64,000 nucleotides of DNA. It comes from Microbacterium sp. LWO14-1.2 (GTDB taxonomy: Bacteria > Actinomycetota > Actinomycetes > Actinomycetales > Microbacteriaceae). The position numbers and the translations under genes are program-made. The stretch covers positions 1-64,000 of the forward strand of contig NZ_CP151633.1 of the NCBI RefSeq assembly GCF_038397715.1, read 5' to 3'. The notes below the pieces were generated by a model. The model did not search any database and was not told the DNA's origin. It saw only the letters and a list, made by a program, of their open reading frames with translations. How positions within the stretch are numbered: position 1 is the first letter of the stretch; each line of letters starts with the position of its first letter. Shown piece after piece: positions 1 to 64,000 of this stretch.

Positions 1-33
1 CGCTCAGCGCACGTCCCCCGCGGGCCGCTTGCG

Positions 34-396
34 ATGAGGGTGCTCTTCGGGATCATTATTGCTCTGCTTCTCACGCTCGGTATCGCGAGCACTGTCCACG
101 CAGAGACTGCGACGTCGGCCACAGCGTCACCGGAAAGCTTCTCGTTGTCGAGTGAGCACGACGAACGAGATCAGTCCGCGGTGTCCTCTGCTGGATCATC
201 TGATGTCGCCGCCGCTGTGTGCATAGTCGGTGCGCTTCTCGGCGTGCTGGTGTTCGCCCGACTCGCCCGCGCGCGACTCCGCACCCCGATGCGAGCCCCT
301 TCACGAGACTCCGCGCACCGCGCATCGATTCCGCGCATTCAGGGACCACATCTGCTGCGCCCTGACCTCGCGCAGCTGCAGATCTCCCGAACCTGA
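34..396 (+). CDS. DUF6153-like small membrane protein, copy 1
   Basis: A 120-residue protein with an N-terminal signal or membrane segment (about residues 3-22), a short polar stretch, a second hydrophobic helix (about 58-76) and a basic tail. It ends in RPDLAQLQISRT, matching the C-terminal PxLxxLx(I/V)SR signature of three other small proteins in this window. From memory this is the pattern of actinobacterial DUF6153 proteins found in copper loci; no function is established. The next gene, a DUF3515 lipoprotein, starts 82 nt downstream. The start at 34 is the first ATG, with no clear ribosome binding site, and upstream sequence is cut by the window edge. The long overlapping frame in which the lipoprotein lies is not used here. 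Confidence 0.65.
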   Translation: MRVLFGIIIALLLTLGIASTVHAETATSATASPESFSLSSEHDERDQSAVSSAGSSDVAAAVCIVGALLGVLVFARLARARLRTPMRAPSRDSAHRASIPRIQGPHLLRPDLAQLQISRT

Positions 397-418
397 CTCT
401 CCGGCTCAATCCCGCCTT

Positions 419-457
419 CATCCGTGCCATCGCGCGGATGCGGATCGACGCACGTCG
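419..457 (+). promoter_or_regulatory. Hairpins between DUF6153-like copy 1 and the DUF3515 gene
   Basis: The 82-nt gap holds a 6-bp inverted repeat, CATCCG at 419-424 with CGGATG at 435-440, followed by CGACG/CGTCG at 446-457. Then come GTCGACAG (457-464) and the ribosome binding site CTTGGAGAG just before the TTG start. The same order of hairpins, GTCGACAG and CTTTGGAG occurs after copy 2. A role in translational control is inference. Confidence 0.35.
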
Positions 458-478
458 TCGACAGCTTGGAGAGATGAC

Positions 479-1051
479 TTGGAGAACACGCCCCTCACCC
501 CGACCCCCGCCGAGGTCTCAGTCAATCGGCGCGCCGTTTCGCGGAACCTAATCCTCGGAGCCGTCGCACTCATCGGCCTGCTCGCGACATTGTCGGGATG
601 CGCGTCCACTGTCGCATTGAAACCTGCGACAAATGCGAACGACCCCGAATGCGCCGACGTGACGGTTCGGCTCCCCGCAGCCGTCGGAGAGTTCACCGGT
701 CGCACGACCGATGCCCAAGCGACCGCCGCATGGGGAGACCCGACCATCGTCGTCTTTACCTGCGGGCTCGAGCCACCAGCACCGACGACGCTGCAGTGCG
801 TGACCATCAACTCCGTCGATTGGATCGTCGACGAACAAGATTCCCCTTACCTGCGCTTGACGACCTACGGCCGAACGCCCGCAGCCCAGGCCTACGTCGA
901 TACGACGAAGCTCTCCGCGGATGCCGCGTTGCAAGCCCTCGCACCCGCGGTCCAGATACTGCCGAAGACGTCCGCCTGCTCCGCGCCGGACACAGCGTCA
1001 TCGGACGACGAGGACGCGCCGACCACGGGCGGCTCCGGAGACCTCCCGTGA
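479..1051 (+). CDS. DUF3515 family lipoprotein
   Basis: Predicted lipoprotein of 190 residues with lipobox LSGC (lipidated Cys about residue 41) after a hydrophobic segment. The body carries the DUF3515 pattern: ECADVTVRLP, AWGDP, TCG, TTLQC and VDWIVDE. The function of DUF3515 is unknown; it sits on the outer face of the membrane. The TTG start at 479 is chosen because CTTGGAGAG precedes it by about 5 nt and no in-frame ATG or GTG is near. Its TGA overlaps the GTG of the CopD-CtaG gene by 4 nt, so the two are probably translationally coupled. A chromosomal DUF3515 copy is usual in these bacteria, so this is probably an accessory copy. Confidence 0.8.
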   Translation: MENTPLTPTPAEVSVNRRAVSRNLILGAVALIGLLATLSGCASTVALKPATNANDPECADVTVRLPAAVGEFTGRTTDAQATAAWGDPTIVVFTCGLEPPAPTTLQCVTINSVDWIVDEQDSPYLRLTTYGRTPAAQAYVDTTKLSADAALQALAPAVQILPKTSACSAPDTASSDDEDAPTTGGSGDLP

Positions 1052-2949
1052 GCGCCAGCGGGCTCCGACTGGCCGGACCCGCCCTCCTGCTCACCTCAGC
1101 GCTGGTCGCGCTCCTCCTGGGATTGGTGATAGGTGGCGGGGCTGATCCACGGGTCACCAGCGACCCCGGCGCGGTCGTCCGGTGGGGACTGCCGGTCGCG
1201 AAGCTCATCGTCAACCTCGGGGCGGCGGTCATGGTGGGATCGGCCGTCCTTGCTGCGTACGCGCTCACACAGGGCGAGAAGGAGTTCGATACCGCCCTGG
1301 ATGTCGCCTCCATCGGTGCCGCAGTGCTCACCATCGGCGCAGGAGTCACTGGTTATCTCACCTTCCTGTCATCGTTCAATCCTGAGGTGTCACTCGGCCC
1401 GGGATTCGGTCAGCAGTTCGGCAGATTCCTCCTCGAGACGGAGCTGGGCCGCGTCTGGCTCATCACAACAGTGATGGCCGCGATACTCACGGTGATCTCG
1501 TATGCGTTCCGGGGATGGGCGGCCGCGCTGTTGCTGACGTTCCTTTCGCTGGCGTCGCTGGTCCCGATGGCCACGCAAGGTCATTCCGGAAGCCTCGCCA
1601 ATCATGATGCTGCGGTCATCTCGCTCGTGCTGCACATCACCAGCGCGGCGGTATGGCTCGGCGGTCTTCTCGCGCTGGTCTTCCTCAGGCCGTCTGCGCG
1701 CGAGCACCGTCTGCGGGCAATCGTCGAGCGATACTCGACCATCGCACTCGTCGCCTTCGTGGTCGTCTCCGTGTCCGGAGTCGCCCGCGCGATGACGTCT
1801 GTCAGCGGCTGGCGAGAACTTCTCAGCGCGTACGGAGCTGTGCTCTTGGTGAAGGTGGTGGCGCTCACGCTCCTCGGCGTCGTGGGTGTCGCGCACCGTC
1901 AGTGGTACATCCGCCGTGGGGTCGGAGAGCGGGCACCGTTCTGGACGTTCGTCACCGTCGAGTTCGCGGTCATGGGCATCGCGAGTGGTGCCGCAGCGGC
2001 GCTCGCCCGCACGCCCGCGCCGGCAGACACCTCAGCTCCGGCGCTGACGACACCGGCTGAGATCCTCACCGAAGCGCCGCTTCCGCCCGAGCTCACACTC
2101 GTCCGTTGGCTGAGTGGGAACGACGTGAATCTCCTGTGGGTGATGGTCGCCGGTTTCGGAGTCTTCTTCTATCTGATGGGTGTCCGTCGCCTGCGGCGTC
2201 GCGGCGAGGCGTGGAGCGGCCTGCGCACGTTCGCGTGGATCAGCGGGATGGTGCTGCTGGCTTGGGTGAACAGTGGGGCGGTCGCTGTCTACTCCGACTA
2301 CCTCCACAGCGTCGACGCGGCGGGACGGATGCTCATGCTCCTCGTGGTTCCCTCCCTCCTCGTGTTTGGCGCGCCATATCGCCTGGCATTGGAGGGAATC
2401 ACCAACCGCACCGATGGGAGCCGTGGAATCCGCGAGTGGCTGCGAGCAGGGGAGCGCTCGCGGATCGTCCTCTTCCTGCGCCACCCCATAGTCGCGATGT
2501 GCACGTTCGCTTTTATCGTGTGGGGCGTATCCGCCACTGGCCTCTTGCGCGATTCCCTCGCCGATCCCTTGGTGCATGAATTGCGCGTCGTCGCGCTGCT
2601 CGTAGCGGGAAGCTTGGTGACCGCTGCGATCCTCCGTCCTGCCGGCACATATCCCCGGCGGATGCGTGTGGTTGTCGTGTTCGGATCGGCTGCCGCGCTG
2701 GCGAGTGTAGGCAGTTGGGTGCTGCTTCAGAGCGGCCTGATTGCTGCGAGCTGGTTCGGGGCGATGGGTCGTCAATGGGGCCTGGAGCCGATGGCGGACC
2801 AACAAGCAGCCGGCATGGTGATCCTGCTCTCGGCGCCAATGCTGCTCCTCTTCGGCCTCAGCGTCGACTACATACTCAGCGGGCACTCCACTCGCTCACC
2901 ACAGGAGGTCGACCGACCCCTCCACTCCACTCGAAAGGCCATCTCATGA
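1048..2949 (+). CDS. copD: CopD - CtaG fusion, copper import and cytochrome oxidase assembly protein
   Basis: Polytopic membrane protein of 633 residues with two parts. The N-terminal half (about 1-310) has the CopD pattern, including a His-bearing VPMATQGHSG segment and LVLHITSAAVWLGGL. The C-terminal half (about 350-610) is a caa3-type CtaG domain, with YLHSVDAAGRM and LLVVPSLLVFGAP. CopD is thought to move copper across the membrane with CopC, and CtaG supplies copper to cytochrome oxidase. The GTG at 1048 overlaps the preceding stop (GTGA), and copC starts at an ATGA overlap. The same frame stays open about 150 codons upstream, but that stretch is antisense-like and overlaps the DUF3515 gene. 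Confidence 0.9.
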   Translation: MSASGLRLAGPALLLTSALVALLLGLVIGGGADPRVTSDPGAVVRWGLPVAKLIVNLGAAVMVGSAVLAAYALTQGEKEFDTALDVASIGAAVLTIGAGVTGYLTFLSSFNPEVSLGPGFGQQFGRFLLETELGRVWLITTVMAAILTVISYAFRGWAAALLLTFLSLASLVPMATQGHSGSLANHDAAVISLVLHITSAAVWLGGLLALVFLRPSAREHRLRAIVERYSTIALVAFVVVSVSGVARAMTSVSGWRELLSAYGAVLLVKVVALTLLGVVGVAHRQWYIRRGVGERAPFWTFVTVEFAVMGIASGAAAALARTPAPADTSAPALTTPAEILTEAPLPPELTLVRWLSGNDVNLLWVMVAGFGVFFYLMGVRRLRRRGEAWSGLRTFAWISGMVLLAWVNSGAVAVYSDYLHSVDAAGRMLMLLVVPSLLVFGAPYRLALEGITNRTDGSRGIREWLRAGERSRIVLFLRHPIVAMCTFAFIVWGVSATGLLRDSLADPLVHELRVVALLVAGSLVTAAILRPAGTYPRRMRVVVVFGSAAALASVGSWVLLQSGLIAASWFGAMGRQWGLEPMADQQAAGMVILLSAPMLLLFGLSVDYILSGHSTRSPQEVDRPLHSTRKAIS

Positions 2950-3605
2950 CATCCGTCTCCACCCGAATCCGCCGCGTGAGCGGTGCCGTATGCGCCGCCG
3001 CTGTCGCAATCGTGCTGCTGACCGCAACCCCAGCCTCCGCACATGACAATCTCACCGACGCTGTGCCATCGGCGGGCGAGACAGTCACCAACCTCGACAC
3101 AGTCGCACTGACTTTCAGCGGGGAGCTCATCGACTTCAGCCAGACGAGCTTCGCCCAGGTGCAGGGCCCCGACGGGCTCTTCTACGAGTCGTCGTGCTCC
3201 ACCATCGAACTCAACGTGCTCACCACCCCCGTCGCCCTCAGAGCGTCGGGCACCTACACGGTGCTCTGGAACGCTGTGTCCAGCGACGGGCACCCCATCT
3301 CCGAGTCATACCAGTTCGACTACGCAGCGGATCCGACGGCGACCGTCGCACTCGGTTGGGACGCACCGGCGTGCGGGAACGAAGGCACCCGTACTCAACC
3401 AGGAGCAGCGCTGACCAGTGCCCCGATGCCGACCGACGCCACCAACTCGGCGCCGCCCACACAAGATACCGACCGAGAGCCGCGCGCTGACGGGGCAGAT
3501 GAGAGCGTCGTGGCCCTGGCCGTTGTCGGAGGCGTCGTCGTGCTGGGAGTTCTGGCGATGGCGACCGTGCTCGTGGTGCACCGTCGACGCAAGCGCGCGG
3601 AGTGA
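2946..3605 (+). CDS. copC: Copper resistance protein CopC
   Basis: Exported copper-binding protein of 219 residues. A signal peptide ends at ASA, leaving His as the first mature residue (HDNLTDAVPSAGETV), which is the usual N-terminal copper ligand of CopC. The second ligand motif is SSDGHPISESYQF. After the CopC fold (about 35-135) come a Pro/Thr-rich linker and a C-terminal membrane helix (about 190-212) with a basic end, which would tether it to the outer face of the membrane. It overlaps copD by 4 nt (ATGA). Two Cys residues (SSC and PAC) could form a disulfide, which fits the nearby DsbA-like protein. Confidence 0.93.
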   Translation: MTSVSTRIRRVSGAVCAAAVAIVLLTATPASAHDNLTDAVPSAGETVTNLDTVALTFSGELIDFSQTSFAQVQGPDGLFYESSCSTIELNVLTTPVALRASGTYTVLWNAVSSDGHPISESYQFDYAADPTATVALGWDAPACGNEGTRTQPGAALTSAPMPTDATNSAPPTQDTDREPRADGADESVVALAVVGGVVVLGVLAMATVLVVHRRRKRAE

Positions 3606-3713
3606 CCGAATGATTACGGCTCATTCAAAGGAAGAAGTAGGAGCGACGATTACAATCGAATCGTGTTCCACTCGATCCGGGTCGCCTGCCACGGGCGGCC
3701 GGATCGCAGCCAG

Positions 3714-4124
3714 ATGATAATGCGGCTCATTAGCATCATCGGGCTCACACTCCTCCTGATCTTCGCCGTCGGCGCAGCCGAGCACGGAAGTGCCGATGTC
3801 ACCACGGGGTCGACCACGGCCAGCACGTCGCTCGACGCCAATGAATCAGGCACCGACGCAGCCGCTGCGGCACCCGCAGGCGTCGTGATGCAGCTCGCCA
3901 CGGGCGCTGCACAAGTAGACCGGGTCACGGGCGTTGTGCTGTGCGTCCTCGGTCTTCTCTGCGGACTTGTCGCAGCGGTCATGCTCTATCGGCTGCTCTG
4001 GCGCAGGACAGCCGTGGTCGTGGAGACCCACGCGGCTCAGCCGCGAACGAGCGCCGCTCCGAATAGCATCCCCCTGAGGCGGACGTCGCTGACTCTGGCG
4101 ACGCTCGGGATCTCCCGGACCTGA
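3714..4124 (+). CDS. DUF6153-like small membrane protein, copy 2
   Basis: A 136-residue protein with an N-terminal signal or anchor segment, an Ala/Thr-rich exposed stretch, a second hydrophobic helix (about 72-98) and a C-terminus ending LTLATLGISRT. At the DNA level the last codons and stop (GATCTCCCG, A or G, ACCTGAC) are nearly identical to copy 1. The ATG at 3714 is used; an ATG two codons later is equally possible. No Shine-Dalgarno is obvious. A TACAAT hexamer at 3651-3656 could be a -10 box for an internal promoter. The DsbA-like gene follows after 87 nt. Confidence 0.65.
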   Translation: MIMRLISIIGLTLLLIFAVGAAEHGSADVTTGSTTASTSLDANESGTDAAAAAPAGVVMQLATGAAQVDRVTGVVLCVLGLLCGLVAAVMLYRLLWRRTAVVVETHAAQPRTSAAPNSIPLRRTSLTLATLGISRT

Positions 4125-4129
4125 CCCGT

Positions 4130-4177
4130 CGAGGCGTCGCGCCTCGCGCGTGCGCATCCCATCGAGCATCCGCTCGA
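4130..4177 (+). promoter_or_regulatory. Tandem hairpins between DUF6153-like copy 2 and the DsbA-like gene
   Basis: Two perfect stems lie in the 87-nt gap. CGAGGCG/CGCCTCG (4130-4146) has a 3-nt loop and TCGAGC/GCTCGA (4162-4177) has a 4-nt loop. GTCGACAG (4189-4196) and the ribosome binding site CTTTGGAG follow. The layout matches the gap after copy 1 and may form a translational switch; this is inference. Confidence 0.4.
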
Positions 4178-4211
4178 CCTTCGACCGTGTCGACAGTCTT
4201 TGGAGTACCTG

Positions 4212-4877
4212 ATGAAACCCGCCGTCAAAGCCGGCCTCGCTGCCCTTGCCGTAACCATCGTCCTGATTATCGTCGCGGTAATCGTCGTCATCGTTAACCA
4301 GCAGAACACTGCGCCGCCAGAATCCGAGAACGGAAGCTCTACGGCGCAGGTGCTCCGCGAGAACTCACACGTTCTCGACGACGGGGGAGACGGGGCAGTC
4401 ACCGTCGTTGAATTCCTCGACTTCGAATGCGAAGCGTGCGGAGCCTTCTACCCCGTGGTCGAAGACCTTCGCGAGCGCTACGACGGCGAGATCACCTATG
4501 TCATCCGCTATTTCCCGCTACCGGGTCACCTGAACTCCAGGAATGCCGCGTTCGCTGCCGAAGCGGCTGCGCAGCAGGGACGCCTTGAGGAGATGTACCG
4601 CAAGCTCTTCGAGACGCAGGCTCAATGGGGTGAAGCTCAGGAATCGCGGGCGAGCCTGTTCCGAGGCTTCGCTGAGGAGATCGGCCTGGACATGGCCGCT
4701 TACGATACCGCGATCTCTGACCCCGCGACGGTCGCACGAGTCGATCTCGACTACAACGACGGTCAGGCACTGGGAGTGAGCGGAACTCCGACGTTCTTCG
4801 TGAACGGCGATGCCATCACACTCGAGCGCTACGACGACCTCGAGAACGCGGTCCTCTCAGCGGGCAAGGGAACATGA
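4212..4877 (+). CDS. DsbA-like membrane-anchored thiol oxidoreductase
   Basis: A 221-residue protein with one N-terminal membrane anchor (about 6-30) and an extracytoplasmic thioredoxin-like DsbA domain. The active site is CEAC (Cys73 and Cys76, in DFECEACGAFYP), and the cis-Pro loop is SGTPTFFVNG. It should oxidise or shuffle disulfides of exported proteins. Start ATG 4212 is preferred over the upstream TTG because GGAG lies 6 nt before it. It overlaps the next gene by 4 nt (ATGA). In this operon it may act on CopC, the lipoproteins or apocytochromes, together with the ResA-like protein and CcdA downstream. Confidence 0.88.
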   Translation: MKPAVKAGLAALAVTIVLIIVAVIVVIVNQQNTAPPESENGSSTAQVLRENSHVLDDGGDGAVTVVEFLDFECEACGAFYPVVEDLRERYDGEITYVIRYFPLPGHLNSRNAAFAAEAAAQQGRLEEMYRKLFETQAQWGEAQESRASLFRGFAEEIGLDMAAYDTAISDPATVARVDLDYNDGQALGVSGTPTFFVNGDAITLERYDDLENAVLSAGKGT

Positions 4878-5887
4878 CACTCCTAGGCCTCTCTCATCGT
4901 CGAGTCATCATCGTCGGCTCCGGCCACGCCGGTCTCTCCGTCGCCGCCGAACTCTCGCGTTCGGGCCTGAAGCCGCAACGGGACTTCGCCGTCATCGACA
5001 GCAATCCTGACGGGCGTCGTTCGTGGGCGTTCCGCTGGTCGTCGATGACACTCCTGACGGAGGCAGGGCGGAGCACGGTCGCCGGGCGGCATCTCACAGG
5101 CGACCCCTATCGACGCCCGTCGCCGCGAGAGATCGAACAGCATCTTCTCGACGTCGAGGCCGCCCTAGGCCTCACGACGCTGTGGGGCATCAGAGCGACA
5201 GGCGTGGACCGTCTGGGGGACGGATCCACTCTGCTTCTGTCAACGAACGAAGGGCCGGTACAGACGCGCAACATCGTCTGCGCGACCGGGTCTGCGGCTC
5301 GACCTCGGATCCCGAGCTGGGCGGTAGACGCCGCGGTGCCGGGGATCATGGTTCATAGCGCCGACTATCGCGGACCGAGCCAGATTCCCAGCGGTGACGT
5401 GCTGGTCGTCGGAGCCGGCCACAGCGGCCAAGAGATCGCGCGCGAGCTCAGTCGTACGCACCGCGTCACGCTGTCGTCCCAGCCCTCGGCGGTCTCCGCA
5501 GCTCGACCGGCACGACGCGGCGTCGGGCGGCGTCGGGCACTAGCGCGAGGTGGGGCAGCGCTCTCACTGGATCCGGAATGGGAACAACTCGGCATCGAAG
5601 TGCTGCCTGCGGCCATTGCCGCAGATGGAGCGCACATCGTCTTCGACGATGGTCGTCGTATCGCTCCGCAGTCCATCATCTACGCGACCGGATACCTGCC
5701 CGCGGACGGCTGGCTTCCCCGTCCGGTACTCGATGCCACGTCCAGTCGCCGGAAGCGCGGGACTACGAGCGTCCCAGGTCTGTTCGTCGTCGGCATGCCG
5801 AGCCACGGTAGCCAGGATTCAGACACCTTCGACGGGGCACGCCGCGACGCGATCTCGATTGCACGCCACATCATGAAGCGCCCCTGA
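4874..5887 (+). CDS. FAD/NAD(P)-binding flavoprotein, monooxygenase-like
   Basis: Cytoplasmic flavoprotein of 337 residues with an N-terminal FAD-binding GxGxxG (GSGHAG, about 16-21) and a second dinucleotide site, VVGAGHSGQEIAREL (about 177-191). A late IYATGYLP motif is typical of flavin monooxygenase or thioredoxin-reductase-like enzymes. An Arg-rich stretch (RPARRGVGRRRALARGG) lies in the second half. The substrate cannot be read from the sequence. It is coupled to the DsbA-like gene by an ATGA overlap, so a redox role near the thiol proteins is possible but inferred. It lacks a CxxC thioredoxin-reductase active site. Confidence 0.75.
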   Translation: MTLLGLSHRRVIIVGSGHAGLSVAAELSRSGLKPQRDFAVIDSNPDGRRSWAFRWSSMTLLTEAGRSTVAGRHLTGDPYRRPSPREIEQHLLDVEAALGLTTLWGIRATGVDRLGDGSTLLLSTNEGPVQTRNIVCATGSAARPRIPSWAVDAAVPGIMVHSADYRGPSQIPSGDVLVVGAGHSGQEIARELSRTHRVTLSSQPSAVSAARPARRGVGRRRALARGGAALSLDPEWEQLGIEVLPAAIAADGAHIVFDDGRRIAPQSIIYATGYLPADGWLPRPVLDATSSRRKRGTTSVPGLFVVGMPSHGSQDSDTFDGARRDAISIARHIMKRP

Positions 5888-5929
5888 ATACGTTCGTCCG
5901 AAATACACCGACCGAAACGAGGATCACAC

Positions 5930-6316
5930 ATGAGACATCCGATGGCCACGACGAAACATGCGTGGGGTGCCGTCGCGTGTGCGTTGCTGATCCTCGCGAC
6001 GGTCCTGCTGGTTTCGCCTTCGGTTTCAGCGTCCGCAGTTGGGGACGTCGCACCAGTTACCGCGTCCCCCACTCCGGAACAGAGTTCAACGCCGTCGCCT
6101 TCGCCGTCGCCCGAAGAGACAGAGTCGGACAAGGACCGTCATCAAAGGCAGAACGGAGAGCGGCCGGTGGAACGAGACGATCTCGGGTTCCTCGGCATCC
6201 TGTTCGTCATCGGCATGGGGTTCGTTCTCGTAGCGGGCGCTGTCGGTGTCGCGTTCGCCGGGTGGAAGCGCCGCCGGCGCGACCGAGCAGCGGCCGACAC
6301 GGAAGGAGGCGCGTGA
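5930..6316 (+). CDS. Small secreted or membrane protein of unknown function
   Basis: A 128-residue protein with an N-terminal signal segment (about 14-33), a Pro/Ser/Thr- and acid-rich low-complexity stretch (about 45-80), a second hydrophobic helix (about 86-108) and a basic tail (KRRRRDR). GAGGAT upstream of the ATG is a plausible ribosome binding site. I do not recognise the family. It lacks the ISR C-terminus of the DUF6153-like proteins, though the two-helix layout is similar. It directly precedes lspA, with GGAAGGAGG at its 3' end serving as the lspA ribosome binding site. Confidence 0.55.
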   Translation: MRHPMATTKHAWGAVACALLILATVLLVSPSVSASAVGDVAPVTASPTPEQSSTPSPSPSPEETESDKDRHQRQNGERPVERDDLGFLGILFVIGMGFVLVAGAVGVAFAGWKRRRRDRAAADTEGGA

Positions 6317-6318
6317 TC

Positions 6319-6861
6319 ATGAGTGCGCGCGTGCCGAAGCTCGCCATTGCGTTCGCCGTCGCCGGTGCGACCGTCATCATCGACCAAGTGTCGAAGGCGG
6401 TCGCCTTGGCGCAACTGAGTACCACGGAGCGCATTCCGCTACTGGGAGACCTCTTCGGGCTGCAACTGGCGTTCAACCCGGGTGCCATCCTGTCGTTCGG
6501 TTCCAGCGCGACTCCGCTGCTGACCGCAGTCGGAATCGCAGCGACGGTCGTGCTCATCAGGAGCGCAATTCGATCCCGTACCACGTGGTGGGCGGTCGGT
6601 ATCGGGTTCATTCTCGGGGGAGCCATCGGCAACGTCCTGGACCGTCTCTTCGCACCCCCTGCGTTCGGCCGCGGGTACGTCACCGACTTCCTCGCCTACT
6701 CGGACCTCTTCATCGGCAATCTGGCGGACGTGGCGCTGGGGGTCGGTGCCGTCGTGCTGGTCGTCGGGCTTCTTCGGCGCCGCCGTGGTCCAGACGACGA
6801 CGTCGTCACGCCTCCCGCTTCGATGCCACAGGACATGAGCGAAGGATGGGGACGCTCATGA
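6319..6861 (+). CDS. lspA: Prolipoprotein signal peptidase (signal peptidase II)
   Basis: Integral membrane aspartyl protease of 180 residues that cleaves signal peptides of diacylglyceryl-modified prolipoproteins. The two catalytic Asp motifs are visible: GNVLDRLF (about 97-104) and GNLADVAL (about 129-136). The usual N-terminal DQVSK is at about 22-26. Four hydrophobic segments fit the family. ATG 6319 is preferred over GTG 6313 because GGAAGGAGG (6301-6309) is 9 nt upstream. Every such bacterium needs a chromosomal lspA, so this is probably an extra copy, packaged with lipoprotein genes and a second lnt. Confidence 0.93.
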   Translation: MSARVPKLAIAFAVAGATVIIDQVSKAVALAQLSTTERIPLLGDLFGLQLAFNPGAILSFGSSATPLLTAVGIAATVVLIRSAIRSRTTWWAVGIGFILGGAIGNVLDRLFAPPAFGRGYVTDFLAYSDLFIGNLADVALGVGAVVLVVGLLRRRRGPDDDVVTPPASMPQDMSEGWGRS

Positions 6862-7193
6862 CACAGAAGAAGCGGACCCCTTCCACTTATCAGCGGAACG
6901 CCCTTGCTCCGAGTCTGCTCGCAGCCGCGGTGCTGTTCCTCGCCCCCGTGCTGCTGGCGAGTGACTGGGCCTCGGTCATCCTCTACGTCACGTCGATCCT
7001 CGCGGTCATCGTCGGATGGTTCGCCGTGCAAGCGCGCCACTGGTGGTGGATCCCGGTGTTCATCGCCATCGCCGTCCTGTGGAATCCCGTCATGCCCTTC
7101 CCGTTCGCCGGACCGGTCTGGACCGGAATCCAGCCCGCGGCAGCAGTCGTCTTCCTGGTAGCGGGAAGCCTTATCAAGTTCCCCCGACCCTGA
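6858..7193 (+). CDS. Small four-helix membrane protein (DUF6804-like)
   Basis: A 111-residue protein that is almost entirely hydrophobic, with four predicted helices and conserved-looking VGWFAVQARHWWWIPVFIAI and LWNPVMPFPF segments. The Trp-rich pattern resembles DUF6804 proteins as I recall them; the function is unknown. It overlaps lspA by 4 nt (ATGA), so it is co-translated with it. Its place between lspA and ctaG suggests an envelope role, but nothing more specific can be supported. Confidence 0.6.
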   Translation: MTQKKRTPSTYQRNALAPSLLAAAVLFLAPVLLASDWASVILYVTSILAVIVGWFAVQARHWWWIPVFIAIAVLWNPVMPFPFAGPVWTGIQPAAAVVFLVAGSLIKFPRP

Positions 7194-7242
7194 TGTCGGC
7201 ACTCATCGCTCAGCTCATCGACAGGCCGGAGGGGGCCCGTCG

Positions 7243-8181
7243 ATGACTCCGTGGATCCCCGACGTCGCGCCCACCTTCCCTGACTACTTCGCCGTGGTTC
7301 CGGGGGCGCTTCCGGTGCTGCCGGTGGTCGCTGGGCTGCTTGCACTTCTCTACATGGTCGGGGCCGTTCGCATGTGGACGCACGGTCGACGCTGGTCCAT
7401 CTGGCGTACGTTCAGCTTCCTCAGCGGCTGCGCGCTCCTGGCTGGGACGACCGGTCTCGCCGTGGAGAATTACGGCTACGCGTTGATGTCGGTGTTCATG
7501 TTCCAGCAGCTCACTCTGATGATGGCGATTCCGCCGCTACTCATCCTGGGATCTCCGGGCACGTTGCTGCTCCGCGCCACCCCGCACGTAGGGCTGGGGC
7601 GTACGGCACTCGCCGTCGCCCACGCGGGGCTGCGCAGCAGACTCGCGCGCTGGGCTCTGAGCCCATGGGCGGCGCTCCCTCTCTATCTGGCCGCGTTCTA
7701 CGGCCTGTACCTCGCGGGGTTCGCAGACTCCCTCCTGAGCTCGACCGCGGGACACATCGCCCTCGAGGTGGCGTTCCTCGGCGCGGGCATCATCTTCACA
7801 ATCCCCATCCTGAGCTCCGACCCGCTACCCGTTCGCCTCAGTCACGGCGGCCGCGCCCTCGATGTGTTCGCCGAAGCCGCGCTGCACGCCTTCTTCGGAG
7901 TGTTCCTCATGATGGCCACCACCATGCTCATCACCCACTTCGTCGCGCCCACGCAGGCCATGGGACTCGACCCCATCGAAGACCAGCGGCTCGCCGGCGG
8001 ACTCGCCTGGTCGTACGGCGAGGCCCCCACGCTCCTGATGCTGATCTACGTCATGCACCGATGGTTCCGAGAGGACACCGCACGATCCCAGGCACAGGAC
8101 CGGTACGTAGACATCCACGGATCATCCGAGCTGGATGAGTACAACGCTTACCTCCAGAAACTCCGCGAGCGGGACGCCTGA
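7243..8181 (+). CDS. ctaG: caa3-type cytochrome c oxidase assembly protein CtaG
   Basis: Polytopic membrane protein of 312 residues of the caa3 CtaG family. Motifs include VENYGYALMSVFMFQQLTLM, IPPLLILGSPGTL and a late DQRLAGGLAWSYGEAPTL. CtaG helps place copper in cytochrome oxidase. GGAGGG lies just upstream of the ATG. This is the second CtaG domain in the operon, since the CopD fusion carries one. The C-terminal 40 residues are hydrophilic and cytoplasmic. lnt follows after 3 nt. Confidence 0.9.
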   Translation: MTPWIPDVAPTFPDYFAVVPGALPVLPVVAGLLALLYMVGAVRMWTHGRRWSIWRTFSFLSGCALLAGTTGLAVENYGYALMSVFMFQQLTLMMAIPPLLILGSPGTLLLRATPHVGLGRTALAVAHAGLRSRLARWALSPWAALPLYLAAFYGLYLAGFADSLLSSTAGHIALEVAFLGAGIIFTIPILSSDPLPVRLSHGGRALDVFAEAALHAFFGVFLMMATTMLITHFVAPTQAMGLDPIEDQRLAGGLAWSYGEAPTLLMLIYVMHRWFREDTARSQAQDRYVDIHGSSELDEYNAYLQKLRERDA

Positions 8182-8184
8182 GCA

Positions 8185-9807
8185 ATGTCGACGAGACTCC
8201 TCACTGCGCCGACGTCTGAGGCCCGAACGACGAACAGTGATCTCACACGACCACTCGTCGGTGTATGGGTCGCCGTTTCGCTGTCGGCGGTCGGCGGACT
8301 CGCCATGGACCTCGCGACTCCCGAGGTCAGTTGGTGGCCCCTCGCGTTCGTCAGCGTCATCCTCACCTTGGTTGCGACCGTCGGACGTAGCGTCGGCGGA
8401 GCGCTGCTCGTCGGTCTCGCGTTCGGTGTCACCTTCTACGCGCTTCACCTCGATTGGGTTGGTCAGTTCCTCGGGCCGTTGCCACGCATCGCGTTGTCGG
8501 GGCTGCAGGCTCTCTTGTTCGGGCTCGGTGCGGTTCCCATAGCGCTGGCATACCGATGGACGAGCCGCTTCCGCGGCCGTCGCGTCTGGCAGATCGTCGC
8601 CGTACCCGCGCTGGTCGGCGGGTTGTGGGTTGCCCGCGAGATCGTGCTCGGATCGTGGCCGTACGGCGGGTTCCCCTGGGTGCGACTCGGGATGACCCAG
8701 GTCGAGAGCCCGTTCCCGGAAGCTACATCGTGGATCGGTGTGACCGGGCTCTCGCTCACCATCGCGGTCATCGCTGCGAGCATCGTGCAGTGGCTTCGTA
8801 TCGGGTTGCGCGCAGTGTCCGTTCTGACGCCCGCTGTCGTCCTGATTTTCGGACTCAGTGTGACACCGCAATATGCGACGACAGGCGCGGGCACATTCGC
8901 GGTTGGGTGGGTCCAAGGCAACGGTCCCTCAGGCTACTTCGACGGTAGAGCCTCGGGTGACCTGCTCAAAGCACAGGTCGCGGCATCGGAACCGATTCTC
9001 GACCGGAACATGGACGTGCTCGTCTGGCCCGAAGGATCGGCGGAGTTCGACCCGTTCCGCAACCGACAGGCCGCCTCTGAACTGAATCGGATCGTGTCCC
9101 GGACGGGGGCGCCGCTTCTGGCGAACGCGGCGACGGCACGAGGCGATGAGACGTTCAACACCTCCTTCCTGTGGACGGCAAACCCCGGCAGCTCTCAAGT
9201 CCACGACAAGGTCAATCCCGTCCCATTCGGCGAGTACGTCCCCGACCGATGGTTGTACGAGCGCCTTGCCCCCGACCTCGTCGGGCTGATCCAGCGCGAG
9301 TACACTGCCGGCACGAACCCACCCGTCGTGACCGTCGGCGAGACCGACATCGGTCTCGCGATCTGCTTCGACGTGATCTTCGACGACGTGATCCGTGCCG
9401 CTGCTGAGCAAGATGTGAAGCTCTACATCTTCCAAACCAACAACGCGGACTTCCGCGGCTCCGACGAGAACCTTCAGCAACTGGCCTTTGCCCGGATGCG
9501 TGCCATCCAGACCGGTAAGAGCGTGGTGAACGTTTCCACTGTGGGCACCAGTCAAGTCATAGCCCCGGACGGCGCGATCCTCGACACAGCAGGCGTCGAC
9601 ACGGTCGCTGCCGCAATCACGGATGTGCCGCTCCGCTCAGGCATCGCACCAGGCATCCTCGCGGAGAAGTGGCTCGCGTTGAGCGCGCCATTGCTCGCGT
9701 TCGGAAGCCTCGCAACACTTGCCCTCATCGTTCGACGTGCATCGTCGTACGGCCCAGACTCGACCCCCGAACCCGAATCCGGAGGCCCGAACCGTGACCA
9801 CACATGA
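8185..9807 (+). CDS. lnt: Apolipoprotein N-acyltransferase, island copy
   Basis: A 540-residue enzyme that transfers a third acyl chain to the N-terminal Cys of lipoproteins. N-terminal membrane helices (about 25-225) are followed by a nitrilase-like domain. The Glu-Lys-Cys catalytic triad is visible in WPEGS, DKVNPVPFGEYVP and AICFDV, and a C-terminal helix lies near 490-515. It closely resembles the chromosomal Lnt at 47500-49032; for example, QTNNADFRG and LQQLAFARMRAI are shared. It lies between ctaG and an M23 peptidase whose start overlaps its 3' end by 14 nt. A second Lnt with a second LspA suggests the island brings its own lipoprotein-processing set. Confidence 0.92.
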   Translation: MSTRLLTAPTSEARTTNSDLTRPLVGVWVAVSLSAVGGLAMDLATPEVSWWPLAFVSVILTLVATVGRSVGGALLVGLAFGVTFYALHLDWVGQFLGPLPRIALSGLQALLFGLGAVPIALAYRWTSRFRGRRVWQIVAVPALVGGLWVAREIVLGSWPYGGFPWVRLGMTQVESPFPEATSWIGVTGLSLTIAVIAASIVQWLRIGLRAVSVLTPAVVLIFGLSVTPQYATTGAGTFAVGWVQGNGPSGYFDGRASGDLLKAQVAASEPILDRNMDVLVWPEGSAEFDPFRNRQAASELNRIVSRTGAPLLANAATARGDETFNTSFLWTANPGSSQVHDKVNPVPFGEYVPDRWLYERLAPDLVGLIQREYTAGTNPPVVTVGETDIGLAICFDVIFDDVIRAAAEQDVKLYIFQTNNADFRGSDENLQQLAFARMRAIQTGKSVVNVSTVGTSQVIAPDGAILDTAGVDTVAAAITDVPLRSGIAPGILAEKWLALSAPLLAFGSLATLALIVRRASSYGPDSTPEPESGGPNRDHT

Positions 9808-10825
9808 CCCTCTCGAGCCGAACATTCGACCGGAGCCGCTTCTCACGCGGTCGGAGCTTCGACGCCGAGAGACCGCGCCGACAGCCCCGACTCCGCCAGT
9901 CACCCGCTCCGAACTTCGGCGCAGGCGCGAGGCCCTGTCCCATCCGCCGATTCCACCAATCAGCGCATCCGACCATCGACCTCGTGACGAGGGCATTCCG
10001 AGCCGAGAGCACGACGTGCGGACTCCGGCGAAGACGGTGAACACGACTCCATCCACCACCCCCACGGAGCAGGACGCTCGACGCGTTGCAAAGCCTGCTC
10101 CTGCGAGGTCCATCGGGCGGCGAATCGGGAGAACGCTCATCGTGGTGGGCACATTGACCGTCGCTTCCTCGTTTATGGTCGGCATGACGATCCCGGCCGA
10201 GACCGTCGCGGCGACCAGGACGGATACCACGGCGCGGTTCGCGCCTTCCGAGAGCGACCGATCCGCCGCCGATAGTGACATTCAGGCGTTTGTCGTGCCG
10301 GAGGATGCTGCGGCGGAGGACCTTGGTCGGTCGAGCGGCTTCAGCGTGACGTCCGTCCCGCAGCTCGCGGCGGCAGCAGGAATCCGTTACTTCAGTGGAT
10401 CCCTGCTGCTCGACCCCGATGCTGAGGTGCAATGGCCGTTCCCGGTCAGCGTGCCCACGTCGTCGAGTTTCGGGCCCAGGTGGGGACGAATGCATGAAGG
10501 CGCCGACTTCACACCAGGTGAGGGAGCTCAGATCCGCGCCGTGGCCGGCGGGACGGTCCGCATCGCGACCGAGAACGGAGGGGCGTTCGGGGTCACGGTC
10601 TACATTGAGAGCAAGATCGACGGGCAGACGGTATTCAGCCGCTACGCGCACATGTTGCGCGGCTCCCTCGGAGTTCGCGAGGGGGAGACAGTCTCCGTCG
10701 GTGCGGTCGTCGGACGAGTCGGTAACACCGGACGCAGTTTTGGTGCGCACCTGCACCTTGAACTGTCGACAGAAGACGGAACTGTCGATCCTGTCGCTTG
10801 GTTGCGGGAGAAAACCGGTGGATGA
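9794..10825 (+). CDS. M23 family metallopeptidase, membrane-anchored
   Basis: A 343-residue protein with a cytoplasmic N-terminal region (about 1-108) containing two copies of TRSELRRR separated by a Pro/Thr linker. A membrane helix (about 112-132) is followed by an extracytoplasmic LytM domain (about 220-340). The zinc motifs are MHEGADF and the HLHLE core. M23 enzymes cut peptide cross-links in peptidoglycan. The GTG start at 9794 has GGAGG 9 nt upstream and overlaps the end of lnt by 14 nt. The next gene overlaps its 3' end by 8 nt. The duplicated basic motif is unusual and may bind a partner. Confidence 0.85.
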   Translation: MTTHDPLEPNIRPEPLLTRSELRRRETAPTAPTPPVTRSELRRRREALSHPPIPPISASDHRPRDEGIPSREHDVRTPAKTVNTTPSTTPTEQDARRVAKPAPARSIGRRIGRTLIVVGTLTVASSFMVGMTIPAETVAATRTDTTARFAPSESDRSAADSDIQAFVVPEDAAAEDLGRSSGFSVTSVPQLAAAAGIRYFSGSLLLDPDAEVQWPFPVSVPTSSSFGPRWGRMHEGADFTPGEGAQIRAVAGGTVRIATENGGAFGVTVYIESKIDGQTVFSRYAHMLRGSLGVREGETVSVGAVVGRVGNTGRSFGAHLHLELSTEDGTVDPVAWLREKTGG

Positions 10826-11297
10826 GCTGCGGCCCGTCCCGCTCGATGACCTAGACCTGAGAGGACGGGCGAAAAACACCCGTCGAGGGCGAACACCGGC
10901 GACGTCGCCGTTTGCCGTCGGTGTGATTGTCGTGGTCATGGCGTCACTGTTGCTCGTGTTGGGTGTCGCCTGCGCTCCGTATCGGGCGACACCTGATGCA
11001 TCGACGGCCGTCGGCGTCGACGATCCCTCGGCGCTCGGTGCTCGAAACGCTGCGCCGGACGCGCCCTCAGTTGCGGTGGGGGAGCCCTCTGCATCGAGCA
11101 TCGGCATGGGCCCCGTTGCGTGCGCTCTCGGACTGTTCTGCGGAGTACTTCTCCTGCTCCTCAGCACTCTGCGTCGGCCGATGCCTCTAATGAACCCGGG
11201 ACGTATCAGGTCTCACCTCATACGTCGACTCCTTCCGAGAATCGTGATGAGGGCCACCGCCCCCTCTCTGACGAAACTCCGCGTGTCGCGGACCTGA
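10818..11297 (+). CDS. DUF6153-like small membrane protein, copy 3
   Basis: A 159-residue protein with a basic N-terminus, a hydrophobic segment (about 36-54) ending in a Cys, an acidic and Ala-rich stretch, a second helix (about 99-119) and the C-terminus APSLTKLRVSRT. That ending matches the PxLxxLx(I/V)SR signature of the other copies. The GTG start at 10818 has GGGAG about 7 nt upstream and overlaps the M23 stop by 8 nt. The ResA-like lipoprotein gene follows after 164 nt, the longest gap in the operon. Confidence 0.6.
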   Translation: MDELRPVPLDDLDLRGRAKNTRRGRTPATSPFAVGVIVVVMASLLLVLGVACAPYRATPDASTAVGVDDPSALGARNAAPDAPSVAVGEPSASSIGMGPVACALGLFCGVLLLLLSTLRRPMPLMNPGRIRSHLIRRLLPRIVMRATAPSLTKLRVSRT

Positions 11298-11330
11298 ACT
11301 TCCTCGATTCACGCCGTCCTGCTCTCGTCA

Positions 11331-11355
11331 CTCGGGAGCGAGACGTGACGTCGCC
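11331..11355 (+). promoter_or_regulatory. Possible hairpin upstream of the ResA-like gene
   Basis: The 164-nt gap after DUF6153-like copy 3 contains CGTCAC and GTGACG arms around an approximately 13-nt loop, and further downstream a longer imperfect G/C-rich inverted repeat. It parallels the hairpins after copies 1, 2 and 4, but is weaker. Coordinates are approximate. Confidence 0.25.
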
Positions 11356-11461
11356 CCCGGGACCCGCTCCTCGTCGAGCACTGACGTCCGGGGAGCGAGG
11401 CGTGAGCCCGATTACCTGCGGCTCTGCCCTGCCAACGAGATTCAGATCCGAAGAGGAACCC

Positions 11462-12127
11462 ATGCTCAGCGAGCCCGTCCCCCGACCACCCGCCACCCGC
11501 GTCCCCACCGCGCAGGACCACGGCCGGCGACGACGTATTCGTCACGCCGTTCTCGCCTCCATACCCGTCCTTCTCCTGCTCGCAGGGTGCGCGTCCAACG
11601 ACTCCCTCTCCCAGCAATTTAGGGATGGCAACGAGAAAGGCTTCATCGCAGGAGACTTCCAAGTTGTCGAGATCCCGCAAGACGAGCGCGGAGAGCCGGT
11701 GACATTCGAAGGGGTCACGGAGACCGAAGAGCAAGTCGCGAGTGACGACTACCGCGGCGACGTCCTCGTCGTGAACTTCTGGTACGCCGCATGCGGCCCC
11801 TGCATCGTCGAGGCGCCATACCTCGAACAGGTGTGGCAGGACTATCGCGAGGACGGCGTGGCATTCCTTGGCGTGAACACCTACGACCAACCCGCCACCG
11901 CGCTCTCGTTCGCCAAAGACAACGGCGTCACGTATCCGAGCGTGATAGACGTCAACGACGGCAAGGTCAAGCTGGCCTTCGCTCAGGTGACGCCGATCCA
12001 AGCCACGCCGACCACCCTGGTCATCGACCGCTCCGGCAGAGTCGCCGCCCGCGTCATCGGCCAACTCGACAGCGCCTCAATCCTCGCGACGCTCGTCGAG
12101 GACGTTCTCGAGGAGAGCGTCCCATGA
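11462..12127 (+). CDS. ResA/TlpA-like thioredoxin lipoprotein
   Basis: A 221-residue lipoprotein with lipobox LLAGC (Cys about 43) and an extracytoplasmic thioredoxin fold with active site CGPC (about 111-114, in WYAACGPCIVE). The cis-Pro loop is IQATPTTLVID. Proteins of this type reduce the CxxCH cysteines of apocytochrome c before heme attachment, fed with electrons by CcdA. ATG 11462 is used because GAGGAA precedes it. The frame stays open far upstream without a signal sequence, so longer starts are unlikely. It overlaps ccdA by 4 nt. Confidence 0.9.
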   Translation: MLSEPVPRPPATRVPTAQDHGRRRRIRHAVLASIPVLLLLAGCASNDSLSQQFRDGNEKGFIAGDFQVVEIPQDERGEPVTFEGVTETEEQVASDDYRGDVLVVNFWYAACGPCIVEAPYLEQVWQDYREDGVAFLGVNTYDQPATALSFAKDNGVTYPSVIDVNDGKVKLAFAQVTPIQATPTTLVIDRSGRVAARVIGQLDSASILATLVEDVLEESVP

Positions 12128-12879
12128 GCCCTGGAACGCTTATCGTCGACGGAGTTCTGTGGATCGCCATCCCCGTGGCGATCCTCGCCGGGCTCGTCTC
12201 CTTCGTTTCACCGTGCGTCCTCCCTTTGGTGCCCGGGTACCTGGGGTATCTCGGTGGAACTGTGCGGCCAGAACAGGGCAAGAGCGGAAGCCAAGAGTCG
12301 CACCGCGGTCGACTGATGCTGGGGGTGACGCTGTTCATCGCAGGCTTCACGACCGTCTTCGTCGCCGTGACCATCCTCGGGGGTGCGTTCGGCTTCGTGC
12401 TGCTGCAGTACGCGAACATTCTCACCAGGGTGTTCGGCGTTGTCATCATCGTGATGGGCTTCGTCTTCATCGGACTCTTCGGCGTCGCGCAGCGAACAAT
12501 GCGCCCACGGATCGGCAGTCGTGCAGGTCTGGTTGGCGCCCCGCTGCTGGGGTTCGCACTCGGAGTGGGATGGACGCCCTGCATCGGCCCGACACTCGCC
12601 GCAATCATCTCGATGTCATGGAACTTGGGTGACCCCGCTCGGGCCGGCCTGCTCGGGCTGGCGTACTCGCTCGGCCTCGGTATCCCCTTCATTGTCCTCG
12701 CCGCCGGGTGGGGATGGGCGTCCTCCTCGCTCGCCTTCCTCCGGCGCCATGTCCGCACGCTCAACCTCATCGGCGGAGCGATGCTCGTCGCTCTCGGGAT
12801 CCTGATGGTCTCCGGCCTCTGGACCGCTCTCATGTCCCAACTTCAGCAGGTGATTATCAATGTCCCGCTCCCTCTCTGA
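12124..12879 (+). CDS. ccdA: Cytochrome c biogenesis protein CcdA
   Basis: A 251-residue membrane protein with six hydrophobic segments that moves reducing equivalents from cytoplasmic thioredoxin to extracytoplasmic thioredoxins. The two conserved Cys motifs are SFVSPCVLPLVPGYLGYL (about 25-42) and GVGWTPCIGPTL (about 149-160). It is coupled to the ResA-like gene by ATGA and overlaps resB by 20 nt. It likely supplies electrons to the ResA-like protein here. Confidence 0.94.
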   Translation: MSPGTLIVDGVLWIAIPVAILAGLVSFVSPCVLPLVPGYLGYLGGTVRPEQGKSGSQESHRGRLMLGVTLFIAGFTTVFVAVTILGGAFGFVLLQYANILTRVFGVVIIVMGFVFIGLFGVAQRTMRPRIGSRAGLVGAPLLGFALGVGWTPCIGPTLAAIISMSWNLGDPARAGLLGLAYSLGLGIPFIVLAAGWGWASSSLAFLRRHVRTLNLIGGAMLVALGILMVSGLWTALMSQLQQVIINVPLPL

Positions 12880-14581
12880 CCCCGACACCAAGGGCGATCC
12901 GCTTCGGCCAGCCGACCACACCGATACCGGCGCAACATCTGAGGTGACGAGCCCGGCGCTTAGCGTGACCGGGTGGCTGCGATGGGGGTGGACACAACTG
13001 ACGAGCATGCGCACCGCCTTGTTGCTGCTTCTGCTCCTCGCTGTCGCAGCGATCCCCGGTTCACTGTTCCCGCAGCGCAGCGCAGACCCCAACGGCGTGG
13101 TGCAATGGCGAAGGAACAACCCAGAAGCGTTCCCACTCGCGGACGGCCTTGGACTGTTCGACGTCTACATCTCACCGTGGTTCTCCGCCATCCATCTCCT
13201 GCTGTTCGTCTCGCTCATCGGGTGTGTGATCCCGCGTGCGAAGCACCACTATGTCGCGCTGCGGTCACGACCTCCTCGCACTCCGTCCCGACTGTCGAGG
13301 TTGCCCGCTCATCGCGAGAGGATCATCGCTGGGAAGGGCGGCGATGCTGAGGGGGCTGTCTCGGCGGCGTCCGACATGCTGCGCAGATCTGGTTACCGTG
13401 TCGAGCGTTACGACCAGGGAGGCACCTACTCGGTATCGGCAGAGCGCGGCTACCTCCGTGAGACTGGCAACCTCGTCTTCCATGTCGCGCTCGTCGGGGT
13501 GCTCCTCTCGGTCGCAGTAGGCGGATCCTTCGCGTACACCGGACAACGAGTCGTGGTGGAGGGGACGACGTTCGTGAATGCCTTGAGCGATTACTCTTCC
13601 TTCAACCCGGGACGATTCGTCGACGGCGCGGGACTTGTTCCGTACTCGCTCACGCTCGACGACTTCCGCGTCGCCTATCGACTGCCGGGCACACCGGGCG
13701 CGGGACAGGCAGAGAACTTCGATGCGCAGATCACGGTCCGCCAGCCGGGCGAGCAGGACAGTGAGCGCAGCGTTCGAGTGAACTACCCGACCACGATTGC
13801 GAATGACCGGATCTACCTCCTGGGGAACGGGTACGCCCCGACGCTGACCGTGAGGAACGGCGACGGCGACGTCGTGTTCAGTGAGTCGCAGCCGTTCCTG
13901 CCGCAGGACTCGAACATGACCTCCCTGGGCATCATCAAAATCCCGGACGGGCTACCGAAGCAAGTCGGGCTCGTCGGGTTCTTCTACCCCACGCAGGGCA
14001 CTCTCCCGTCAGGTGCATTCACGTCCATCTACCCCGACGTCGTCGATCCCGTGCTCACCTTCAACGTCTTCAGCGGGGACCTCGGCATCGACGACGGCAC
14101 GCCGCGCTCCGTCTACACGCTCGACGTGAGCGGACTCGACCAGGAGACGGGCGGCGACAGTGGCACTGACTCGTTGGAACTCCGACCCGGTGACACGGCT
14201 GACCTCCCGAATGGCTGGGGGTCCGTCACATGGGAGATCGCGGAGGAACAGCAACCAGTGAAGCGATTCGCCTCGCTGCAGATCCAACAAGATCCGAGCA
14301 GTGGGGGAGTGCTCCTCTTCTCGGTGATCGCCATGGTGGGTCTCTTCGCAGGCCTGTTCGTACCCCGGCGTCGCGTGTGGGTGAAAGCCCGCGACGGGAT
14401 CGACGGCATGCACATCGAGTACGCCGGTCTCGCGCGCGGCGACGACCCCACGCTGCAACGAGCGGTCGACGATCTCGCGCATCGTCACTCGACTTCGCTC
14501 GGCGCGGAGCCTGTGAAGCCCGCACCGGCCACTTCTGACAACGACCAGCAGCACGACACGACCGAAAGGAACCCGTCATGA
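12860..14581 (+). CDS. resB: Cytochrome c biogenesis protein ResB
   Basis: A 573-residue System II heme-handling protein. It has a hydrophilic N-terminus, membrane helices near residues 50-70, 105-125 and 205-225, a large extracytoplasmic domain (about 230-470) and a last helix near 478-500. ResB motifs include RTALLLLLLLAVAAIPGSLFPQR and RGYLRETGNLVFHVALVGVL. With CcsB it forms the heme transporter and lyase that attaches heme to cytochrome c. It starts 20 nt inside ccdA and ends in an ATGA overlap with ccsB. Confidence 0.93.
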   Translation: MSRSLSDPDTKGDPLRPADHTDTGATSEVTSPALSVTGWLRWGWTQLTSMRTALLLLLLLAVAAIPGSLFPQRSADPNGVVQWRRNNPEAFPLADGLGLFDVYISPWFSAIHLLLFVSLIGCVIPRAKHHYVALRSRPPRTPSRLSRLPAHRERIIAGKGGDAEGAVSAASDMLRRSGYRVERYDQGGTYSVSAERGYLRETGNLVFHVALVGVLLSVAVGGSFAYTGQRVVVEGTTFVNALSDYSSFNPGRFVDGAGLVPYSLTLDDFRVAYRLPGTPGAGQAENFDAQITVRQPGEQDSERSVRVNYPTTIANDRIYLLGNGYAPTLTVRNGDGDVVFSESQPFLPQDSNMTSLGIIKIPDGLPKQVGLVGFFYPTQGTLPSGAFTSIYPDVVDPVLTFNVFSGDLGIDDGTPRSVYTLDVSGLDQETGGDSGTDSLELRPGDTADLPNGWGSVTWEIAEEQQPVKRFASLQIQQDPSSGGVLLFSVIAMVGLFAGLFVPRRRVWVKARDGIDGMHIEYAGLARGDDPTLQRAVDDLAHRHSTSLGAEPVKPAPATSDNDQQHDTTERNPS

Positions 14582-15585
14582 ATCAGCTCAGCCTCGACGG
14601 CATCTCCCTCCTCCTCGTCTGGACCGCGATTGCCACCTACCTCCTCGCGTTCACCGCGTACACCATCGACCTCGCGCAGCGCAGCGCCGCACCGGTTGCC
14701 GTTCCCGTGCGAAGATTGGCGACCGTCGGCGGGCGTGGGCTGGCATCCTCGTCCGAAGAGGTCGCCGAGGATGTTCCCGGCGCCGACACTGCCCTACAGC
14801 GGCCACCCCGACGCTTGTGGGCGCGAATCGGAACCTCGCTCACGGTTCTGGCGTTCCTCTTCCAGCTGGGAGGAACTCTCGGCAGAGGCATTGCTGCCGA
14901 GCGGGTCCCGTGGGCCAACATGTACGAGTTCGCGCTCACCGGGACGCTCCTCATCGTCGCCGTGTACCTCGTGGTGCTGCGGCTGTACGATCTTCGATTC
15001 TTGGGCGCGTTCCTGCTCGGAATGACCGTTCTGCTTCTCGGAGGTGCGACCCTCGGCTTCTATGTCGAGGTTGTGCCGCTGATGGATCCGCTGAAGAGCG
15101 TGTGGCTGGTGATCCACGTGTTCGTGGCTTCGCTCGCCACAGCTCTGTTCGCCCTCGCCTGCGGCGTGTCAATCACACAACTGATGCAGGGCAGGCGCGA
15201 GCGTCTCCTCAGTGCCGCTCCAGACACGCGACAGCGGAAGCGCGGTCCTCGCTTCCTTCGCACGATCCCGTCCGCGGACGCGCTGGAGACCCTGGCGTAT
15301 CGCTTCACTATCGTCGGCTTCATGTTCTGGAGCTTCACCCTCATCGCGGGAGCGATCTGGGCGAACGACTCGTGGGGTCGCTACTGGGGATTCGACGTCA
15401 AGGAGGTGTGGACCTTCGTGATCTGGGTCCTTTACGCGGGGTACATCCACGCGCGCGCCACCCGGGGGTGGCGTGGTTCCCGGTCCGCGTGGCTGTCGAT
15501 TGTTGGGTTCGCAGCAGTGCTGTTCAACTTCACCGTCGTGAACATCTACTTCCCCGGGCTCCATTCCTACTCCGGGCTGACGTGA
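14578..15585 (+). CDS. ccsB: Cytochrome c biogenesis protein CcsB (ResC)
   Basis: A 335-residue polytopic membrane protein of the CcsA/ResC family. It carries the tryptophan-rich heme-binding segment (WGRYWGFDVKEVWTFVIW, about 263-280) and flanking His residues (VIHVF and YAGYIHAR). It is the partner of ResB and the last gene of the plus-strand operon. It converges with the M23 gene on the minus strand. No protein with a CxxCH heme site is encoded in this window, so its substrates lie elsewhere. Confidence 0.94.
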   Translation: MNQLSLDGISLLLVWTAIATYLLAFTAYTIDLAQRSAAPVAVPVRRLATVGGRGLASSSEEVAEDVPGADTALQRPPRRLWARIGTSLTVLAFLFQLGGTLGRGIAAERVPWANMYEFALTGTLLIVAVYLVVLRLYDLRFLGAFLLGMTVLLLGGATLGFYVEVVPLMDPLKSVWLVIHVFVASLATALFALACGVSITQLMQGRRERLLSAAPDTRQRKRGPRFLRTIPSADALETLAYRFTIVGFMFWSFTLIAGAIWANDSWGRYWGFDVKEVWTFVIWVLYAGYIHARATRGWRGSRSAWLSIVGFAAVLFNFTVVNIYFPGLHSYSGLT

Positions 15586-15595
15586 TTCGGTGGGG

Positions 15596-15627
15596 CCGCG
15601 GCGCTATCTCACACGTAGACGCCGCGG
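15596..15627. terminator. Possible bidirectional terminator between ccsB and the M23 gene
   Basis: A perfect 8-bp inverted repeat, CCGCGGCG (15596-15603) and CGCCGCGG (15620-15627), lies in the 23-nt convergent gap and extends into the end of the minus-strand M23 gene. There is no T-run, so this is weak. Confidence 0.3.
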
Positions 15628-16976
15628 TCCTCCATGAAACGCACCGGGTTGGTGTAGCCACCGTTGAGGTACACCTCGAAGTGCAGATGGCACCCGAAGG
15701 ATCGCCCGGTGTTGCCCGCGTATGCGATGATCTGTCCCGACTCGACCCACTGCCCGCGACGAACGGCGATTCCGCCCGGCTTGATGTGTGCGTAGCCAGA
15801 GCTCACGCCGCCACCGTGCTGAATGCGAACGTAGTTGCCGTAGTTCCCGTTGGCGCCGGCGTAGTCGACTGTCCCCGAGTTCGCGGCGTAGATCGCTGCG
15901 CCGCATCCGTTCGCCAGGTCTGCGCCGTAGTGGTAACTCGATGAGCAGCCCTGGGGTCCGCAGATCGGGGTTCGAGGCCCGTAGCTCGAACTGCGTGCGC
16001 CACCGTGCGGTCGAACCCACCCTCCGCTGCCGGCCTGGCCCCCTCCGCCCCCGTTGCCGCCGCTGTTGGCGGCGGCTTCGGCGGCTTCTCTTTCCCGACG
16101 AGCCTTCTCCTCTGCGGCGCGCGCTGCGACGCCGGCCTGATAACCGGCAACCGTCTGCGCGGTCGTATCCTGAAGCGCCGCGAGTTGTGCCTTCAGCGTC
16201 TCGAGGTAGGTGGTCTGCTCGTCGAGCGCAGCCTGTGCGGCGTCTGCGGCTTCCAGCGCCGCTGTCATCTTCTGCTCCGCGACCTGCTGAAGTCGGTCGC
16301 GCTCGTCTCGAGCGACGACCGCCTGATCTGTGAGCGACTGCGCCGCGTTCTTCGACGAGATCGCTTCGTCGTAGAGCGCGCGGTTGTGCTGCATGAACTT
16401 GTCGAGCGTTCCCAATCGGGACAACAGCTCATCTGATTCGGCTGCAGAGCCTGCGAAGAACAGCTGCAGCGTGGTGTCGTCGCCACCGTTGCGATAGAGC
16501 TGCGCCGCCAGCTGTCCGGCTTTCCTCGACGCCTCCTCGGCGATGAGGGTCTGTTCGTCGGCTTGCGCCTGCAGGTCGTCTGCGACCCGGATTGCCTCGA
16601 AGTACTGCTGCTGCGCTGCGTAGAACTCGTCGGATGCGAGCAGGGCCGCGGCCTCGGTGTCAGCGACCTTCTGCGTCAGCGACTGAATGAGGCCTTGAAT
16701 GCGTTGAACTTCGACACCTTTCGCTGCCTCGTTGCCCTTGGCGCGCTGAACGTCGTCCCACGACGGGTACGTGGCGGCATGCGCGGTAGAAACGCCGGAT
16801 CCGACCCCGAACGCTGCGAGCGCCACCACGCTCAAGGCGCCGAGCTCGAAGACGCCGCGGCGATTAATCGGGCGCTTCCACAGTCGATCTCTCTCGGCGG
16901 GTGTCGGGGCACAGCCGCAGTCATCAGCAGTCGACGCGGAAGCGAGATCAGCGGCTGTCGGGCGCATCGGACTCAC
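15609..16976 (-). CDS. Coiled-coil M23 family metallopeptidase
   Basis: A 455-residue exported peptidase. It has an N-terminal cytoplasmic stretch with CGCAPTPAERDRLWKRP, a membrane or signal helix (about 46-68), a long coiled coil (about 75-300) rich in Ala, Gln and Glu, a Gly-rich hinge, and a LytM domain (about 335-450). The zinc ligand motifs are YHYGADLANGC and the CHLHFE core. The layout matches EnvC-type amidase activators or peptidoglycan hydrolases. The GTG start has GAGGAG about 9 nt upstream; an ATG three codons later is the alternative. It is divergent from an ArsR gene, with a perfect palindrome between them. Confidence 0.85.
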   Translation of the reverse strand: MSPMRPTAADLASASTADDCGCAPTPAERDRLWKRPINRRGVFELGALSVVALAAFGVGSGVSTAHAATYPSWDDVQRAKGNEAAKGVEVQRIQGLIQSLTQKVADTEAAALLASDEFYAAQQQYFEAIRVADDLQAQADEQTLIAEEASRKAGQLAAQLYRNGGDDTTLQLFFAGSAAESDELLSRLGTLDKFMQHNRALYDEAISSKNAAQSLTDQAVVARDERDRLQQVAEQKMTAALEAADAAQAALDEQTTYLETLKAQLAALQDTTAQTVAGYQAGVAARAAEEKARREREAAEAAANSGGNGGGGGQAGSGGWVRPHGGARSSSYGPRTPICGPQGCSSSYHYGADLANGCGAAIYAANSGTVDYAGANGNYGNYVRIQHGGGVSSGYAHIKPGGIAVRRGQWVESGQIIAYAGNTGRSFGCHLHFEVYLNGGYTNPVRFMEDRGVYV

Positions 16977-17015
16977 GCGTTTGGCTCCTCATCGCTCGGA
17001 TATCGCCTTCAAGTT

Positions 17016-17035
17016 ACATCACGAATGCGTGATGT
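17016..17035. promoter_or_regulatory. Perfect palindrome, likely operator of the divergent ArsR protein
   Basis: Arms ACATCACG (17016-17023) and CGTGATGT (17028-17035) flank a 4-nt centre, placed between the divergent M23 peptidase and ArsR genes. Its size and place fit an ArsR/SmtB-type operator controlling both genes. A TAGACT hexamer at 17066-17071 sits 7 nt upstream of the GTG of arsR, which fits a leaderless transcript. Confidence 0.6.
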
Positions 17036-17078
17036 GTTGTCACCTCGGAGTGAGTGTTGCCGTCGTAGACTCACTACG

Positions 17079-17432
17079 GTGACGCGAGACATGCACTTCG
17101 ATGCGGCGACGATCTTGCCGTCGAGCGCAGCCGTTCGACTGGCGGAAGTCATGCATGGCCTCTCCTCACCGGTGCGGCTGAGAATACTCACCGCGCTGCG
17201 ACAATCGTCGCTGACCGTCACCCAGCTCTGCGAAGCTGTGGGAGCTGGTCAGACAGCCGTGTCGAACCACTTACGGCTGATGCGTGAGCTCGGCCTCGTG
17301 TCAGGAAATCGCGACGGGCGCAACGTCCGCTACGACTTGTACGACGACCACGTCATGGCTCTGCTTGATGGCGTGCTTGGCCACGTGGCGTACCTCCCGA
17401 CCGGTGTCGAGACCAGTCCACGCGAAAAGTAG
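17079..17432 (+). CDS. ArsR family transcriptional regulator
   Basis: A 117-residue winged-helix regulator. The core SSPVRLRILTALRQSSLTVTQLCEAVG and the recognition helix GQTAVSNHLRLMRELGLV are typical of ArsR/SmtB. The single Cys in the helix before the recognition helix (TQLCEAVG) is at the position of the ELCVCDL metal site, but the full metal motif is missing. The inducer therefore cannot be named. It probably binds the palindrome at 17016-17035. GTG 17079 fits a leaderless start; ATG 17091 is the alternative. Its 3' end overlaps the 3' end of the HEPN gene on the other strand by 80 nt. Confidence 0.85.
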   Translation: MTRDMHFDAATILPSSAAVRLAEVMHGLSSPVRLRILTALRQSSLTVTQLCEAVGAGQTAVSNHLRLMRELGLVSGNRDGRNVRYDLYDDHVMALLDGVLGHVAYLPTGVETSPREK

Positions 17433-18387
17433 CCGGCTTTCTCTCTGGTTGGGGCTGTGCCGTCGCGAGCGACGACAGCTCCAGGCCTATGAGCTCTTGC
17501 GCGAACTCGCCGAGAGCACCTAGCGCGAGCGCGACCTCCGAGCTTGAAGGAGGGACGTCGCCATGCACGAGACGACTTCGGACGTCGTACGCATAGCTGA
17601 AGAAATCACGCGCCGTTCGATCCAAGAAGGTGCGCGGGTTCAAACGGTCTGCGAGTCGGGCGCTCGCGGATCCGATGCTCTCTTGGTTTAGCGATCCGAT
17701 CCGACTCTCCAACGACTTCTTGCTGGCAGGTGACAGCGTCTGATCGGCGCGGACTACGGCGGCAAGTCGGCGAAGAGCGATTCGTTCCTCACCAGAAACC
17801 TTCTCGGGGACGACCATGGCTTCGGTGGCGGACGTGAGCATGAGAAGGCGGGCGTCATCCGTGGGCATTCGCCAACTGGCCACATATAGGTCGAATGCCA
17901 GAGAACCGTGCAGTGAGGCGGTCGCGCAGCGCATCGCGCGCTGGAACGTCGCGCCCACCGCCTGCGCGGGAGTATGAGCGCGAACTGTTGCGCTCAGTCG
18001 AGGCACGACGATGTCCTCCGATGTCAGATGCACCATGACCCCCGGGCGAAAGCGGGCAGCGCGAACTCCTGTCGGGAGAGCCTCATTGAGGTCGCGCAGC
18101 GCGGTCTCGGACATCCCACCGGATACTTCGCGGGACAAGAAGTCGAAGTAGATCCCTGTGCGTAAAGAAGTGAGCCGCAGCGCCGGAAGAAGTCCATTGG
18201 CCCGTTGCTCCGCTATTTCAGCGGTCGGGTAGCCGGATCCGCAAAACGCCACTCTCTCGGCGTCCGCGAGCGGCCCATTCGACTGGAGCCAGATGCTCTC
18301 GCTGTTCGACTCTGATAGCGAGAGTCGACTCTCGACAGTGTCCGGATTGCTGTTACCTACATGCAGCGGTACACGGAACGAGTACAT
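17353..18387 (-). CDS. Apea-like HEPN domain protein
   Basis: About 344 residues, soluble. The N-terminal half is mixed alpha/beta and not recognised. The C-terminal part (about 190-320) is helical and carries RSRLVHGD, an Rx4H motif typical of HEPN ribonuclease-like domains of the Apea type. These are found in phage-defence and RNA-cleaving proteins, but also in unknown accessory proteins. No NTase or other HEPN partner is adjacent. ATG 18387 is used because the fold seems to begin there (MYSFRVPLHVG) and TACGCT lies 7 nt upstream. A GTG at 18447 would add 20 residues. Confidence 0.6.
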   Translation of the reverse strand: MYSFRVPLHVGNSNPDTVESRLSLSESNSESIWLQSNGPLADAERVAFCGSGYPTAEIAEQRANGLLPALRLTSLRTGIYFDFLSREVSGGMSETALRDLNEALPTGVRAARFRPGVMVHLTSEDIVVPRLSATVRAHTPAQAVGATFQRAMRCATASLHGSLAFDLYVASWRMPTDDARLLMLTSATEAMVVPEKVSGEERIALRRLAAVVRADQTLSPASKKSLESRIGSLNQESIGSASARLADRLNPRTFLDRTARDFFSYAYDVRSRLVHGDVPPSSSEVALALGALGEFAQELIGLELSSLATAQPQPERKPATFRVDWSRHRSGGTPRGQARHQAEP

Positions 18388-18515
18388 GGAGCGAGCGTAC
18401 CCACTGATGTCGTCGGTCGTGCCTTTCGCCTGCTGCAGATGGATCACTGGCGCTAGCGTGATGAATCGGGCGTTGACTCGGCCGTGGGCGTTCGGCGGGC
18501 CACCCGATGGTCAGA

Positions 18516-18863
18516 TCATGACTGCAGCGCTCGGGCGGCACTCTCGAGTGCATCTGGCGCAACCCGGTAGTAGGCCCAGCGCCCGCGCTGTTCCCGGGTG
18601 GCGAGTCCCGCGTCGACAAGCAGGCGCATGTGGTGAGAGACGGTGGGCTGTGAGAGACCTACGGGCTCGGTGAGGTCGCAGATGCAGGCCTCCCCGCCTT
18701 CCGACGCGGCGATGAGCGACAGCAGACGGAGACGCGTGGGATCCCCGAGTGCCTTGAAGGTTGCTGAGATGCGCTCCGCCTCGGCGACGTCGAGAACGCC
18801 GCCGGTCACGCGCGAGCAGCACGCGTCCGCGTCGGTCGCGAGGAGCGGCAGCTGCGTCGTCAT
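18516..18863 (-). CDS. arsR: Arsenic-responsive ArsR repressor, actinobacterial type
   Basis: A 115-residue ArsR/SmtB winged-helix repressor. It has an N-terminal Cys pair at residues 15-16 (DADACCSRV) and a CICDL motif (Cys60, Cys62) in the DNA-binding region, followed by SQPTVSHHMRLLVDAGL. The Cys15/Cys16 placement matches the arsenite site described for Corynebacterium glutamicum ArsR, as I recall it. ATG 18863 is preferred; a GTG at 18881 is possible. It is divergent from the flavoprotein gene, with a perfect palindrome between them. Confidence 0.88.
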   Translation of the reverse strand: MTTQLPLLATDADACCSRVTGGVLDVAEAERISATFKALGDPTRLRLLSLIAASEGGEACICDLTEPVGLSQPTVSHHMRLLVDAGLATREQRGRWAYYRVAPDALESAARALQS

Positions 18864-18884
18864 ACTCCGAGTTTGCCACACGTA

Positions 18885-18908
18885 TTGACATCTGTCGATG
18901 TATCGACA
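18885..18908. promoter_or_regulatory. ars operator and overlapping promoter
   Basis: A perfect 7-2-7 palindrome, TGTCGAT/ATCGACA, spans 18893-18908 between arsR and the divergent flavoprotein gene. A consensus-like TTGACA (18885-18890) on the plus strand abuts it. The position fits an ArsR operator repressing both directions. Confidence 0.6.
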
Positions 18909-18943
18909 AGTCTCGATACGTTAGAAAGAGAGAGGAGCTCGTG

Positions 18944-20260
18944 ATGGATGGGTCGTTGCCCGTTGTTGTTATCGGTGCCGGACCGCAGGGTCTGGCGTCC
19001 GCCGCCCATCTCGTGGAACGCGGCGAGGAGGTCGTGATCCTCGAAGCCGGCGAGGGGGTTGCTTCGGCGGTTGCCGAGTGGGGTCATGTGCGACTCTTTT
19101 CCGAGTGGGGTGAGCTCGTCGATGCTGCATCCGCTCGTCTCCTCGAGCCGACTGGCTGGGAGGCGCCGCAGTCCGGGTACCCGACGGGAAGCCAGTGGAT
19201 CGCGGCCTACTTGAAGCCGCTCGCTGACCTTCTGGGCGACCGCGTTCGCTACGGAGCTCGAGTGGTGGGTGTCTCTCGGCGCGGTCGCGACCGCCTGGTC
19301 GATGCAGACCGGGGACAGCAGCCGTTCACTGTGCACATCGATTCGGCAGACGGTGAGTATCGCCTGCAGGCGCGCGCGGTCATCGACGCCTCGGGAACCT
19401 GGGGCCTTCCGAACCCTGCGGGTGCTGACGGCTTGCCTGCTCTCGGAGAGCGCGCCGCCTCTGGCGCGCTGACCTACCGGATCCCGGACTTCCGCAACAC
19501 CGCTGAGTTCGCCGGCAAGCACACCGTCGTCATCGGCTCGGGGCACTCGGCCATAACGGCCGTCCTCGCTTTGGCGCGCATGGCGCGTCGCGACCCCGCA
19601 ACTACGGTCACCTGGGCGCTCCGACGGGCGACCACGGCAAACACCTTCGGCGGTGGCGACGCGGATGAACTGCCGGCGCGTGGCGCGCTGGGGATCAGGG
19701 CGAAGGAACTGGTCGATGCGGGTCTCGTCGACCTGGTCACCGGTTTCCGGGTTGACAGCATCTCTACCGACGCGGATCGTGCCGCCATTGTCGCGGAGGA
19801 TGGGCGGACACTCACCGCAGACCGTGTCGTGGTGCTGACCGGATTCCGTCCGGACCTCTCGTTCCTGTCAGAGCTGCGCCTCGAGCTGGACTCGACGTTG
19901 CAGGCCCCGCCGCGGATCGCGGCCGAGGTTGATCCGAACATTCACTCCTGCGGTTCGGTCGCCGCGACCGGGGCCGCAGACCTTGCGCACCCCGAGCCGG
20001 GGTTCTACCTGGTCGGGGCGAAGTCCTATGGGCGTGCACCGACGTTCCTTGCGCTCACCGGTTACGAGCAGGTCCGGAGCGTTGTCGCCGAGCTCGTAGG
20101 TGACCATGAAGCTGCTCGTCGGGTCGAGCTGGTGCTGCCGGATACGGGCGTCTGCGGAGGGGCTGGTCTGTTCGATGCATCGGGTGCGTCGCTCGGTGGG
20201 GCGTGCTGTGCGCCGCCCGCTCAGGTGGTGCAGATCGGGCGAGCCCCGGCGTCCGTCTGA
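18944..20260 (+). CDS. ars-cluster flavoprotein with Cys-rich tail
   Basis: A 438-residue FAD/NAD(P)-binding protein. The FAD motif is VIGAGPQGLASA (about 9-20), the NAD(P) motif is VIGSGHSAITAVLAL (about 192-206), and an ATG-like VVLTGFRPDLSFL lies near 300. It resembles the flavoproteins often seen in actinobacterial ars operons (ArsO-like); the reaction is unproven. The last 40 residues hold VCGGAGLF and GGACCAPP, three Cys that could bind trivalent arsenic. AGAGGAG precedes ATG 18944; GTG 18941 is adjacent. It ends 1 nt before the convergent arsC stop. Confidence 0.8.
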   Translation: MDGSLPVVVIGAGPQGLASAAHLVERGEEVVILEAGEGVASAVAEWGHVRLFSEWGELVDAASARLLEPTGWEAPQSGYPTGSQWIAAYLKPLADLLGDRVRYGARVVGVSRRGRDRLVDADRGQQPFTVHIDSADGEYRLQARAVIDASGTWGLPNPAGADGLPALGERAASGALTYRIPDFRNTAEFAGKHTVVIGSGHSAITAVLALARMARRDPATTVTWALRRATTANTFGGGDADELPARGALGIRAKELVDAGLVDLVTGFRVDSISTDADRAAIVAEDGRTLTADRVVVLTGFRPDLSFLSELRLELDSTLQAPPRIAAEVDPNIHSCGSVAATGAADLAHPEPGFYLVGAKSYGRAPTFLALTGYEQVRSVVAELVGDHEAARRVELVLPDTGVCGGAGLFDASGASLGGACCAPPAQVVQIGRAPASV

Positions 20261-20261
20261 C

Positions 20262-20657
20262 TCAGCGCGCGAGCAGAGTCACGCTGATCTTCGCGGACAC
20301 CGCTTCGCGCAAGGGCCGGACGGCTTCCACATCCCACGCCTCGGGGTTGGGGAACTCCCACTGGAGAACCTCACCTCGGGGCGTGCCAGGCAGCTGCAGC
20401 CCGGGCTTCATCAGCACGACCACATCCGCAGTCTGAAGGTCACCGAAGGTGACCGAACGAGGGACCCGGTCGGTGATGTCCAGTCCCAGCTCCGCGACGG
20501 TTGCGGCGACAGCGGAGTTCACGGTCTCCGCAGGCGCGAGGCCCGCAGATGTCGCGGTGAACCGGTCACCGGCGAGGTGCTCGAGAAGTGCGGCGCCGAG
20601 CTGAGAGCGACCGGCGTTGTGCTGGCAGACGAACAGGACAGTGGGTGCGGTGGGCAT
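20262..20657 (-). CDS. arsC: Arsenate reductase, low-molecular-weight phosphatase type
   Basis: A 131-residue LMW-PTP-fold protein with the P-loop CQHNAGRS (Cys11 to Arg17, Cx5R). That Cys is the only one in the protein, so the disulfide-cascade (thioredoxin) type is ruled out and the mycothiol/mycoredoxin type is favoured. This fits the actinobacterial background. The second half is atypical: VLMKPGLQLPG and QWEFPNPEAW replace the usual MGCGD-like segment. It lies 13 nt downstream of the ArsR-ArsC fusion gene on the same strand, so the two are likely co-transcribed. Confidence 0.85.
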   Translation of the reverse strand: MPTAPTVLFVCQHNAGRSQLGAALLEHLAGDRFTATSAGLAPAETVNSAVAATVAELGLDITDRVPRSVTFGDLQTADVVVLMKPGLQLPGTPRGEVLQWEFPNPEAWDVEAVRPLREAVSAKISVTLLAR

Positions 20658-20670
20658 CAGATGATCTCTC

Positions 20671-21345
20671 TCAACGTGTCAGGGTCAGGCGTGGTGCAAG
20701 CTCGCTGACGCGACGCTCGAGCTCGTCGTAAGCGGTATCGAACGCGGCGTCGTCGCCGACTCGCACCGGGTCAGGGATGGACCAGTGCAGGTGACCGCGA
20801 GGACTCAGCACCTCGTGCGCGCTGTCGCACACCGTCACGATGAAGTCCGCGTCCGTCGCGACGTCATCGAGATGGCGGGGCATCTCGTCGGTCAGAGTCA
20901 GGTCGTGACGCTGTGCAGCGCCGCGCGCACCCGGGGCGACCTGCTCCGCCGGCTGCGTTCCGCCCGACGCGGCTGGAATGGCACTGTGCTGCGCCCACAG
21001 AGCCGCGGCCAGTTGCGAGCGCGCGGAGTTCGCGGTGCACACGAACAACACGCGGGACGCCTCATCGACAGGCGACGGCACGAGCCCCTCGAGAGCGCTC
21101 GGCGTCAGGTGGAGATAGCTGCGTCGCCTATCCGCTTCCGAGCGGGACCGGCCGACCATGCCGACGGATTCGAGCGTTGCAAGGTGATGCGAGACGAGAT
21201 TCGACGGCATGTCCAGGGACACGGCGATCTCTTTCGGGGAGAGATCACCCAGAGTCAGCAGGTCGACGATGCGCAGTCGTGACGGGTCACCAAGCGCCGC
21301 GTGCTTGGCTGCCCGCACCTGAAGGAGACTTCGTTCACTGTTCAT
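20671..21345 (-). CDS. ArsR - ArsC fusion protein
   Basis: A 224-residue two-domain protein. The N-terminal winged helix (about 10-90) has HAALGDPSRLRIVDLL and the recognition helix SNLVSHHLATLESVG. The C-terminal LMW-phosphatase-type arsenate reductase (about 97-224) has the P-loop CTANSARS (Cys103). Such a fusion could sense and reduce arsenate in one polypeptide. The metal-binding CVCDL motif of ArsR is absent; DLSPKEI occupies its place. ATG 21345 is chosen because upstream sequence forms the promoter and operator; an upstream ATG at 21375 would add 10 residues. Confidence 0.85.
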   Translation of the reverse strand: MNSERSLLQVRAAKHAALGDPSRLRIVDLLTLGDLSPKEIAVSLDMPSNLVSHHLATLESVGMVGRSRSEADRRRSYLHLTPSALEGLVPSPVDEASRVLFVCTANSARSQLAAALWAQHSAIPAASGGTQPAEQVAPGARGAAQRHDLTLTDEMPRHLDDVATDADFIVTVCDSAHEVLSPRGHLHWSIPDPVRVGDDAAFDTAYDELERRVSELAPRLTLTR

Positions 21346-21371
21346 TGACTCAATATTGACTGAACTATCCT
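21345..21371. promoter_or_regulatory. Divergent promoter and operator upstream of the ArsR-ArsC fusion and the aquaporin
   Basis: A perfect 10-nt palindrome TCAATATTGA (21350-21359) lies inside a direct repeat of ATTGACT. On the plus strand TTGACT (21345-21350) and TATCCT (21366-21371) form a -35/-10 pair with a 15-nt spacer. It is probably the operator of the fusion regulator. Confidence 0.5.
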
Positions 21372-21394
21372 CCATGCGTCAAGATGGGCCAGCC

Positions 21395-22129
21395 ATGCAC
21401 GAAACCACACCCACCCGCCCAGTCCTCAGTCGCCGGCTGCTCGCCGAGTTCCTGGGCACCGGCCTGCTCGTCACGACCGTCGTCGGATCCGGCATTGCCG
21501 CCCAGCGCCTCTCTCCCGAGGACACGGGCCTGCAGCTCCTCGAGAACAGCCTGGCCACCACGCTGGGACTAGCGGTGTTCATCCTGATGTTCGGCCCGGT
21601 GTCCGGGGCCCACTTCAACCCGGTCGTCACACTCGCCGACTTCGTGCTCGGACGCCGCCACGGCGATGGCATCGCGCCCCGAGATGTCGCTCCCTACCTC
21701 GCGGCGCAGATCACCGGCGGAATCGGGGGAACCATGCTCGCGAGCATCATGTTCGACGTCGCGCCGGCGTTCTCTGCGAACAACCGGGCCACTGCCGGTC
21801 ACCTCATCGGGGAAGTCGTTGCCACCGCAGGGCTCGTCATCCTCATCTTCGCCCTCGCGCGGACCACCACCCCGCCGGTCATCGCCGCCGCTGTCGGCGC
21901 GTACATCGGCGCAGCGTACTGGTTCACCAGCTCCACCTCGTTCGCCAACCCCGCTGTCACCATCGCCCGACTCTTCACCGACACGTTCGCCGGCATTGCT
22001 CCCGTTGCCGTGCTGCCCTTCATCGGAGCCCAGCTCGTCGGCGGCGCCCTCGGGCTCGCCCTCGTCTCCTACCTCTACCCACGAGTGGCCCGGGTCGCCG
22101 GCGACGTCGTCATCCCCGCTCACTCCTGA
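21395..22129 (+). CDS. MIP family aquaglyceroporin of the ars cluster (AqpS-like)
   Basis: A 244-residue channel with six hydrophobic helices and the two half-helix motifs NPV (in GAHFNPVVTLAD, about 75-77) and NPA (in TSFANPAVTIAR). In ars operons such channels conduct arsenite out of the cell by diffusion once arsenate has been reduced. No ArsB or Acr3 pump is encoded in the window, so this is the only visible arsenite exit route. ATG 21395 is preferred for its family-like N-terminus; ATG 21374 is possible. It is probably co-transcribed with the oxidoreductase 13 nt downstream. Confidence 0.88.
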   Translation: MHETTPTRPVLSRRLLAEFLGTGLLVTTVVGSGIAAQRLSPEDTGLQLLENSLATTLGLAVFILMFGPVSGAHFNPVVTLADFVLGRRHGDGIAPRDVAPYLAAQITGGIGGTMLASIMFDVAPAFSANNRATAGHLIGEVVATAGLVILIFALARTTTPPVIAAAVGAYIGAAYWFTSSTSFANPAVTIARLFTDTFAGIAPVAVLPFIGAQLVGGALGLALVSYLYPRVARVAGDVVIPAHS

Positions 22130-22142
22130 AAGGCCCACCACA

Positions 22143-23513
22143 ATGCACCTCGTAGCCATCGGCGGAAGCGACGCCGGCATCTCCACCGCCCTCCGCGCCC
22201 GTGAACTGGATCCATCCGTCGACGTCACCGTCGTCGTCGCCGACGCCTTCCCCAACTTCTCCATCTGCGGGATCCCGTACTACTTCTCCCGCGAAGTCCA
22301 GCCCTGGCAGTCGCTCGCGCACCGCACACACGCCGACCTCGAAGCCACCGGCATGAACCTCCGCCTGAACACCCTCGCCACCGACATCGACGTCGCCGGA
22401 CACCGACTCCACGTGCGCGACGAACACGGCACCGAATCGACCATCGCCTACGACGCGCTGATGGTCGGAACAGGCGCATCGCCGTCAACCGCAGGCATCA
22501 CGGGACTCGACCAGCTCGGACCCGACGACGGTGTCCACCTCCTGCACTCCATGGGGGACACCTTCGCGCTCGAGCAGTACCTCGACAGTCACGATCCGGA
22601 GACCGCCATCATCGTCGGCGCTGGCTACGTCGGCCTCGAGATGGCCGAAGCCCTCACCATCCGAGGCCTGCACGTGACCCAGCTCCAACGCGGCCCGGAA
22701 GTCCTCTCCACCGTCGACCCCGAACTCGGCGCCCTCGTCCACGACGAACTCACCCGCCACGGGGTCGACGTCATCACCAACACTCGAATCGAAGCCATCA
22801 GTCGCGACGACCATGGCATCGTCGTCACAGGAGCCCATGCCGGTGAGGCGTTCAGCCGCACGGCCGACGTTGTGCTCGTCGTGGTCGGCGTGCGCCCCAA
22901 CACCAGCCTCCTCACCGCCGCGGGTGCCACGACCGGCCCCGGTGGCGCCGTCTCGGTCGATGAACAGATGCGCACCGGACTCCCGAACGTCTGGGCTGCC
23001 GGCGACGGCGTCGTCACCCACCACCGGCTCCTCGGGACGACGTACCTCCCGCTCGGCACTACAGCGCACAAGCAAGGCCGCGTCGCCGGAGAGAACGCCA
23101 TCGGCGGCAACGCCCGCTTCGCCGGCAGCCTCGGCACCCAGGTGGTCAAGATCTTTGACCTCGTCGCCGCACGCACCGGCCTCCGCGACCACGAGGCTCT
23201 CGCCGCCGGCTTCACGCCGGTCTCCGTCACTGCCACACCCGACGACCACAAGGCGTACTACCCGGGCGCAACCCCCATCAACATCCGCATCACCGGCGAC
23301 GAAGACGGCCGCCTTCTCGGCGCACAGCTGGTCGGCCAGCGCACTGCAGAGATCGCCAAGCGCGTCGACACTTACGCCACCGCGCTGTATCACGAGATGA
23401 CCGTCGCCCAGATCAGCGACCTCGACCTCTCCTACACGCCACCGCTCGGATCCCCGTGGGACGCCGTGCAGATGGCCGCTCAGTCGTGGGAGCGCCAGAA
23501 CCAACCTGCCTGA
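22143..23513 (+). CDS. CoA-disulfide reductase/NADH oxidase-like flavoprotein
   Basis: A 456-residue FAD- and NAD(P)H-dependent enzyme of the single-Cys pyridine-nucleotide-disulfide reductase group. The FAD motif is AIGGSDAGIS (about 5-14), the active-site Cys is in NFSICGIPYYF (about 40-50), the NAD(P) motif is IIVGAGYVGLEMAEAL (about 158-173) and the late FAD site is NVWAAGDG. Relatives reduce CoA disulfide, persulfide or oxygen. They recur in ars operons, where the role is not proven. It follows the aquaporin gene by 13 nt. Confidence 0.85.
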   Translation: MHLVAIGGSDAGISTALRARELDPSVDVTVVVADAFPNFSICGIPYYFSREVQPWQSLAHRTHADLEATGMNLRLNTLATDIDVAGHRLHVRDEHGTESTIAYDALMVGTGASPSTAGITGLDQLGPDDGVHLLHSMGDTFALEQYLDSHDPETAIIVGAGYVGLEMAEALTIRGLHVTQLQRGPEVLSTVDPELGALVHDELTRHGVDVITNTRIEAISRDDHGIVVTGAHAGEAFSRTADVVLVVVGVRPNTSLLTAAGATTGPGGAVSVDEQMRTGLPNVWAAGDGVVTHHRLLGTTYLPLGTTAHKQGRVAGENAIGGNARFAGSLGTQVVKIFDLVAARTGLRDHEALAAGFTPVSVTATPDDHKAYYPGATPINIRITGDEDGRLLGAQLVGQRTAEIAKRVDTYATALYHEMTVAQISDLDLSYTPPLGSPWDAVQMAAQSWERQNQPA

Positions 23514-23604
23514 GCAGACAGCTCCCGATGGAGGTAGCTGTTGGCGGCGAGGTGTTCTGCACGCCAAGCTGCATCTAACCGGGGCGCCGAATAACCCGAT
23601 GCTG

Positions 23605-23637
23605 CCCCTAATATACCCCCAGGGGGTATAGTAGGGG
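23605..23637. promoter_or_regulatory. CsoR operator and -10 box
   Basis: A 33-nt near-perfect palindrome is centred on 23621, with one mismatched pair in 16-bp arms. Its core is TATACCCCC-A-GGGGGTATA (23612-23630), the classic GC-tract CsoR operator. TATAGT (23627-23632) is a good -10 box 6 nt before the csoR ATG, implying a leaderless transcript. Copper-free CsoR would therefore cover the promoter. Confidence 0.88.
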
Positions 23638-23638
23638 C

Positions 23639-23920
23639 ATGAACGGATATGCGTACGACAAGTCCGCGTTGCAACAGCGCCTGCGGCGGGTGGAGGGTCA
23701 GGTGCGCGGAATCGCGCGGATGGTCGACGAGGACCAGTACTGCATCGACATCCTCACGCAGGTGTCCGCCGCGACGAAGGCCCTGGAAACCGTAGCCCTG
23801 TCGTTGCTCGGAGATCACCTCAGGCACTGCGTCGCAGAAGCCAGCGCCGAAGGCGGCCAGGTGGCCGTCGAGAAGATCCGTGAAGCCAACGAAGCGATTG
23901 CCCGTCTCGTCCGTTCCTGA
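23639..23920 (+). CDS. csoR: Copper-sensing repressor CsoR
   Basis: A 93-residue all-helical repressor of the CsoR/RcnR family. The Cu(I) ligands are in register: Cys35 (DQYCIDI), His60 and Cys64 (GDHLRHC). The typical RLRRVEGQVRGIARMV lies at residues 14-29. When Cu(I) binds, it leaves the GC-rich palindrome that overlaps its own promoter. It should control the following chaperone and ATPase genes, which lie 28 and 52 nt apart on the same strand. Confidence 0.94.
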   Translation: MNGYAYDKSALQQRLRRVEGQVRGIARMVDEDQYCIDILTQVSAATKALETVALSLLGDHLRHCVAEASAEGGQVAVEKIREANEAIARLVRS

Positions 23921-23948
23921 CCCCCACCCATCGACCCTGGAGCTCATC

Positions 23949-24269
23949 ATGACTGACCGAATCGAACTCAGCCTGAAGGACGCCACCGCCGGATGCGCCT
24001 GCTGTGCCGCACCCGGAAACCAGAACACCGACCTGCCTGCGGCATCCGCGGTTACGCAGGAGATCCTGGTGGACGGCATGACCTGCTCGCACTGCGTCTC
24101 CAGTGTCACCGAAGAGCTGACTGCCATCGAGGGCGTCGACAGCATCACGGTCGCCCTAAACGCGGGTGGAACGTCGCGCGTGACCATCAACAGCCGCACC
24201 GACATCGACGACGACGCCATCACGGCCGCGGTCGAAGAAGCGGGCTACGCCCTTTCGACCCCAAACTGA
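23949..24269 (+). CDS. CopZ-like copper chaperone with N-terminal Cys extension
   Basis: A 106-residue protein. Residues 35-104 form a heavy-metal-associated domain with GMTCSHC (Cys46, Cys49). The first 34 residues are an extension with CACC (Cys16, Cys18, Cys19), not part of normal CopZ, which is about 70 residues. The protein would carry Cu(I) to the ATPase encoded next. The extra Cys cluster may be a second metal site. Confidence 0.88.
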   Translation: MTDRIELSLKDATAGCACCAAPGNQNTDLPAASAVTQEILVDGMTCSHCVSSVTEELTAIEGVDSITVALNAGGTSRVTINSRTDIDDDAITAAVEEAGYALSTPN

Positions 24270-24321
24270 GCCCGCACACCCTCACATATTCGTCACGCGT
24301 CAGAAGTCAAGGAGGCTCGCC

Positions 24322-26442
24322 ATGAGCCAGCACGACCACACAGAGATGCACCACAACGCGTCTCACACCACCACCGAGACGACAGACCACGGTCACGACC
24401 ACCACAGCCACAACGGGCACGCCGAAAGCGACGCTCACAGCGGTCACGCCGGGCATGGGGGCCACAGCGGGCATGGCGACCACGTCGGGCAGTTCCGGCG
24501 CCTGTTCTGGATCATGCTCATGCTCGCCATCCCCGTGGTGGGCTTCTCTATGATGTTCTCGATGCTGCTCGGCTACGCGTTGCCTGACGCGGCGTGGGTG
24601 ATGTGGGTGTCACCGATCCTCGGAACAGTCATGTACGTCTGGGGCGGGGCACCGTTCCTGACCGGTGCGGTGAGCGAGCTCCGGGCTCGCAAGCCCGGGA
24701 TGATGCTGCTCATCGCGCTGGCCATTACCGTGGCGTTCCTCGCATCCTGGGGAGCGAGTGTCGGACTGCTGCACCATGAGCTGGACTTCTGGTGGGAGCT
24801 GGCGCTCCTCATCGTCATTATGCTGCTCGGCCACTGGATCGAGATGCGCTCTCTCGCGCAAACGACATCCGCGTTGGACTCGCTCGCAGCCTTGCTGCCC
24901 GATGAGGCGGAGAAGGTCGACGGCGAGGGGACTGTCACAGTCGCTCCGGCCGATCTGCAGGTGGGTGACGTGGTCGTCGTCCGTCCGGGTGGCCGGGTTC
25001 CCGCTGACGGCCGGATCGTGCAGGGCTCGGCGAGCATGGACGAGTCGATGATTACCGGGGAGTCGCATCCGGTGCGTCGCGCCGATGGCGACCTGGTCAT
25101 CGCCGGGACGGTTGCCACGGATTCCGGACTGCGGGTGGAGATCACCGCCGTCGGGCAAGACACCGCTCTAGCCGGGATCCAGAAGCTCGTCACGGAGGCT
25201 CAGAGCTCGTCGTCTCGCGCGCAGCGTCTCGCCGACCGCGCCGCCGGCTGGCTGTTCTGGTTCGCCCTCGGCGCCGGAGTCATCACAGCCCTCGTGTGGA
25301 CGCTCGTCGGCCTGCCGGATCAGGCCGTGATCCGCACCATCACCGTGCTCGTCATCGCCTGCCCGCACGCGCTGGGACTCGCCATCCCGCTGGTCGTGTC
25401 TATTGCGACCGAGCGCGCCGCCCGCGGCGGTGTCCTGGTGAAGGATCGCCTCGCGCTGGAGAGCATGCGGACAGTCGACACCGTTTTGTTCGATAAGACC
25501 GGCACGCTCACCAAGGGAAGTCCGGCCGTCACCGCCATCGAGCCCGCGGGCGATATGTCGCCGGACGAACTGCTCGCACTGGCGGCCGCGGCCGAGGCGG
25601 ACTCTGAGCACCCGCTGGCTCGCGCCATCGTCGCCACCGCGAAGGAGAAGAATCTCATCGTCCCGAGCTCGAAAGACTTCGAGTCCTCGCCAGCTGTCGG
25701 TGTCCGCGCACGGGTGAACGCACGCACGATCCAGGTGGGCGGTCCGTACCTGCTCGAGCAGGAGAACGCGTCCGAGTTGGCGGTGGCCGACGAGTGGCGC
25801 CGGGAGGGTGCCATCATTCTCCATGTTCTCGTGGACGGGGCGGTGGTCGGTGCGTTCAGGCTGGCGGACGAGATCCGGTCTGAGTCCCGCCAGGCTGTCA
25901 AGGCTTTGCACGACCGCGACGTGCAGGTGGTCATGATTACGGGGGATGCGGAGGCCGTCGCCGCGTCTGTGGCCGCAGATCTGGGTATCGACCGGTTCTT
26001 CGCGGGCGTCCGGCCGGAGGACAAGGCGTCGAAGGTGAAGGAGCTGCAGTCCGAGGGGCGGAAGGTCGCGATGGTCGGCGATGGCGTGAATGACGCCCCG
26101 GCGCTGGCCCAGGCCGATGTCGGAATCGCCATCGGCGCAGGTACCGATGTTGCCATCGCGTCGGCGGGAGTCATCCTCGCCAGCGACGATCCGCGGTCGG
26201 TGCTGTCGGTCATCGAGTTATCCCGGGCGAGCTACCGGAAGATGAAACAGAACCTGTGGTGGGCTGCCGGCTACAACCTCATCTCGGTTCCGCTCGCCGC
26301 CGGTGTTCTCGCACCCGTCGGGTTCGTGCTGCCGATGTCGGTCGGAGCGGTGCTGATGTCTCTGTCGACCATCGTCGTTGCTCTGAACGCGCAGCTGCTG
26401 CGCCGGTTGAATCTCGCTCCGGACGCGGTCCTGAAGAACTAG
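24322..26442 (+). CDS. copB: Copper-exporting P1B ATPase, CopB (CPH) type
   Basis: A 706-residue P-type ATPase. The first 57 residues hold 17 His and few other residues, with no HMA domain. The transmembrane metal motif is CPH (IACPHALGLA, Cys347-His349), which marks the CopB/P1B-3 group. The phosphorylation site is DKTGTLT (Asp391), the actuator motif is TGESHP, and the nucleotide and hinge motifs are SEHPLA and MVGDGVNDAPAL. It should export copper from the cytoplasm. It follows the chaperone gene and is probably CsoR-regulated. CPH pumps are often linked to Cu(II) or silver, so the substrate is not certain. Confidence 0.93.
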   Translation: MSQHDHTEMHHNASHTTTETTDHGHDHHSHNGHAESDAHSGHAGHGGHSGHGDHVGQFRRLFWIMLMLAIPVVGFSMMFSMLLGYALPDAAWVMWVSPILGTVMYVWGGAPFLTGAVSELRARKPGMMLLIALAITVAFLASWGASVGLLHHELDFWWELALLIVIMLLGHWIEMRSLAQTTSALDSLAALLPDEAEKVDGEGTVTVAPADLQVGDVVVVRPGGRVPADGRIVQGSASMDESMITGESHPVRRADGDLVIAGTVATDSGLRVEITAVGQDTALAGIQKLVTEAQSSSSRAQRLADRAAGWLFWFALGAGVITALVWTLVGLPDQAVIRTITVLVIACPHALGLAIPLVVSIATERAARGGVLVKDRLALESMRTVDTVLFDKTGTLTKGSPAVTAIEPAGDMSPDELLALAAAAEADSEHPLARAIVATAKEKNLIVPSSKDFESSPAVGVRARVNARTIQVGGPYLLEQENASELAVADEWRREGAIILHVLVDGAVVGAFRLADEIRSESRQAVKALHDRDVQVVMITGDAEAVAASVAADLGIDRFFAGVRPEDKASKVKELQSEGRKVAMVGDGVNDAPALAQADVGIAIGAGTDVAIASAGVILASDDPRSVLSVIELSRASYRKMKQNLWWAAGYNLISVPLAAGVLAPVGFVLPMSVGAVLMSLSTIVVALNAQLLRRLNLAPDAVLKN

Positions 26443-26489
26443 TCGCACCCGAGGCCGCGACGTACGCTGGATGGAAGGGAGGTGGACGG

Positions 26490-26930
26490 ATGCTGACGAC
26501 ACTCGCGCGACGCGTGCACCAGCGGCGTTCGCTCACCCGCAGCGTGGTCACCGTGGTCGCAGTCGCCCTTGGTGTCATCTTCGGATTGCTGGCGATGCAC
26601 TCGATGAACACGCATGCCATGCCCTCCGGGCACAGCAATGACGTCGCCGTCGCCAGCGTCGCCGAGACGCATCACGAGCACACCGCCCCCGCAGCATCCT
26701 TACCGACGGACGATTACACAGGATGCGTCGGCTGCTCCGAAAACCACGGGACGACCTGGATGGCGTGCGTTCTCGCGCTCCTGGTCGCAGTTGTGCTGCT
26801 GGCACGCCCCGGCGCATGGCGGCACTCACTGTGGCAGCCACGCACCCCGCCCCGCTCGTCGTGGGCGCGACCGACGGTGCACCCACTCCGCCCACCCTCT
26901 CTCACCGTTCTCTGCATCAGCCGTAAGTGA
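26490..26930 (+). CDS. DUF6153-like small membrane protein, copy 4
   Basis: A 146-residue protein with an N-terminal signal or anchor helix (about 20-38) and an exposed stretch rich in His and Met (MHSMNTHAMPSGH and ETHHEH). Two Cys follow (CVGCSENH, not a heme CxxCH site), then a second helix (about 90-108) and the C-terminus PPSLTVLCISRK. The His/Met content suggests copper binding. GGGAGG lies just before the ATG. It shares the PxLxxLx(I/V)SR ending with copies 1-3 and, like them, precedes a lipoprotein gene, here DUF305, after 83 nt. Confidence 0.7.
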   Translation: MLTTLARRVHQRRSLTRSVVTVVAVALGVIFGLLAMHSMNTHAMPSGHSNDVAVASVAETHHEHTAPAASLPTDDYTGCVGCSENHGTTWMACVLALLVAVVLLARPGAWRHSLWQPRTPPRSSWARPTVHPLRPPSLTVLCISRK

Positions 26931-26932
26931 GC

Positions 26933-26965
26933 AGTGCTGCGCCCGCGCTTCGCGGGCACAGCACT
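26933..26965 (+). promoter_or_regulatory. Strong hairpin between DUF6153-like copy 4 and the DUF305 gene
   Basis: AGTGCTG-C-GCCCGCG and CGCGGGC-A-CAGCACT form a 15-bp stem with one mismatch and a 3-nt loop, starting 2 nt after the copy 4 stop. The lack of a T-run makes a simple terminator less likely. It may control translation or mRNA processing of the DUF305 gene. Confidence 0.6.
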
Positions 26966-27013
26966 CATCCAGCGCCTCCGCTGGGCACCACAACCGACTC
27001 TTGGAGAACCACC

Positions 27014-27610
27014 ATGAAGAACCGTCCTTTGGCGACCGCCGCCATCACCCTCACTGCACTGCTCGCACTCGCCGGCTGCGCCGGCACCAGCTCCGGCGGC
27101 GACATGCCGGGCATGAACCACGGCGGCAGCAGCAGCTCCGCCCCCGCATCCGCCGACGCCAACGATGCCGACATCATGTTCGCCAGCATGATGAAGGAAC
27201 ACCACGCGCAGGCCGTTGAGATGTCCGACATGCTGCTCAGCAAGGACGGCGTCGACGAACGCGTCGTCGCTCTCGCAGAGGAGATCAAAGCCGCCCAAGA
27301 GCCTGAAATCCAGAAGATGGAGCAGTGGCTCGAAGACTGGCGTGCCGACACCTCGGGTATGGAGAGCATGGATCACGGCGACGGAATGATGTCCGAAGAG
27401 GACATGAAGGCCCTCGGCGACGCCACCGGTGCAGACGCCGGCAGTCTGTTCCTCGAGCAGATGATCCAGCACCACCAAGGTGCAGTCGACATGGCTCAAG
27501 AGGAAGTCAACAACGGCCAGAACAGCGACGCGATTGCCCTGGCCGAGACCATCATCGACGCGCAGACGACCGAGATCGCCACGATGAAGGAGATCCTCGC
27601 AACCCTCTGA
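27014..27610 (+). CDS. DUF305 lipoprotein, copper-associated
   Basis: A 198-residue lipoprotein with lipobox LAGC (Cys22), a Met/His/Ser-rich linker (DMPGMNHGG) and a DUF305 four-helix domain. The paired motif HHxxAVxM occurs twice: KEHHAQAVEM (about 61-70) and QHHQGAVDM (about 152-160). DUF305 proteins are common in copper and silver loci and probably bind metal outside the membrane. TTGGAG precedes the ATG. A strong terminator-like stem follows the stop codon. Confidence 0.9.
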   Translation: MKNRPLATAAITLTALLALAGCAGTSSGGDMPGMNHGGSSSSAPASADANDADIMFASMMKEHHAQAVEMSDMLLSKDGVDERVVALAEEIKAAQEPEIQKMEQWLEDWRADTSGMESMDHGDGMMSEEDMKALGDATGADAGSLFLEQMIQHHQGAVDMAQEEVNNGQNSDAIALAETIIDAQTTEIATMKEILATL

Positions 27611-27617
27611 TCTGTAT

Positions 27618-27648
27618 GAGTGGGGCGCCGGTCATCGGCGCCCCACTC
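27618..27648 (+). terminator. Hairpin terminator after the DUF305 gene
   Basis: A perfect 13-bp stem with arms GAGTGGGGCGCCG and CGGCGCCCCACTC and a 5-nt loop, starting 8 nt after the stop codon. There is no T-run, as is common in high-GC actinobacteria. Confidence 0.7.
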
Positions 27649-27671
27649 GGCGATCTGTTGCGCACATCATC

Positions 27672-28577
27672 ATGCGAACACTCATTGCAACTCCTCAGGC
27701 GGCGTTTCGGCTCCGCGCCGCACGGTCACTCCAGTCGAGGCGTCGGCGACCAACCCGCCGCGCGTGGCTTCCAAGCACCGTCGTCGTCGGATTGACGCTG
27801 ACTGGATGCGCCGCCACCGCGCAACCAACGACCAGCCACGACCACGCCACTGACCTTGACCATGTCCACGCGATAGTCGCCGACCCCGGTGGCGACGGAT
27901 TCCTCCTCGGAGCACACGACGGCATCTATCCGACCACTCGCGACGCGGAGGTCGGCGAGAAACTGGCGACCACAGACTTCGACGCCATGGGGCTGACAGT
28001 CGTCGACGATGTACTCATCGCCTCCGGCCACCCCGGGCCCAACACCCCGTCCGAACTCGGATCCCCGCACCTCGGAATCATCCGCAGTGACGACGGCGCC
28101 CGCTCCTGGTCGCCGGTCACCTTTACCAGCGAGAAAGACTTCCACGTCCTCACAGCGACCCCTGAAGGGACCCTATACGGGATCGCCACGGACTCCATCG
28201 AACTGCTGCGCAGTGACGACCGTGGACAAGCCTGGACGCCGGTAGGGGACGGAATCCTCGCATTCAGCCTCGTCGCCGATGCCAGCAATCGTCTGCTGGC
28301 ATCGACACCCGATGGCGTGCAGATCAGCAGCGACGGCGGCCGCACATTCGCCCCACTCGCCGGCGCGCCCGCGCTGTACCTGCTCGCAGCGTCTCCCGAT
28401 GGGCAGAATCTCGTCGGCGTAGGCGCGGGAGAACAGATCTGGACAAGCACGGCATCATCCAAAGACTGGCAGCAAGTGGCAATCACCCACGGGCCTGCAC
28501 AGGCCGTCGCCATCACAGACGACGCCGCTGTCCTCGTCTTCGATGACAGCGGTCTCAGCCTCATTCCTCGGTCGTAA
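27672..28577 (+). CDS. BNR-repeat beta-propeller lipoprotein
   Basis: A 301-residue predicted lipoprotein with lipobox LTGC (Cys46) and a beta-propeller-like body. It has three Asp-box (BNR) repeats: SDDGARSWSPV, SDDRGQAWTPV and SSDGGRTFAPL, at about 139, 181 and 219. A HDHATDLDHVHA His-rich stretch follows the lipobox. Similar proteins are annotated as sialidase-like or F510_1955-type exo-alpha-sialidase, but no catalytic evidence is visible. A metal-linked role is suggested only by the His-rich stretch and the neighbours. The N-terminus before the lipobox is long (45 residues), so the start may be later. Confidence 0.75.
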   Translation: MRTLIATPQAAFRLRAARSLQSRRRRPTRRAWLPSTVVVGLTLTGCAATAQPTTSHDHATDLDHVHAIVADPGGDGFLLGAHDGIYPTTRDAEVGEKLATTDFDAMGLTVVDDVLIASGHPGPNTPSELGSPHLGIIRSDDGARSWSPVTFTSEKDFHVLTATPEGTLYGIATDSIELLRSDDRGQAWTPVGDGILAFSLVADASNRLLASTPDGVQISSDGGRTFAPLAGAPALYLLAASPDGQNLVGVGAGEQIWTSTASSKDWQQVAITHGPAQAVAITDDAAVLVFDDSGLSLIPRS

Positions 28578-28596
28578 TCCCCTGCGCGGGCAGAGT

Positions 28597-28622
28597 CGGG
28601 CGCGGCCTACGAGCCGCGCCCG
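28597..28622 (+). terminator. Hairpin terminator after the BNR lipoprotein
   Basis: A perfect 10-bp stem with arms CGGGCGCGGC and GCCGCGCCCG and loop CTACGA, 19 nt after the stop. It marks the end of the copper cluster. The following 195 nt up to the HIRAN gene show no gene or clear signal. Confidence 0.65.
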
Positions 28623-28817
28623 GCGAAGCCCCGGCTCCATGAGCCCGGTTCTTGCGAAGGCGGATGCCGGACGTCGTGAACACACTCGCTCGCTGCTCGC
28701 GTTTGTAGTGCAGGTCAAGGACGGCACAGGGATGAATTCAACCCGGCCGACGAGCTGACCCGCCTGAATCACTGGTGAGCAGCCGGGACTGCAGCAGACA
28801 CCGGAGGACCGCCCCGC

Positions 28818-29429
28818 CTATGTTGGGCGCAATCTCCTCACGAGGTGTTCAAGGACCCGCTGCTCAGCGGCGATTACTTTCGGGGGACGTGCGGAGATGG
28901 CATACGCGGACATCTCCTGACCGCTGTCGAGGAGCTTCGCGAGAGAGCGGGCAGCGCCCTTGTTCCAGTACCCGCAGCGGGTCTCGTCTTGATACACCGC
29001 GACGGCGTTCGCGTCGAACTCGTTGTCCGGTTCGCGAACGAGGGTGGCAGGACCGATCCGTAGGGTGCCGGGCGCGTGCTCGTCGCCACGGACGCGCACG
29101 CTCCAGATCCCGAGACGCCTCAGCACCCGGGACCCAGCATTCACCAGCCGCCCGGTCGACGTCTCTGCCAGCCACCACTCGCCTCTGAACTCCACCACTC
29201 GAAGGTTGGGCAATCCATGCTCGTCCAGATGAACAAGCTTCTCAGCCTCATCCGCTGACAGATACGGCGATACGTAGCCGACCGGCGGCCCTCCAGACGC
29301 GTAGGTAGACACCGTGATGCCTGAGGCCGTCTCGCGTTGCGAGACGAGAACCGGAGTGGCGGGCGTTCCGGCGCGGCCCGGGCTGACGGCAGGTGGACTC
29401 CTACGCCCGAACCAGTCGAGTAGACCCAT
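28818..29429 (-). CDS. HIRAN domain protein
   Basis: A 203-residue soluble protein. Residues about 110-190 match the HIRAN domain, with LVREPDNEFDANAVAV, GYWNKGAAR and LAKLLDSGQEM. HIRAN domains bind single-stranded DNA ends in helicases such as HLTF and also occur alone in bacteria. There is no helicase domain here. The first 60 residues are Pro-rich, and a middle segment (GEWWLAETSTGRLVNAG) is not assigned. It is a single gene on the minus strand with unknown partners. Confidence 0.75.
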   Translation of the reverse strand: MGLLDWFGRRSPPAVSPGRAGTPATPVLVSQRETASGITVSTYASGGPPVGYVSPYLSADEAEKLVHLDEHGLPNLRVVEFRGEWWLAETSTGRLVNAGSRVLRRLGIWSVRVRGDEHAPGTLRIGPATLVREPDNEFDANAVAVYQDETRCGYWNKGAARSLAKLLDSGQEMSAYAISARPPKVIAAEQRVLEHLVRRLRPT

Positions 29430-29478
29430 GGGGTGAGACTAGCCCAGTACAGCTCTCTCTTCCGCGCGTGATGCGTGA

Positions 29479-29739
29479 CTAGTCGTCCGACATGATCTTT
29501 CCGTCGTCTTCCATCCACACGCGCTTCCCGAGGCTGATCCGCGTCGCCACGTTGGTGAGATCTGGGTCAGTCACGTCTGCGCCGTTCCCCACCGCTCGCC
29601 AGCGACTGCGCAGTGCCGTTTTGACTACCTCGAGGTCCTGGCCGGCATGTTCGGATGAGACTTCATCGAGCACGGCTTTCAGTTTGTTGAGCTGCTCCTG
29701 CATCTGTCGGGGAAAATCGGGGTTCATCTGAAAGTCCAT
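29479..29739 (-). CDS. Small hypothetical protein
   Basis: An 86-residue acidic soluble protein with an amphipathic helical start (FPRQMQEQLNKLKAVLDEVSSEH) followed by a mixed region (ALRSRWRAVGNGADVTDPDL). I do not recognise the family. ATG 29739 is chosen because GAGAGG lies 5 to 10 nt upstream and the extended frame has no protein-like content. Confidence 0.6.
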   Translation of the reverse strand: MDFQMNPDFPRQMQEQLNKLKAVLDEVSSEHAGQDLEVVKTALRSRWRAVGNGADVTDPDLTNVATRISLGKRVWMEDDGKIMSDD

Positions 29740-29877
29740 GGTGAAGCCTCTCTGCGTGTGCCGACACCATATCGCCACGCCGACCTTGTCTGTCACCGCC
29801 CCGCTGCAGTTCAGAGGGATGGAGCTCCCGAGGAAGAGGCGGGGCAACCACGCACGGTGCACAGTCACCCAGGGGCG

Positions 29878-30270
29878 TCAGGAACTCCACGCCGCTGCAG
29901 CATGACGCGCATCACGCAGGACAATGTCCAGTTGACCAGCGCGCAGCTGCTCGATTGCACACGGGGCGTCTTCGCCTGAGTCATCGTCTGCCGCCGCGTT
30001 CAGCCATTGCGCCCACGTCCACCGCGAAGACGTCCCCGCGCTCAGCACTTCAAGTACGGCACCTAGGCCGTCGACTACACGCCCGTCCCACACCTGAAAC
30101 GTCGGATAGAGCAGTGGTCCGTCACTGGCCTCCAACTCAAGTACATGGAGAGATGCCACAGCTTCAACGATGTGGGCCTCATTCCATCCAAGCGCGCGAG
30201 CTAACGAAGAAGCGGTGTAGCAGGGGCCGATGATGGCCGCCCACGGATTGTTCCTCGTCTCTTCTGTCAT
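29878..30270 (-). CDS. Antitoxin-like protein (MbcA/ParS-like C-terminus)
   Basis: A 130-residue protein. An N-terminal helix-turn-helix-like stretch (YTASSLARALGWNEAHIVEAVAS) is followed by LLYPTFQVWDGRVVDGLGAVLEVLSAG and WTWAQWLN. This is the pattern of the C-terminal part of Xre/MbcA/ParS antitoxins. No RES-type toxin is next to it. It starts in a 4-nt overlap (ATGA) with the metallophosphoesterase gene, so those two are co-translated. The antitoxin label is a resemblance only. Confidence 0.5.
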   Translation of the reverse strand: MTEETRNNPWAAIIGPCYTASSLARALGWNEAHIVEAVASLHVLELEASDGPLLYPTFQVWDGRVVDGLGAVLEVLSAGTSSRWTWAQWLNAAADDDSGEDAPCAIEQLRAGQLDIVLRDARHAAAAWSS

Positions 30271-31094
30271 CGCCCCGCCGCCTCCCGGATCTGTCGAAGC
30301 GTCGGCGTCTCGATGCGCAGCGTCGTCATGTCGAGGAAGCCGAGGTTGCCCTGTTGCCCGTCCTGCCCAAGGCTTGCCACACGCAGCCCGTCCTCAGTCT
30401 GTCCGCCACCGGGCGCGTGCATGTGGCCGTGAATGAGAAGCTCCGGATAGACGATGTTCCAGACCTTCGCCACTCGAGCGCGAGAGGTGGCCGAGTTTGC
30501 TCGGGCATCGTCGGGGAATCCGAACGGGTTCGTCCGCAGGATCTCCCGGACTGCGCGCACCGGCGTGCCAGCGGGCGACTCGTGAGTCAGCATCAAGTCC
30601 GCGGGTCCTCCCGCAATGGCCGCCGCCACGTGGTCTCGGGTGATCTCCTCGTCCGGCCACCAGCTCACCCCTTCTACCCGCCACGCCCGGTCGACGGACA
30701 CCGCGCCGCCAAGCGAGAGGACGCTGCGGCCGCCGATAGTCAGGCGTGCGGGCCTTGGCAGAATCCAGGTGATCTCAGAGACCCGGATAGCACAGCCGGG
30801 GTGCGCGTTCAGCAGCGGGTTGATCTGGCCCCAGGGCTCGTGATTCCCGAGCGTCACGTAGACGCGCTCGATGCCAGTTCCATCGAGAGCCTCGTCCGTC
30901 ATGCCGGGATCCATCGCCCAGTCGCCGAGCTGCAGCATGGTGGTAACGTCCGGTGCGAGCGTCTGAACCGCCCTAGCGACGATGTCCAGCCATCGGAAGT
31001 CGCCGTGGATGTCGCCGACCACAGCCACGCGCTGGTCAGGTAGGTCGACCGTCGATGCGAGCTCGAGAGCTTTCAGCGTCGGCGGTGTCCTCAT
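30267..31094 (-). CDS. Metallophosphoesterase
   Basis: A 275-residue calcineurin-like phosphoesterase with the metal-binding motifs in order: GDIHG (about 27-31), GDW (about 57-59), GNHE (about 83-86) and GHMH (about 228-231). The substrate is unknown. It is translationally coupled to the antitoxin-like gene and lies 37 nt after a 133-residue unknown gene on the same strand. The three probably form one accessory operon. Confidence 0.85.
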   Translation of the reverse strand: MRTPPTLKALELASTVDLPDQRVAVVGDIHGDFRWLDIVARAVQTLAPDVTTMLQLGDWAMDPGMTDEALDGTGIERVYVTLGNHEPWGQINPLLNAHPGCAIRVSEITWILPRPARLTIGGRSVLSLGGAVSVDRAWRVEGVSWWPDEEITRDHVAAAIAGGPADLMLTHESPAGTPVRAVREILRTNPFGFPDDARANSATSRARVAKVWNIVYPELLIHGHMHAPGGGQTEDGLRVASLGQDGQQGNLGFLDMTTLRIETPTLRQIREAAGR

Positions 31095-31131
31095 GATTCA
31101 ACACCAGTTCCCTGGCTGATGTGGGGGAGTG

Positions 31132-31533
31132 TCATTTCGCCCTCGCGGCCTGACGAGCGCGTGACCGCTCCCGGAACGTAGGGCCCACCCGCAGGCTGCG
31201 TTCCACGCCCGGATCCCAGCTGATCCAGCCACGTCGCTTCCATTGAATCGCCACGTGCAGACGGAATGCATGGTGGATCGTCGCCCGCACCGGGTAGGTG
31301 AGACCCGGAGGCCATTCGGGGTGGAGCTGGCTACTCGGGAAGAGTTCGGCGAACGTCTCCGAGAACGTCGGTCCGCGGCCAGTGCGTCGGCGCACGCGTG
31401 CGATGAAGATGGCCGCCGTCAGGCCCATCTCGTCGGCTCGCTCCTCATCGGTGAGCGCGTCGAACGCCTCAATCCAAGTGTCGGGAGCATCGACCTCCGT
31501 GGCACTCCACCAGATCGGTCGGGGATCAGTCAC
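31132..31533 (-). CDS. Hypothetical protein
   Basis: A 133-residue soluble protein with a Trp-rich, mixed composition (WWSATEVDAPDTWIEAFDALTDEE, given in part) and a basic C-terminus. I do not recognise it. GTG 31533 has GGAG 5-6 nt upstream, while the longer frame adds non-conserved-looking sequence. It is the first gene of the minus-strand set with the metallophosphoesterase. A helical central segment (LTAAIFIARVRRRTGRGPTF) has no assigned role. Confidence 0.55.
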   Translation of the reverse strand: MTDPRPIWWSATEVDAPDTWIEAFDALTDEERADEMGLTAAIFIARVRRRTGRGPTFSETFAELFPSSQLHPEWPPGLTYPVRATIHHAFRLHVAIQWKRRGWISWDPGVERSLRVGPTFRERSRARQAARAK

Positions 31534-31688
31534 TACAACTCCGCAATCGGGGTCGACCTGAACGGGACCTGCACATCGAGGCGACCCGGAGCCGAAGCGC
31601 AGTGGCACACGTGCAGGTCGAGACGCGCGGGGTGCGGTCCGTCGATGAAGTGAATGTTTCGTATGACTACGGCCAATTATGTCACATA

Positions 31689-31715
31689 GACAAAACCATG
31701 ACCGATGGTTTTGTC
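31689..31715. promoter_or_regulatory. Palindromic operator upstream of the Xre regulator
   Basis: A perfect 11-bp inverted repeat, GACAAAACCAT and ATGGTTTTGTC, with a 5-nt centre ends 14 nt before the xre start. TGTCACA also occurs on both sides (31680-31686 and 31712-31718). It is probably the autoregulatory site of the Xre protein. Confidence 0.6.
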
Positions 31716-31729
31716 ACAAGGCTGGATGA

Positions 31730-32014
31730 GTGGGCAGACAGGAGACGACCAGCAGCGAAGCGTGGGGAGCCTTCGCCGCCGCGTTCGGACTTCGGGTTCA
31801 CCGCCTGCGAGTTGCACGCGGTCTTTCGCAAGAGGCCGTGGCGTACAGAGCCGGTCTTTCACGACTGACGTACATCAGGTACGAGCGTGGGCAGGCCCAA
31901 TCGGGAGCACCGGCGAACCCTAGCCTGAAGACGCTTCTCGCACTGTCCCAAGTGTTTGAGATTCCCCTTCAAGAACTCTTACCTGACGACAAGCCAGATG
32001 TGACGGCTCGCTAG
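31730..32014 (+). CDS. Xre family transcriptional regulator
   Basis: A 94-residue helix-turn-helix protein. Residues about 17-80 match Cro/CI: LRVHRLRVARGLSQEAVAYRAGLSRLTYIRYERG, then SLKTLLALSQVFEIPLQEL. GTG 31730 is the first start after a strong palindrome and has GGCTGGATG just upstream. It is convergent with the recombinase module and may control excision, but no direct link is shown. Confidence 0.8.
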   Translation: MGRQETTSSEAWGAFAAAFGLRVHRLRVARGLSQEAVAYRAGLSRLTYIRYERGQAQSGAPANPSLKTLLALSQVFEIPLQELLPDDKPDVTAR

Positions 32015-32026
32015 CTGGGGGAGGGG

Positions 32027-33502
32027 CTAGCCATCCGCGCGGGCGTCGGGTTCGTCCGCCACCATCAAGGAGACGTATCCCAGGTGCATGGCACCCGCGT
32101 CCATGCGGTGCCGTTCGGCGACGTTGTAACTGTAGCCAAGTGAATCTGCGACCACCGGCGCAGGTAGCTCGAGTACGAGCCTACGCAGTACTGCGTTCTT
32201 CGCGGCCCTTAGATCAATGCCGTCGTTCCTGAGTCCGGTCATCAGGTGATTGGAGCTCAGGTGCTTTCCCGGCGATCCCCCAGGGAACAGCCATTTGTTA
32301 TCCCGGTGAGCTGAGGTGTTGAGATTCGGCAAGGCGACGATGTGCTCGCGGATCAGGCGGTCGAATGGTGGGGGCACGATAACCTCGTCCTGAGTGATCC
32401 GCAGGACGATGACTTCGCCGACCTCGACCTGGTCCAGGGTCATCGCAGCGATTCGCGTAATCGGCTGCGCAAAGAGTAGGAGTAGCGCGCCAGCGACACG
32501 CAGGTAAGTAGAGATCGCCTCATCTGATGCGACCCGCCGAAGGTGCTCCAGTCGTTCTTGCTGGGTGAGAATCGGCACCGACTTCGCTACACGATAAGGA
32601 AAGTTGACAGGCGGCAAGTGGTTGTGCTGGACGCACCAGCGCACGAAGGGTCGCGCGAGACTTCGAGTCGTGGGCCCCTCGCTGAGCCACTCGTCGATAT
32701 CGATCTGTTCAAGGTCTCGACGAAGCGTGTGACGCGACCCGACATAGGCGAGGAAGTCGATTGCAGCGGTGATGGATTGACGGGAGTAGAGGACGGAACC
32801 GGGCTTGAACTTACCTGCGCTCATCAGATCCCGGATTCTGCGGACATGAACCCAGCGCGCGTACTGGAGAATGACTTGCTTGTCACCCGCGGGTAGGGAG
32901 GAAACCTCGGTCGTGACCCACGCGTCGAACTTCTGAACCTCGATGTCGGTCTTCTCTAGGATGCCGTGCTCGACAAGCAGCGTGCGAAGAAAGGCCACGC
33001 GCTCCGGCGCGGGGTGCGTATCGAACGCTTCATGCGTCATCGCAATAGCGCCAGTGGCGAATGCGCGAAGAAGTTCCCGCGTCTCATGGTTCTTTGTCAG
33101 CCAGATCGTGGCGCTGCGTGCGTTCCGCTGAGTTGTCAGCGCAACGAACAGAGGCTGTACGGCGGGGGACACCTCTCCATCGGGTCCGGCTAGGAGGAGC
33201 GTGAGATCGTCCTTGAGGCAGCAATGTGAGCAGAGCCCTCGCCGTACAGGCTCGTCCTCACGCCCGCATCTCGAGCAGTGGAAGTCCTTGGGGATTCCGG
33301 TGCAGTCGACGCAGGCCGGCTCCCCGCTCGCCAGGAGTCCTGGCAACAAGCGGTTGACACCGCATTTTGGGCAGGTGCCGTGGATACGGGTCGCCCGTTG
33401 ATAGCAGCGCCGGCAGATCCGTCCTTCGGGCCAGGTCGTGGCGAATCGGACTTCCTCGCGGTCGCATCGGGCACAGGCGGGATCGGTCCGTGTATTGCTC
33501 AT
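32027..33502 (-). CDS. Zinc-ribbon protein with degenerate tyrosine recombinase domain
   Basis: A 491-residue protein. The first 95 residues hold three zinc-ribbon pairs: Cys10/13 with 30/33, Cys44/47 with 64/67 and Cys76/79 with 91/94. The rest resembles a tyrosine recombinase, with a SAM-like domain and a catalytic-like region (about 330-475). The box I Arg seems kept (PITRIAAMTLDQV), but the HxLR motif is replaced by LRAAKNAVLRRLVLE. The final His and nucleophilic Tyr region reads LGYSYNVAERHRMDAG, with no Tyr at the usual place. It is probably a DNA-binding partner, not an active recombinase. It is the third gene of a minus-strand trio. Confidence 0.7.
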   Translation of the reverse strand: MSNTRTDPACARCDREEVRFATTWPEGRICRRCYQRATRIHGTCPKCGVNRLLPGLLASGEPACVDCTGIPKDFHCSRCGREDEPVRRGLCSHCCLKDDLTLLLAGPDGEVSPAVQPLFVALTTQRNARSATIWLTKNHETRELLRAFATGAIAMTHEAFDTHPAPERVAFLRTLLVEHGILEKTDIEVQKFDAWVTTEVSSLPAGDKQVILQYARWVHVRRIRDLMSAGKFKPGSVLYSRQSITAAIDFLAYVGSRHTLRRDLEQIDIDEWLSEGPTTRSLARPFVRWCVQHNHLPPVNFPYRVAKSVPILTQQERLEHLRRVASDEAISTYLRVAGALLLLFAQPITRIAAMTLDQVEVGEVIVLRITQDEVIVPPPFDRLIREHIVALPNLNTSAHRDNKWLFPGGSPGKHLSSNHLMTGLRNDGIDLRAAKNAVLRRLVLELPAPVVADSLGYSYNVAERHRMDAGAMHLGYVSLMVADEPDARADG

Positions 33503-33513
33503 CTAATGAAACT

Positions 33514-33840
33514 TCATTCTGGTCTGTGTATTCGCGCACGGCGAGGGCGCTTCGGGTCGTTGGTTCGGCCATGGGTGCCGGTGTTCTTGAGCCTCGTGGG
33601 GGTCGCGACAACTTGTCGCACCGACAGGTCAGTAAGTTCACAATCGAGTGCTTCGCAAATTGTGTGCAACAGAGTGAGATTTATACGCTCGGGCGAGCCG
33701 CCGAGAAGCCGATATAGCTGAGAGGGAGACAGCTCAATGCCATAGTCAACGAGAATCGGGATCAAGTCGGAGATGTTAAATAGCCCTCGCGAGGCCATCA
33801 CCTCGCGCAGTCTCCATGTGTGCGTGACCTTCTTCTCCAT
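33514..33840 (-). CDS. Xre-like regulator of the recombinase module
   Basis: A 108-residue helix-turn-helix protein (about 8-75: WRLREVMASRGLFNISDLIPIL, then SPSQLYRLLGG and LLHTICEALDCELTDL). The C-terminal 25 residues are basic (KRPRRARIHR). It lies 14 nt after the active recombinase gene and 11 nt before the zinc-ribbon gene, all minus strand, so the trio is one operon. It may regulate or assist recombination. Confidence 0.75.
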   Translation of the reverse strand: MEKKVTHTWRLREVMASRGLFNISDLIPILVDYGIELSPSQLYRLLGGSPERINLTLLHTICEALDCELTDLSVRQVVATPTRLKNTGTHGRTNDPKRPRRARIHRPE

Positions 33841-33854
33841 GGCTGCTCTCTCCT

Positions 33855-34991
33855 CTAGTCGGCTTCAGAGTCCATTTCATCAGCCATTCGCGCGATCGCG
33901 TCAGTCACGATGCGAGCTCGATAGTCGGGGGAGAGGCCAGTGTAGATGCTCGTAGTAGATCCGTGCTCGTGTCCCACTTGCTGCTGGATGAAGAAGGCGT
34001 CGTACCCGAGCTCAACCAGGTGCGTAACGTACGAACGTCGCAGTGAATGGAAGTCGAGTCCGTCATCCAATCCGACTTCTCGCCGGACCGCAGTGAACAT
34101 GCGTGAGACGGAGTCCGCTGTGATGGGTGCAAGGCCACCGCCACGCTCGGAAGGCCAAAGACTCATCGACCCGGCGCCTGCAATTAGAGGTCGAACATCC
34201 TCGAGCCACTCTTCGACGCAGTCGACGGCCCATTTGAACTGGGGGAGGGTCGCGACGGCTCGCCGCTTGGGAGGCGAACCCCTCATCGCCTTTCCAAAGC
34301 GGACGTATACGAAGCCGACGTTTCGGAAGGCTCGGCGATGTTGAGGGTTGGCCGCAAGATCGACGAGCTCGAGAGAGCGCACTTCGTTACGCCGTAGCCC
34401 CCAGGCGTATGCCACCTTCATCATCGTCGCGATGCGGAAAGCAGGAATCCATCCCTTGCTGCCGGACTCACGGATCCGCGCGACTCGGTCATCCGCACAA
34501 TCGAACAGGTCCTGCAGCTCGTCACGTGTGTACGGGCGCTTGCCAGGGCGGCCCATCGCCTCCTGAACGTGGCGCGCTGTGTTCCATTCGTGGAAGACCT
34601 GAGCAGGATGCTCGCCAAAGCGCTTTCCACATTCTTCGACCCACCCGTATCGCGCATCCGTCACGTAGGCCAAGAACATGCGAAGGGCGTTCTGATAACC
34701 CAACACAGTTGAATGAGCGGCGTGGCGCACGGTCCTGAGTTCGAGGAAGAAGCTGTCGACGTCTTCAACGTTCCATTGCCAGGGATACTTCTCGGCGAAC
34801 TTGAAGAAGCGGTTAAGGAGGGAAGTACGGCCAACGACCGTGGCCGAAGAGAGGTTTCGGGCCATCTGTTGCGCAGCCCACCCGGCCTGCATCGCGCGCC
34901 ACACGGCTTCCTTCTCGTCGAAGTAGACAACCCCGCCGGGCAAGAGGTTTGACGCGTGCTGCCGGGAATCCTCAGGATCAAAGTCCTGCAT
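33855..34991 (-). CDS. Tyrosine recombinase (integrase)
   Basis: A 378-residue phage-type integrase with an N-terminal core-binding domain (about 25-140) and a catalytic domain (about 165-370). The active residues are visible: Arg in YAWGLRRNEVRSLEL, HSLRR (His-x-Leu-Arg), the His of VGHEHGSTTSIYTG and the Tyr of SIYTG. ATG 34991 is chosen because a promoter-like pair, TTGCGT and GATAAA with a 16-nt spacer, lies just upstream. The longer frame to 35129 runs through that promoter. It likely mobilises the island, or a smaller element inside it. Confidence 0.88.
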   Translation of the reverse strand: MQDFDPEDSRQHASNLLPGGVVYFDEKEAVWRAMQAGWAAQQMARNLSSATVVGRTSLLNRFFKFAEKYPWQWNVEDVDSFFLELRTVRHAAHSTVLGYQNALRMFLAYVTDARYGWVEECGKRFGEHPAQVFHEWNTARHVQEAMGRPGKRPYTRDELQDLFDCADDRVARIRESGSKGWIPAFRIATMMKVAYAWGLRRNEVRSLELVDLAANPQHRRAFRNVGFVYVRFGKAMRGSPPKRRAVATLPQFKWAVDCVEEWLEDVRPLIAGAGSMSLWPSERGGGLAPITADSVSRMFTAVRREVGLDDGLDFHSLRRSYVTHLVELGYDAFFIQQQVGHEHGSTTSIYTGLSPDYRARIVTDAIARMADEMDSEAD

Positions 34992-35001
34992 AAAACAGGA
35001 A

Positions 35002-35029
35002 TTTATCGCATAAACTGCGAACCACGCAA
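35002..35029 (-). promoter_or_regulatory. Likely promoter of the recombinase trio
   Basis: Reading on the minus strand, TTGCGT (35029-35024) and GATAAA (35007-35002) have a 16-nt spacer and end 10 nt before the ATG of the integrase gene. Confidence 0.45.
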
Positions 35030-35215
35030 CTTGTGAGTTTCCACGAGCGCCAACCCGCGTAAATTCAAGGGTCCAGGAAGGCGCAGACAGGTGGCGGGGC
35101 CCCCAACTTGCTCCAGATCGCAGCTCCAACTAGCCTCAGACTCGATCTACTCCAGTCCATCAACGGGGAGTGGCGGCAGACCGGCGGATTCGCAATAAAT
35201 GACAAGATGTCGTCT

Positions 35216-35410
35216 TCAAGTTGACATAATGTGCATTATCGGGTAATCCTTGTTACTGATGTCTCCGGTCCACGCCGTGCTTCCGTTGGTGATGCCGCTG
35301 ATGAATCCCGCCGCCTGCACGCCGGCACCGATGGATACATAGACCGGACCTCCGCTGTCGCCTTGGCCGAGCCTTGGATCCCCGCGCTGGTCGTCCGTGA
35401 CGTAACTGGC
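35216..35410 (-). pseudogene. C-terminal remnant of a trypsin-like serine protease
   Basis: The minus strand reads an uninterrupted segment of about 64 residues. It contains GQGDSGGPVYVSIGAGVQ, then AAGFISGITNGSTAW, and ends in a natural-looking stop at 35216-35218. GDSGGP is the active-site Ser motif of S1 peptidases. The His and Asp parts are missing; upstream lies a stop codon and transposase tail. It is therefore a 3' fragment left by a rearrangement. Confidence 0.7.
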
Positions 35411-35527
35411 TCATCGCATTCCAGGGTGTAGGTGGGGTCTGAATCCTCCGGCTTCGAGAAGGCTGCGTGCGATGTAGTGGCTGAGGTTGCGGAAGCCGAG
35501 GGCGGAACTGCGGAGGTGTTCGAGCCG
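35411..35527 (-). pseudogene. C-terminal remnant of an ISL3-type transposase
   Basis: The minus strand reads RLEHLRSSALGFRNLSHYIA followed by RSLLEAGGFRPHLHPGMR and TGA (35411-35413). This is the typical C-terminus of actinobacterial ISL3 transposases as I know them. A TGA lies just upstream in frame and the rest of the gene is absent. The fragment abuts the protease remnant in the same frame. Confidence 0.65.
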
Positions 35528-35577
35528 TCAGCTCGCAACTAGCCCGACGAGAAGTCCCGCTACGCCCCAAGGGCGCC

Positions 35578-36183
35578 TCACTTGCTTCCAGCCTCATAGG
35601 ACGGATCCGAGTTGCAATTCCAAAACTTCTGTTCATCAGGGGTGCCGATGAACGGGAAATCGAGGTTCGGGTTGTCTACGAGAAACTCTTCCTTCGTGTA
35701 GCTCTTCGGCATCAGCCCATTGCGAATAAGGCACTCGGTCATGACTTCTTCGAAAGCTACGTTATCGGGGTTGTGTTCCATTGATCGCTTGAGGGGGTGC
35801 AACCATGTCTCACCGCTGGAATTCTCACATTTGGTGAATATCTCTTCGGTCTCTTGTTCGGTCGCCGAAAAAGGGCCAGTGGAATATGACCCGTTGCTCG
35901 CGAATCCCTCAAACTTTCTGCCGAGATCGCTGAAGCACTCTTCCATCTTGCTTGTGACTTCCGCCCATTCTTGGTCATCTACAAGCTGATCGGCGAGAAC
36001 ACCTCGCACAAAATCAGAGTCGGATCCGATCCATGCCTGGGTCAGTTCCCCGGCAAATGGCCCTGTAAACGCGGGAGCTTCCCCCGAAGCCGCTGTCTCG
36101 TTGTCGGCCGTCTGAGTCTGGCTGCTACAACCGGTAAGAAGGATTGTACCTACAAGAAGTGCCGCAAATGTCTTACGTTTCAA
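35578..36183 (-). CDS. Lipoprotein of unknown function downstream of the bacteriocin gene
   Basis: A 201-residue lipoprotein with lipobox LTGC (Cys19) and an acidic body with four further Cys (EECF, TKCEN, TECL and WNCN). I do not recognise the family. The TTG start at 36183 follows AGGAAG by about 5 nt. It is the next gene after the lactococcin-972-like gene, just past a terminator hairpin, so it is a candidate self-immunity protein. Base composition is lower in GC than the neighbours. Confidence 0.65.
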   Translation of the reverse strand: MKRKTFAALLVGTILLTGCSSQTQTADNETAASGEAPAFTGPFAGELTQAWIGSDSDFVRGVLADQLVDDQEWAEVTSKMEECFSDLGRKFEGFASNGSYSTGPFSATEQETEEIFTKCENSSGETWLHPLKRSMEHNPDNVAFEEVMTECLIRNGLMPKSYTKEEFLVDNPNLDFPFIGTPDEQKFWNCNSDPSYEAGSK

Positions 36184-36204
36184 GATTCTTCCTACCTAAT
36201 GAAA

Positions 36205-36242
36205 ACTGGGTGCAGGGATGAATGCGCGTCCCTGCACCCAGT
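36205..36242 (-). terminator. Intrinsic terminator after the bacteriocin gene
   Basis: A perfect 14-bp stem with arms ACTGGGTGCAGGGA and TCCCTGCACCCAGT and a 10-nt loop. On the minus strand it is followed by TTTTCATT. It lies 28 nt after the bacteriocin stop and just upstream of the lipoprotein gene, so it would lower lipoprotein expression relative to the bacteriocin. Confidence 0.8.
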
Positions 36243-36270
36243 GCAATTTGATCTATTCGTCAACGAGAAC

Positions 36271-36588
36271 TTAGAGGTCCCTGGCGCCGTTGTTGTGGTA
36301 CCAGGATGCCTTGTTTCCCCACGCGGCGGCCTTCCTCCACGCGTTCGCCCACTGGCCAGCCTCGCCCCGGGCGCGCGTCTTCCCTGCATCGTCCCATGCC
36401 GTGGCGCGGTGGTAGTAGCTCGGGTGGTGGTAGTTGGAGTAGTTGTAGGCCTGGAGGCCCTGAACTCCATAGTTCCAGGTGCCTCCTCCGGCGCTTTCCG
36501 CGCTTGCCGGGATGGCAGTTCCACCCACCAGCGCTGCCACAATAGCAGCGGCAGCAGCAGCCTTTCCGATTGTTCGTTTCACGTCCAT
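36271..36588 (-). CDS. Lactococcin-972-family bacteriocin precursor
   Basis: A 105-residue secreted peptide. A signal peptide (about 1-30, ending IPASA) precedes a mature part rich in Trp, Tyr, Asn and His: GGGTWNYGVQG, YNYSNYHHPSYYHR and the C-terminal AWGNKASWYHN. These match the lactococcin 972 family, which blocks cell wall synthesis at lipid II. ATG 36588 is used because the signal peptide starts there. The usual neighbours, a multi-pass immunity protein and an ABC transporter, are absent; only a lipoprotein gene follows. Confidence 0.8.
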   Translation of the reverse strand: MDVKRTIGKAAAAAAIVAALVGGTAIPASAESAGGGTWNYGVQGLQAYNYSNYHHPSYYHRATAWDDAGKTRARGEAGQWANAWRKAAAWGNKASWYHNNGARDL

Positions 36589-37437
36589 GTTCTCGACGGT
36601 CTCTTCAGTCTGACGTCCAGACACGTGTGACACTATCGGGTGATCCATAGGGGACAAATACCTGCGTGAGCAGCATTCTGGTATTCCCGAACGATTCACC
36701 GACTTGAGCACGTGGTGTCAGCCGCGCGCGGTCGCTACCTGTGCATTCTCGCTGACTGGGCATACGTCCTCTCGCCGGTCGAGATGGTCGTCGGGATAAT
36801 CCCCGACGGGGACGGCAGCGCGGCAGGCTGAGACTCCCCGGGTGACCGACCAACAGGTCGGGCGCCCGGGGCAGCGCGGATGCCGGCGGCGGCGCCACGG
36901 AGGGCACCTCGACGACGGCTGCACCGCAGCCGATCCCTCTACCCGTACCGCGGCCTGCAGCCGCGGGCGTTGTTATACCCAGGCGGTGCGGAGCTGCGCC
37001 ACGATAGCTACGCCTCCACCGCTGCGTTCCGGGCTTTCGCGGCATATCCTCCCTCGCTGCGCTCACTCCGGTATTCCACGGTCCCGGCACTGCGCGTCTC
37101 CAGCTCCGCTTTCTGAGCTCTCGCCCCACCCGCCACGGGAAAACGACGCACCGCGACCCGGAGATGACAACCCCGCCAGGATCACCGCCCGGCAACCCTT
37201 GAAGATCGCTGCAATCATGGGCGCCGTGGCTCGCGGCCACGACAGTTACATTCCCGCATTGAACGAGTGCGCGTGGAAGGATCACTGGGCCGGACTCCGA
37301 CCCGACAAGGCGGGGAGCCCACAGGTACCGCACAGGCTGGGCTTCCGCCGAGTGGGTTCGCTCGGTCACACGCGGAGCAGAGTCACCAGACGTCGGTCGG
37401 TGCCGAGATCCGACGGAGGACCCCTCCCCCGGCCTTG
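36589..37437. other. Gene-poor stretch
   Basis: About 850 nt in which I see no convincing gene. Long open frames exist on both strands (for example 36605-37588 minus and 36842-37438 plus), but their Arg/Pro/Ser-rich translations look like chance frames of high-GC DNA. The first 130 nt must hold the bacteriocin promoter. No clear repeat or RNA gene was found. Confidence 0.5.
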
Positions 37438-37614
37438 ATGCCTCAGCTCCCGGCTTACCCGTCAACGACGTCGAAGCGCGGGTTGTTGATCGTTGACGCC
37501 GCCTTCCTCTCTGAGCCGACCTTCGCCGTTCACGCAGAATCAACTTCTCCGAGAGATGCGCTCGATCTGGTGCAGCGGATGCTCGCACCCTTCGTGAGCA
37601 TCAAGTTTCAGTAG
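37438..37614 (+). CDS. Possible small or remnant gene
   Basis: A 58-codon frame, MPQLPAYPSTTSKRGLLIV onward, with protein-like composition (VDAAFLSEPTFAVHA and DALDLVQRMLAPFVSIKF) and a natural stop. It could be a C-terminal remnant of a larger gene or a chance frame. No ribosome binding site is evident. Confidence 0.25.
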   Translation: MPQLPAYPSTTSKRGLLIVDAAFLSEPTFAVHAESTSPRDALDLVQRMLAPFVSIKFQ

Positions 37615-37629
37615 TCAAGCTAGCGGAGC

Positions 37630-38223
37630 TTACGAGCTGGCTCCCATCGCGACGATCTCGCGAATGCGGTCTGAAGTGAATTCGATGTGTCTGAATTGCC
37701 GGCTGAGCCACCACTTGCGCAATCCGCGGATGTACTTTCCGCTATCGACCTCACGAATCCACCATCGATTACGGCCGTCCCGAAATCGAACGAAGGTTTG
37801 AGAGCGCGAGACTCCCGCAAAGGCCACGGAGATCCCGTACTGGGATGTATATCCGCTAGGAAACATCGGTCTGTCCGTCGGGTGCAGAGGGATCTGGTAG
37901 TAACCCTTCAAATTTCCGTTTCGTCTCACAAGAACTGAGGGCATCCAGATTGGAGTCCCGCCAAGGTTCTTCGCGTCAACGACGAGTTCGTTCGGCAAGC
38001 CCGTCTGATTTAGGGGGCTCTTACTAGACCATAGTGAGGTGTGAAATCCATCCGCGCCCGCGCGACTGTCTCGATATTGTCCCTCCGCGAAAACTACGAC
38101 TGCGACGATGAGCGCAGCACCGCTCGCGACGGACCCGAACCACTCAGCAGCGTTGCCCCACTCGACGCGGTCAAAACCAAAGAAACTACCCACCCCGTAC
38201 CAGATGTCCGCCCACCACTGCAT
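37630..38223 (-). CDS. Hypothetical protein with one membrane helix
   Basis: A 197-residue protein with a Trp-rich N-terminus (MQWWADIWYGVGSFFGF), one hydrophobic helix (about 32-46) and a soluble C-terminal domain (about 60-190) with a beta-rich look and GRNRWWIREVDSGKYIRGL. I do not recognise the family. It is the last accessory gene before conserved chromosomal genes. Confidence 0.6.
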   Translation of the reverse strand: MQWWADIWYGVGSFFGFDRVEWGNAAEWFGSVASGAALIVAVVVFAEGQYRDSRAGADGFHTSLWSSKSPLNQTGLPNELVVDAKNLGGTPIWMPSVLVRRNGNLKGYYQIPLHPTDRPMFPSGYTSQYGISVAFAGVSRSQTFVRFRDGRNRWWIREVDSGKYIRGLRKWWLSRQFRHIEFTSDRIREIVAMGASS

Positions 38224-38332
38224 AGGACGACACTGGCGGCGGTGGCTCGCTCGTCCGGTCGATCTAGTCGTATCTACTCAGTACGCTCTCATACGGGCGT
38301 GTGCCAGTCCTCCGTTCTCTGGTCACGGTCGG

Positions 38333-38338
38333 TAGGCT
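38333..38338 (+). promoter_or_regulatory. -10 box for a leaderless methyltransferase mRNA
   Basis: TAGGCT ends 7 nt before the GTG at 38345, which places the transcription start on the start codon. Confidence 0.4.
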
Positions 38339-38344
38339 CGCTCC

Positions 38345-39196
38345 GTGGACGGTGAATCAGTGGACGTGGCGTGGGTCGACGCGCGCGAGGCCAACCAGCA
38401 GAACTGGGACGATCGGGTTCCACTCCACCAGGTCGCCTACGGCCTCGAGGCGTTCGACGAGCCGTCGCACCTCAGCGACGTCGTCCGCGCCGATGTCCCC
38501 GTCCTCGAACGGTTCCTCCCGAACGGCTCGCTGTCCGGCCTCGACCTCTGCCACCTCCAATGCCACATCGGCACCGACACGATCTCTCTCGCACGCGCCG
38601 GCGCTCGCGTCACCGGCGTGGACTTCTCGGAACCCGCTCTGGCGGCCGCCGCAGACCTCGCTCGACGCACGGGCGTCACGGCGACCTGGGTGCATACGGA
38701 CGTCCTCGACGCCCGGGCCGCCGTGAGCGGCGACTTCGATGTGGTCTATACCAGCATCGGCACGATCTGCTGGCTGCACGATCTGGACCGGTGGGCCGAA
38801 CAGGTCTTCGGGTTGCTCCGCGACGGCGGCACGTTCTTCATCCGCGACGGACACCCGGCTCTCTACGCGCTCGACGAGAACGCGCCGGGACTCGCGATCC
38901 GATATCCGTACTTCGGCAGCGGTCGTGCTCAGCAGTGGGATGACGAATCGACGTACGCCGGTGAGGGCACCGTGACCCACAGCCGCACCTACGAGTGGCC
39001 GCATCCGCTCTCCGAGATCATCGGCGCGCTGCTCCGCGCGGGACTCCGACTCGTCCACTTCGACGAGGGCCGGACACTCCCCTGGCGATTCAGCCCGCGC
39101 ATGGTCGAGGTCCCCGGCGGATACGCCTGGCCGGAAGCAGAACGCGACCTGGTGCCGACCACGTACACGATCGTCGCTCACAAAGAACGCGCCTGA
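38345..39196 (+). CDS. SAM-dependent methyltransferase
   Basis: A 283-residue class I methyltransferase. Motif I reads LDLCHLQCHIGTDTISLARAGARVTGVDFS (given in part), with the acidic ribose-binding D in GVDFS. Motif IV is near DFDVVYTSIGTICWL. The substrate is unknown. GTG 38345 fits a leaderless transcript; GTG 38360 is an alternative. It appears to be the first conserved chromosomal gene to the right of the island. Confidence 0.85.
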   Translation: MDGESVDVAWVDAREANQQNWDDRVPLHQVAYGLEAFDEPSHLSDVVRADVPVLERFLPNGSLSGLDLCHLQCHIGTDTISLARAGARVTGVDFSEPALAAAADLARRTGVTATWVHTDVLDARAAVSGDFDVVYTSIGTICWLHDLDRWAEQVFGLLRDGGTFFIRDGHPALYALDENAPGLAIRYPYFGSGRAQQWDDESTYAGEGTVTHSRTYEWPHPLSEIIGALLRAGLRLVHFDEGRTLPWRFSPRMVEVPGGYAWPEAERDLVPTTYTIVAHKERA

Positions 39197-39205
39197 GGAC
39201 GCCTC

Positions 39206-39862
39206 TCAGCGCTCGCGCCGGGTGAGGTTGAGGTGCACGACACCGAGCGGTGACGGCGTGGCCTCGATCTCGAAGCGCTCCTCGAGTCCCTCCAGTCCGT
39301 CCCACAGACGCTCACCTCGTCCGAGAACGATCGGCGCGACGACCAGATGCATGCGGTCGATGAGATCGGCCGCGAGGAACTGGCGCACGGTCGCGACGCC
39401 TCCGCCGATCCTCACGTCTGCGTCTCCCGCGAGCTCCCGGGCTCGGCGCAGCGCCTCGGCCGGCTCGGCATCCAGAAAGTGGAAGGTCGTGCCGCCTCCC
39501 ATGACGATCGGGCTCCGCGGGTGGTGCGTGAGAACGACCACCGGCGTGTGGAACGGCGGCTCCTCGCCCCACCAGCCGCGCCACTCCTCGTCGGTCCAGG
39601 GCCCTCGCTGAGGGCCGAACTTGTTGCGCCCCATGATCTCGGCGCCGATGCCCTCGTTCCATCGCCGCGCGAACGAGTCGTCGACTCCCTCGGATCCCGG
39701 TCCGTCACCCGGAAGCCCCATGCGGCGGAACGTGCGCGTCCCGAACGCCCACTGCATCAGTCGCGAGCCCGCGTGACCGAAGGGTGCCTCGAGTGTCTGC
39801 CCCTCCCCTGCTCCGTAACCGTCGAGCGAGATCGTGAAGTTGTGCACGCGCACCAGGGACAT
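39206..39862 (-). CDS. Dihydrofolate reductase family protein (RibD-like)
   Basis: A 218-residue protein of the RibD C-terminal/DHFR-like family. N-terminal VRVHNFTISLDGYGAGEGQ, central EIMGRNKFGP, and C-terminal IGGGVATVRQFLAADLID and VLGRGERLW are typical. It is likely a NADPH-dependent reductase of unknown substrate. GGAG precedes ATG 39862. It is the last gene of a four-gene minus-strand operon with AraC, VOC and UvrA-like genes. Confidence 0.85.
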   Translation of the reverse strand: MSLVRVHNFTISLDGYGAGEGQTLEAPFGHAGSRLMQWAFGTRTFRRMGLPGDGPGSEGVDDSFARRWNEGIGAEIMGRNKFGPQRGPWTDEEWRGWWGEEPPFHTPVVVLTHHPRSPIVMGGGTTFHFLDAEPAEALRRARELAGDADVRIGGGVATVRQFLAADLIDRMHLVVAPIVLGRGERLWDGLEGLEERFEIEATPSPLGVVHLNLTRRER

Positions 39863-39900
39863 GTCTTCTCCTTGTTCGGGCTCGGGGCGCGACGTCCGTG

Positions 39901-42249
39901 TCAAGCCCCGACGTAGGCGGCCAGGTGTTCGCCGGTGAGGGTCGAGCGCGCGGCGACCAGCTCGGCGGGGGTTCCCTCGAACACGACGCGCCCGCCGTCG
40001 TGCCCCGCGCCGGGACCGATGTCGATGATCCAGTCCGCGTGAGCCATGACGGCCTGGTGATGCTCGATGACGATGACGCTCTTGCCCGATTCGACGAGAC
40101 GATCGAGCAGTCCGAGGATGTTCCGGACGTCCGCGAGGTGCAGGCCCGTGGTCGGCTCGTCGAGCACGTAGACGTCGCCCTTCTCCCCCATCTGGATGGC
40201 CAGCTTGATGCGCTGGCGCTCGCCACCCGACAGGGTCGACAGGGGCTGTCCGAGGGCGAGGTAGCCGAGCCCCACGTCTGCCAGGCGTCCCAGGATCGCC
40301 GCCGCTGCCGGCAGCTTGGCCTCCCCGTTGGAGAAGAACTCCCTGGCCTCGGACACCGGGAGGTCGAGTACTTCGGTGATGTCCTTGCCCCCCAGCTTGT
40401 ACTCCAGCACCGCGGCCTGGAAGCGCTTGCCGCCGCAGTCCTCGCACGGGGTCTCGATGGTGTCCATGAACCCGAGCTCGGTGATGATCACGCCGGCCCC
40501 CTTGCAGGTGGGGCACGCCCCTTCGGAGTTCGCACTGAAGAGTGCCGGCTTGACGCCGTTCGCCTTGGCGAAGGCCTTGCGGATCGGCTCCAGCAGCCCG
40601 GTGTAGGTGGCGGGGTTGCTGCGCCGAGAGCCCTTGATCGCCGACTGGTCGATCGAGACGACGCCGTCGCGCTTCGACACCGAGCCGTGGATGAGCGAGC
40701 TCTTGCCCGACCCGGCGACTCCGGTGACGACGGTGAGGACTCCCGTCGGGATGTCGACGTCGACATCCTGCAGGTTGTTCTCCTTTGCACCGCGGATCTC
40801 GATCACCCCCGACCTCTCGCGCACGGTCTCTTTCACCTGCGCGCGATCGTCGAGGTGCGATCCGGTGCGGGTTCCGCTGGACCTCAGCCCCTCGACGGTG
40901 CCCTCGAAGCAGATCTCCCCTCCGGCGCTCCCGGCGCCGGGTCCGAGATCGACGACGTGATCGCCGATCGCGATGGTCTCGGGCTTGTGCTCCACGACGA
41001 GGACGGTGTTGCCCTTGTCTCGCAACCGCAGCAGCAGGCTGTTCATCCGCTGGATGTCGTGCGGGTGCAGGCCGATCGTCGGCTCGTCGAAGACATAGGT
41101 GACGTCGGTGAGCGATGAGCCGAGATGCCGCAGCATCTTGATGCGCTGCGCCTCTCCGCCCGAGAGGGTGCCGGAGGGGCGCTCCAGGCTCAGGTAGCCC
41201 AGCCCGAGCGTGACGAACGCGTCGAGATTCGCGCGCAGTGCGTCGAGCAGCGGGCCGGCACCGGGCAGGTCGAGCCCCCGTACCCACTCCGCCAGGTCGG
41301 TCACCTGCATGCGGCAGGCATCGGCGATGCTGATGCCGTCGATCTTCGACGACCGGGCTCCCTCGGTGAGACGGGTGCCGTCGCACTCCGGGCAGGTCGC
41401 GAACGTCGCGACCCGCTCGACGAAGGCGCGGACGTGCGGCTGCAGAGCCTCGAGATCCTTCGACAGCATCGACTTCGTGATCTTCGGGATCAGGCCCTCG
41501 TAGGTCATGTTGATTCCGGAGATCTTGACCTTCGTCACCTCTCCGTAGAGGAACAGGTGCCGCTGCTTCTCCGTGAACTCCGCGATCGGCTTGTCGCCCG
41601 GGTAGAAACCCGACTGGGAGAACCCCTTCACCATCCATCCGTCGGCGGTGTACCCGGGAACCATGATGGCCCCCTCGTCGAGCGACTTCGACTCGTCCAC
41701 GATCTGCGAGAGGTCGAGGTCGGAGACCGCTCCCCTGCCCTCGCATCGCGGACACATGCCGCCGAGATAGATCGCGTCCTTGACGATCTTCTTCTCGCCG
41801 CCCGGTCCCGTCATCACCCCGCTCGCCCTCTGCGTCGGGATGTTGAACGAGAAGGCGGTGGGTCCGCCGATGTAGGGCTGTCCCAGCTTGCTGAAGAGGA
41901 TGCGCAGCATCGCGTTGGCATCCGTCACCGTGCCGACCGTGGAGCGCGGATTCGCGCCCAGTCGCTCCTGGTCGACGATGATCGCCGTGGTCAGCCCCTC
42001 GAGCACGTCGACATCCGGCCGGGGCACGGAGGGCATGAACCCCTGCACGAAGGCGCTGTAGGTCTCGTCGATCATGCGCCGCGACTCGGCGGCGATGGTG
42101 TCGAAGACGAGCGAGCTCTTCCCCGAACCGGAGACGCCGGTGAACACGGTCAGGCGTCGTTTCGGGATGTCGACGCTGACCTCCTTCAGGTTGTTCTCGC
42201 GTGCGCCCTGCACGCGGATGAGGTCGTGGGCGTCGGCGGCGTGGGTCAT
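39901..42249 (-). CDS. UvrA-like ATPase
   Basis: A 782-residue ABC ATPase with two nucleotide-binding halves: Walker A GVSGSGKSS and GVAGSGKSS, signatures LSGGEAQRIKMLRHLG and LSGGERQRIKLAI, and Walker B VFDEPTIGLH and VLDEPTTGLH. Zinc CxxC pairs are present (CPRCEG, CPECDG, CPTCKG and CEDCGG). It is shorter than UvrA (about 950) and lacks the UvrB-binding region, so it belongs to the UvrA-like class linked to drug self-protection and not core repair. GAGGAA precedes ATG 42249. Confidence 0.85.
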   Translation of the reverse strand: MTHAADAHDLIRVQGARENNLKEVSVDIPKRRLTVFTGVSGSGKSSLVFDTIAAESRRMIDETYSAFVQGFMPSVPRPDVDVLEGLTTAIIVDQERLGANPRSTVGTVTDANAMLRILFSKLGQPYIGGPTAFSFNIPTQRASGVMTGPGGEKKIVKDAIYLGGMCPRCEGRGAVSDLDLSQIVDESKSLDEGAIMVPGYTADGWMVKGFSQSGFYPGDKPIAEFTEKQRHLFLYGEVTKVKISGINMTYEGLIPKITKSMLSKDLEALQPHVRAFVERVATFATCPECDGTRLTEGARSSKIDGISIADACRMQVTDLAEWVRGLDLPGAGPLLDALRANLDAFVTLGLGYLSLERPSGTLSGGEAQRIKMLRHLGSSLTDVTYVFDEPTIGLHPHDIQRMNSLLLRLRDKGNTVLVVEHKPETIAIGDHVVDLGPGAGSAGGEICFEGTVEGLRSSGTRTGSHLDDRAQVKETVRERSGVIEIRGAKENNLQDVDVDIPTGVLTVVTGVAGSGKSSLIHGSVSKRDGVVSIDQSAIKGSRRSNPATYTGLLEPIRKAFAKANGVKPALFSANSEGACPTCKGAGVIITELGFMDTIETPCEDCGGKRFQAAVLEYKLGGKDITEVLDLPVSEAREFFSNGEAKLPAAAAILGRLADVGLGYLALGQPLSTLSGGERQRIKLAIQMGEKGDVYVLDEPTTGLHLADVRNILGLLDRLVESGKSVIVIEHHQAVMAHADWIIDIGPGAGHDGGRVVFEGTPAELVAARSTLTGEHLAAYVGA

Positions 42250-42274
42250 GGGTTCCTCGAACGGTCGGGCGGGC

Positions 42275-42685
42275 TCAGCCGGCCTGGTTGATACGGAGCA
42301 GGTTGCCTGCCGGATCGCGGAAGGCGCAGTCGCGAACGCCGTACGGCTGATCCATCGGCTCCTGGACGACATCGGCGCCCTTCTCGACGAGTCGCTCGAA
42401 CAGACCGTCGAGGTCGTCGCTCGCGAGCGTGAGCGCGCCGTAGCTCCCCTTCGCGATCAGCTCCACGATGGTGCGTCGCTCGGCGTCGGTGAGACCGGGG
42501 TCGGTAGCAGGCGGGTGCAGCACGATCGACGTCTCCGGCTGGCCTTCGGGTCCGACGGTGAGCCAGCGGAGCCCGTCATAGCCGACGTCGTTGCGCACCT
42601 CGAATCCGAGGGCGTCGCGGTAGAAGCCGAGGGCCGCCTCGGCATCCGTGTGCGGGAGGAAGGCGTAGTGGATGCTGATGTTCAT
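42275..42685 (-). CDS. VOC family (glyoxalase/bleomycin resistance) protein
   Basis: A 136-residue protein with two beta-alpha-beta-beta-beta modules: HYAFLPHTDAEAALGFYRDALGFEV and GALTLASDDLDGLFERLVEKGADVV, then RDCAFRDPAGNLLRI. It is probably a metal-dependent enzyme or binding protein; the substrate is unknown. It starts 4 nt after the AraC gene, so it is co-transcribed. Confidence 0.85.
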   Translation of the reverse strand: MNISIHYAFLPHTDAEAALGFYRDALGFEVRNDVGYDGLRWLTVGPEGQPETSIVLHPPATDPGLTDAERRTIVELIAKGSYGALTLASDDLDGLFERLVEKGADVVQEPMDQPYGVRDCAFRDPAGNLLRINQAG

Positions 42686-42689
42686 GGGT

Positions 42690-43130
42690 TCACGTTAGGT
42701 TCGCGTCGGTGCGGGGTGCTTCTTGATTCCTGATCGGTCGGATGACCTGTTTGGCCTGGAAGGTCGGGATGCCGTCGACGTTCGCGGCGCGTTCACGGTA
42801 CACCCGGGGTGAGACACCCACCAGCTCGGTGAAGCGGGTGCTGAAGGTGCCGAGCGACGAGCATCCGACCCCGAAGCACACCTCGGTCACGGTGAGGTCG
42901 CCGCGCCGCAGGAGCGCCATGGCGCGTTCGATGCGCCGCGCCATGAGGTACGAGTACGGGGACTCGCCGTAGGCGTCACGGAATCGGCGGCTGAGGTGAC
43001 CGGCCGACATGTGCACACCGCGCGCGAGCGCCTCCACGTCGAGCGGCTTCGCATACTCCCTGTCGATGCGGTCGCGAACCCTGCGCATGACGACGAGCTC
43101 GCGGAGCCGGGCATCCTCGTCGAAAGTCAC
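42690..43130 (-). CDS. AraC family transcriptional regulator
   Basis: A 146-residue protein that is mostly a DNA-binding domain. Two helix-turn-helix motifs are seen: LDVEALARGVHMSAGHLSRRFRDAYGESPYSYL, and LTVTEVCFGVGCSSLGTFSTRF with the C-terminal GVSPRVYR. There is no effector domain. GTG 43130 is chosen because a CACTAT -10 box lies 7 nt upstream, fitting a leaderless mRNA; GTG 43133 and an upstream frame are alternatives. It likely controls its own operon. Confidence 0.82.
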   Translation of the reverse strand: MTFDEDARLRELVVMRRVRDRIDREYAKPLDVEALARGVHMSAGHLSRRFRDAYGESPYSYLMARRIERAMALLRRGDLTVTEVCFGVGCSSLGTFSTRFTELVGVSPRVYRERAANVDGIPTFQAKQVIRPIRNQEAPRTDANLT

Positions 43131-43268
43131 CACTCGATAGTGCCTTGACGCTCCGTGGCCTCGCGTGAACTCCCGCGTCGCCCGCGAGCACTCCTCCCCC
43201 ATTCCGGGCGCCTCAGCGATATTCTGTGACCACCCCTCACAGGGTTTTCTCAGAAAGGGTCCCCAACC

Positions 43269-43868
43269 ATGTCTGAATCACTCGCGAACGAAGCGAAATC
43301 ACTGTTCAGGTCCATCCGCATCACCCTCGCCGTATCGGGTGCGCTCGCACTCATCGCCGGCATCGTCCTGCTCGTGTGGCCGGTGAAGTCGGCAGTGATC
43401 GTCACGGGCATCTTCGCCTCGTACCTGATCGTCGCCGGGCTCGTCTACATCGGCCTCGGCATCTTCTCGCACCGCAAGGGCGGGTGGGCGCGAGTCGGCC
43501 ACATCGTCCTCGGACTGCTCTACATCGCCGCCGGCGTCATCGCCTTCGCCAATCTCGGAGCCGCCGCGGCGACCCTGGCTCTCGTCGTCGTCATCTTCAT
43601 CGGGATCAGCTGGATCGTCGACGGGGTGGTCTCGCTGTCGCTGCTCGGACAGGACGGCTCGAGGGTCTGGACGCTCCTCTACGCGCTGCTGAGCATCATC
43701 GCGGGAATCGTCGTCCTGTTCTCGCCGCTGTTCGCCGCTGCCGTGCTCTGGCTGGTCTTCGGCATCTCGCTCGTCGCCCTGGGCATCGTGCAGATCGTCC
43801 GCGCGATCACGATCGGCAAGGACGCGAAGGATGCAGCGGATGCTGTGCGCGCCGACACCGTGAACTGA
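43269..43868 (+). CDS. HdeD family (DUF308) membrane protein
   Basis: A 199-residue protein with six hydrophobic helices and repeated DUF308 units (ALIAGIVLLVWPVKSA, LGLLYIAAGVIAFANL and LLSIIAGIVVLFSPLFA). HdeD relatives are linked to acid tolerance in enterics; the role in actinobacteria is unknown. GAAAGG precedes the ATG. A strong hairpin terminator follows. Confidence 0.88.
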   Translation: MSESLANEAKSLFRSIRITLAVSGALALIAGIVLLVWPVKSAVIVTGIFASYLIVAGLVYIGLGIFSHRKGGWARVGHIVLGLLYIAAGVIAFANLGAAAATLALVVVIFIGISWIVDGVVSLSLLGQDGSRVWTLLYALLSIIAGIVVLFSPLFAAAVLWLVFGISLVALGIVQIVRAITIGKDAKDAADAVRADTVN

Positions 43869-43881
43869 CATCCGCAGGAGC

Positions 43882-43917
43882 AGAGAGGGCCCCGTCCGAA
43901 CGGACGGGGCCCTCTCT
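43882..43917. terminator. Bidirectional hairpin terminator
   Basis: A perfect 17-bp stem (arm core GAGAGGGCCCCGTCCG, 43882-43898 and 43901-43917) between convergent hdeD and the SDR gene. Confidence 0.85.
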
Positions 43918-43930
43918 CATGTCCAGGGTG

Positions 43931-44695
43931 TCACTCGGCGGCGAAGCCGCTGACATCGCCCACCAGACGGGTGTTGTCGGCGGGCACCGGGTCGACGGCG
44001 GCGCGTGCGACCTCCGCGGCGAACTCCGAGACGTTGTAGAGCTTGCCTGCCGACTCGCGCCGCTCGGCGATCGCACCGGGGTTCGCGCGCTCCAGGAGCG
44101 TGGCGGTGATGGTGCCCTCGATCATGTCGCCGGACACCACCGTGAAGCCGATGCCCTTCTCGGCGAGTTCCGGGATGCGCTCGCGCAGAGCATCCTCGCC
44201 CGCGCGCTTCGACAGCGCGACCGGCTCGTACTCCGGCATCGTGGGCGTCGTCCGGATGAAGTGCGCCTGGTGGCTCGTGACGAAGACGACGCGGGCGCCG
44301 TCGTCGAGCAGCGGCGTCGCGGCGTCGAGGACGTTGAGCTGCGCGTCGCGGTTGAGGGTGAGCGCGTAGTCCTCGGCCATGCCCGATTCCATGCCGCCCG
44401 ACGCGTTCAGCACGAGTACGTCGAGGCGCCCGAACTCCGCCTTGACGGCGTCGAACATCTCCCCGACCGAGGCGGGGTCGGTCAGGTCGGCCCCTACGGT
44501 CAGCACGCGACGACCGAGCTCGCGCAGCTGCGCGGCGAGCTTCTCGGCTCGCGGAGCCTTGTTGCGGAAATTGATGACGACGTCGGCGCCCGCTTCGGCG
44601 AGGTACCGCACCGTGTCGGCCCCGATGCCTCGCGAAGAACCGGTGACAAGGGCGACCTTGCCGTCGAGAGAACCTGCGGGAAGAACGTCGGTCAC
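43931..44695 (-). CDS. SDR family oxidoreductase
   Basis: A 254-residue Rossmann enzyme. The NAD(P) motif is TGSSRGIG (about 18-25), with LNASGG (about 98-103) in place of NNAG and the catalytic Ser region VFVTSHQAH. The YxxxK motif is altered: VALSKRAGE has Val where Tyr is expected, though a Tyr sits three residues earlier (PEYEPVALSK). The altered spacing recurs in similar actinobacterial proteins as I recall, so it may be a subfamily trait. The substrate is unknown. Confidence 0.85.
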   Translation of the reverse strand: MTDVLPAGSLDGKVALVTGSSRGIGADTVRYLAEAGADVVINFRNKAPRAEKLAAQLRELGRRVLTVGADLTDPASVGEMFDAVKAEFGRLDVLVLNASGGMESGMAEDYALTLNRDAQLNVLDAATPLLDDGARVVFVTSHQAHFIRTTPTMPEYEPVALSKRAGEDALRERIPELAEKGIGFTVVSGDMIEGTITATLLERANPGAIAERRESAGKLYNVSEFAAEVARAAVDPVPADNTRLVGDVSGFAAE

Positions 44696-44816
44696 GGTGA
44701 CTCCTCAAGTGCGTGGATCGCCGTGATCGCACGGCCCCCTCAGACTAGCAAGGAGGCGTCCGACACCCCTGCGGCGAACACCCCGCGTGATAGGTTGACC
44801 GCAACAGGGAGGCCTC

Positions 44817-45290
44817 ATGGACAACTTCGCGACATTCGTCCAGTTCGTCGATCAGTGGGCATGGGTGGGGTGGCTGGTCCTCATCGCCCTCTTCCTCGTG
44901 ATCGAGATGCTGACCCTCGACTTCACCTTCCTGATGCTGAGCTTCGGCAGTGCGATCGGGCTCGTGACCGACTTCCTCGGCGTGCCGGTGTGGGTGCAGG
45001 TGCTCGTGGCCGCAGGTGCAGCCGCGCTCTTCATCCTGTTCCTGCGCCCACCGTTGATCCGGCGACTCCACCGGGGCGAGGACCCGACCAAATCGAACGT
45101 CGAGGCGCTCGTCGACCTCCGCGGCACGGCGTTGCAGGACGTCACCCAGATCTCGGGACAGGTCAAGCTCAGCAACGGCGACACCTGGACCGCCCGTACG
45201 GCGACCTCGATGCCGATCCCCCAGGGATCGCCGATCGCCGTCACCGCCATCAACGGCGCCACCGCGACCGTCCGACCCGTCAACGACTAG
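44817..45290 (+). CDS. NfeD family protein
   Basis: A 157-residue protein with two or three N-terminal membrane helices (about 17-75) and a C-terminal OB-fold domain (about 95-155: GTALQDVTQISGQVKLSNGDTWTART, in part). NfeD proteins pair with SPFH/stomatin proteins in membrane microdomains; the SPFH gene follows after 9 nt. A TAGGTT hexamer about 25 nt upstream may be the -10 box. Confidence 0.88.
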   Translation: MDNFATFVQFVDQWAWVGWLVLIALFLVIEMLTLDFTFLMLSFGSAIGLVTDFLGVPVWVQVLVAAGAAALFILFLRPPLIRRLHRGEDPTKSNVEALVDLRGTALQDVTQISGQVKLSNGDTWTARTATSMPIPQGSPIAVTAINGATATVRPVND

Positions 45291-45299
45291 GAGCACCCC

Positions 45300-46226
45300 G
45301 TGAACGACAGTTCGTTCATCCCGGCCGCCATCGGCTGGATCCTCGTCATCGCGATCATCATCTTCGTGGTGGTCACGCTGGCCCGATCCATCCGCATCAT
45401 CCCCCAGGCGACCGCCGGCGTCGTCGAACGACTCGGGCGGTATCACAAGACCCTCACGCCCGGCCTCAACATCCTGGTTCCGTTCATCGACCGTCTGCGC
45501 CCGCTGATCGACATGCGGGAGCAGGTCGTCTCGTTCCCGCCGCAGCCGGTCATCACCGAGGACAACCTGGTCGTCTCCATCGACACGGTGGTCTACTTCC
45601 AGGTCACGGACGCGCGTGCCGCGACCTACGAGATCGCCAACTACCTGGGCGCCGTCGAGCAGCTGACCACCACGACCCTGCGAAACGTCGTCGGTGGTCT
45701 CAACCTCGAAGAGGCACTGACCAGCCGCGACAACATCAACGGCCAGCTCCGCGTCGTGCTCGACGAGGCGACCGGCAAGTGGGGCATCCGCGTCGGACGC
45801 GTCGAGCTCAAGGCGATCGACCCGCCCGTCTCCATCCAGGACTCTATGGAGAAGCAGATGCGCGCCGAGCGTGACCGCCGCGCGGCGATCCTCACCGCCG
45901 AGGGTTCCAAGCAGTCGCAGATCCTCGAGGCGGAAGGCCGTCGACAGGCGGAGATCCTCCGCGCAGAGGGCGACAAGCAGGCTGCGGTGCTGCGTGCGCA
46001 GGGTGAGGCAGAAGCCATCCAGAACGTGTTCAGCGCGATCCACCAGGGGCAGCCAGACGACAAGCTCCTCGCCTACCAGTACCTGCAGATGCTGCCGAAG
46101 ATCAGCGAGAGCGAGTCGAGCAAGCTGTGGATCATCCCGAGCGAACTCACGGAGGCGCTGAAGGGGATCGGCAGCGCGTTCACGCCCAAGCCCGGTCAAC
46201 CGCCCGTCGGCACGCCCGGCGCGTGA
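45300..46226 (+). CDS. SPFH/stomatin-like membrane protein
   Basis: A 308-residue protein with one N-terminal helix (about 10-30), an SPFH/PHB domain (about 35-215: QATAGVVERLGRYHKTLTPGLNILVPFID, in part) and a charged coiled coil (about 180-250, EAEGRRQAEILRAEGDKQ). It acts at the cytoplasmic membrane, probably in quality control, with the NfeD protein. It overlaps the next gene by 4 nt (GTGA). Confidence 0.92.
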   Translation: MNDSSFIPAAIGWILVIAIIIFVVVTLARSIRIIPQATAGVVERLGRYHKTLTPGLNILVPFIDRLRPLIDMREQVVSFPPQPVITEDNLVVSIDTVVYFQVTDARAATYEIANYLGAVEQLTTTTLRNVVGGLNLEEALTSRDNINGQLRVVLDEATGKWGIRVGRVELKAIDPPVSIQDSMEKQMRAERDRRAAILTAEGSKQSQILEAEGRRQAEILRAEGDKQAAVLRAQGEAEAIQNVFSAIHQGQPDDKLLAYQYLQMLPKISESESSKLWIIPSELTEALKGIGSAFTPKPGQPPVGTPGA

Positions 46227-46996
46227 CGCACCCGTACTTCGAGAAGACCGCACACCCGCGAGTCCTCGCCCACCGTGGCCTCATCACCGCGGAGGGCGAG
46301 GACTCGGGTGTGTGGGAGAACTCGGCTGCCGCCTTCGCCGCCGCTCATGCCGCCGGCGCCGAGTACATCGAGACAGACTGCCAGGTGACCGCCGACGGCG
46401 ACGTCGTGCTCTTCCACGACTCGTCCCTGAAGCGGCTCACCGGAGACACCCGCCTCGTGCGCGAGGTGCGCACGAGGGATCTCGCGAGCATGTTCGCCGA
46501 TCACGGCGGCCTGCTGACCGTGGCAGAGGCGCTTGCGGCCTTTCCCTCGACCCGCTTCAACATCGACGTCAAGACCGCCGAAGCCGTCGGGCCGCTCGGC
46601 GGAATCCTCAGCGAGGACACGCACCGCGTGCTGGTCACGAGCTTCGACGACCGCAAGCGCCGCGCTGCCATCGCGTCGGTGCTCCGGGCAGGTGCCGGAC
46701 TCCGCCCCGCGACCTCGGGCGGCAGCCGCACCATCGCCGCACTCCGGGCGCTCTCGGCGCTTCGACTTCCCACCGGGCGGGTGCTCCGCGACATCGATGC
46801 TCTGCAGATCCCGGAGCGCCACGGCGCCGTCCGGGTACTCACGCCCGCTGTGCTCACAGCCGCCCATCGGCACGGAGTCGAAGTGCACGTCTGGACCGTG
46901 AACGAGCCCGCGGACATGGTCCGGCTCACCGGTCTGGGCGTCGACGGCGTGGTCTCCGATCGGGCCGATCTCGCCCTGGCTGCGCTGCGCCGCTGA
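46223..46996 (+). CDS. Glycerophosphodiester phosphodiesterase
   Basis: A 257-residue TIM-barrel GDPD protein. Motifs are LAHRGLITAEG, GAEYIETDCQVTADGDVVLFHD, RFNIDVK and a C-terminal VHVWTVNEPADMVRLTGLGVDGVVSD. It hydrolyses glycerophosphodiesters to glycerol-3-phosphate and an alcohol. There is no signal peptide, so it is cytoplasmic. It is coupled to the SPFH gene by a GTGA overlap. Confidence 0.92.
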   Translation: MTHPYFEKTAHPRVLAHRGLITAEGEDSGVWENSAAAFAAAHAAGAEYIETDCQVTADGDVVLFHDSSLKRLTGDTRLVREVRTRDLASMFADHGGLLTVAEALAAFPSTRFNIDVKTAEAVGPLGGILSEDTHRVLVTSFDDRKRRAAIASVLRAGAGLRPATSGGSRTIAALRALSALRLPTGRVLRDIDALQIPERHGAVRVLTPAVLTAAHRHGVEVHVWTVNEPADMVRLTGLGVDGVVSDRADLALAALRR

Positions 46997-47004
46997 GCAC
47001 CCTT

Positions 47005-47029
47005 TCCCAGCCTCTCGAGCGCGCTGGGA
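47005..47029 (+). terminator. Weak hairpin after the GDPD gene
   Basis: TCCCAGC (47005-47011) and GCTGGGA (47023-47029) with an 11-nt loop, 9 nt after the stop. It may separate the SPFH operon from rbpA. Confidence 0.4.
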
Positions 47030-47119
47030 TTCCGCTGTGAATCGCTCAGGGAAAGCGTTCGCGTGGATGAAGCGCACAGGTCGGAACGTTATACCTGGCA
47101 GAGACGAGAGGACCACACA

Positions 47120-47503
47120 ATGGCAGATCGCAGCCTACGCGGCATCCGACTCGGCGCCCAGAGCCTACAGAGCGAAGAGGGCGTCGTCTTCATGGAGCGC
47201 CGAGAGACCACCTACACCTGTGACACGTGCGGCCATGTCACGACGCTCATGTTCGCGGCTGATGCAGAGGCGCCGCAGACCTGGGAGTGCCGTGCCTGCG
47301 GCGCCGAGGCACGTTTGAACGTCGACGGCCAGGCCGTCACGCTGGACGCGGCCGACGAGAAGGCCGCCCGCACCCACTGGGACATGCTGATGGAGCGCCG
47401 CACGCGCGCTGAGCTCGAGGAGCTGCTCGAGGAGCGCCTCGCATTCATCCGCGCGCGTCGTGGAGCCGGCGAAGACCCCACCCGGGAGAAGATCGGCGCC
47501 TAG
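47120..47503 (+). CDS. rbpA: RNA polymerase-binding protein RbpA
   Basis: A 127-residue actinobacterial transcription factor that binds RNA polymerase and the main sigma factor. The N-terminal tail SLRGIRLGAQSLQSEEGV is followed by a zinc-binding core (CDTCGH and WECRACG, about 35-75). The C-terminal sigma interaction domain is WDMLMERRTRAELEELLEERLA. GAGAGGA precedes ATG 47120. TATACC at 47090-47095 may be the -10 box. Its TAG stop overlaps the stop of the convergent lnt at a shared CTAG. Confidence 0.95.
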   Translation: MADRSLRGIRLGAQSLQSEEGVVFMERRETTYTCDTCGHVTTLMFAADAEAPQTWECRACGAEARLNVDGQAVTLDAADEKAARTHWDMLMERRTRAELEELLEERLAFIRARRGAGEDPTREKIGA

Positions 47504-49032
47504 CGCCTCCGTGCGCGCCACCACCCGACGATCAGCGCGCCCAGCCCGCCCCACAGCAGAAGCTGCTGGATCCACGGGCCCAGGACGACACCCGCCGTGA
47601 GGCCGGATCGGAGCTCGACGTTCTCGAGCATCGCTCCGGCCTCATCTGCGTCCAGACTCGAGACGGTGCTGCCGTCGGCACGAATGATCTGACTCGTGCC
47701 GACCGTGGAGATGTTCACCACGCTGCGGCCGGTCTCGATGGCGCGCATGCGCGCGAAGGCCAGCTGCTGCAGGTTCTCGTCCGTCCCCCGGAAGTCGGCG
47801 TTGTTCGTCTGGAAGACGAGAACCTCTGCGCCGTCGCGCACCCCCTGATCGACGACGTCGTCATAGATGACGTCGAAGCAGATGGCGAGCCCGACCTGCA
47901 CCCCGTCGACGTCGATCACGGAGCTGTTCGTCCCTGGCGTGTACTCCCGCTGGATCAGACCGATGAGGTCGGGCGCGAGGGCGTTGAAGAACGCGCGATC
48001 GGGGACGTACTCGCCGAAGGGCACCGGATGCCGCTTGTCGTGCGTCTCCTCCGCCGCTCCGTCCTCGGTCCACAGCATCGAGGTGTTGTAGTAGCGGCCG
48101 TCGCGCTCTGTCGCGGCATTCGCCAGGAGCGGTGCCCCGATGCGTGAACTCACGAAGCTCATCCGTCGGGCGAGGGCGTCTGTCTGGAAGGGGTCGTAAT
48201 CGAGCGACCCCTCCGGCCAGACGAGGAGGTCGACGTCCTCACCGAACAGCGGTGCCGTCGCCGTCGCCTGAGCGTCGACGAGCGAGTACGGTTCTCGCTC
48301 ATCGAAGTAGCCGCTCGGGCCGTTGCCCTGCACCGCGGCGATGCGCATCGATCCGGTGCCCGTCGTCGGGAACAGCGGCGTGAAGGCGAGGACGACGACG
48401 AGAGCCGCCGGCACGACCAGCAGCGGGCGGCTCACCGCACGGCGAGCCCGGACCATCTCGATGAGCACGGCCACGAGGAACACCATGAGGAAGCTCAGAC
48501 CGCTCACCCCGAGCCACGACGTCACCGGAGCGAGCGGACTCTGCGCCTGCGTCATCCCCAGGCGCGCCCACGGGAACCCTCCATACGGCCATGAGCCGAC
48601 GAAGAGCTCTCGACCCACCCAGAGGGCGGCGACGATCGCCGGGAGCAGCAGCAGGCGCGCAGCAGGCCTCGGGAAGGCATGAGGGAGCCACCGATAGGCC
48701 AGGGCGATCGGGACGAGTGCGAGCGCTGTCAGGCCGCCTTCGACGACGCTGAGCGCCGCCCACGGCACGGGTCCGAGATAACGCGACGTCCACGACACGA
48801 GCAGTGCGAAGAAGACCACCCCGTAGACGGTGCCGACGAGAAGGGCCCCTCCGACTCGCCGCCCGACCAGAGCGAGCAGCAACAGGGCGACGGCGGGAAA
48901 AGCAAGGATCCAGACGGCAGCCTCGGGGTACGACAGATCCATGAGGATGGCGGCCGTGATCGCGCTGAGGAGGGCAGCCCAGAGAGGAAGGAGCGCGCGC
49001 GGTGCGGCGGGTGCCGCCGGGGAGTCCGACAT
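47500..49032 (-). CDS. lnt: Apolipoprotein N-acyltransferase, chromosomal copy
   Basis: A 510-residue enzyme with N-terminal helices (about 15-210) and a nitrilase domain carrying the Glu-Lys-Cys triad: WPEGS, DKRHPVPFGEYVP and AICFDV. It is the presumed housekeeping copy, in the usual neighbourhood with helY and tat genes. It is clearly related to the island copy at 8185-9807. ATG 49032 has GGGGAT nearby. The longer frame to 49470 lies over helY and is not used. Confidence 0.93.
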   Translation of the reverse strand: MSDSPAAPAAPRALLPLWAALLSAITAAILMDLSYPEAAVWILAFPAVALLLLALVGRRVGGALLVGTVYGVVFFALLVSWTSRYLGPVPWAALSVVEGGLTALALVPIALAYRWLPHAFPRPAARLLLLPAIVAALWVGRELFVGSWPYGGFPWARLGMTQAQSPLAPVTSWLGVSGLSFLMVFLVAVLIEMVRARRAVSRPLLVVPAALVVVLAFTPLFPTTGTGSMRIAAVQGNGPSGYFDEREPYSLVDAQATATAPLFGEDVDLLVWPEGSLDYDPFQTDALARRMSFVSSRIGAPLLANAATERDGRYYNTSMLWTEDGAAEETHDKRHPVPFGEYVPDRAFFNALAPDLIGLIQREYTPGTNSSVIDVDGVQVGLAICFDVIYDDVVDQGVRDGAEVLVFQTNNADFRGTDENLQQLAFARMRAIETGRSVVNISTVGTSQIIRADGSTVSSLDADEAGAMLENVELRSGLTAGVVLGPWIQQLLLWGGLGALIVGWWRARRR

Positions 49033-49043
49033 CGATCCCCTGC

Positions 49044-51518
49044 TCACATCGACGAGTACGCCACGATGCCCCGGCGTACCCCGTCGAGCGCGGCCCGCGC
49101 GTTCCGTGCGAGAGTCCCGTCTTCGGCGACGATCGACAGCTGGTCGAGCAGATCGATCGTCTGCTTCGCCCAGCGGACGAAGTCGCCGGCGGCCATGTCG
49201 GCGTCGATCAGGACCCGATCGAGACTGCCTCCGCGCGCCCAGGTGTGCATGGCGCCGGCGAGACCCGCGGCGAGCGGCTCGGTCCCGGGCAGGTGGTGGT
49301 CCTTCTCGAGGTCGTCCAGCTCGGCCCACAGCGTCGTCGTGCGGTCGTATGCGGAGCGGAAGGCTCCGCGTGGGAGCCCGCGCTCGCCCGAGTTCGCCTC
49401 GTCGCGGCGCGGTTCGTACACGAGACAGCAGGCCATCGCCGCGAGAGACGGAGCGTCGAGCCCCGTCCACAGGCCCTGGCGGAGGGATTCGGCGATGAGC
49501 AGATCGCGCTCTCCGTAGATGCGCCGCATGGTGCGTCCGGCATCCGTCAGTCGTGTCTCTCCGTCTTCACGACGGAGGTAGTCGAGCGTCTCGAGGACCT
49601 CGCTGACCCTGTCGAAGACGCGCGCCACCGTGCCCGTCCGATTCTCGATCTGTCGTCGCGTGCGGTCGGTCTCGCGCTTGAGCTTCCAGTACCGCTCGGC
49701 CCAGCGCGCGTGCTTCTCGCGGTCGGGGCACCGGTGGCATCCGTGCCGCTGCATCCGCGTGCGCAGGGACTGGATCTGCTTCATCCGCTTCTCGCGCGCC
49801 ACTCGGGGCGAGTTGGAGTCCTGCCGGTTCTTCTTCTCGAGGTCGCTCAGCTCCCGGCGCATCGCGGCGTACTCCATGAAGTCGCCGTGGTCGCAGACCA
49901 TCGCCGAGCGATACCCCTCGAGGGACTCGTCCGCCTCGCGGACCTTCCGCGCGAGACCCACCACGGCTCGGTCCGCCTGGAACTGGGCGAACGAGGACTC
50001 GAGGACCTCGCGCGCACGGTCGCGGCCGAAGAGATCGATGAGGTTCACGGCCATGTTGTACGTCGGACGGAAGCTGGAGTTCAGCGGGTAGGTCCGTCGG
50101 GACGCGAGCGCCGCGACCGCCTGCGGGTCCATCCCCTCGGTCCACTGGACGACCGCATGGCCCTCTACGTCGATGCCGCGCCGTCCCGCCCGGCCCGTGA
50201 GCTGGGTGTACTCCCCCGACGTGATCGCGACCCGCGCCTCGCCGTTGAACTTCTCCATCTTCTCGAGGACGACGGTGCGCGCAGGCATATTGATGCCGAG
50301 CGCCAGCGTCTCGGTCGCGAAGACGGCCTTCACCAGCTTGCGCTGGAAGAGCTCCTCGACGACCTCCTTGAACGCGGGCAGCAGACCCGCATGGTGGGCT
50401 GCCACTCCCCGCTCCAGGTTGTCGAGCCACTCCCAGTACCCGAGGACGCCGAGGTCCTCCTCCTGCAGCGTGCGCGTGCGCTCCTCGACGATCGAGCGGA
50501 TCTCCGCGCGCTCCTCGGTGGAGGTCAGCCGGAGTCCTGACCGGCGCACCTGCTGGACGGCCGCGTCGCATCCCACCCGGCTGAAGATGAAGAAGATCGC
50601 CGGAAGGAGGTTCGACCGTTCGAGCAGTCGCACGACATCCGGACGATCCATGCGCTCGATGCGACGGACGTTCGACGAGCGCACCGGACGCCGCCCGCCG
50701 CGCGGCGGGCGCTGAGCCTGCCTGCCGGCGTGACGGTTGCTCCGATAGGTCTGCGCTTCGCGATTCTGCTCGTAGTGCGATCCTGTGAAGGAGCGGATGC
50801 GCATCAGTTCCTGGTTCACCTGCGCTGTCGCGAGGCCGGCCCGATCGTCGAAGAGCGGGAGCAGGTCGTCGCGGACGAGCACGTGCTGCTCGAGCGGGAC
50901 GGGTCGGATCTCCGAGACGATCACCTCGGTGTCGCCGCGCACGGTGTCGAGCCAGTCGCCGAACTCCTCGGCGTTCGACACGGTCGCGCTGAGCGACACC
51001 AGCCGCACCTGCGACGGCAGGTGGATGATGACCTCTTCCCAGACAGCGCCGCGGAAGCGGTCGGCCAGATAGTGCACCTCGTCCATGACGACGTAGCGGA
51101 GATCGCGCAGAGCCGCGGAATCCGCGTAGATCATGTTGCGCAGCACCTCGGTCGTCATCACGACGATCCGGGCGTTGCCGTTGATGTTGGTGTCGCCCGT
51201 CAGCAGACCCACCTCGTCGGGGCCGTAGACCTCGACGAGCTCCCGGAACTTCTGGTTCGACAGCGCTTTCATCGGCGTCGTGTAGAACGCCTTGTCGCGC
51301 GTGGTCTGCATGGCCAGGTGGATCGCGAACTCGCCGACGATCGTCTTGCCCGCCCCCGTCGGAGCGGCGACCAGCACGCTGTGGCCGCGCTCCAGCGCGT
51401 GGCAGCCCTCGATCTGGAAGGGGTCGAGATCGAAGCGCTGACGAGCGGCGAACGCCGCCGTCTGCGGATGGCCGGCAGCCTCGCGCGCGGCGGCGAAGCG
51501 CTCGGAAGGCGAGCTCAT
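49044..51518 (-). CDS. helY: Superfamily 2 helicase HelY (Ski2/Mtr4-like)
   Basis: An 824-residue RNA/DNA helicase. Motifs are Walker A APTGAGKT (about 52-59), DEVH (about 147-150), SATVSN, a helicase C domain with GINMPARTVV and QLTGRAGRRG, and a C-terminal DSHCT-type domain. It has a basic insert (RNRHAGRQAQRPPRGGRRP-like, about 270-290). It starts in an ATGA overlap with tatC, as is typical for actinobacteria. Confidence 0.93.
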   Translation of the reverse strand: MSSPSERFAAAREAAGHPQTAAFAARQRFDLDPFQIEGCHALERGHSVLVAAPTGAGKTIVGEFAIHLAMQTTRDKAFYTTPMKALSNQKFRELVEVYGPDEVGLLTGDTNINGNARIVVMTTEVLRNMIYADSAALRDLRYVVMDEVHYLADRFRGAVWEEVIIHLPSQVRLVSLSATVSNAEEFGDWLDTVRGDTEVIVSEIRPVPLEQHVLVRDDLLPLFDDRAGLATAQVNQELMRIRSFTGSHYEQNREAQTYRSNRHAGRQAQRPPRGGRRPVRSSNVRRIERMDRPDVVRLLERSNLLPAIFFIFSRVGCDAAVQQVRRSGLRLTSTEERAEIRSIVEERTRTLQEEDLGVLGYWEWLDNLERGVAAHHAGLLPAFKEVVEELFQRKLVKAVFATETLALGINMPARTVVLEKMEKFNGEARVAITSGEYTQLTGRAGRRGIDVEGHAVVQWTEGMDPQAVAALASRRTYPLNSSFRPTYNMAVNLIDLFGRDRAREVLESSFAQFQADRAVVGLARKVREADESLEGYRSAMVCDHGDFMEYAAMRRELSDLEKKNRQDSNSPRVAREKRMKQIQSLRTRMQRHGCHRCPDREKHARWAERYWKLKRETDRTRRQIENRTGTVARVFDRVSEVLETLDYLRREDGETRLTDAGRTMRRIYGERDLLIAESLRQGLWTGLDAPSLAAMACCLVYEPRRDEANSGERGLPRGAFRSAYDRTTTLWAELDDLEKDHHLPGTEPLAAGLAGAMHTWARGGSLDRVLIDADMAAGDFVRWAKQTIDLLDQLSIVAEDGTLARNARAALDGVRRGIVAYSSM

Positions 51519-52324
51519 GCGGTGGCCGGGTCGATGCCGGCTGCTCTCGCGAGCTTGCGCTTGCGTCGATCGAACAGCATGGAGATGAACGTCGCGGCGA
51601 AGTAGAGAACGATCATGGACGCCATCAGCAGGAGCATCGAGAACACGTCGGCGGGTGGAGTCGTCACGGCCGCGAAGATGGTGCACACGAGCACGGCGAC
51701 CCGCCACCCTTTGAGGATCTCGCGACCCGAGATGACACCGGCGAGGTTCAGCGCCACGAGGAAGACCGGCAGGACGAAAGCGATGCCGACGACGAGCAGG
51801 AACTTGAAGACGAAGTCGTAGTAACCGGAGTAGTCATAGAACTGGGCCATGCCGGTGGGGACGAACGACGCCATGATCTCGATGACGTGGGGCAGGACGA
51901 AGAATGCGACCGTGCACCCGCCGAAGAAGAGAGGGATCGCGGCACCCAGGAAGCCCCAGGTGTACTGGGTCTCCTTCTTGGTCAGGCCGGGCATGACGAA
52001 AGCCCAGACCTGCCAGAGCCAGACCGGGGCCGAGATCAGAAGGCCGATCGCGAAGGCGATCCGCATGCGCAGATCGAAGCCGCTCGTGACGGTCGTGAAG
52101 TTGAGGCCGGTGTATTCACGGCCCGCCTCTGCCGCGATCGACCGGATGGGTATGGACAGCAGATCGATGATCGGTCCGGTCACGATGAAGGCCACGATCA
52201 TACCGACCACGAGCGCGGCCGCAGCGATGACGAGGCGCTTGCGCAATTCGATCAGGTGCGCGCCCAGAGACATCCGCCTATCGCGACCCGGAGTCTCCTG
52301 ATCGGCGGATTCGAGTGCCGACAC
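51515..52324 (-). CDS. tatC: Twin-arginine translocase subunit TatC
   Basis: A 269-residue protein with six membrane helices. Conserved features are HLIELRKRL (about 23-31), FVMPGLTKKE and PPADVFSMLLL. It recognises Tat signal peptides with TatB-like partners. The GTG at 52324 starts 3 nt after tatA. It overlaps helY by 4 nt. Confidence 0.95.
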   Translation of the reverse strand: MSALESADQETPGRDRRMSLGAHLIELRKRLVIAAAALVVGMIVAFIVTGPIIDLLSIPIRSIAAEAGREYTGLNFTTVTSGFDLRMRIAFAIGLLISAPVWLWQVWAFVMPGLTKKETQYTWGFLGAAIPLFFGGCTVAFFVLPHVIEIMASFVPTGMAQFYDYSGYYDFVFKFLLVVGIAFVLPVFLVALNLAGVISGREILKGWRVAVLVCTIFAAVTTPPADVFSMLLLMASMIVLYFAATFISMLFDRRKRKLARAAGIDPATA

Positions 52325-52327
52325 GAC

Positions 52328-52591
52328 CTACGCGGATCGAGGAGGCTGACCCGGGTCCGCTTCGCGGATCACCGTGTTCTCCGTCACCGATGTCTTCGGA
52401 GCAGGAGCGGCGGTTGCCGCAGGCTCCGATGCGTCATCGGCGTCGTCGCTCTTCATCGCCTTCATCTCGCCCTTGAACACACGGGCCGACTGCCCGAGGC
52501 TCTTGGCGAGCGCCGGCAACTTCGCCGCGCCGAAAAGCAGCAGGATGACGGCGAGGATGATCAGCAGATGTGGCCAACCGAAAGCGCCCAT
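52328..52591 (-). CDS. tatA: Twin-arginine translocase subunit TatA
   Basis: An 87-residue protein with an N-terminal helix (GWPHLLIILAVILLLFGAAK), an amphipathic helix (LPALAKSLGQSARVFKGE) and an acidic, disordered tail. It forms the Tat pore. The gene lies just upstream of tatC on the same strand. Confidence 0.95.
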   Translation of the reverse strand: MGAFGWPHLLIILAVILLLFGAAKLPALAKSLGQSARVFKGEMKAMKSDDADDASEPAATAAPAPKTSVTENTVIREADPGQPPRSA

Positions 52592-52617
52592 GATTCTCCT
52601 TCGTCGTTTTCCCCAGT

Positions 52618-53607
52618 CTAACCGGCGTCAGGGCGATCCGGGTGGCCATACAGCGCGAGTCCGGCCGCAGCCCATTCCCGGGCGGCAGCGCGGGCGATGC
52701 CGGGCTCGATGACCTCCATCACCCCGCCGAATCGGGCGGCGAGGCGTTTGACGCCGCGTGGGTCGGCGAGATGCAGCCGGGCCGTGACCACGCCGTCCTT
52801 CGCCTCGACCTCGTCTCCGGTGAGGAACCCGCGCAGCAGCGGGGCGATTCTCTCGGGGATACGCACCCGCACTTCGCCCTCGTCCTCGGCTGCCGCGAAC
52901 GCCTCGGGGACGTGATCGCCGGCATGCGTGATCGGGATGTCGGTGAGGCGTGCGTCACTGACGCGGTCGAGGTGGAACGTCCGCATCGCCTTGCGCATGT
53001 GGCACCAGCCCTGCAGGTACCACTGGGCGTTGGTGATCAGCACCTGCACGGGATCCACGGTGCGGGTCGTCGGGGCGGCATCGGGCGCCTGATAGGTGAA
53101 CGAGACGGCGACGCCGTCGCGGACGCCCTGGGAGACGACGCGGCGGACCTCGTCGACGGCGCTGGGGGCGACGACGACCTCTGCGGGGGCGTCCGCGGCA
53201 CCGCGCGAGAGCTTCGAGATCAGGCCGCTCACGAGACCGGAGTCCGACACGGCCGGAACTGCGGCGACCATCTGCAGACCGGCGAGCAGGGCTGCGGCCT
53301 CGCGAGCCGTGAATCGCGGCACGCGGCGCAGCGCGACGTCGTTCGTGATCTCGATGACGTCCTCCTCGTCGAGCAGGTCCCAGTTGATGTCGAACATCTC
53401 CTGCGGCTGCTGCCAGTAGCCCGAGTCGCCAGGAAGGCCGATGACCGTGAGCTTCTCGACCATCTGGCGCATCTCGTTCGGAGTGACGCCGAACTCCGCC
53501 GCCGCCTCCTGCAGCGAGACCTGACCGTGCTCGAGCAGATACGGGACGAGGGTCAGATACACCCGCACGCGGTCGGCGGCGAGCAGCGGCTTCGCCTGCG
53601 CGCTCAT
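52618..53607 (-). CDS. pafC: WYL-domain regulator PafC
   Basis: A 329-residue protein with an N-terminal winged helix (about 12-75: LLEHGQVSLQEAAAEFGVTPNEMRQMVEKL), a WYL domain (about 150-220, QWYLQGWCHMRKAMRTFHLDRV) and a C-terminal WCX domain. PafBC together activate DNA-damage genes independently of LexA/RecA in actinobacteria. It overlaps pafB by 4 nt. Confidence 0.92.
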   Translation of the reverse strand: MSAQAKPLLAADRVRVYLTLVPYLLEHGQVSLQEAAAEFGVTPNEMRQMVEKLTVIGLPGDSGYWQQPQEMFDINWDLLDEEDVIEITNDVALRRVPRFTAREAAALLAGLQMVAAVPAVSDSGLVSGLISKLSRGAADAPAEVVVAPSAVDEVRRVVSQGVRDGVAVSFTYQAPDAAPTTRTVDPVQVLITNAQWYLQGWCHMRKAMRTFHLDRVSDARLTDIPITHAGDHVPEAFAAAEDEGEVRVRIPERIAPLLRGFLTGDEVEAKDGVVTARLHLADPRGVKRLAARFGGVMEVIEPGIARAAAREWAAAGLALYGHPDRPDAG

Positions 53608-54596
53608 CGGCCCTCCTCCGCGTCGGTGTTGGCCTCGATCACTGCGGTCAGCCGCGAGATCACGGCGTCGCGCAGGGGTGCCGGCTCGACCACGCGGACC
53701 TCGGGTCCGTACGAGGCGAGCTCGTCGGCGAGGATGTGCATGTCGACGAACGGCACCCGGATACCCTGAGTGGCCGGTGTGGCGCGGCGTCCGAGCCGCA
53801 GGGACGCCTCCGTCCCCGGCGTCACCTCGAGCAGCGCGGAGTTCTGGGCGGCGACGGCTTCGAGACCGCTGAGGGCCCGCTCCCCCGCGCCGTCACGGAG
53901 CGACGGGTCGAACGAGGCCGCCGTCATCTTCACCTTGCCGACGATCCGACTGAGCAGGAACATCCGATCCTCCTCGATCGCGACATCGATCCCGAAGACG
54001 TGCCAGCGCGCCTCGTAGTCGACCAGAGCGAGCGGACGGATGCTGCGTCGCCGCGGTGCGTCCTCGCCCGGCTTCAGATACTCGAACACGACGACCCGGC
54101 TCTTCTCGATCGCTTCCTGAAGCACGGGGAACGCCTCGTCGCGGGCGGTGATGCGCGGTGCGAAGCCGATGATCGGCTCGTCGCCGTCGATCCCCAATGC
54201 GCGGATCTTGCGGACACCGGCCTGCGCGTCGCCGGATGCCGATTCCGCGCTCCAGACGCTGCCCGCGAGTCGCAGCACGGCCAGCTCGGCCGGCGTGAAC
54301 TCGATATCGCCGGGGAGGTCGTACTCGGCCTGCGGGATCCGGTAACGGGCCTCGCGGAGGTCGTTCGGGTCGGACTGGTCTCCCAGCGTCTCGACGGGTA
54401 CGCCGAGAGTGCGGAGCTCGTCCTTGTCGCGCTCGAACATCTTCTCGAGAGCGTCCGAGCGCGCACCGGCATCCGCACGCTGACGGTACCCGGAGACGTT
54501 GTCGAGGATCTGCTGCTTGGTGAGCCCGATCTCCGTGGCCATGAGCGCCACGACGAGGTTCGTCAGGCGCTCCTCCGCGGGAATACGGGCCGCCAT
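53604..54596 (-). CDS. pafB: WYL-domain regulator PafB
   Basis: A 330-residue partner of PafC. The N-terminal winged helix (ERLTNLVVALMATEIGLTKQQILDNVSGYR) is followed by a WYL domain (ARWHVFGIDVAIEEDRMFLLSRI) and a C-terminal WCX domain. ATG 54596 overlaps the stop of the FKBP gene by one base (TGATG); GTG 54599 is adjacent. No proteasome genes are next to it. Confidence 0.92.
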   Translation of the reverse strand: MAARIPAEERLTNLVVALMATEIGLTKQQILDNVSGYRQRADAGARSDALEKMFERDKDELRTLGVPVETLGDQSDPNDLREARYRIPQAEYDLPGDIEFTPAELAVLRLAGSVWSAESASGDAQAGVRKIRALGIDGDEPIIGFAPRITARDEAFPVLQEAIEKSRVVVFEYLKPGEDAPRRRSIRPLALVDYEARWHVFGIDVAIEEDRMFLLSRIVGKVKMTAASFDPSLRDGAGERALSGLEAVAAQNSALLEVTPGTEASLRLGRRATPATQGIRVPFVDMHILADELASYGPEVRVVEPAPLRDAVISRLTAVIEANTDAEEGR

Positions 54597-55510
54597 CACT
54601 GCTCCGGGGTCGGGACGATCCCCAGGATGTCGACGACGATCGCCGTCGCCTTGTTGCCGTCGGCCTCCGGGACGACGACCAGCAGCTGGGAGCCGACCGT
54701 GGCCCCGACGAGCTCGTTGGCCGCCGGGCCGATGTTCGGCTCGGAACCCCACGTGCTGGTCGCGACCTTCTTGTCGTCCCAACCGACGGCGGTCAGGTTC
54801 GTGATGATCGTCTGCCCCTTCTCGACGACCGCGCCGTCACCCTTGATGAGGGTCTGCGTGACCGACTTCTTCGGGGCCGGGCTGTCGGGCACGATCACGC
54901 CGGGCGTGCCGTCCGGTGCCCGGACGACGGTGGGCATGCCCTGCGCGTCGTTGAACTGGGGAGCGCCCTCAGCGCGCGCGAGCGACACGTCGAGCACGTC
55001 GATCACGGCGACCACGTTCTCGTCGTCGTCGAGCCCGAAGGCCTCGACGTTCGCCTGGCCGAAGTCATCGGGCGTCAGGACGGCGACGACCCGGCTTCCG
55101 CCGGTGGCGCACTCGAGCGCCTTCTCGAGCCCAGCGGACTTCTGCGACCAGTACGCGATGCTGTGCACGCGGCTCAGGTCGTCGTTGTACTCGGTCTCGT
55201 AGAGAGGCTTGCCGCTGTTCCCGGCGAAGAACGTCAGGTCGAGCACGAACGGCTGCGACGTCGACGTCAGTGTGCGCCCGTCTCCGACGACGGCATCGGC
55301 GTAGGACGTCTTGGAGGCCTTCACCGGACCGAACACCTCGACGTCGGGCTTCGCGCCGAGCTCACCGTCGACGGTGACGGAGTCGAGGATCGCACTGGAG
55401 TCCGCTGCACGATCGCAGGTCTCCCCCGCGAACGACGGGGCGGACGCGCACCCGGTCAGAGCGAGGGCGGCGAGGCTGAGGGTGGCCAGAACGGCGGACG
55501 TTTTACGCAC
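54596..55510 (-). CDS. FKBP-type peptidyl-prolyl isomerase lipoprotein
   Basis: A 304-residue lipoprotein with lipobox LTGC (Cys21) and two FKBP-like halves. The first (about 40-175) is divergent; the second (about 195-304) has KGDGAVVEKGQTIITNLTAVGWDDKK, GATVGSQLLVVVP and a C-terminal DILGI. It likely helps fold exported proteins. The GTG start at 55510 is used. It lies upstream of pafBC on the same strand. Confidence 0.85.
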   Translation of the reverse strand: MRKTSAVLATLSLAALALTGCASAPSFAGETCDRAADSSAILDSVTVDGELGAKPDVEVFGPVKASKTSYADAVVGDGRTLTSTSQPFVLDLTFFAGNSGKPLYETEYNDDLSRVHSIAYWSQKSAGLEKALECATGGSRVVAVLTPDDFGQANVEAFGLDDDENVVAVIDVLDVSLARAEGAPQFNDAQGMPTVVRAPDGTPGVIVPDSPAPKKSVTQTLIKGDGAVVEKGQTIITNLTAVGWDDKKVATSTWGSEPNIGPAANELVGATVGSQLLVVVPEADGNKATAIVVDILGIVPTPEQ

Positions 55511-55520
55511 GCGCTCCAGT

Positions 55521-56540
55521 CTATTCCGTCGGGGGCTCCGATTCGCGCGATGCAGCGGCGAGACGCGCGCCCTCCGCAGCCTTGGCCGCCTCCCTCGCGC
55601 GCTTGCGCAGATTCTTGTCGGTGATCTCGCGGTCGCCCACGGCCCCGGGAGTCCAGAGCTCGACGTCGTCGTCGCCGTAGCTGCTCTTCGAAGCGCGGCG
55701 CTTCACCGACGGGGCGACCGCTCCGGGAGCGAGCCGGCGAGCGGTGAGAAGGAAACCGGTGTGCGCGACCATGCGGTGGTCCGGGCGCACGGCGAGGCCC
55801 TCGACGTGCCAGCCGCGGACCATCGTCTCCGAGGCGTCGGGGTCGGTGAACAGACCGGTGCCGCGGATGTACTCGGCGACGCGGGAGAGCTGTGTGGCTG
55901 TGGCGACGTAGCACAGCACCACGCCTCCGGGAGTCAGGGCGTCGGCGACGACGTCCATGCACTCCCACGGCGCGAGCATGTCGAGCACCACGCGATCGAC
56001 GGTTCCCGGCTCGAACTCCGCGGGCAGCGCCTCGGCGAGGTCGCCGACGACCACGCTCCACGTCGACGGGGTCTCGCCGAAGAAGGTCTCCACATTGCCC
56101 CGCGCGACCTCGGCGAAGTCGTCGCGGCGTTCGAACGACACGAGGCGGCCCGCCGGGCCGATCGCGCGCAGCAGCGACAGCGACAGCGCGCCGGAGCCGA
56201 CGCCGGCCTCGACGACCACGGCTCCGGGGAACACGTCGGCCTGCATGACGATCTGCGCGGCATCCTTCGGGTACACGATCGCCGCGCCGCGGGGCATCGA
56301 CATCGCGAAGTCGCGGAGCAGCGGGCGCAGGGCGAGGTACTCGTGGCCGGAGCTGTTCGAAACGACCGAGCCGTCCGGCAGTCCGATGAGGTCGCGGTGG
56401 CGCAGCACCCCGTGGTGCGTGTGCAGCTCGCCGTCCTCTCGGAGCGTGACCGTGTGCAGACGGCCCTTCGGACCTGTGAGCTGGACCCTGTCGCCCTCGC
56501 GGAACGGTCCACTGGGGCGGTGGGCGGTGGCCTGGCTCAT
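55521..56540 (-). CDS. trmI: tRNA (adenine-58-N1)-methyltransferase TrmI
   Basis: A 339-residue enzyme. The N-terminal domain (about 10-75) is followed by the Rossmann core with SAM motif EAGVGSGALSLSLLRAIGPAGRLVSFERR (in part, about 111-139) and VVLDMLAPWE. The C-terminal tail is charged. It methylates A58 in tRNA. ATG 56540 overlaps the HAD gene stop by 4 nt. Confidence 0.92.
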   Translation of the reverse strand: MSQATAHRPSGPFREGDRVQLTGPKGRLHTVTLREDGELHTHHGVLRHRDLIGLPDGSVVSNSSGHEYLALRPLLRDFAMSMPRGAAIVYPKDAAQIVMQADVFPGAVVVEAGVGSGALSLSLLRAIGPAGRLVSFERRDDFAEVARGNVETFFGETPSTWSVVVGDLAEALPAEFEPGTVDRVVLDMLAPWECMDVVADALTPGGVVLCYVATATQLSRVAEYIRGTGLFTDPDASETMVRGWHVEGLAVRPDHRMVAHTGFLLTARRLAPGAVAPSVKRRASKSSYGDDDVELWTPGAVGDREITDKNLRKRAREAAKAAEGARLAAASRESEPPTE

Positions 56541-57217
56541 CGGGTGGCTCCTGTCATGGCCTTGCGGTCGAAGAGGTCGACGAGATCCGCGGCGGTGCGA
56601 TCCTGCAGCGTCGGCCACAGCTCGTGCGCGCCGACGTGGTCGAGCGGGACGATGTGCGGCACGCCCAGAGCCACGGCGCCCGCGGCGAGGCCTGCGCGGA
56701 GTCCCGTCGGCGAGTCCTCGATCACGAGCGTGTCGGCGATGTCGACCTCGAGGAGCGACGCGGCGTGCAGGTAGGGCTCCGGGTGCGGCTTGGGGTTCGA
56801 GACGTCGTCGCCGGCGACCACGATGTCGAAGGCGTCGAACTCGATGAGGTCGACCACGCTGAGCGCCATACGGCGCAGGGACATCGTCACGAGACCGGTC
56901 GTGATACCGGCGGACTTCAGGTCGAGGAGCAGCTCGCGGGCACCCGGTCGGAACGGCACGCCCTGCACCCGCAGCGCCTCCTGCACCCCGTCGGTGAGGA
57001 GGGAGATGATCGCGTCGGCCTCCATGTCGACACCCGCGTTCTGCAGGATCACGGCACTGTCGACCAGACCGTTGCCGACGAGCTGCAGAGCCTGCTCGTG
57101 GCTCCAGCTCCCGCCGAAGGATTCGACGAGCGCCGTCTCCGCCGCCATCCAGTACGGCTCGGTGTCGACGAGGGTTCCGTCCATGTCCCAGAGGATCGCG
57201 CGGGGCTGTCTGCTCAC
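56537..57217 (-). CDS. HAD family hydrolase
   Basis: A 226-residue phosphatase-like HAD protein with DMDGTLVDTEP (about 11-21), TMSL, KPHPEPYLHAA and VIEDSPTGLRAGLAAG. It belongs to the beta-phosphoglucomutase-like subgroup; the substrate is unknown. Its coupling to trmI is by ATGA. Confidence 0.9.
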   Translation of the reverse strand: MSRQPRAILWDMDGTLVDTEPYWMAAETALVESFGGSWSHEQALQLVGNGLVDSAVILQNAGVDMEADAIISLLTDGVQEALRVQGVPFRPGARELLLDLKSAGITTGLVTMSLRRMALSVVDLIEFDAFDIVVAGDDVSNPKPHPEPYLHAASLLEVDIADTLVIEDSPTGLRAGLAAGAVALGVPHIVPLDHVGAHELWPTLQDRTAADLVDLFDRKAMTGATR

Positions 57218-57307
57218 CGGTCCATGTTAGCCGTGGCGCCGCCCTCGCCCTGCCGGGTCGGACTAGCCTGGGTAGACATCGATCCGGAACCACGAGGGGA
57301 GATCACG

Positions 57308-58156
57308 ATGGATGTTCTGGGTTCTCGCATCATCATCGCCGCCTTCGATGGCTGGAACGACGCGGGCGAAGCGGCGAGCGGCGCGATCGCCGCACTGCGC
57401 GCGGAGAACGAGTACGACCTCGTGCACTCGATCGACCCCGAGTTGTACTTCGACTACCAGTACACGCGACCGGCCACGAAGACGGATGCCGAGGGGCGCC
57501 GCCAGCTGACCTGGCCGGAGGCCGGGCTGTGGCGTCCGCGCGATCCGGGTCCCGGCCCCGAGCTGTGGATCCTCACCGGCGTCGAGCCCGCCCGCACCTG
57601 GCAGGCGTTCGCCTCGGAATTCATGGACGTCGCACTCCGCGACGACATCACCGGACTCGTCACCCTCGGGGCGATGCTCTCCGACGTGCCGCATACCCGC
57701 CCGATCTCGATCTTCGCGTCCAGCCAGAACGAGCAGGTGCGCGAGGCGCACGGCCTCGAGCGGTCCCTGTACGAGGGGCCCGTCGGCATCCTCAGCGTCT
57801 TCGAGCACTTCGCCGAGACGTCCGGCATCCCCACCGCGAGCCTGTGGGCGAGCGTCCCGCACTACGTGGCGTCGGCGACCCCCTCGCCGAAGGTCACACT
57901 GGCGCTGCTCGACCGCCTGGAGGAGCTGACCGGCGTGGACGTCCCCCGGGACCACCTGCGCACCGAGGCCGCCGCATGGGAGGCGTCGATCGACGCCGCC
58001 GCGGCCGACGACGAGGACATGACCGAGTACATCAGGCAGCTCGAGCGCACGCGAGACACATGGGACTCGCCGGATGCGTCGGGCGACGCGATCGCCCAGG
58101 CGTTCGAGCGCTATCTGAAGCGCAGGGGCGACGGGCCGGCTGACCGCAAGGGCTGA
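57308..58156 (+). CDS. PAC2 family protein
   Basis: A 282-residue PAC2-domain protein (GWNDAGEAASGAI, LTGVEPARTWQAFASEFMD and VGILSVFEHFAETSGIPTASLWASVPHYV in part). Related to proteasome assembly chaperone 2; the bacterial function is unknown. GGGGAG precedes ATG 57308, and TAGCCT (about 57263) may be a -10 box. It is divergent from the HAD gene. Confidence 0.88.
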   Translation: MDVLGSRIIIAAFDGWNDAGEAASGAIAALRAENEYDLVHSIDPELYFDYQYTRPATKTDAEGRRQLTWPEAGLWRPRDPGPGPELWILTGVEPARTWQAFASEFMDVALRDDITGLVTLGAMLSDVPHTRPISIFASSQNEQVREAHGLERSLYEGPVGILSVFEHFAETSGIPTASLWASVPHYVASATPSPKVTLALLDRLEELTGVDVPRDHLRTEAAAWEASIDAAAADDEDMTEYIRQLERTRDTWDSPDASGDAIAQAFERYLKRRGDGPADRKG

Positions 58157-58169
58157 GTCGCCCCGCCGC

Positions 58170-58994
58170 TCAGGCCGGGATGACGCCCAGTCCGAGCAGC
58201 ACCAGGAGCACCGATCCGAGCAGGATGCGGTAGATCACGAAGGGCAGGAAGCTGCGCTTCGAGATGTAGTTCATGAAGAACGCGATCACCGCGAGGGCCA
58301 CGACGAACGCGACGCCGGTCGCCGCGAGCGTGTCGCCGAACGAGAAGAACGAGGGCTGGTCCCAGCTCTTGAACACCTGGTAGAAGCCGCTTCCGAAGAC
58401 CGCCGGGATGGCGAGCAGGAACGCGTAGCGGGCAGCCGCAGCGCGCTCGTACCCGAGGAACAGCCCCATCGTGATCGTGCCGCCGGAGCGCGAGACCCCC
58501 GGGATCAGCGCGAGCGCCTGAGCGAAGCCGTACGCGACGCCGTGCGGGTAGGTCAGGTCGTTCAGCTTGCGACGCTTGGAGCCGACGTAGTCGGCCACTC
58601 CGAGCAGGATGCCGAACACGATGAGCATGACCGCGACGATCCACATCGACCGGAAGACTGTCTCGATCTGATCCTGGAACAGCAGCCCGAGGACGACGAT
58701 GGGGATGCTGCCGATGATGATCATCCAGCCCATGCGCGCATCGGGGTCGCTCTTCGGGGCCTTGCCGATGAGAGATCGGAACCACTGGCGGATGATGCGC
58801 ACGATGTCGCGCCAGAAGAACACCACCACCGCGGCCTCTGTACCGATCTGCGTGATGGCGGTGAACGCGGCGCCCGGGTCCTCCCCGGACGGCAGGAACG
58901 TGCCGAGGATGCGCAGGTGCGCACTCGAGGAGATGGGCAGGAACTCGGTGAGTCCCTGCACGAGGCCGAGGATGAGCGCTTCGAGCAGGTGCAT
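58170..58994 (-). CDS. uppP: Undecaprenyl-diphosphate phosphatase
   Basis: A 274-residue membrane enzyme that recycles the lipid carrier for cell wall synthesis. Motifs are [13 protein letters not shown] (about 17-29) and [20 protein letters not shown] (about 163-182). Eight hydrophobic segments are present. It also confers bacitracin resistance in other species. Confidence 0.94.
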
Positions 58995-59045
58995 GGAGGA
59001 GCCTTCGGGATGTTCGGGAGCGGCGCGGTCGCGCGGAGGGAGCGC

Positions 59046-60341
59046 TCAGTACGTGCGCAGCAGATCGGCCAGCACCTGCTGACCGAAGACAAGCGATTCT
59101 ACGGGCACGCGCTCGTCGACTCCGTGGAACATGCCCGTGAAGTCCAGGTCGGCCGGCAGCCGCAGCGGCGCGAAGCCGTACCCGGTGATGCCGAGATACG
59201 CGAGCGCCTTGTTGTCCGTCCCCGCCCCGAGGAGATACGGGATGACGGGCACGCCCGGGTCGTGATGGCCCAGGCTCGCCACCATCGCGTCGACCAGGTC
59301 GCCCTCGAACGGCGTTTCCATGCCGATGTCGCGCACGACGGTCTGGATCTCGATCTCGTCTCCCACGATCTGCTGCAGCTCGCGCAGCACATCGTCTTCG
59401 GTGCCGGGGATCACGCGGACGTCGATGAGCGCCTCGGCCCGCTCCGGGATGACGTTGTGCTTGTACCCGGCACTCAGCACGGTCGGGTTCGTCGTCGTAC
59501 GGAAGGTCGAGCGCAGGAATGCCGCGGCGGGACCCGCTGCAGCGGCCAGCGCGTCGGGGTCGTCGACCGGACGCCCGGTGAGGTCGCTCAGCCCCTGCAG
59601 CAGCGCCTCGGTCGTCGGCGTGAGTCGGACGGGCCAGCGTGTGCGGCCGATCGCCGCGACGGCCTCCGCCAGTTTCGTGACCGCGTTGTCGTCGTGCAGG
59701 CGGCTGCCGTGCCCGGCCCGCCCCTTCGCGACGAGACGGATCCAGATCAGCGCCTTCTCCCCCACCTGCAGCAGGTACGCGCGACGGTCGTCGACGTAGA
59801 TCGAGTACCCGCCGACCTCGCTGATCGCCTCCGTCGCACCCGCGAACCACTCCGGCCGGTCGCGCACGACGAGCGCGGAGCCCTCCACGCCGCCGTTCTC
59901 CTCGTCGGCGAAGAACGCCAGCACAAGGTCGCGCTCGGGCTTCTCGCCGGCGCGCAGGATGTCCGCGACCGCGGTGAGGATCATCGCATCCATGTTCTTC
60001 ATGTCGACGGCGCCTCGACCCCAGAGCATCCCGTTCTGAACGACACCCGCGAAGGGGTCGACCGTCCAGTCCTCCGGCATCGCCGGGACGACGTCGAGAT
60101 GACCGTGCACCACGAGTGCTGGCTTGCTGCGGTCGCGACCCGGCACCCTGGCCATCACGTTGGTACGCCGCGGGATCGGTTCGTAGTACTCGACCTCGAG
60201 TCCGAGCTCCGTGAGGTAGGCGCCGACGTACTCCGCTGCCTCACGCTCGCCCTTGGCGTCTCCTCCGCCGAAGTTCGACGTGTCGAAGCGGATCAGGTCT
60301 CGGGCCACGCGCACGACTTCGGGAAGGGACTGCTCGGTCAT
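59046..60341 (-). CDS. M20/M25/M40 family metallo-hydrolase
   Basis: A 431-residue zinc peptidase-like enzyme. Metal motifs are VHGHLDVVP (about 79-87), GRGAVDMK (about 111-118), FADEENGG (about 148-155) and a late GAGTDNKALAYLG. A dimerisation lid domain lies about 190-310. It is likely a dipeptidase or acylase. The gene is separated from uppP by 51 nt. Confidence 0.92.
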   Translation of the reverse strand: MTEQSLPEVVRVARDLIRFDTSNFGGGDAKGEREAAEYVGAYLTELGLEVEYYEPIPRRTNVMARVPGRDRSKPALVVHGHLDVVPAMPEDWTVDPFAGVVQNGMLWGRGAVDMKNMDAMILTAVADILRAGEKPERDLVLAFFADEENGGVEGSALVVRDRPEWFAGATEAISEVGGYSIYVDDRRAYLLQVGEKALIWIRLVAKGRAGHGSRLHDDNAVTKLAEAVAAIGRTRWPVRLTPTTEALLQGLSDLTGRPVDDPDALAAAAGPAAAFLRSTFRTTTNPTVLSAGYKHNVIPERAEALIDVRVIPGTEDDVLRELQQIVGDEIEIQTVVRDIGMETPFEGDLVDAMVASLGHHDPGVPVIPYLLGAGTDNKALAYLGITGYGFAPLRLPADLDFTGMFHGVDERVPVESLVFGQQVLADLLRTY

Positions 60342-60453
60342 GGCTCCAGGCTATCGAAGCCGCGAGGCGCGCCCGGGCGACCGCCTCGGTTTCTGAGTGC
60401 GTCGAACCGCGTGCTAATGTAAATCTTCGTTCGGCAACGAACATCCAACACCC

Positions 60454-60536
60454 GCGCGGGTGGCGGAATGGTAGACGCGCTACGTTGAGGTCGTAGTGCC
60501 CGTAAGGGCGTGGGGGTTCAAGTCCCCCTCCGCGCA
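60454..60536 (+). tRNA. tRNA-Leu (anticodon GAG)
   Basis: An 83-nt class II tRNA. The acceptor stem is GCGCGGG with TCCGCGC, and the anticodon arm is CTACG/CGTAG with loop TTGAGGT (anticodon GAG). A variable arm (TGCCCGTAAGGGCG) is typical of tRNA-Leu, and the T loop is GGTTCAAGTCC. CCA is not encoded. Confidence 0.95.
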
Positions 60537-60542
60537 CAGACA

Positions 60543-60573
60543 GGCCCCGGAAGATCCACGATCCTCCGGGGCC
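60543..60573 (+). terminator. Terminator after tRNA-Leu
   Basis: Arms GGCCCCGGA and TCCGGGGCC with a partly paired loop, followed by TTCTTCG. It starts 7 nt after the tRNA and also faces the convergent transporter gene. Confidence 0.8.
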
Positions 60574-60624
60574 TTCTTCGTACCCGGCGTCCGGCCGGCG
60601 CGAGGCACCGACCGGACGCCGACG

Positions 60625-61725
60625 TCACACCGCCCCGACGCCGAACACCAGTCCGAGCACGTAGGTGACGGCAGCGGCTCCGAAACCTATCGCCAGCTGA
60701 CGCAGCGCGCGGCGCAGCGGCGGGCCGCCGGACAGGATGCCGACCATCGCTCCCGTCGACAGGAGCGCGACACCCACCAGCACGAGGGCCACGACGACGG
60801 CCGTGGTGCCCTGCAGTCCGAAGATCCACGGGAGCACAGGGATGATGGCGCCGGAGGAGAACAGCAGGAACGACGAGAGGGCGGCAGTCCAGTCGCTGCC
60901 GACGATGTCGTGGTCGTCACCGCCGTGCACGTGTACCGGACCGGTGGTCGCGGTGCGCTCGACGCCTGCGCGGGCCGCGGCGACGATGCGACTGGCGCGT
61001 TCGAGCGCCTCCTCCGGGCCGACTCCCCGCGCGCGGTAGACGAGAGCCAGCTCGTTCTCGTCGATGTCGAGGTCGGCGGCGGTGGCCGCTGCGTCCTCGT
61101 TCGCCTCCGTCGCCGCGAGCAGCTCGCGCTGCGACCTCACCGAGACGAACTCCCCCGCGCCCATCGACAGCGCACCGGCCAGCAGCCCGGCGATGCCGCT
61201 GAAGAGCACGAAGCCCGAGCTCACACCGGTCGCCCCGATGCCGAGCACGAGCGCGAGGTTGCTGACGAGACCGTCGTTCGCGCCGAACACCGCGGCTCGG
61301 AAGGAGCCGGACAAGCGGCGTCGCCCCCGCGCGGCGAGTCCGCGGACGACCTCGTAGTGCACCTTCTCGTCGGCCCGCATCGCGGGGGTGGCGTACTGCT
61401 CCTCGTCGTACGGCGACCGCGCCTCGGCGCTCTGCGCGAGGGCGAGCACGAAGATCGAGCCGAATCGTCCCGCCATCCGCCCGAGCAGACGCGAGCGGAC
61501 ACCCGCCCTGGGCAGACGTGCCGGCTCGCCGCCGAGCAGATCGAGCCAGTGCTGCTCGTGTCGTCGCTCGGCGTCGGCGAGTCCGAGGAGGATCTCGCGC
61601 TCCTCCCCTGAGCGACGGTGAGCGAGTCGCTGGTAGACGAGGCCCTCGGCCCGCTCCTCGACGAGGTAGCGGGCCCACCGACGTCGATCGGCGTCGGTCG
61701 CGGGGGCAGGCGCAGGTGCGGTCAT
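60625..61725 (-). CDS. VIT1/CCC1 family iron/manganese transporter with ferritin-like domain (MbfA-like)
   Basis: A 366-residue protein. The N-terminal 130 residues look like a rubrerythrin/ferritin-like domain with Glu and His ligands (AERRHEQHWLDLLGG and ADEKVHYEVVRGL). The C-terminal part is a VIT1/CCC1 transporter: FRAAVFGANDGLVSNLALVLG, GAGEFVSVRSQRELL, then membrane helices to the end. Such fusions export or store iron. GAGGAGA precedes ATG 61725. Confidence 0.88.
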   Translation of the reverse strand: MTAPAPAPATDADRRRWARYLVEERAEGLVYQRLAHRRSGEEREILLGLADAERRHEQHWLDLLGGEPARLPRAGVRSRLLGRMAGRFGSIFVLALAQSAEARSPYDEEQYATPAMRADEKVHYEVVRGLAARGRRRLSGSFRAAVFGANDGLVSNLALVLGIGATGVSSGFVLFSGIAGLLAGALSMGAGEFVSVRSQRELLAATEANEDAAATAADLDIDENELALVYRARGVGPEEALERASRIVAAARAGVERTATTGPVHVHGGDDHDIVGSDWTAALSSFLLFSSGAIIPVLPWIFGLQGTTAVVVALVLVGVALLSTGAMVGILSGGPPLRRALRQLAIGFGAAAVTYVLGLVFGVGAV

Positions 61726-61848
61726 GAAGTCTCCTCGGTACTGCTGCGGGGGCGTTTCCACGCTAATCGGCGAGGCACGGCGTGCACGCCGAAAACCCGT
61801 GATTGCCAGCTTTTCGGGGCGGCGAAGGAGGGACGCGTGAGGCGTCGG

Positions 61849-63591
61849 TCAGGAGCGGACGCGCTTGCGCAGCACGTCGATCCGGGCCTGCAGCTGGGTG
61901 ACCGTCGCCTGCGCGACAGCCGGACCGCCGCAGATGCGACGCAGCTCGGCGTGCACTGCTCCGTGCGGCTCGCCCTTCTGCCGCGCGTAGAGCCCGACGA
62001 GGCTGTTCAGCAGCTGCCGCTGCTCCTTGAGCGTGCGATGGAGGGGTGCGGGGAGCGTGGTCGTCTCGGTGGGCCCGGCCGCCGCCTCGCGCGCTTCACG
62101 GAGCCGGGACTGCCGCGCCTGACGCTGCATCAGGAGTTCATGCACGTGCTCGGGCTCGAGGAGCCCGGGGAACCCGATGAACTCCTCCTCCTCCGGGGTG
62201 CCCGGTTCGGCCAGCTGACCGAACTCCTGGCCCTCGAACACGAGCCGATCGAAGTGCGCGATCGACGACAGCGCCTGATAGCTGAACTCCTGGGTCAGCG
62301 CGTCCGACGCGTCGTCCTCCCGGTTCGCGCTGTCGAGCAGTGAGTCCTCGAGTCCGTCGTCGTCTTTCGACTGTCGATCGAGCGCGTGGTCGCGCTGCTT
62401 GTCCATCTCGTTCGCCAGTCCCATGAGGACGGGAACCTGCGGAAGGAAGACGCTCGCCGCCTCGCCCCGTCGGCGGGCGCGCACGAAGCGCCCGATGGCC
62501 TGCGCGAAGAACAGCGGCGTCGACGACGACGTGGCGTAGACCCCGACCGCGAGGCGCGGCACGTCGACACCCTCCGACACCATGCGCACCGCGACCATCC
62601 AGCGATCGTCGCTCGCACTGAACTTCTCGATCCGCTCGGAGGCCGTCGCATCGTCGGAGAGCACGATCGTCGGCTGCTGGCGCGTGATGCTGTGGAGGAT
62701 CTTGGCGTAGGCCCGCGCCACGGTCTGGTCTGTGGCCAGCACGAGTCCGCCGGCATCGGGGATGTGGTGGCGGATCTCGGTGAGGCGACGATCAGCGGCG
62801 GAGAGCACCGCCGGCATCCACTCGCCCTCCGGATCGAGAGCGGTACGCCAGGCCTGGGACGTGACGTCCTTCGTATTGTCCTGCCCGAGGTGCGTCTCGA
62901 GCTCGTCGCCCGAGCTCGTGCGCCACCGCATCTTGCCCGCGTACATGTGGAAGAGCACCGGCCGCACGACGCCGTCGGCGAGGGCTCGTCCGTAGCCGTA
63001 GTTGTAGTCGGTCCGCGAGATCCGCGCCCCGGACTCGTCCGGGTGGTACTCGACGAACGGGATGGGCGCGGTGTCGCTGCGGAACGGGGTTCCGGAGAGG
63101 AGCAGGCGCCTCTTGGCCGGTCCGTACGCGTCGCGGATGGCGTCGCCCCAGCTCAGCGCGTCACCGCCATGGTGCACCTCGTCGAGGATCACGAGCGTGT
63201 TCGCGTCTTCGGTGAGGTGACGGTGCACCGACGACTTCGCCGCCACCTGCGCGTAGGTCACGACAGCGCCGTGATAGTGGCGCGCCGGCGCCCAGTGACT
63301 GTTCTTGAACTGGGGATCGAGCCGGATGTGCACGCGAGCCGCGGCATCTGCCCACTGGGTCTTCAGATGCTCGGTCGGAGCGACGACGATGATCCGGTTC
63401 ACCTCGCCGCTGCGCATGAGCTCGACGGCGAGGGTGAGGGCGAACGTGGTCTTGCCTGCCCCGGGTGTCGCGGCGACGAGGAAGTCGCGCTGATCCGCCT
63501 CGAAGTACTGCTCGAGAGCCTCCTGCTGCCAGGCACGCAGCTTGTTGGCGGTTCCCCACGGGGCGCGCTGGGGAAAGGACGGAGAAAGCAT
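61849..63591 (-). CDS. DEAD/DEAH box helicase
   Basis: A 580-residue superfamily 2 helicase. Motifs are RAWQQEALEQYF, ATPGAGKTT (about 41-49), DEVHHGGD (about 124-131), LSGTPFRSD and a helicase C domain with MVSEGVDVPRLAVGVYAT and QAIGRFVRARR. The C-terminal region is charged. The start is uncertain: ATG 63591 is used, and GTG 63621 would add ten residues. It probably acts in repair or nucleic acid remodelling. Confidence 0.88.
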   Translation of the reverse strand: MLSPSFPQRAPWGTANKLRAWQQEALEQYFEADQRDFLVAATPGAGKTTFALTLAVELMRSGEVNRIIVVAPTEHLKTQWADAAARVHIRLDPQFKNSHWAPARHYHGAVVTYAQVAAKSSVHRHLTEDANTLVILDEVHHGGDALSWGDAIRDAYGPAKRRLLLSGTPFRSDTAPIPFVEYHPDESGARISRTDYNYGYGRALADGVVRPVLFHMYAGKMRWRTSSGDELETHLGQDNTKDVTSQAWRTALDPEGEWMPAVLSAADRRLTEIRHHIPDAGGLVLATDQTVARAYAKILHSITRQQPTIVLSDDATASERIEKFSASDDRWMVAVRMVSEGVDVPRLAVGVYATSSSTPLFFAQAIGRFVRARRRGEAASVFLPQVPVLMGLANEMDKQRDHALDRQSKDDDGLEDSLLDSANREDDASDALTQEFSYQALSSIAHFDRLVFEGQEFGQLAEPGTPEEEEFIGFPGLLEPEHVHELLMQRQARQSRLREAREAAAGPTETTTLPAPLHRTLKEQRQLLNSLVGLYARQKGEPHGAVHAELRRICGGPAVAQATVTQLQARIDVLRKRVRS

Positions 63592-63716
63592 CGAGACAAC
63601 GATAATCGCTGCCGCCGACACCGGATCGCACCGGCGCGGATGCCGACCGGCGGAGTAGGCTCGGTCACTGCGCCGCCGCCATCGATGCGCGGCGCACGTT
63701 CGCGAAGGAGAGCTGG

Positions 63717-64000
63717 ATGACCGACCAGGATTCGACTCGGACCCCGTACGTGGCCAACGACACGCCCCACCCGTGGCGCCGTTTCGTGGCCGTGGGCGAC
63801 TCGTTCACCGAGGGCATCGGCGACCCCGATCCCGCCGTACCCGGTGGACACCGCGGCTGGGCGGACCGCGTGGCCGAAGTGCTGGCGCAGGACGTCGACG
63901 ACTTCGCCTATGCGAACCTCGCCGTGCGCGGCAAGCTCATCGCGCAGATCGTGGAGGACCAGATCGAACCGGCCGTCGAGCTGCGCCCCGACCTCGTCTC
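63717..64000 (+). CDS. SGNH/GDSL family hydrolase, partial at window end
   Basis: The first 94 residues are present. VAVGDSFTEGIGDP holds the GDS block I nucleophile, and ANLAVRGKL fits block II (N/G). GAAGGAG precedes ATG 63717. The enzyme is probably an esterase or lipase. The rest lies outside the window. Confidence 0.88.
   Translation, partial: MTDQDSTRTPYVANDTPHPWRRFVAVGDSFTEGIGDPDPAVPGGHRGWADRVAEVLAQDVDDFAYANLAVRGKLIAQIVEDQIEPAVELRPDLV

Follow-up and report, generated by a model that had tools for sequence, protein, structure and literature searches.

Conserved tails of predicted leader genes in Microbacterium and Streptomyces-like genomes may shield the ribosome-binding site of the next gene

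Within 27 kb at the start of a Microbacterium genome, four small genes each precede a gene for an exported protein. This raises the question whether the small genes merely share operons with their neighbours or act as translated leaders that control them. The window, i. e. the whole stretch of DNA analysed here, spans the first 64,000 nucleotides of a genome of 3.78 Mb that consists of one contig. An initial annotation had listed the four open reading frames and assigned DUF3515, DsbA-like, ResA-like and DUF305 proteins to the genes that follow them; all four frames were found again, and the assignments were confirmed with Pfam (Table 1). The gaps between leader stop and next start were also reproduced, with 82 nt for copy 1 (to TTG 479), 87 nt for copy 2 (ATG 4212), 164 nt for copy 3 (ATG 11462) and 83 nt for copy 4 (ATG 27014). 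The start codons of three leaders are guesses: copy 1 lies near the window edge, copy 2 has an alternative in-frame GTG at 3663, and copy 3, taken to start at GTG 10818, overlaps an ORF ending at 10825. Each of the four leaders encodes two hydrophobic segments, and all four C-termini read LxxLx(I/V)SR(T/K). The longer tail PxLxxLx(I/V)SR(T/K) that had been ascribed to every copy is present in three; copy 2 carries Leu instead of Pro at position -11. Copies 1 and 2 do share the DNA words GATCTCCCG-R-ACCTGAC and GTCGACAG, as had been noticed.

Table 1. Leader genes, predicted pairing elements and downstream genes in the window
Feature	Position	Strand	Basis or remark
Leader copy 1 (P0001)	34..396	+	tail RPDLAQLQISRT; DUF6153 26.8 bits, below cut-off
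Predicted anti-SD of copy 1, CTCTCCGGCT directly 3' of stop	397..406	+	RNA fold
SD GGAGAG of DUF3515 gene	468..473	+	sequence and RNA fold
DUF3515 lipoprotein-like gene, TTG start assumed	479..1051	+	Pfam DUF3515 9.5e-15
Leader copy 2 (P0002)	3714..4124	+	tail TSLTLATLGISRT; hhalign link to DUF6153 members
CTCC within Ile-Ser codons, predicted pairing with SD of DsbA-like gene	4112..4115	+	fold; synonymous-codon p 0.007
SD GGAG of DsbA-like gene	4202..4205	+	sequence and RNA fold
DsbA-like exported thioredoxin-fold gene	4212..4877	+	Pfam Thioredoxin_4 1.2e-22, DSBA 8.2e-19
Leader copy 3 (P0003)	10818..11297	+	tail APSLTKLRVSRT
TTCCTC 3' of copy 3 stop, complementary to SD GAGGAA (11453-11458), weak	11300..11305	+	read from sequence; not significant
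ResA-like lipoprotein gene	11462..12127	+	Pfam Redoxin 5.6e-20
Leader copy 4 (P0004), DUF6153	26490..26930	+	tail PPSLTVLCISRK; Pfam
GTTCTC in copy 4 Val-Leu codons, predicted pairing with GAGAAC (27004-27009) at SD	26907..26912	+	fold; singly p 0.41
Two tandem hairpins in copy 4 gap (26933-26965, 26969-26984)	26933..26984	+	gap z -3.26
SD GGAG of DUF305 gene	27003..27006	+	sequence and RNA fold
DUF305 lipoprotein gene	27014..27610	+	Pfam DUF305 1.6e-43

The label DUF6153-like, given to all four small genes, holds for copy 4, which passes the gathering cut-off of the Pfam model (PF19650; 35.6 against 27.7 bits). By their own scores the other copies fall short of it: copy 1 reached 26.8 bits, 0.9 below the cut-off, and copies 2 and 3 gave no match to this model. 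A search of the own genome with copy 3 found copy 1 at 5.3e-6, and hhalign aligned the family of copy 2 with DUF6153 members with a probability of 95.5 and an E of 1.3e-8; the alignment covers the 59 C-terminal columns and thus the part between the Cys and the tail. With the DUF2946 profile, five of 34 members gave matches at E up to 1, the best of them at 0.0057, and copy 4 gave none. Some members show weak full-length similarity to the CopL family and to mycobacterial LpqS, with every score far under the curated cut-off. The NCBIfam models for LpqS and CopL matched seven (best E 0.0012) and two of the 34 members, respectively, at E up to 1, and with these models copy 4 scored 16.3 against 35 and 18.4 against 40 bits. 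Positions 1-28600 of the window gave no match at the gathering score in Rfam 15. Since the DNA pattern NTSNSNCGNACNTGA occurs at 22 places in the own genome and at 13 with the reversed control, such a tail alone proves little; support for it comes from conservation in relatives, as judged by sequence comparison, and not from the pattern count in the own genome. The LxISRT DNA pattern was discarded as a detector outside the genus because it was found in 9 of 199 family genomes and its reversed control in 7.

The only residues that are invariant in 34 diverse members are a Cys, a Leu and an Arg. The tails of 105 distinct ORFs have Arg at -2 in all 105, Leu at -6 in 104 and Pro at -11 in 102, and Leu at -9 is near-invariant as well; the linker diverges in sequence but keeps its length. 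The conserved Cys lies 51-60 residues from the C-terminal end, which comprises 51-56 residues in the DUF305 group (where found), 58 in copy 1, 54 in 23 of 43 Streptomyces-like leaders, and 51-54 and 58-60 in the DsbA group. A CxxC is present in copy 4 and in many DUF305-type members and is missing from copies 1-3. A late hydrophobic segment was detected in 63 of 66 cases in the DUF305 group versus 1 of 28 RAPP-type Streptomyces-like leaders, and in the DUF305 group the median distance between its end and the C-terminus is 34 residues (27-38), roughly the length of an exit tunnel. RxP stands at position -14 in 15 of 24 Streptomyces-like loci and in none of 16 DsbA-group loci; RAPP or RGPP near the C-terminus is absent from all four window copies.

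The leader family is real and widespread. DUF6153 was found in at least 106 of 198 Microbacterium genomes at E up to 0.001, with at least 98 over the cut-off. With an E limit of 1e-4 it was present in 70 of 121 Streptomyces-like genomes, 68 of which exceeded the cut-off, and a phylum-wide sample of 396 genomes had it in 8. Relatives of copies 2 and 3 occur in at least 69 and at least 58 of the 198 genus genomes (E up to 0.01). A search of plasmids returned two records for copy 4 and no match for copies 2 and 3. From the part of the matches listed, 111 tailed ORFs were obtained, of which 105 were distinct and 97 had a usable downstream gene; nine ORFs (eight distinct) had no downstream gene, five of them being divergent copies with the tail LLRPSLIVLSISRT. 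The conserved downstream partner that a survey of homologues had been expected to reveal is indeed there: the next gene has a DUF305 motif in 91 of the 97 loci, the others being DUF3515 (three, i. e. copy 1 and two orthologues), a lipoprotein of 278 aa (two) and another lipoprotein (one). The gaps between leader and DUF305 gene range from 40 to 114 nt with a median of 91. In a second set from named genomes (78 loci, one without a leader by the search pattern), an ORF with the DUF305 motif starts within 300 nt of the leader in 73 of 77 loci. This set covers Gulosibacter, Leucobacter and Pseudoclavibacter as well as metagenome assemblies labelled Micropruina, Cryobacterium and Lacisediminihabitans. 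A further 92 loci comprise 43 Streptomyces-like ones, 37 with a DsbA-like next gene and 12 others; three of the Streptomyces-like loci gave no leader and five loci no downstream gene. Partners identified by Pfam in example loci are DUF305 (L340), multicopper oxidase (L334, L344), CopC (L322) and a ResA-like protein (L287). Counted by genome, DUF305 is present in at least 165 of the 198 genus genomes versus at least 106 for DUF6153, and many genus genomes have DUF305 without a DUF6153 match.

Several neighbours are related to copper. Candidate CsoR-like, CopZ-like and CopA-like genes, named by eye, lie 5' of copy 4. A P-type ATPase motif is found within 3 kb in 57 of the 78 named loci; none was present in five 6.4-kb pieces of the rest of the window. 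A paper on CopM, a copper-binding protein of Synechocystis, names DUF305 (PMC4335983). DUF6153 was not mentioned in the literature searched, which covered few subscription journals and no preprints.

How could the small gene act on the next one? The RNA of the leader's last eight or so codons, the stop and the bases just 3' of it was compared with the SD region of the next gene. An alignment of the leader RNAs with MAFFT misplaced the CGACT box, and duplex energies with permutations were used instead of pair counts. In 68 loci the tails and their own SD regions gave a mean of -22.28 kcal/mol, the permuted partners -17.95 kcal/mol (standard deviation 0.41), and none of 20,000 permutations was as low; four control stretches of the ORFs of the same loci gave z values of -0.1 to -1.2. 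The own SD was among the top 10% of partners in just 24 of the 68 loci. After thinning to below 45% identity the result was retained in 29 Microbacterium loci (z -7.05) and in 12 Streptomyces-like loci (z -4.56), with none of 5,000 permutations as good in either group. For the nine thinned loci of the DsbA group the tail alone was not significant (545 of 5,000), and with 15 nt 3' of the stop included 2 of 5,000 permutations were as good.

The paired words differ from locus to locus: CTTTCGATAAGTCG with CGACTTATCGAAGG in L116 and L121, GTCCTGTCGATC with GATCGACAGGAC in L016, and GTACGTGA with TCACGTAC in one clade; L059, whose tail ends SRR, has GTAGGTGA with TCACCTAC instead. In the Streptomyces-like locus L160, TGCAACTCCT faces AGGAGTTGCA, as read from the sequence. 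Such locus-specific complementarity between tail and SD, predicted from duplex energies, is the new result of this comparison. Among the window copies, the fold predicts SD sequestration in copies 1, 2 and 4; the best duplex of copy 1 is singly unexceptional, with 89% of the other stretches of its gene pairing as well or better, and the tail-SD pairing of copy 3 is singly not significant. The case for the pairing rests on the family, and singly only copy 2 stands out. The hairpins that had been placed in the gaps exist, and the gaps are more strongly folded than shuffled sequences (mean z -2.39 in 97 gaps; coding controls -0.49). As the main switch they were rejected, since a long-range helix between tail or stop and SD, which encloses them, explains the closure of the SD better. 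The plus strand of the copy 4 gap contains no intrinsic terminator; one chance-like site lies on the minus strand at 26461-26442.

Codon choice in the tail favours the pairing beyond what the amino acids need. Against synonymous recodings the 68 loci gave a mean z of -2.21 (p 2.5e-12), with 37 loci below 0.05 and no significance in the controls. The effect was smaller in the Streptomyces-like loci (z -0.72, p 1.4e-5) and in the DsbA group (z -0.48, p 0.023), where the loci that were singly significant numbered 4 of 29 versus 5 of 29 controls and 3 of 22 versus 3 of 22 controls, respectively. For the window copies the single p values were 0.007 for copy 2, 0.20 for copy 1, 0.41 for copy 4 and 0.64 for copy 3, the start of P0003 being set one base early in this test and in the A-site model below. 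At position -3, 74 of 105 tails use AGT for Ser, although of the 1,186 Ser codons of the downstream genes 25 are AGT. A CGACT box close to the SD faces AGTCG in 39 of 72 loci with AGT; for loci with AGC the count is 5 of 20. In the DsbA group, 27 of 37 leaders have TCC for this Ser, and this codon could, as in copy 2, pair with GGAG. A test of the Arg wobble base gave 14 of 39 versus 6.9 expected over all loci (p 0.0005) and 5 of 20 in the thinned set (p 0.13). A structure that shields the downstream SD is predicted and co-varies within the family. A co-varying RNA link to the ribosome-binding site, whose opening the initial annotation had inferred, was recovered with permuted duplexes and with synonymous recodings alike, and RNA coupling of leader and next gene is well supported by these comparisons.

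To model a ribosome on the tail, a rigid mask of 30 nt was placed on the mRNA and the unpaired probability of the SD was read out. At the best position, with the front edge of the mask 10-14 nt before the leader stop, the mean rose from 0.20 to 0.56; with the front edge at the stop it was 0.50 and at +12 it was 0.38. The mask raised the value from 0.16 to 0.40 in Streptomyces-like loci and from 0.25 to 0.40 in the DsbA group. For a ribosome with the stop codon in its A site the mean was 0.40; of 68 loci, 31 gained more than 0.2 and one showed a decrease, and 51 stayed below 0.5. According to this model, the SD would become open if the ribosome moved slowly across the final codons or, in Microbacterium, at RxP, whereas a stall at RAPP in Streptomyces would barely open it.

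Because the tail codons can pair with the next ribosome-binding site, translation of the small gene probably controls the next gene. We think it rather probable that the four genes are translated cis-acting leaders of the CutF/CruR kind, with the anti-SD strand within the conserved tail, and that a metal-sensing nascent chain opens the next SD. Tail codons and stop region would pair with the SD of the next gene and keep it closed; a ribosome dwelling on the tail would open the helix and permit translation of the next gene, and after quick termination the helix would close again. The dwell time would be set by the nascent chain, in which the conserved Cys and a nearby stretch of Cys and His may sense a metal, most likely copper, during membrane insertion. 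In most Microbacterium members this Cys lies inside the second hydrophobic segment, whose end is separated from the C-terminus by roughly the length of the exit tunnel. The ribosome could be held by the tail R(P/A)PSLxxLxISRT. Copper would then lead to more of the DUF305, thioredoxin-like or multicopper-oxidase partner protein, as CutF does for CutO. Nascent-chain arrest in these predicted leaders is likely and copper is a plausible signal; the sensing itself we infer. About an even chance is given to the further proposal of a dual-coded tail, in which the same 8-10 codons would serve as arrest peptide and as anti-SD strand of the RNA and so join metal sensing to SD exposure. Such a tail would have been copied into an actinobacterial translational copper and thiol regulon, and the four leaders within 27 kb would here control the DUF3515, DsbA-like, ResA-like and DUF305 genes. 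The reading of the small proteins as sensing leaders, with which the initial annotation had started, is partly supported.

The RNA evidence requires the passage of a ribosome alone, not its arrest. It would also fit plain translational coupling, in which the tail helix ties the next gene to translation of the leader, the nascent chain senses nothing and the small protein acts in the membrane as a partner of the protein encoded next. We regard this as unlikely in view of near-invariant tail residues that lie outside the paired bases (Pro -11, Leu -9), of a distance from Cys to end that stays fixed whether or not a group has the second hydrophobic segment, and of the published arrest of RAPP relatives (PMC12992588). 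If only the conserved gene pairing had to be explained, ordinary two-gene operons for membrane proteins, with a tail conserved for protein function only, would be sufficient. This is hardly credible given locus-specific tail-SD pairing, the codon choice, and related tails on leaders with unrelated partners.

The same leader mechanism could also respond to a signal other than copper, such as thiol redox state, another metal or the status of membrane insertion. DsbA-like and ResA-like thiol proteins among the partners would suit such a signal, and leaders of the SecM/ApdA type sense export. CutF-like proteins for other metals have been noted, too (PMC9973294). Yet the P-type ATPase motifs near most of the named DUF305-type leaders (57 of 78) and the partners DUF305, CopC and multicopper oxidase point to copper and make another signal distinctly unlikely. 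A very improbable reading is transcription control, in which the leading ribosome on the tail decides on Rho termination in the gap and the SD pairing is a side effect. It has a precedent in CruR (PMC9426467), and gaps of 80-164 nt as well as a plus strand of the copy 4 gap without an intrinsic terminator are compatible with it. However, the complementarity is locus-specific and aimed at the SD region itself, and the strong folding of the gaps (mean z -2.39) would not favour Rho loading.

The preferred reading, a nascent-chain sensor acting through the tail helix, offers a mechanism for DUF6153, a family of unknown function, and for its unnamed relatives in Microbacterium and Streptomyces-like genomes. 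The action of such sensors on the next gene can be tested, since the amino acids of the tail and the RNA pairing can be changed separately. If the reading is true, several such leaders per genome would form a translational copper regulon beside the transcriptional one.

In SecM and MifM a ribosome stalled on the leader exposes the next SD, as is proposed here. Unlike the metal sensing proposed for the present leaders, SecM and MifM sense protein export or insertion, and their arrest codons are not known to encode an anti-SD. A search without preprints and with few subscription journals found no report of a tail-encoded anti-SD in the proteins studied here either. Another precedent is CutF of Rhodobacter capsulatus (DUF2946), the leader of cutO (PMC9973294). 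It is a small exported leader, too, with a copper-handling next gene and a structure that shields the SD, as is predicted here; its Cys metal motif and Pro-containing C-terminus may have counterparts in the conserved Cys and in Pro -11. Streptomyces-like relatives here precede multicopper oxidases, as CutF precedes cutO. CutF belongs to another Pfam family and has a different tail sequence, and its stem-loop is described as lying between the genes (PMC9973294), whereas here one strand would lie in the leader's own tail codons. The CutF-like proteins listed there include Actinomycetota and may overlap with DUF6153.

CruR of Bordetella pertussis (DUF2946) senses copper as a nascent chain; two Cys stand 53 and 56 residues from its end, and a RAPP lies near its C-terminus. 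Copper relieves its arrest and permits Rho termination, and SD sequestration is not described in the accessible text (PMC9426467). RAPP-motif arrest peptides have been published (PMC10951233, PMC10987492), and arrest by RAPP-type Streptomyces leaders is already known: in the study nearest to the present case, seven RAPP/RGPP proteins of Streptomyces lividans were shown to arrest translation (PMC12992588). The main text of that paper holds no Shine-Dalgarno or RNA-structure analysis. Its proteins are located upstream of metal, DsbA and thioredoxin genes, and partners including copper, DsbA and thioredoxin genes are found here as well. Streptomyces-like DUF6153 tails carry RAPPSL or RGPPDL like these arrest peptides, whereas Microbacterium tails have RPPS, RAPS or no RxP and end in ISRT. 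One of the S. lividans proteins, SLIV_16130 (PMC12992588), shares its Cys/His spacing with loci L252 and L263; hence, with the identification of SLIV_16130 inferred from this spacing, arrest has probably been demonstrated already for one leader of the DUF6153 type.

Among the matches listed, copies 2 and 3 of the leader have orthologues of 86-95% identity in the same three other genomes (G368, G414 and G341), where the two lie about 7 kb apart. Close orthologues of copy 1 were found in at least two genomes, G368 and G414. Because orthologues of copies 1-3 co-occur in other genomes, the block carrying them, whose further genes were named by eye, seems to travel or to be inherited as a unit.

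Features of the window and of leader loci in relatives (L numbers)
Feature	Position or locus (strand)	Remarks
Block with copies 1-3	34-12127	also CopC/CopD-like, LspA-like, Lnt-like and ResA-like genes
Lipoprotein gene	27672-28577	3' of the DUF305 gene
278-aa lipoprotein gene with its own leader	L105 at 6023; L141 at 1984	leader tail SPDLTALSISRT
Divergent leader-like gene	L011 (-), L084 (-), L085 (+), L089 (-), L092 (+)	tail LLRPSLIVLSISRT

The lipoprotein gene behind DUF305 had no match in a Pfam search; a similar-looking lipoprotein of 278 aa has a leader of its own in two other genomes. At five loci a second leader-like gene diverges from the DUF305 leader, and by the downstream-gene criteria used none of these five had a partner gene. 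In another genus of the family (L154 / L045, genome G214), a leader with the tail APNRIALGISRT precedes another lipoprotein gene at a predicted gap of 81 nt.

The mycobacterial LpqS model matched 7 of the 34 diverse leader-family members weakly (best E 0.0012) and DUF2946 matched five, likewise weakly (best E 0.0057), hinting that these families may be remote kin.

In a Streptomyces-like genus, leaders with tails ending in LSVLR(I/V) (L334, L335, L344, L345 and L348) lie 60-159 nt upstream of genes for long exported proteins, and in both loci tested against Pfam the next gene encodes a multicopper oxidase. This is the same arrangement as in CutF-CutO of Rhodobacter capsulatus, a DUF2946 leader paired with a copper oxidase.
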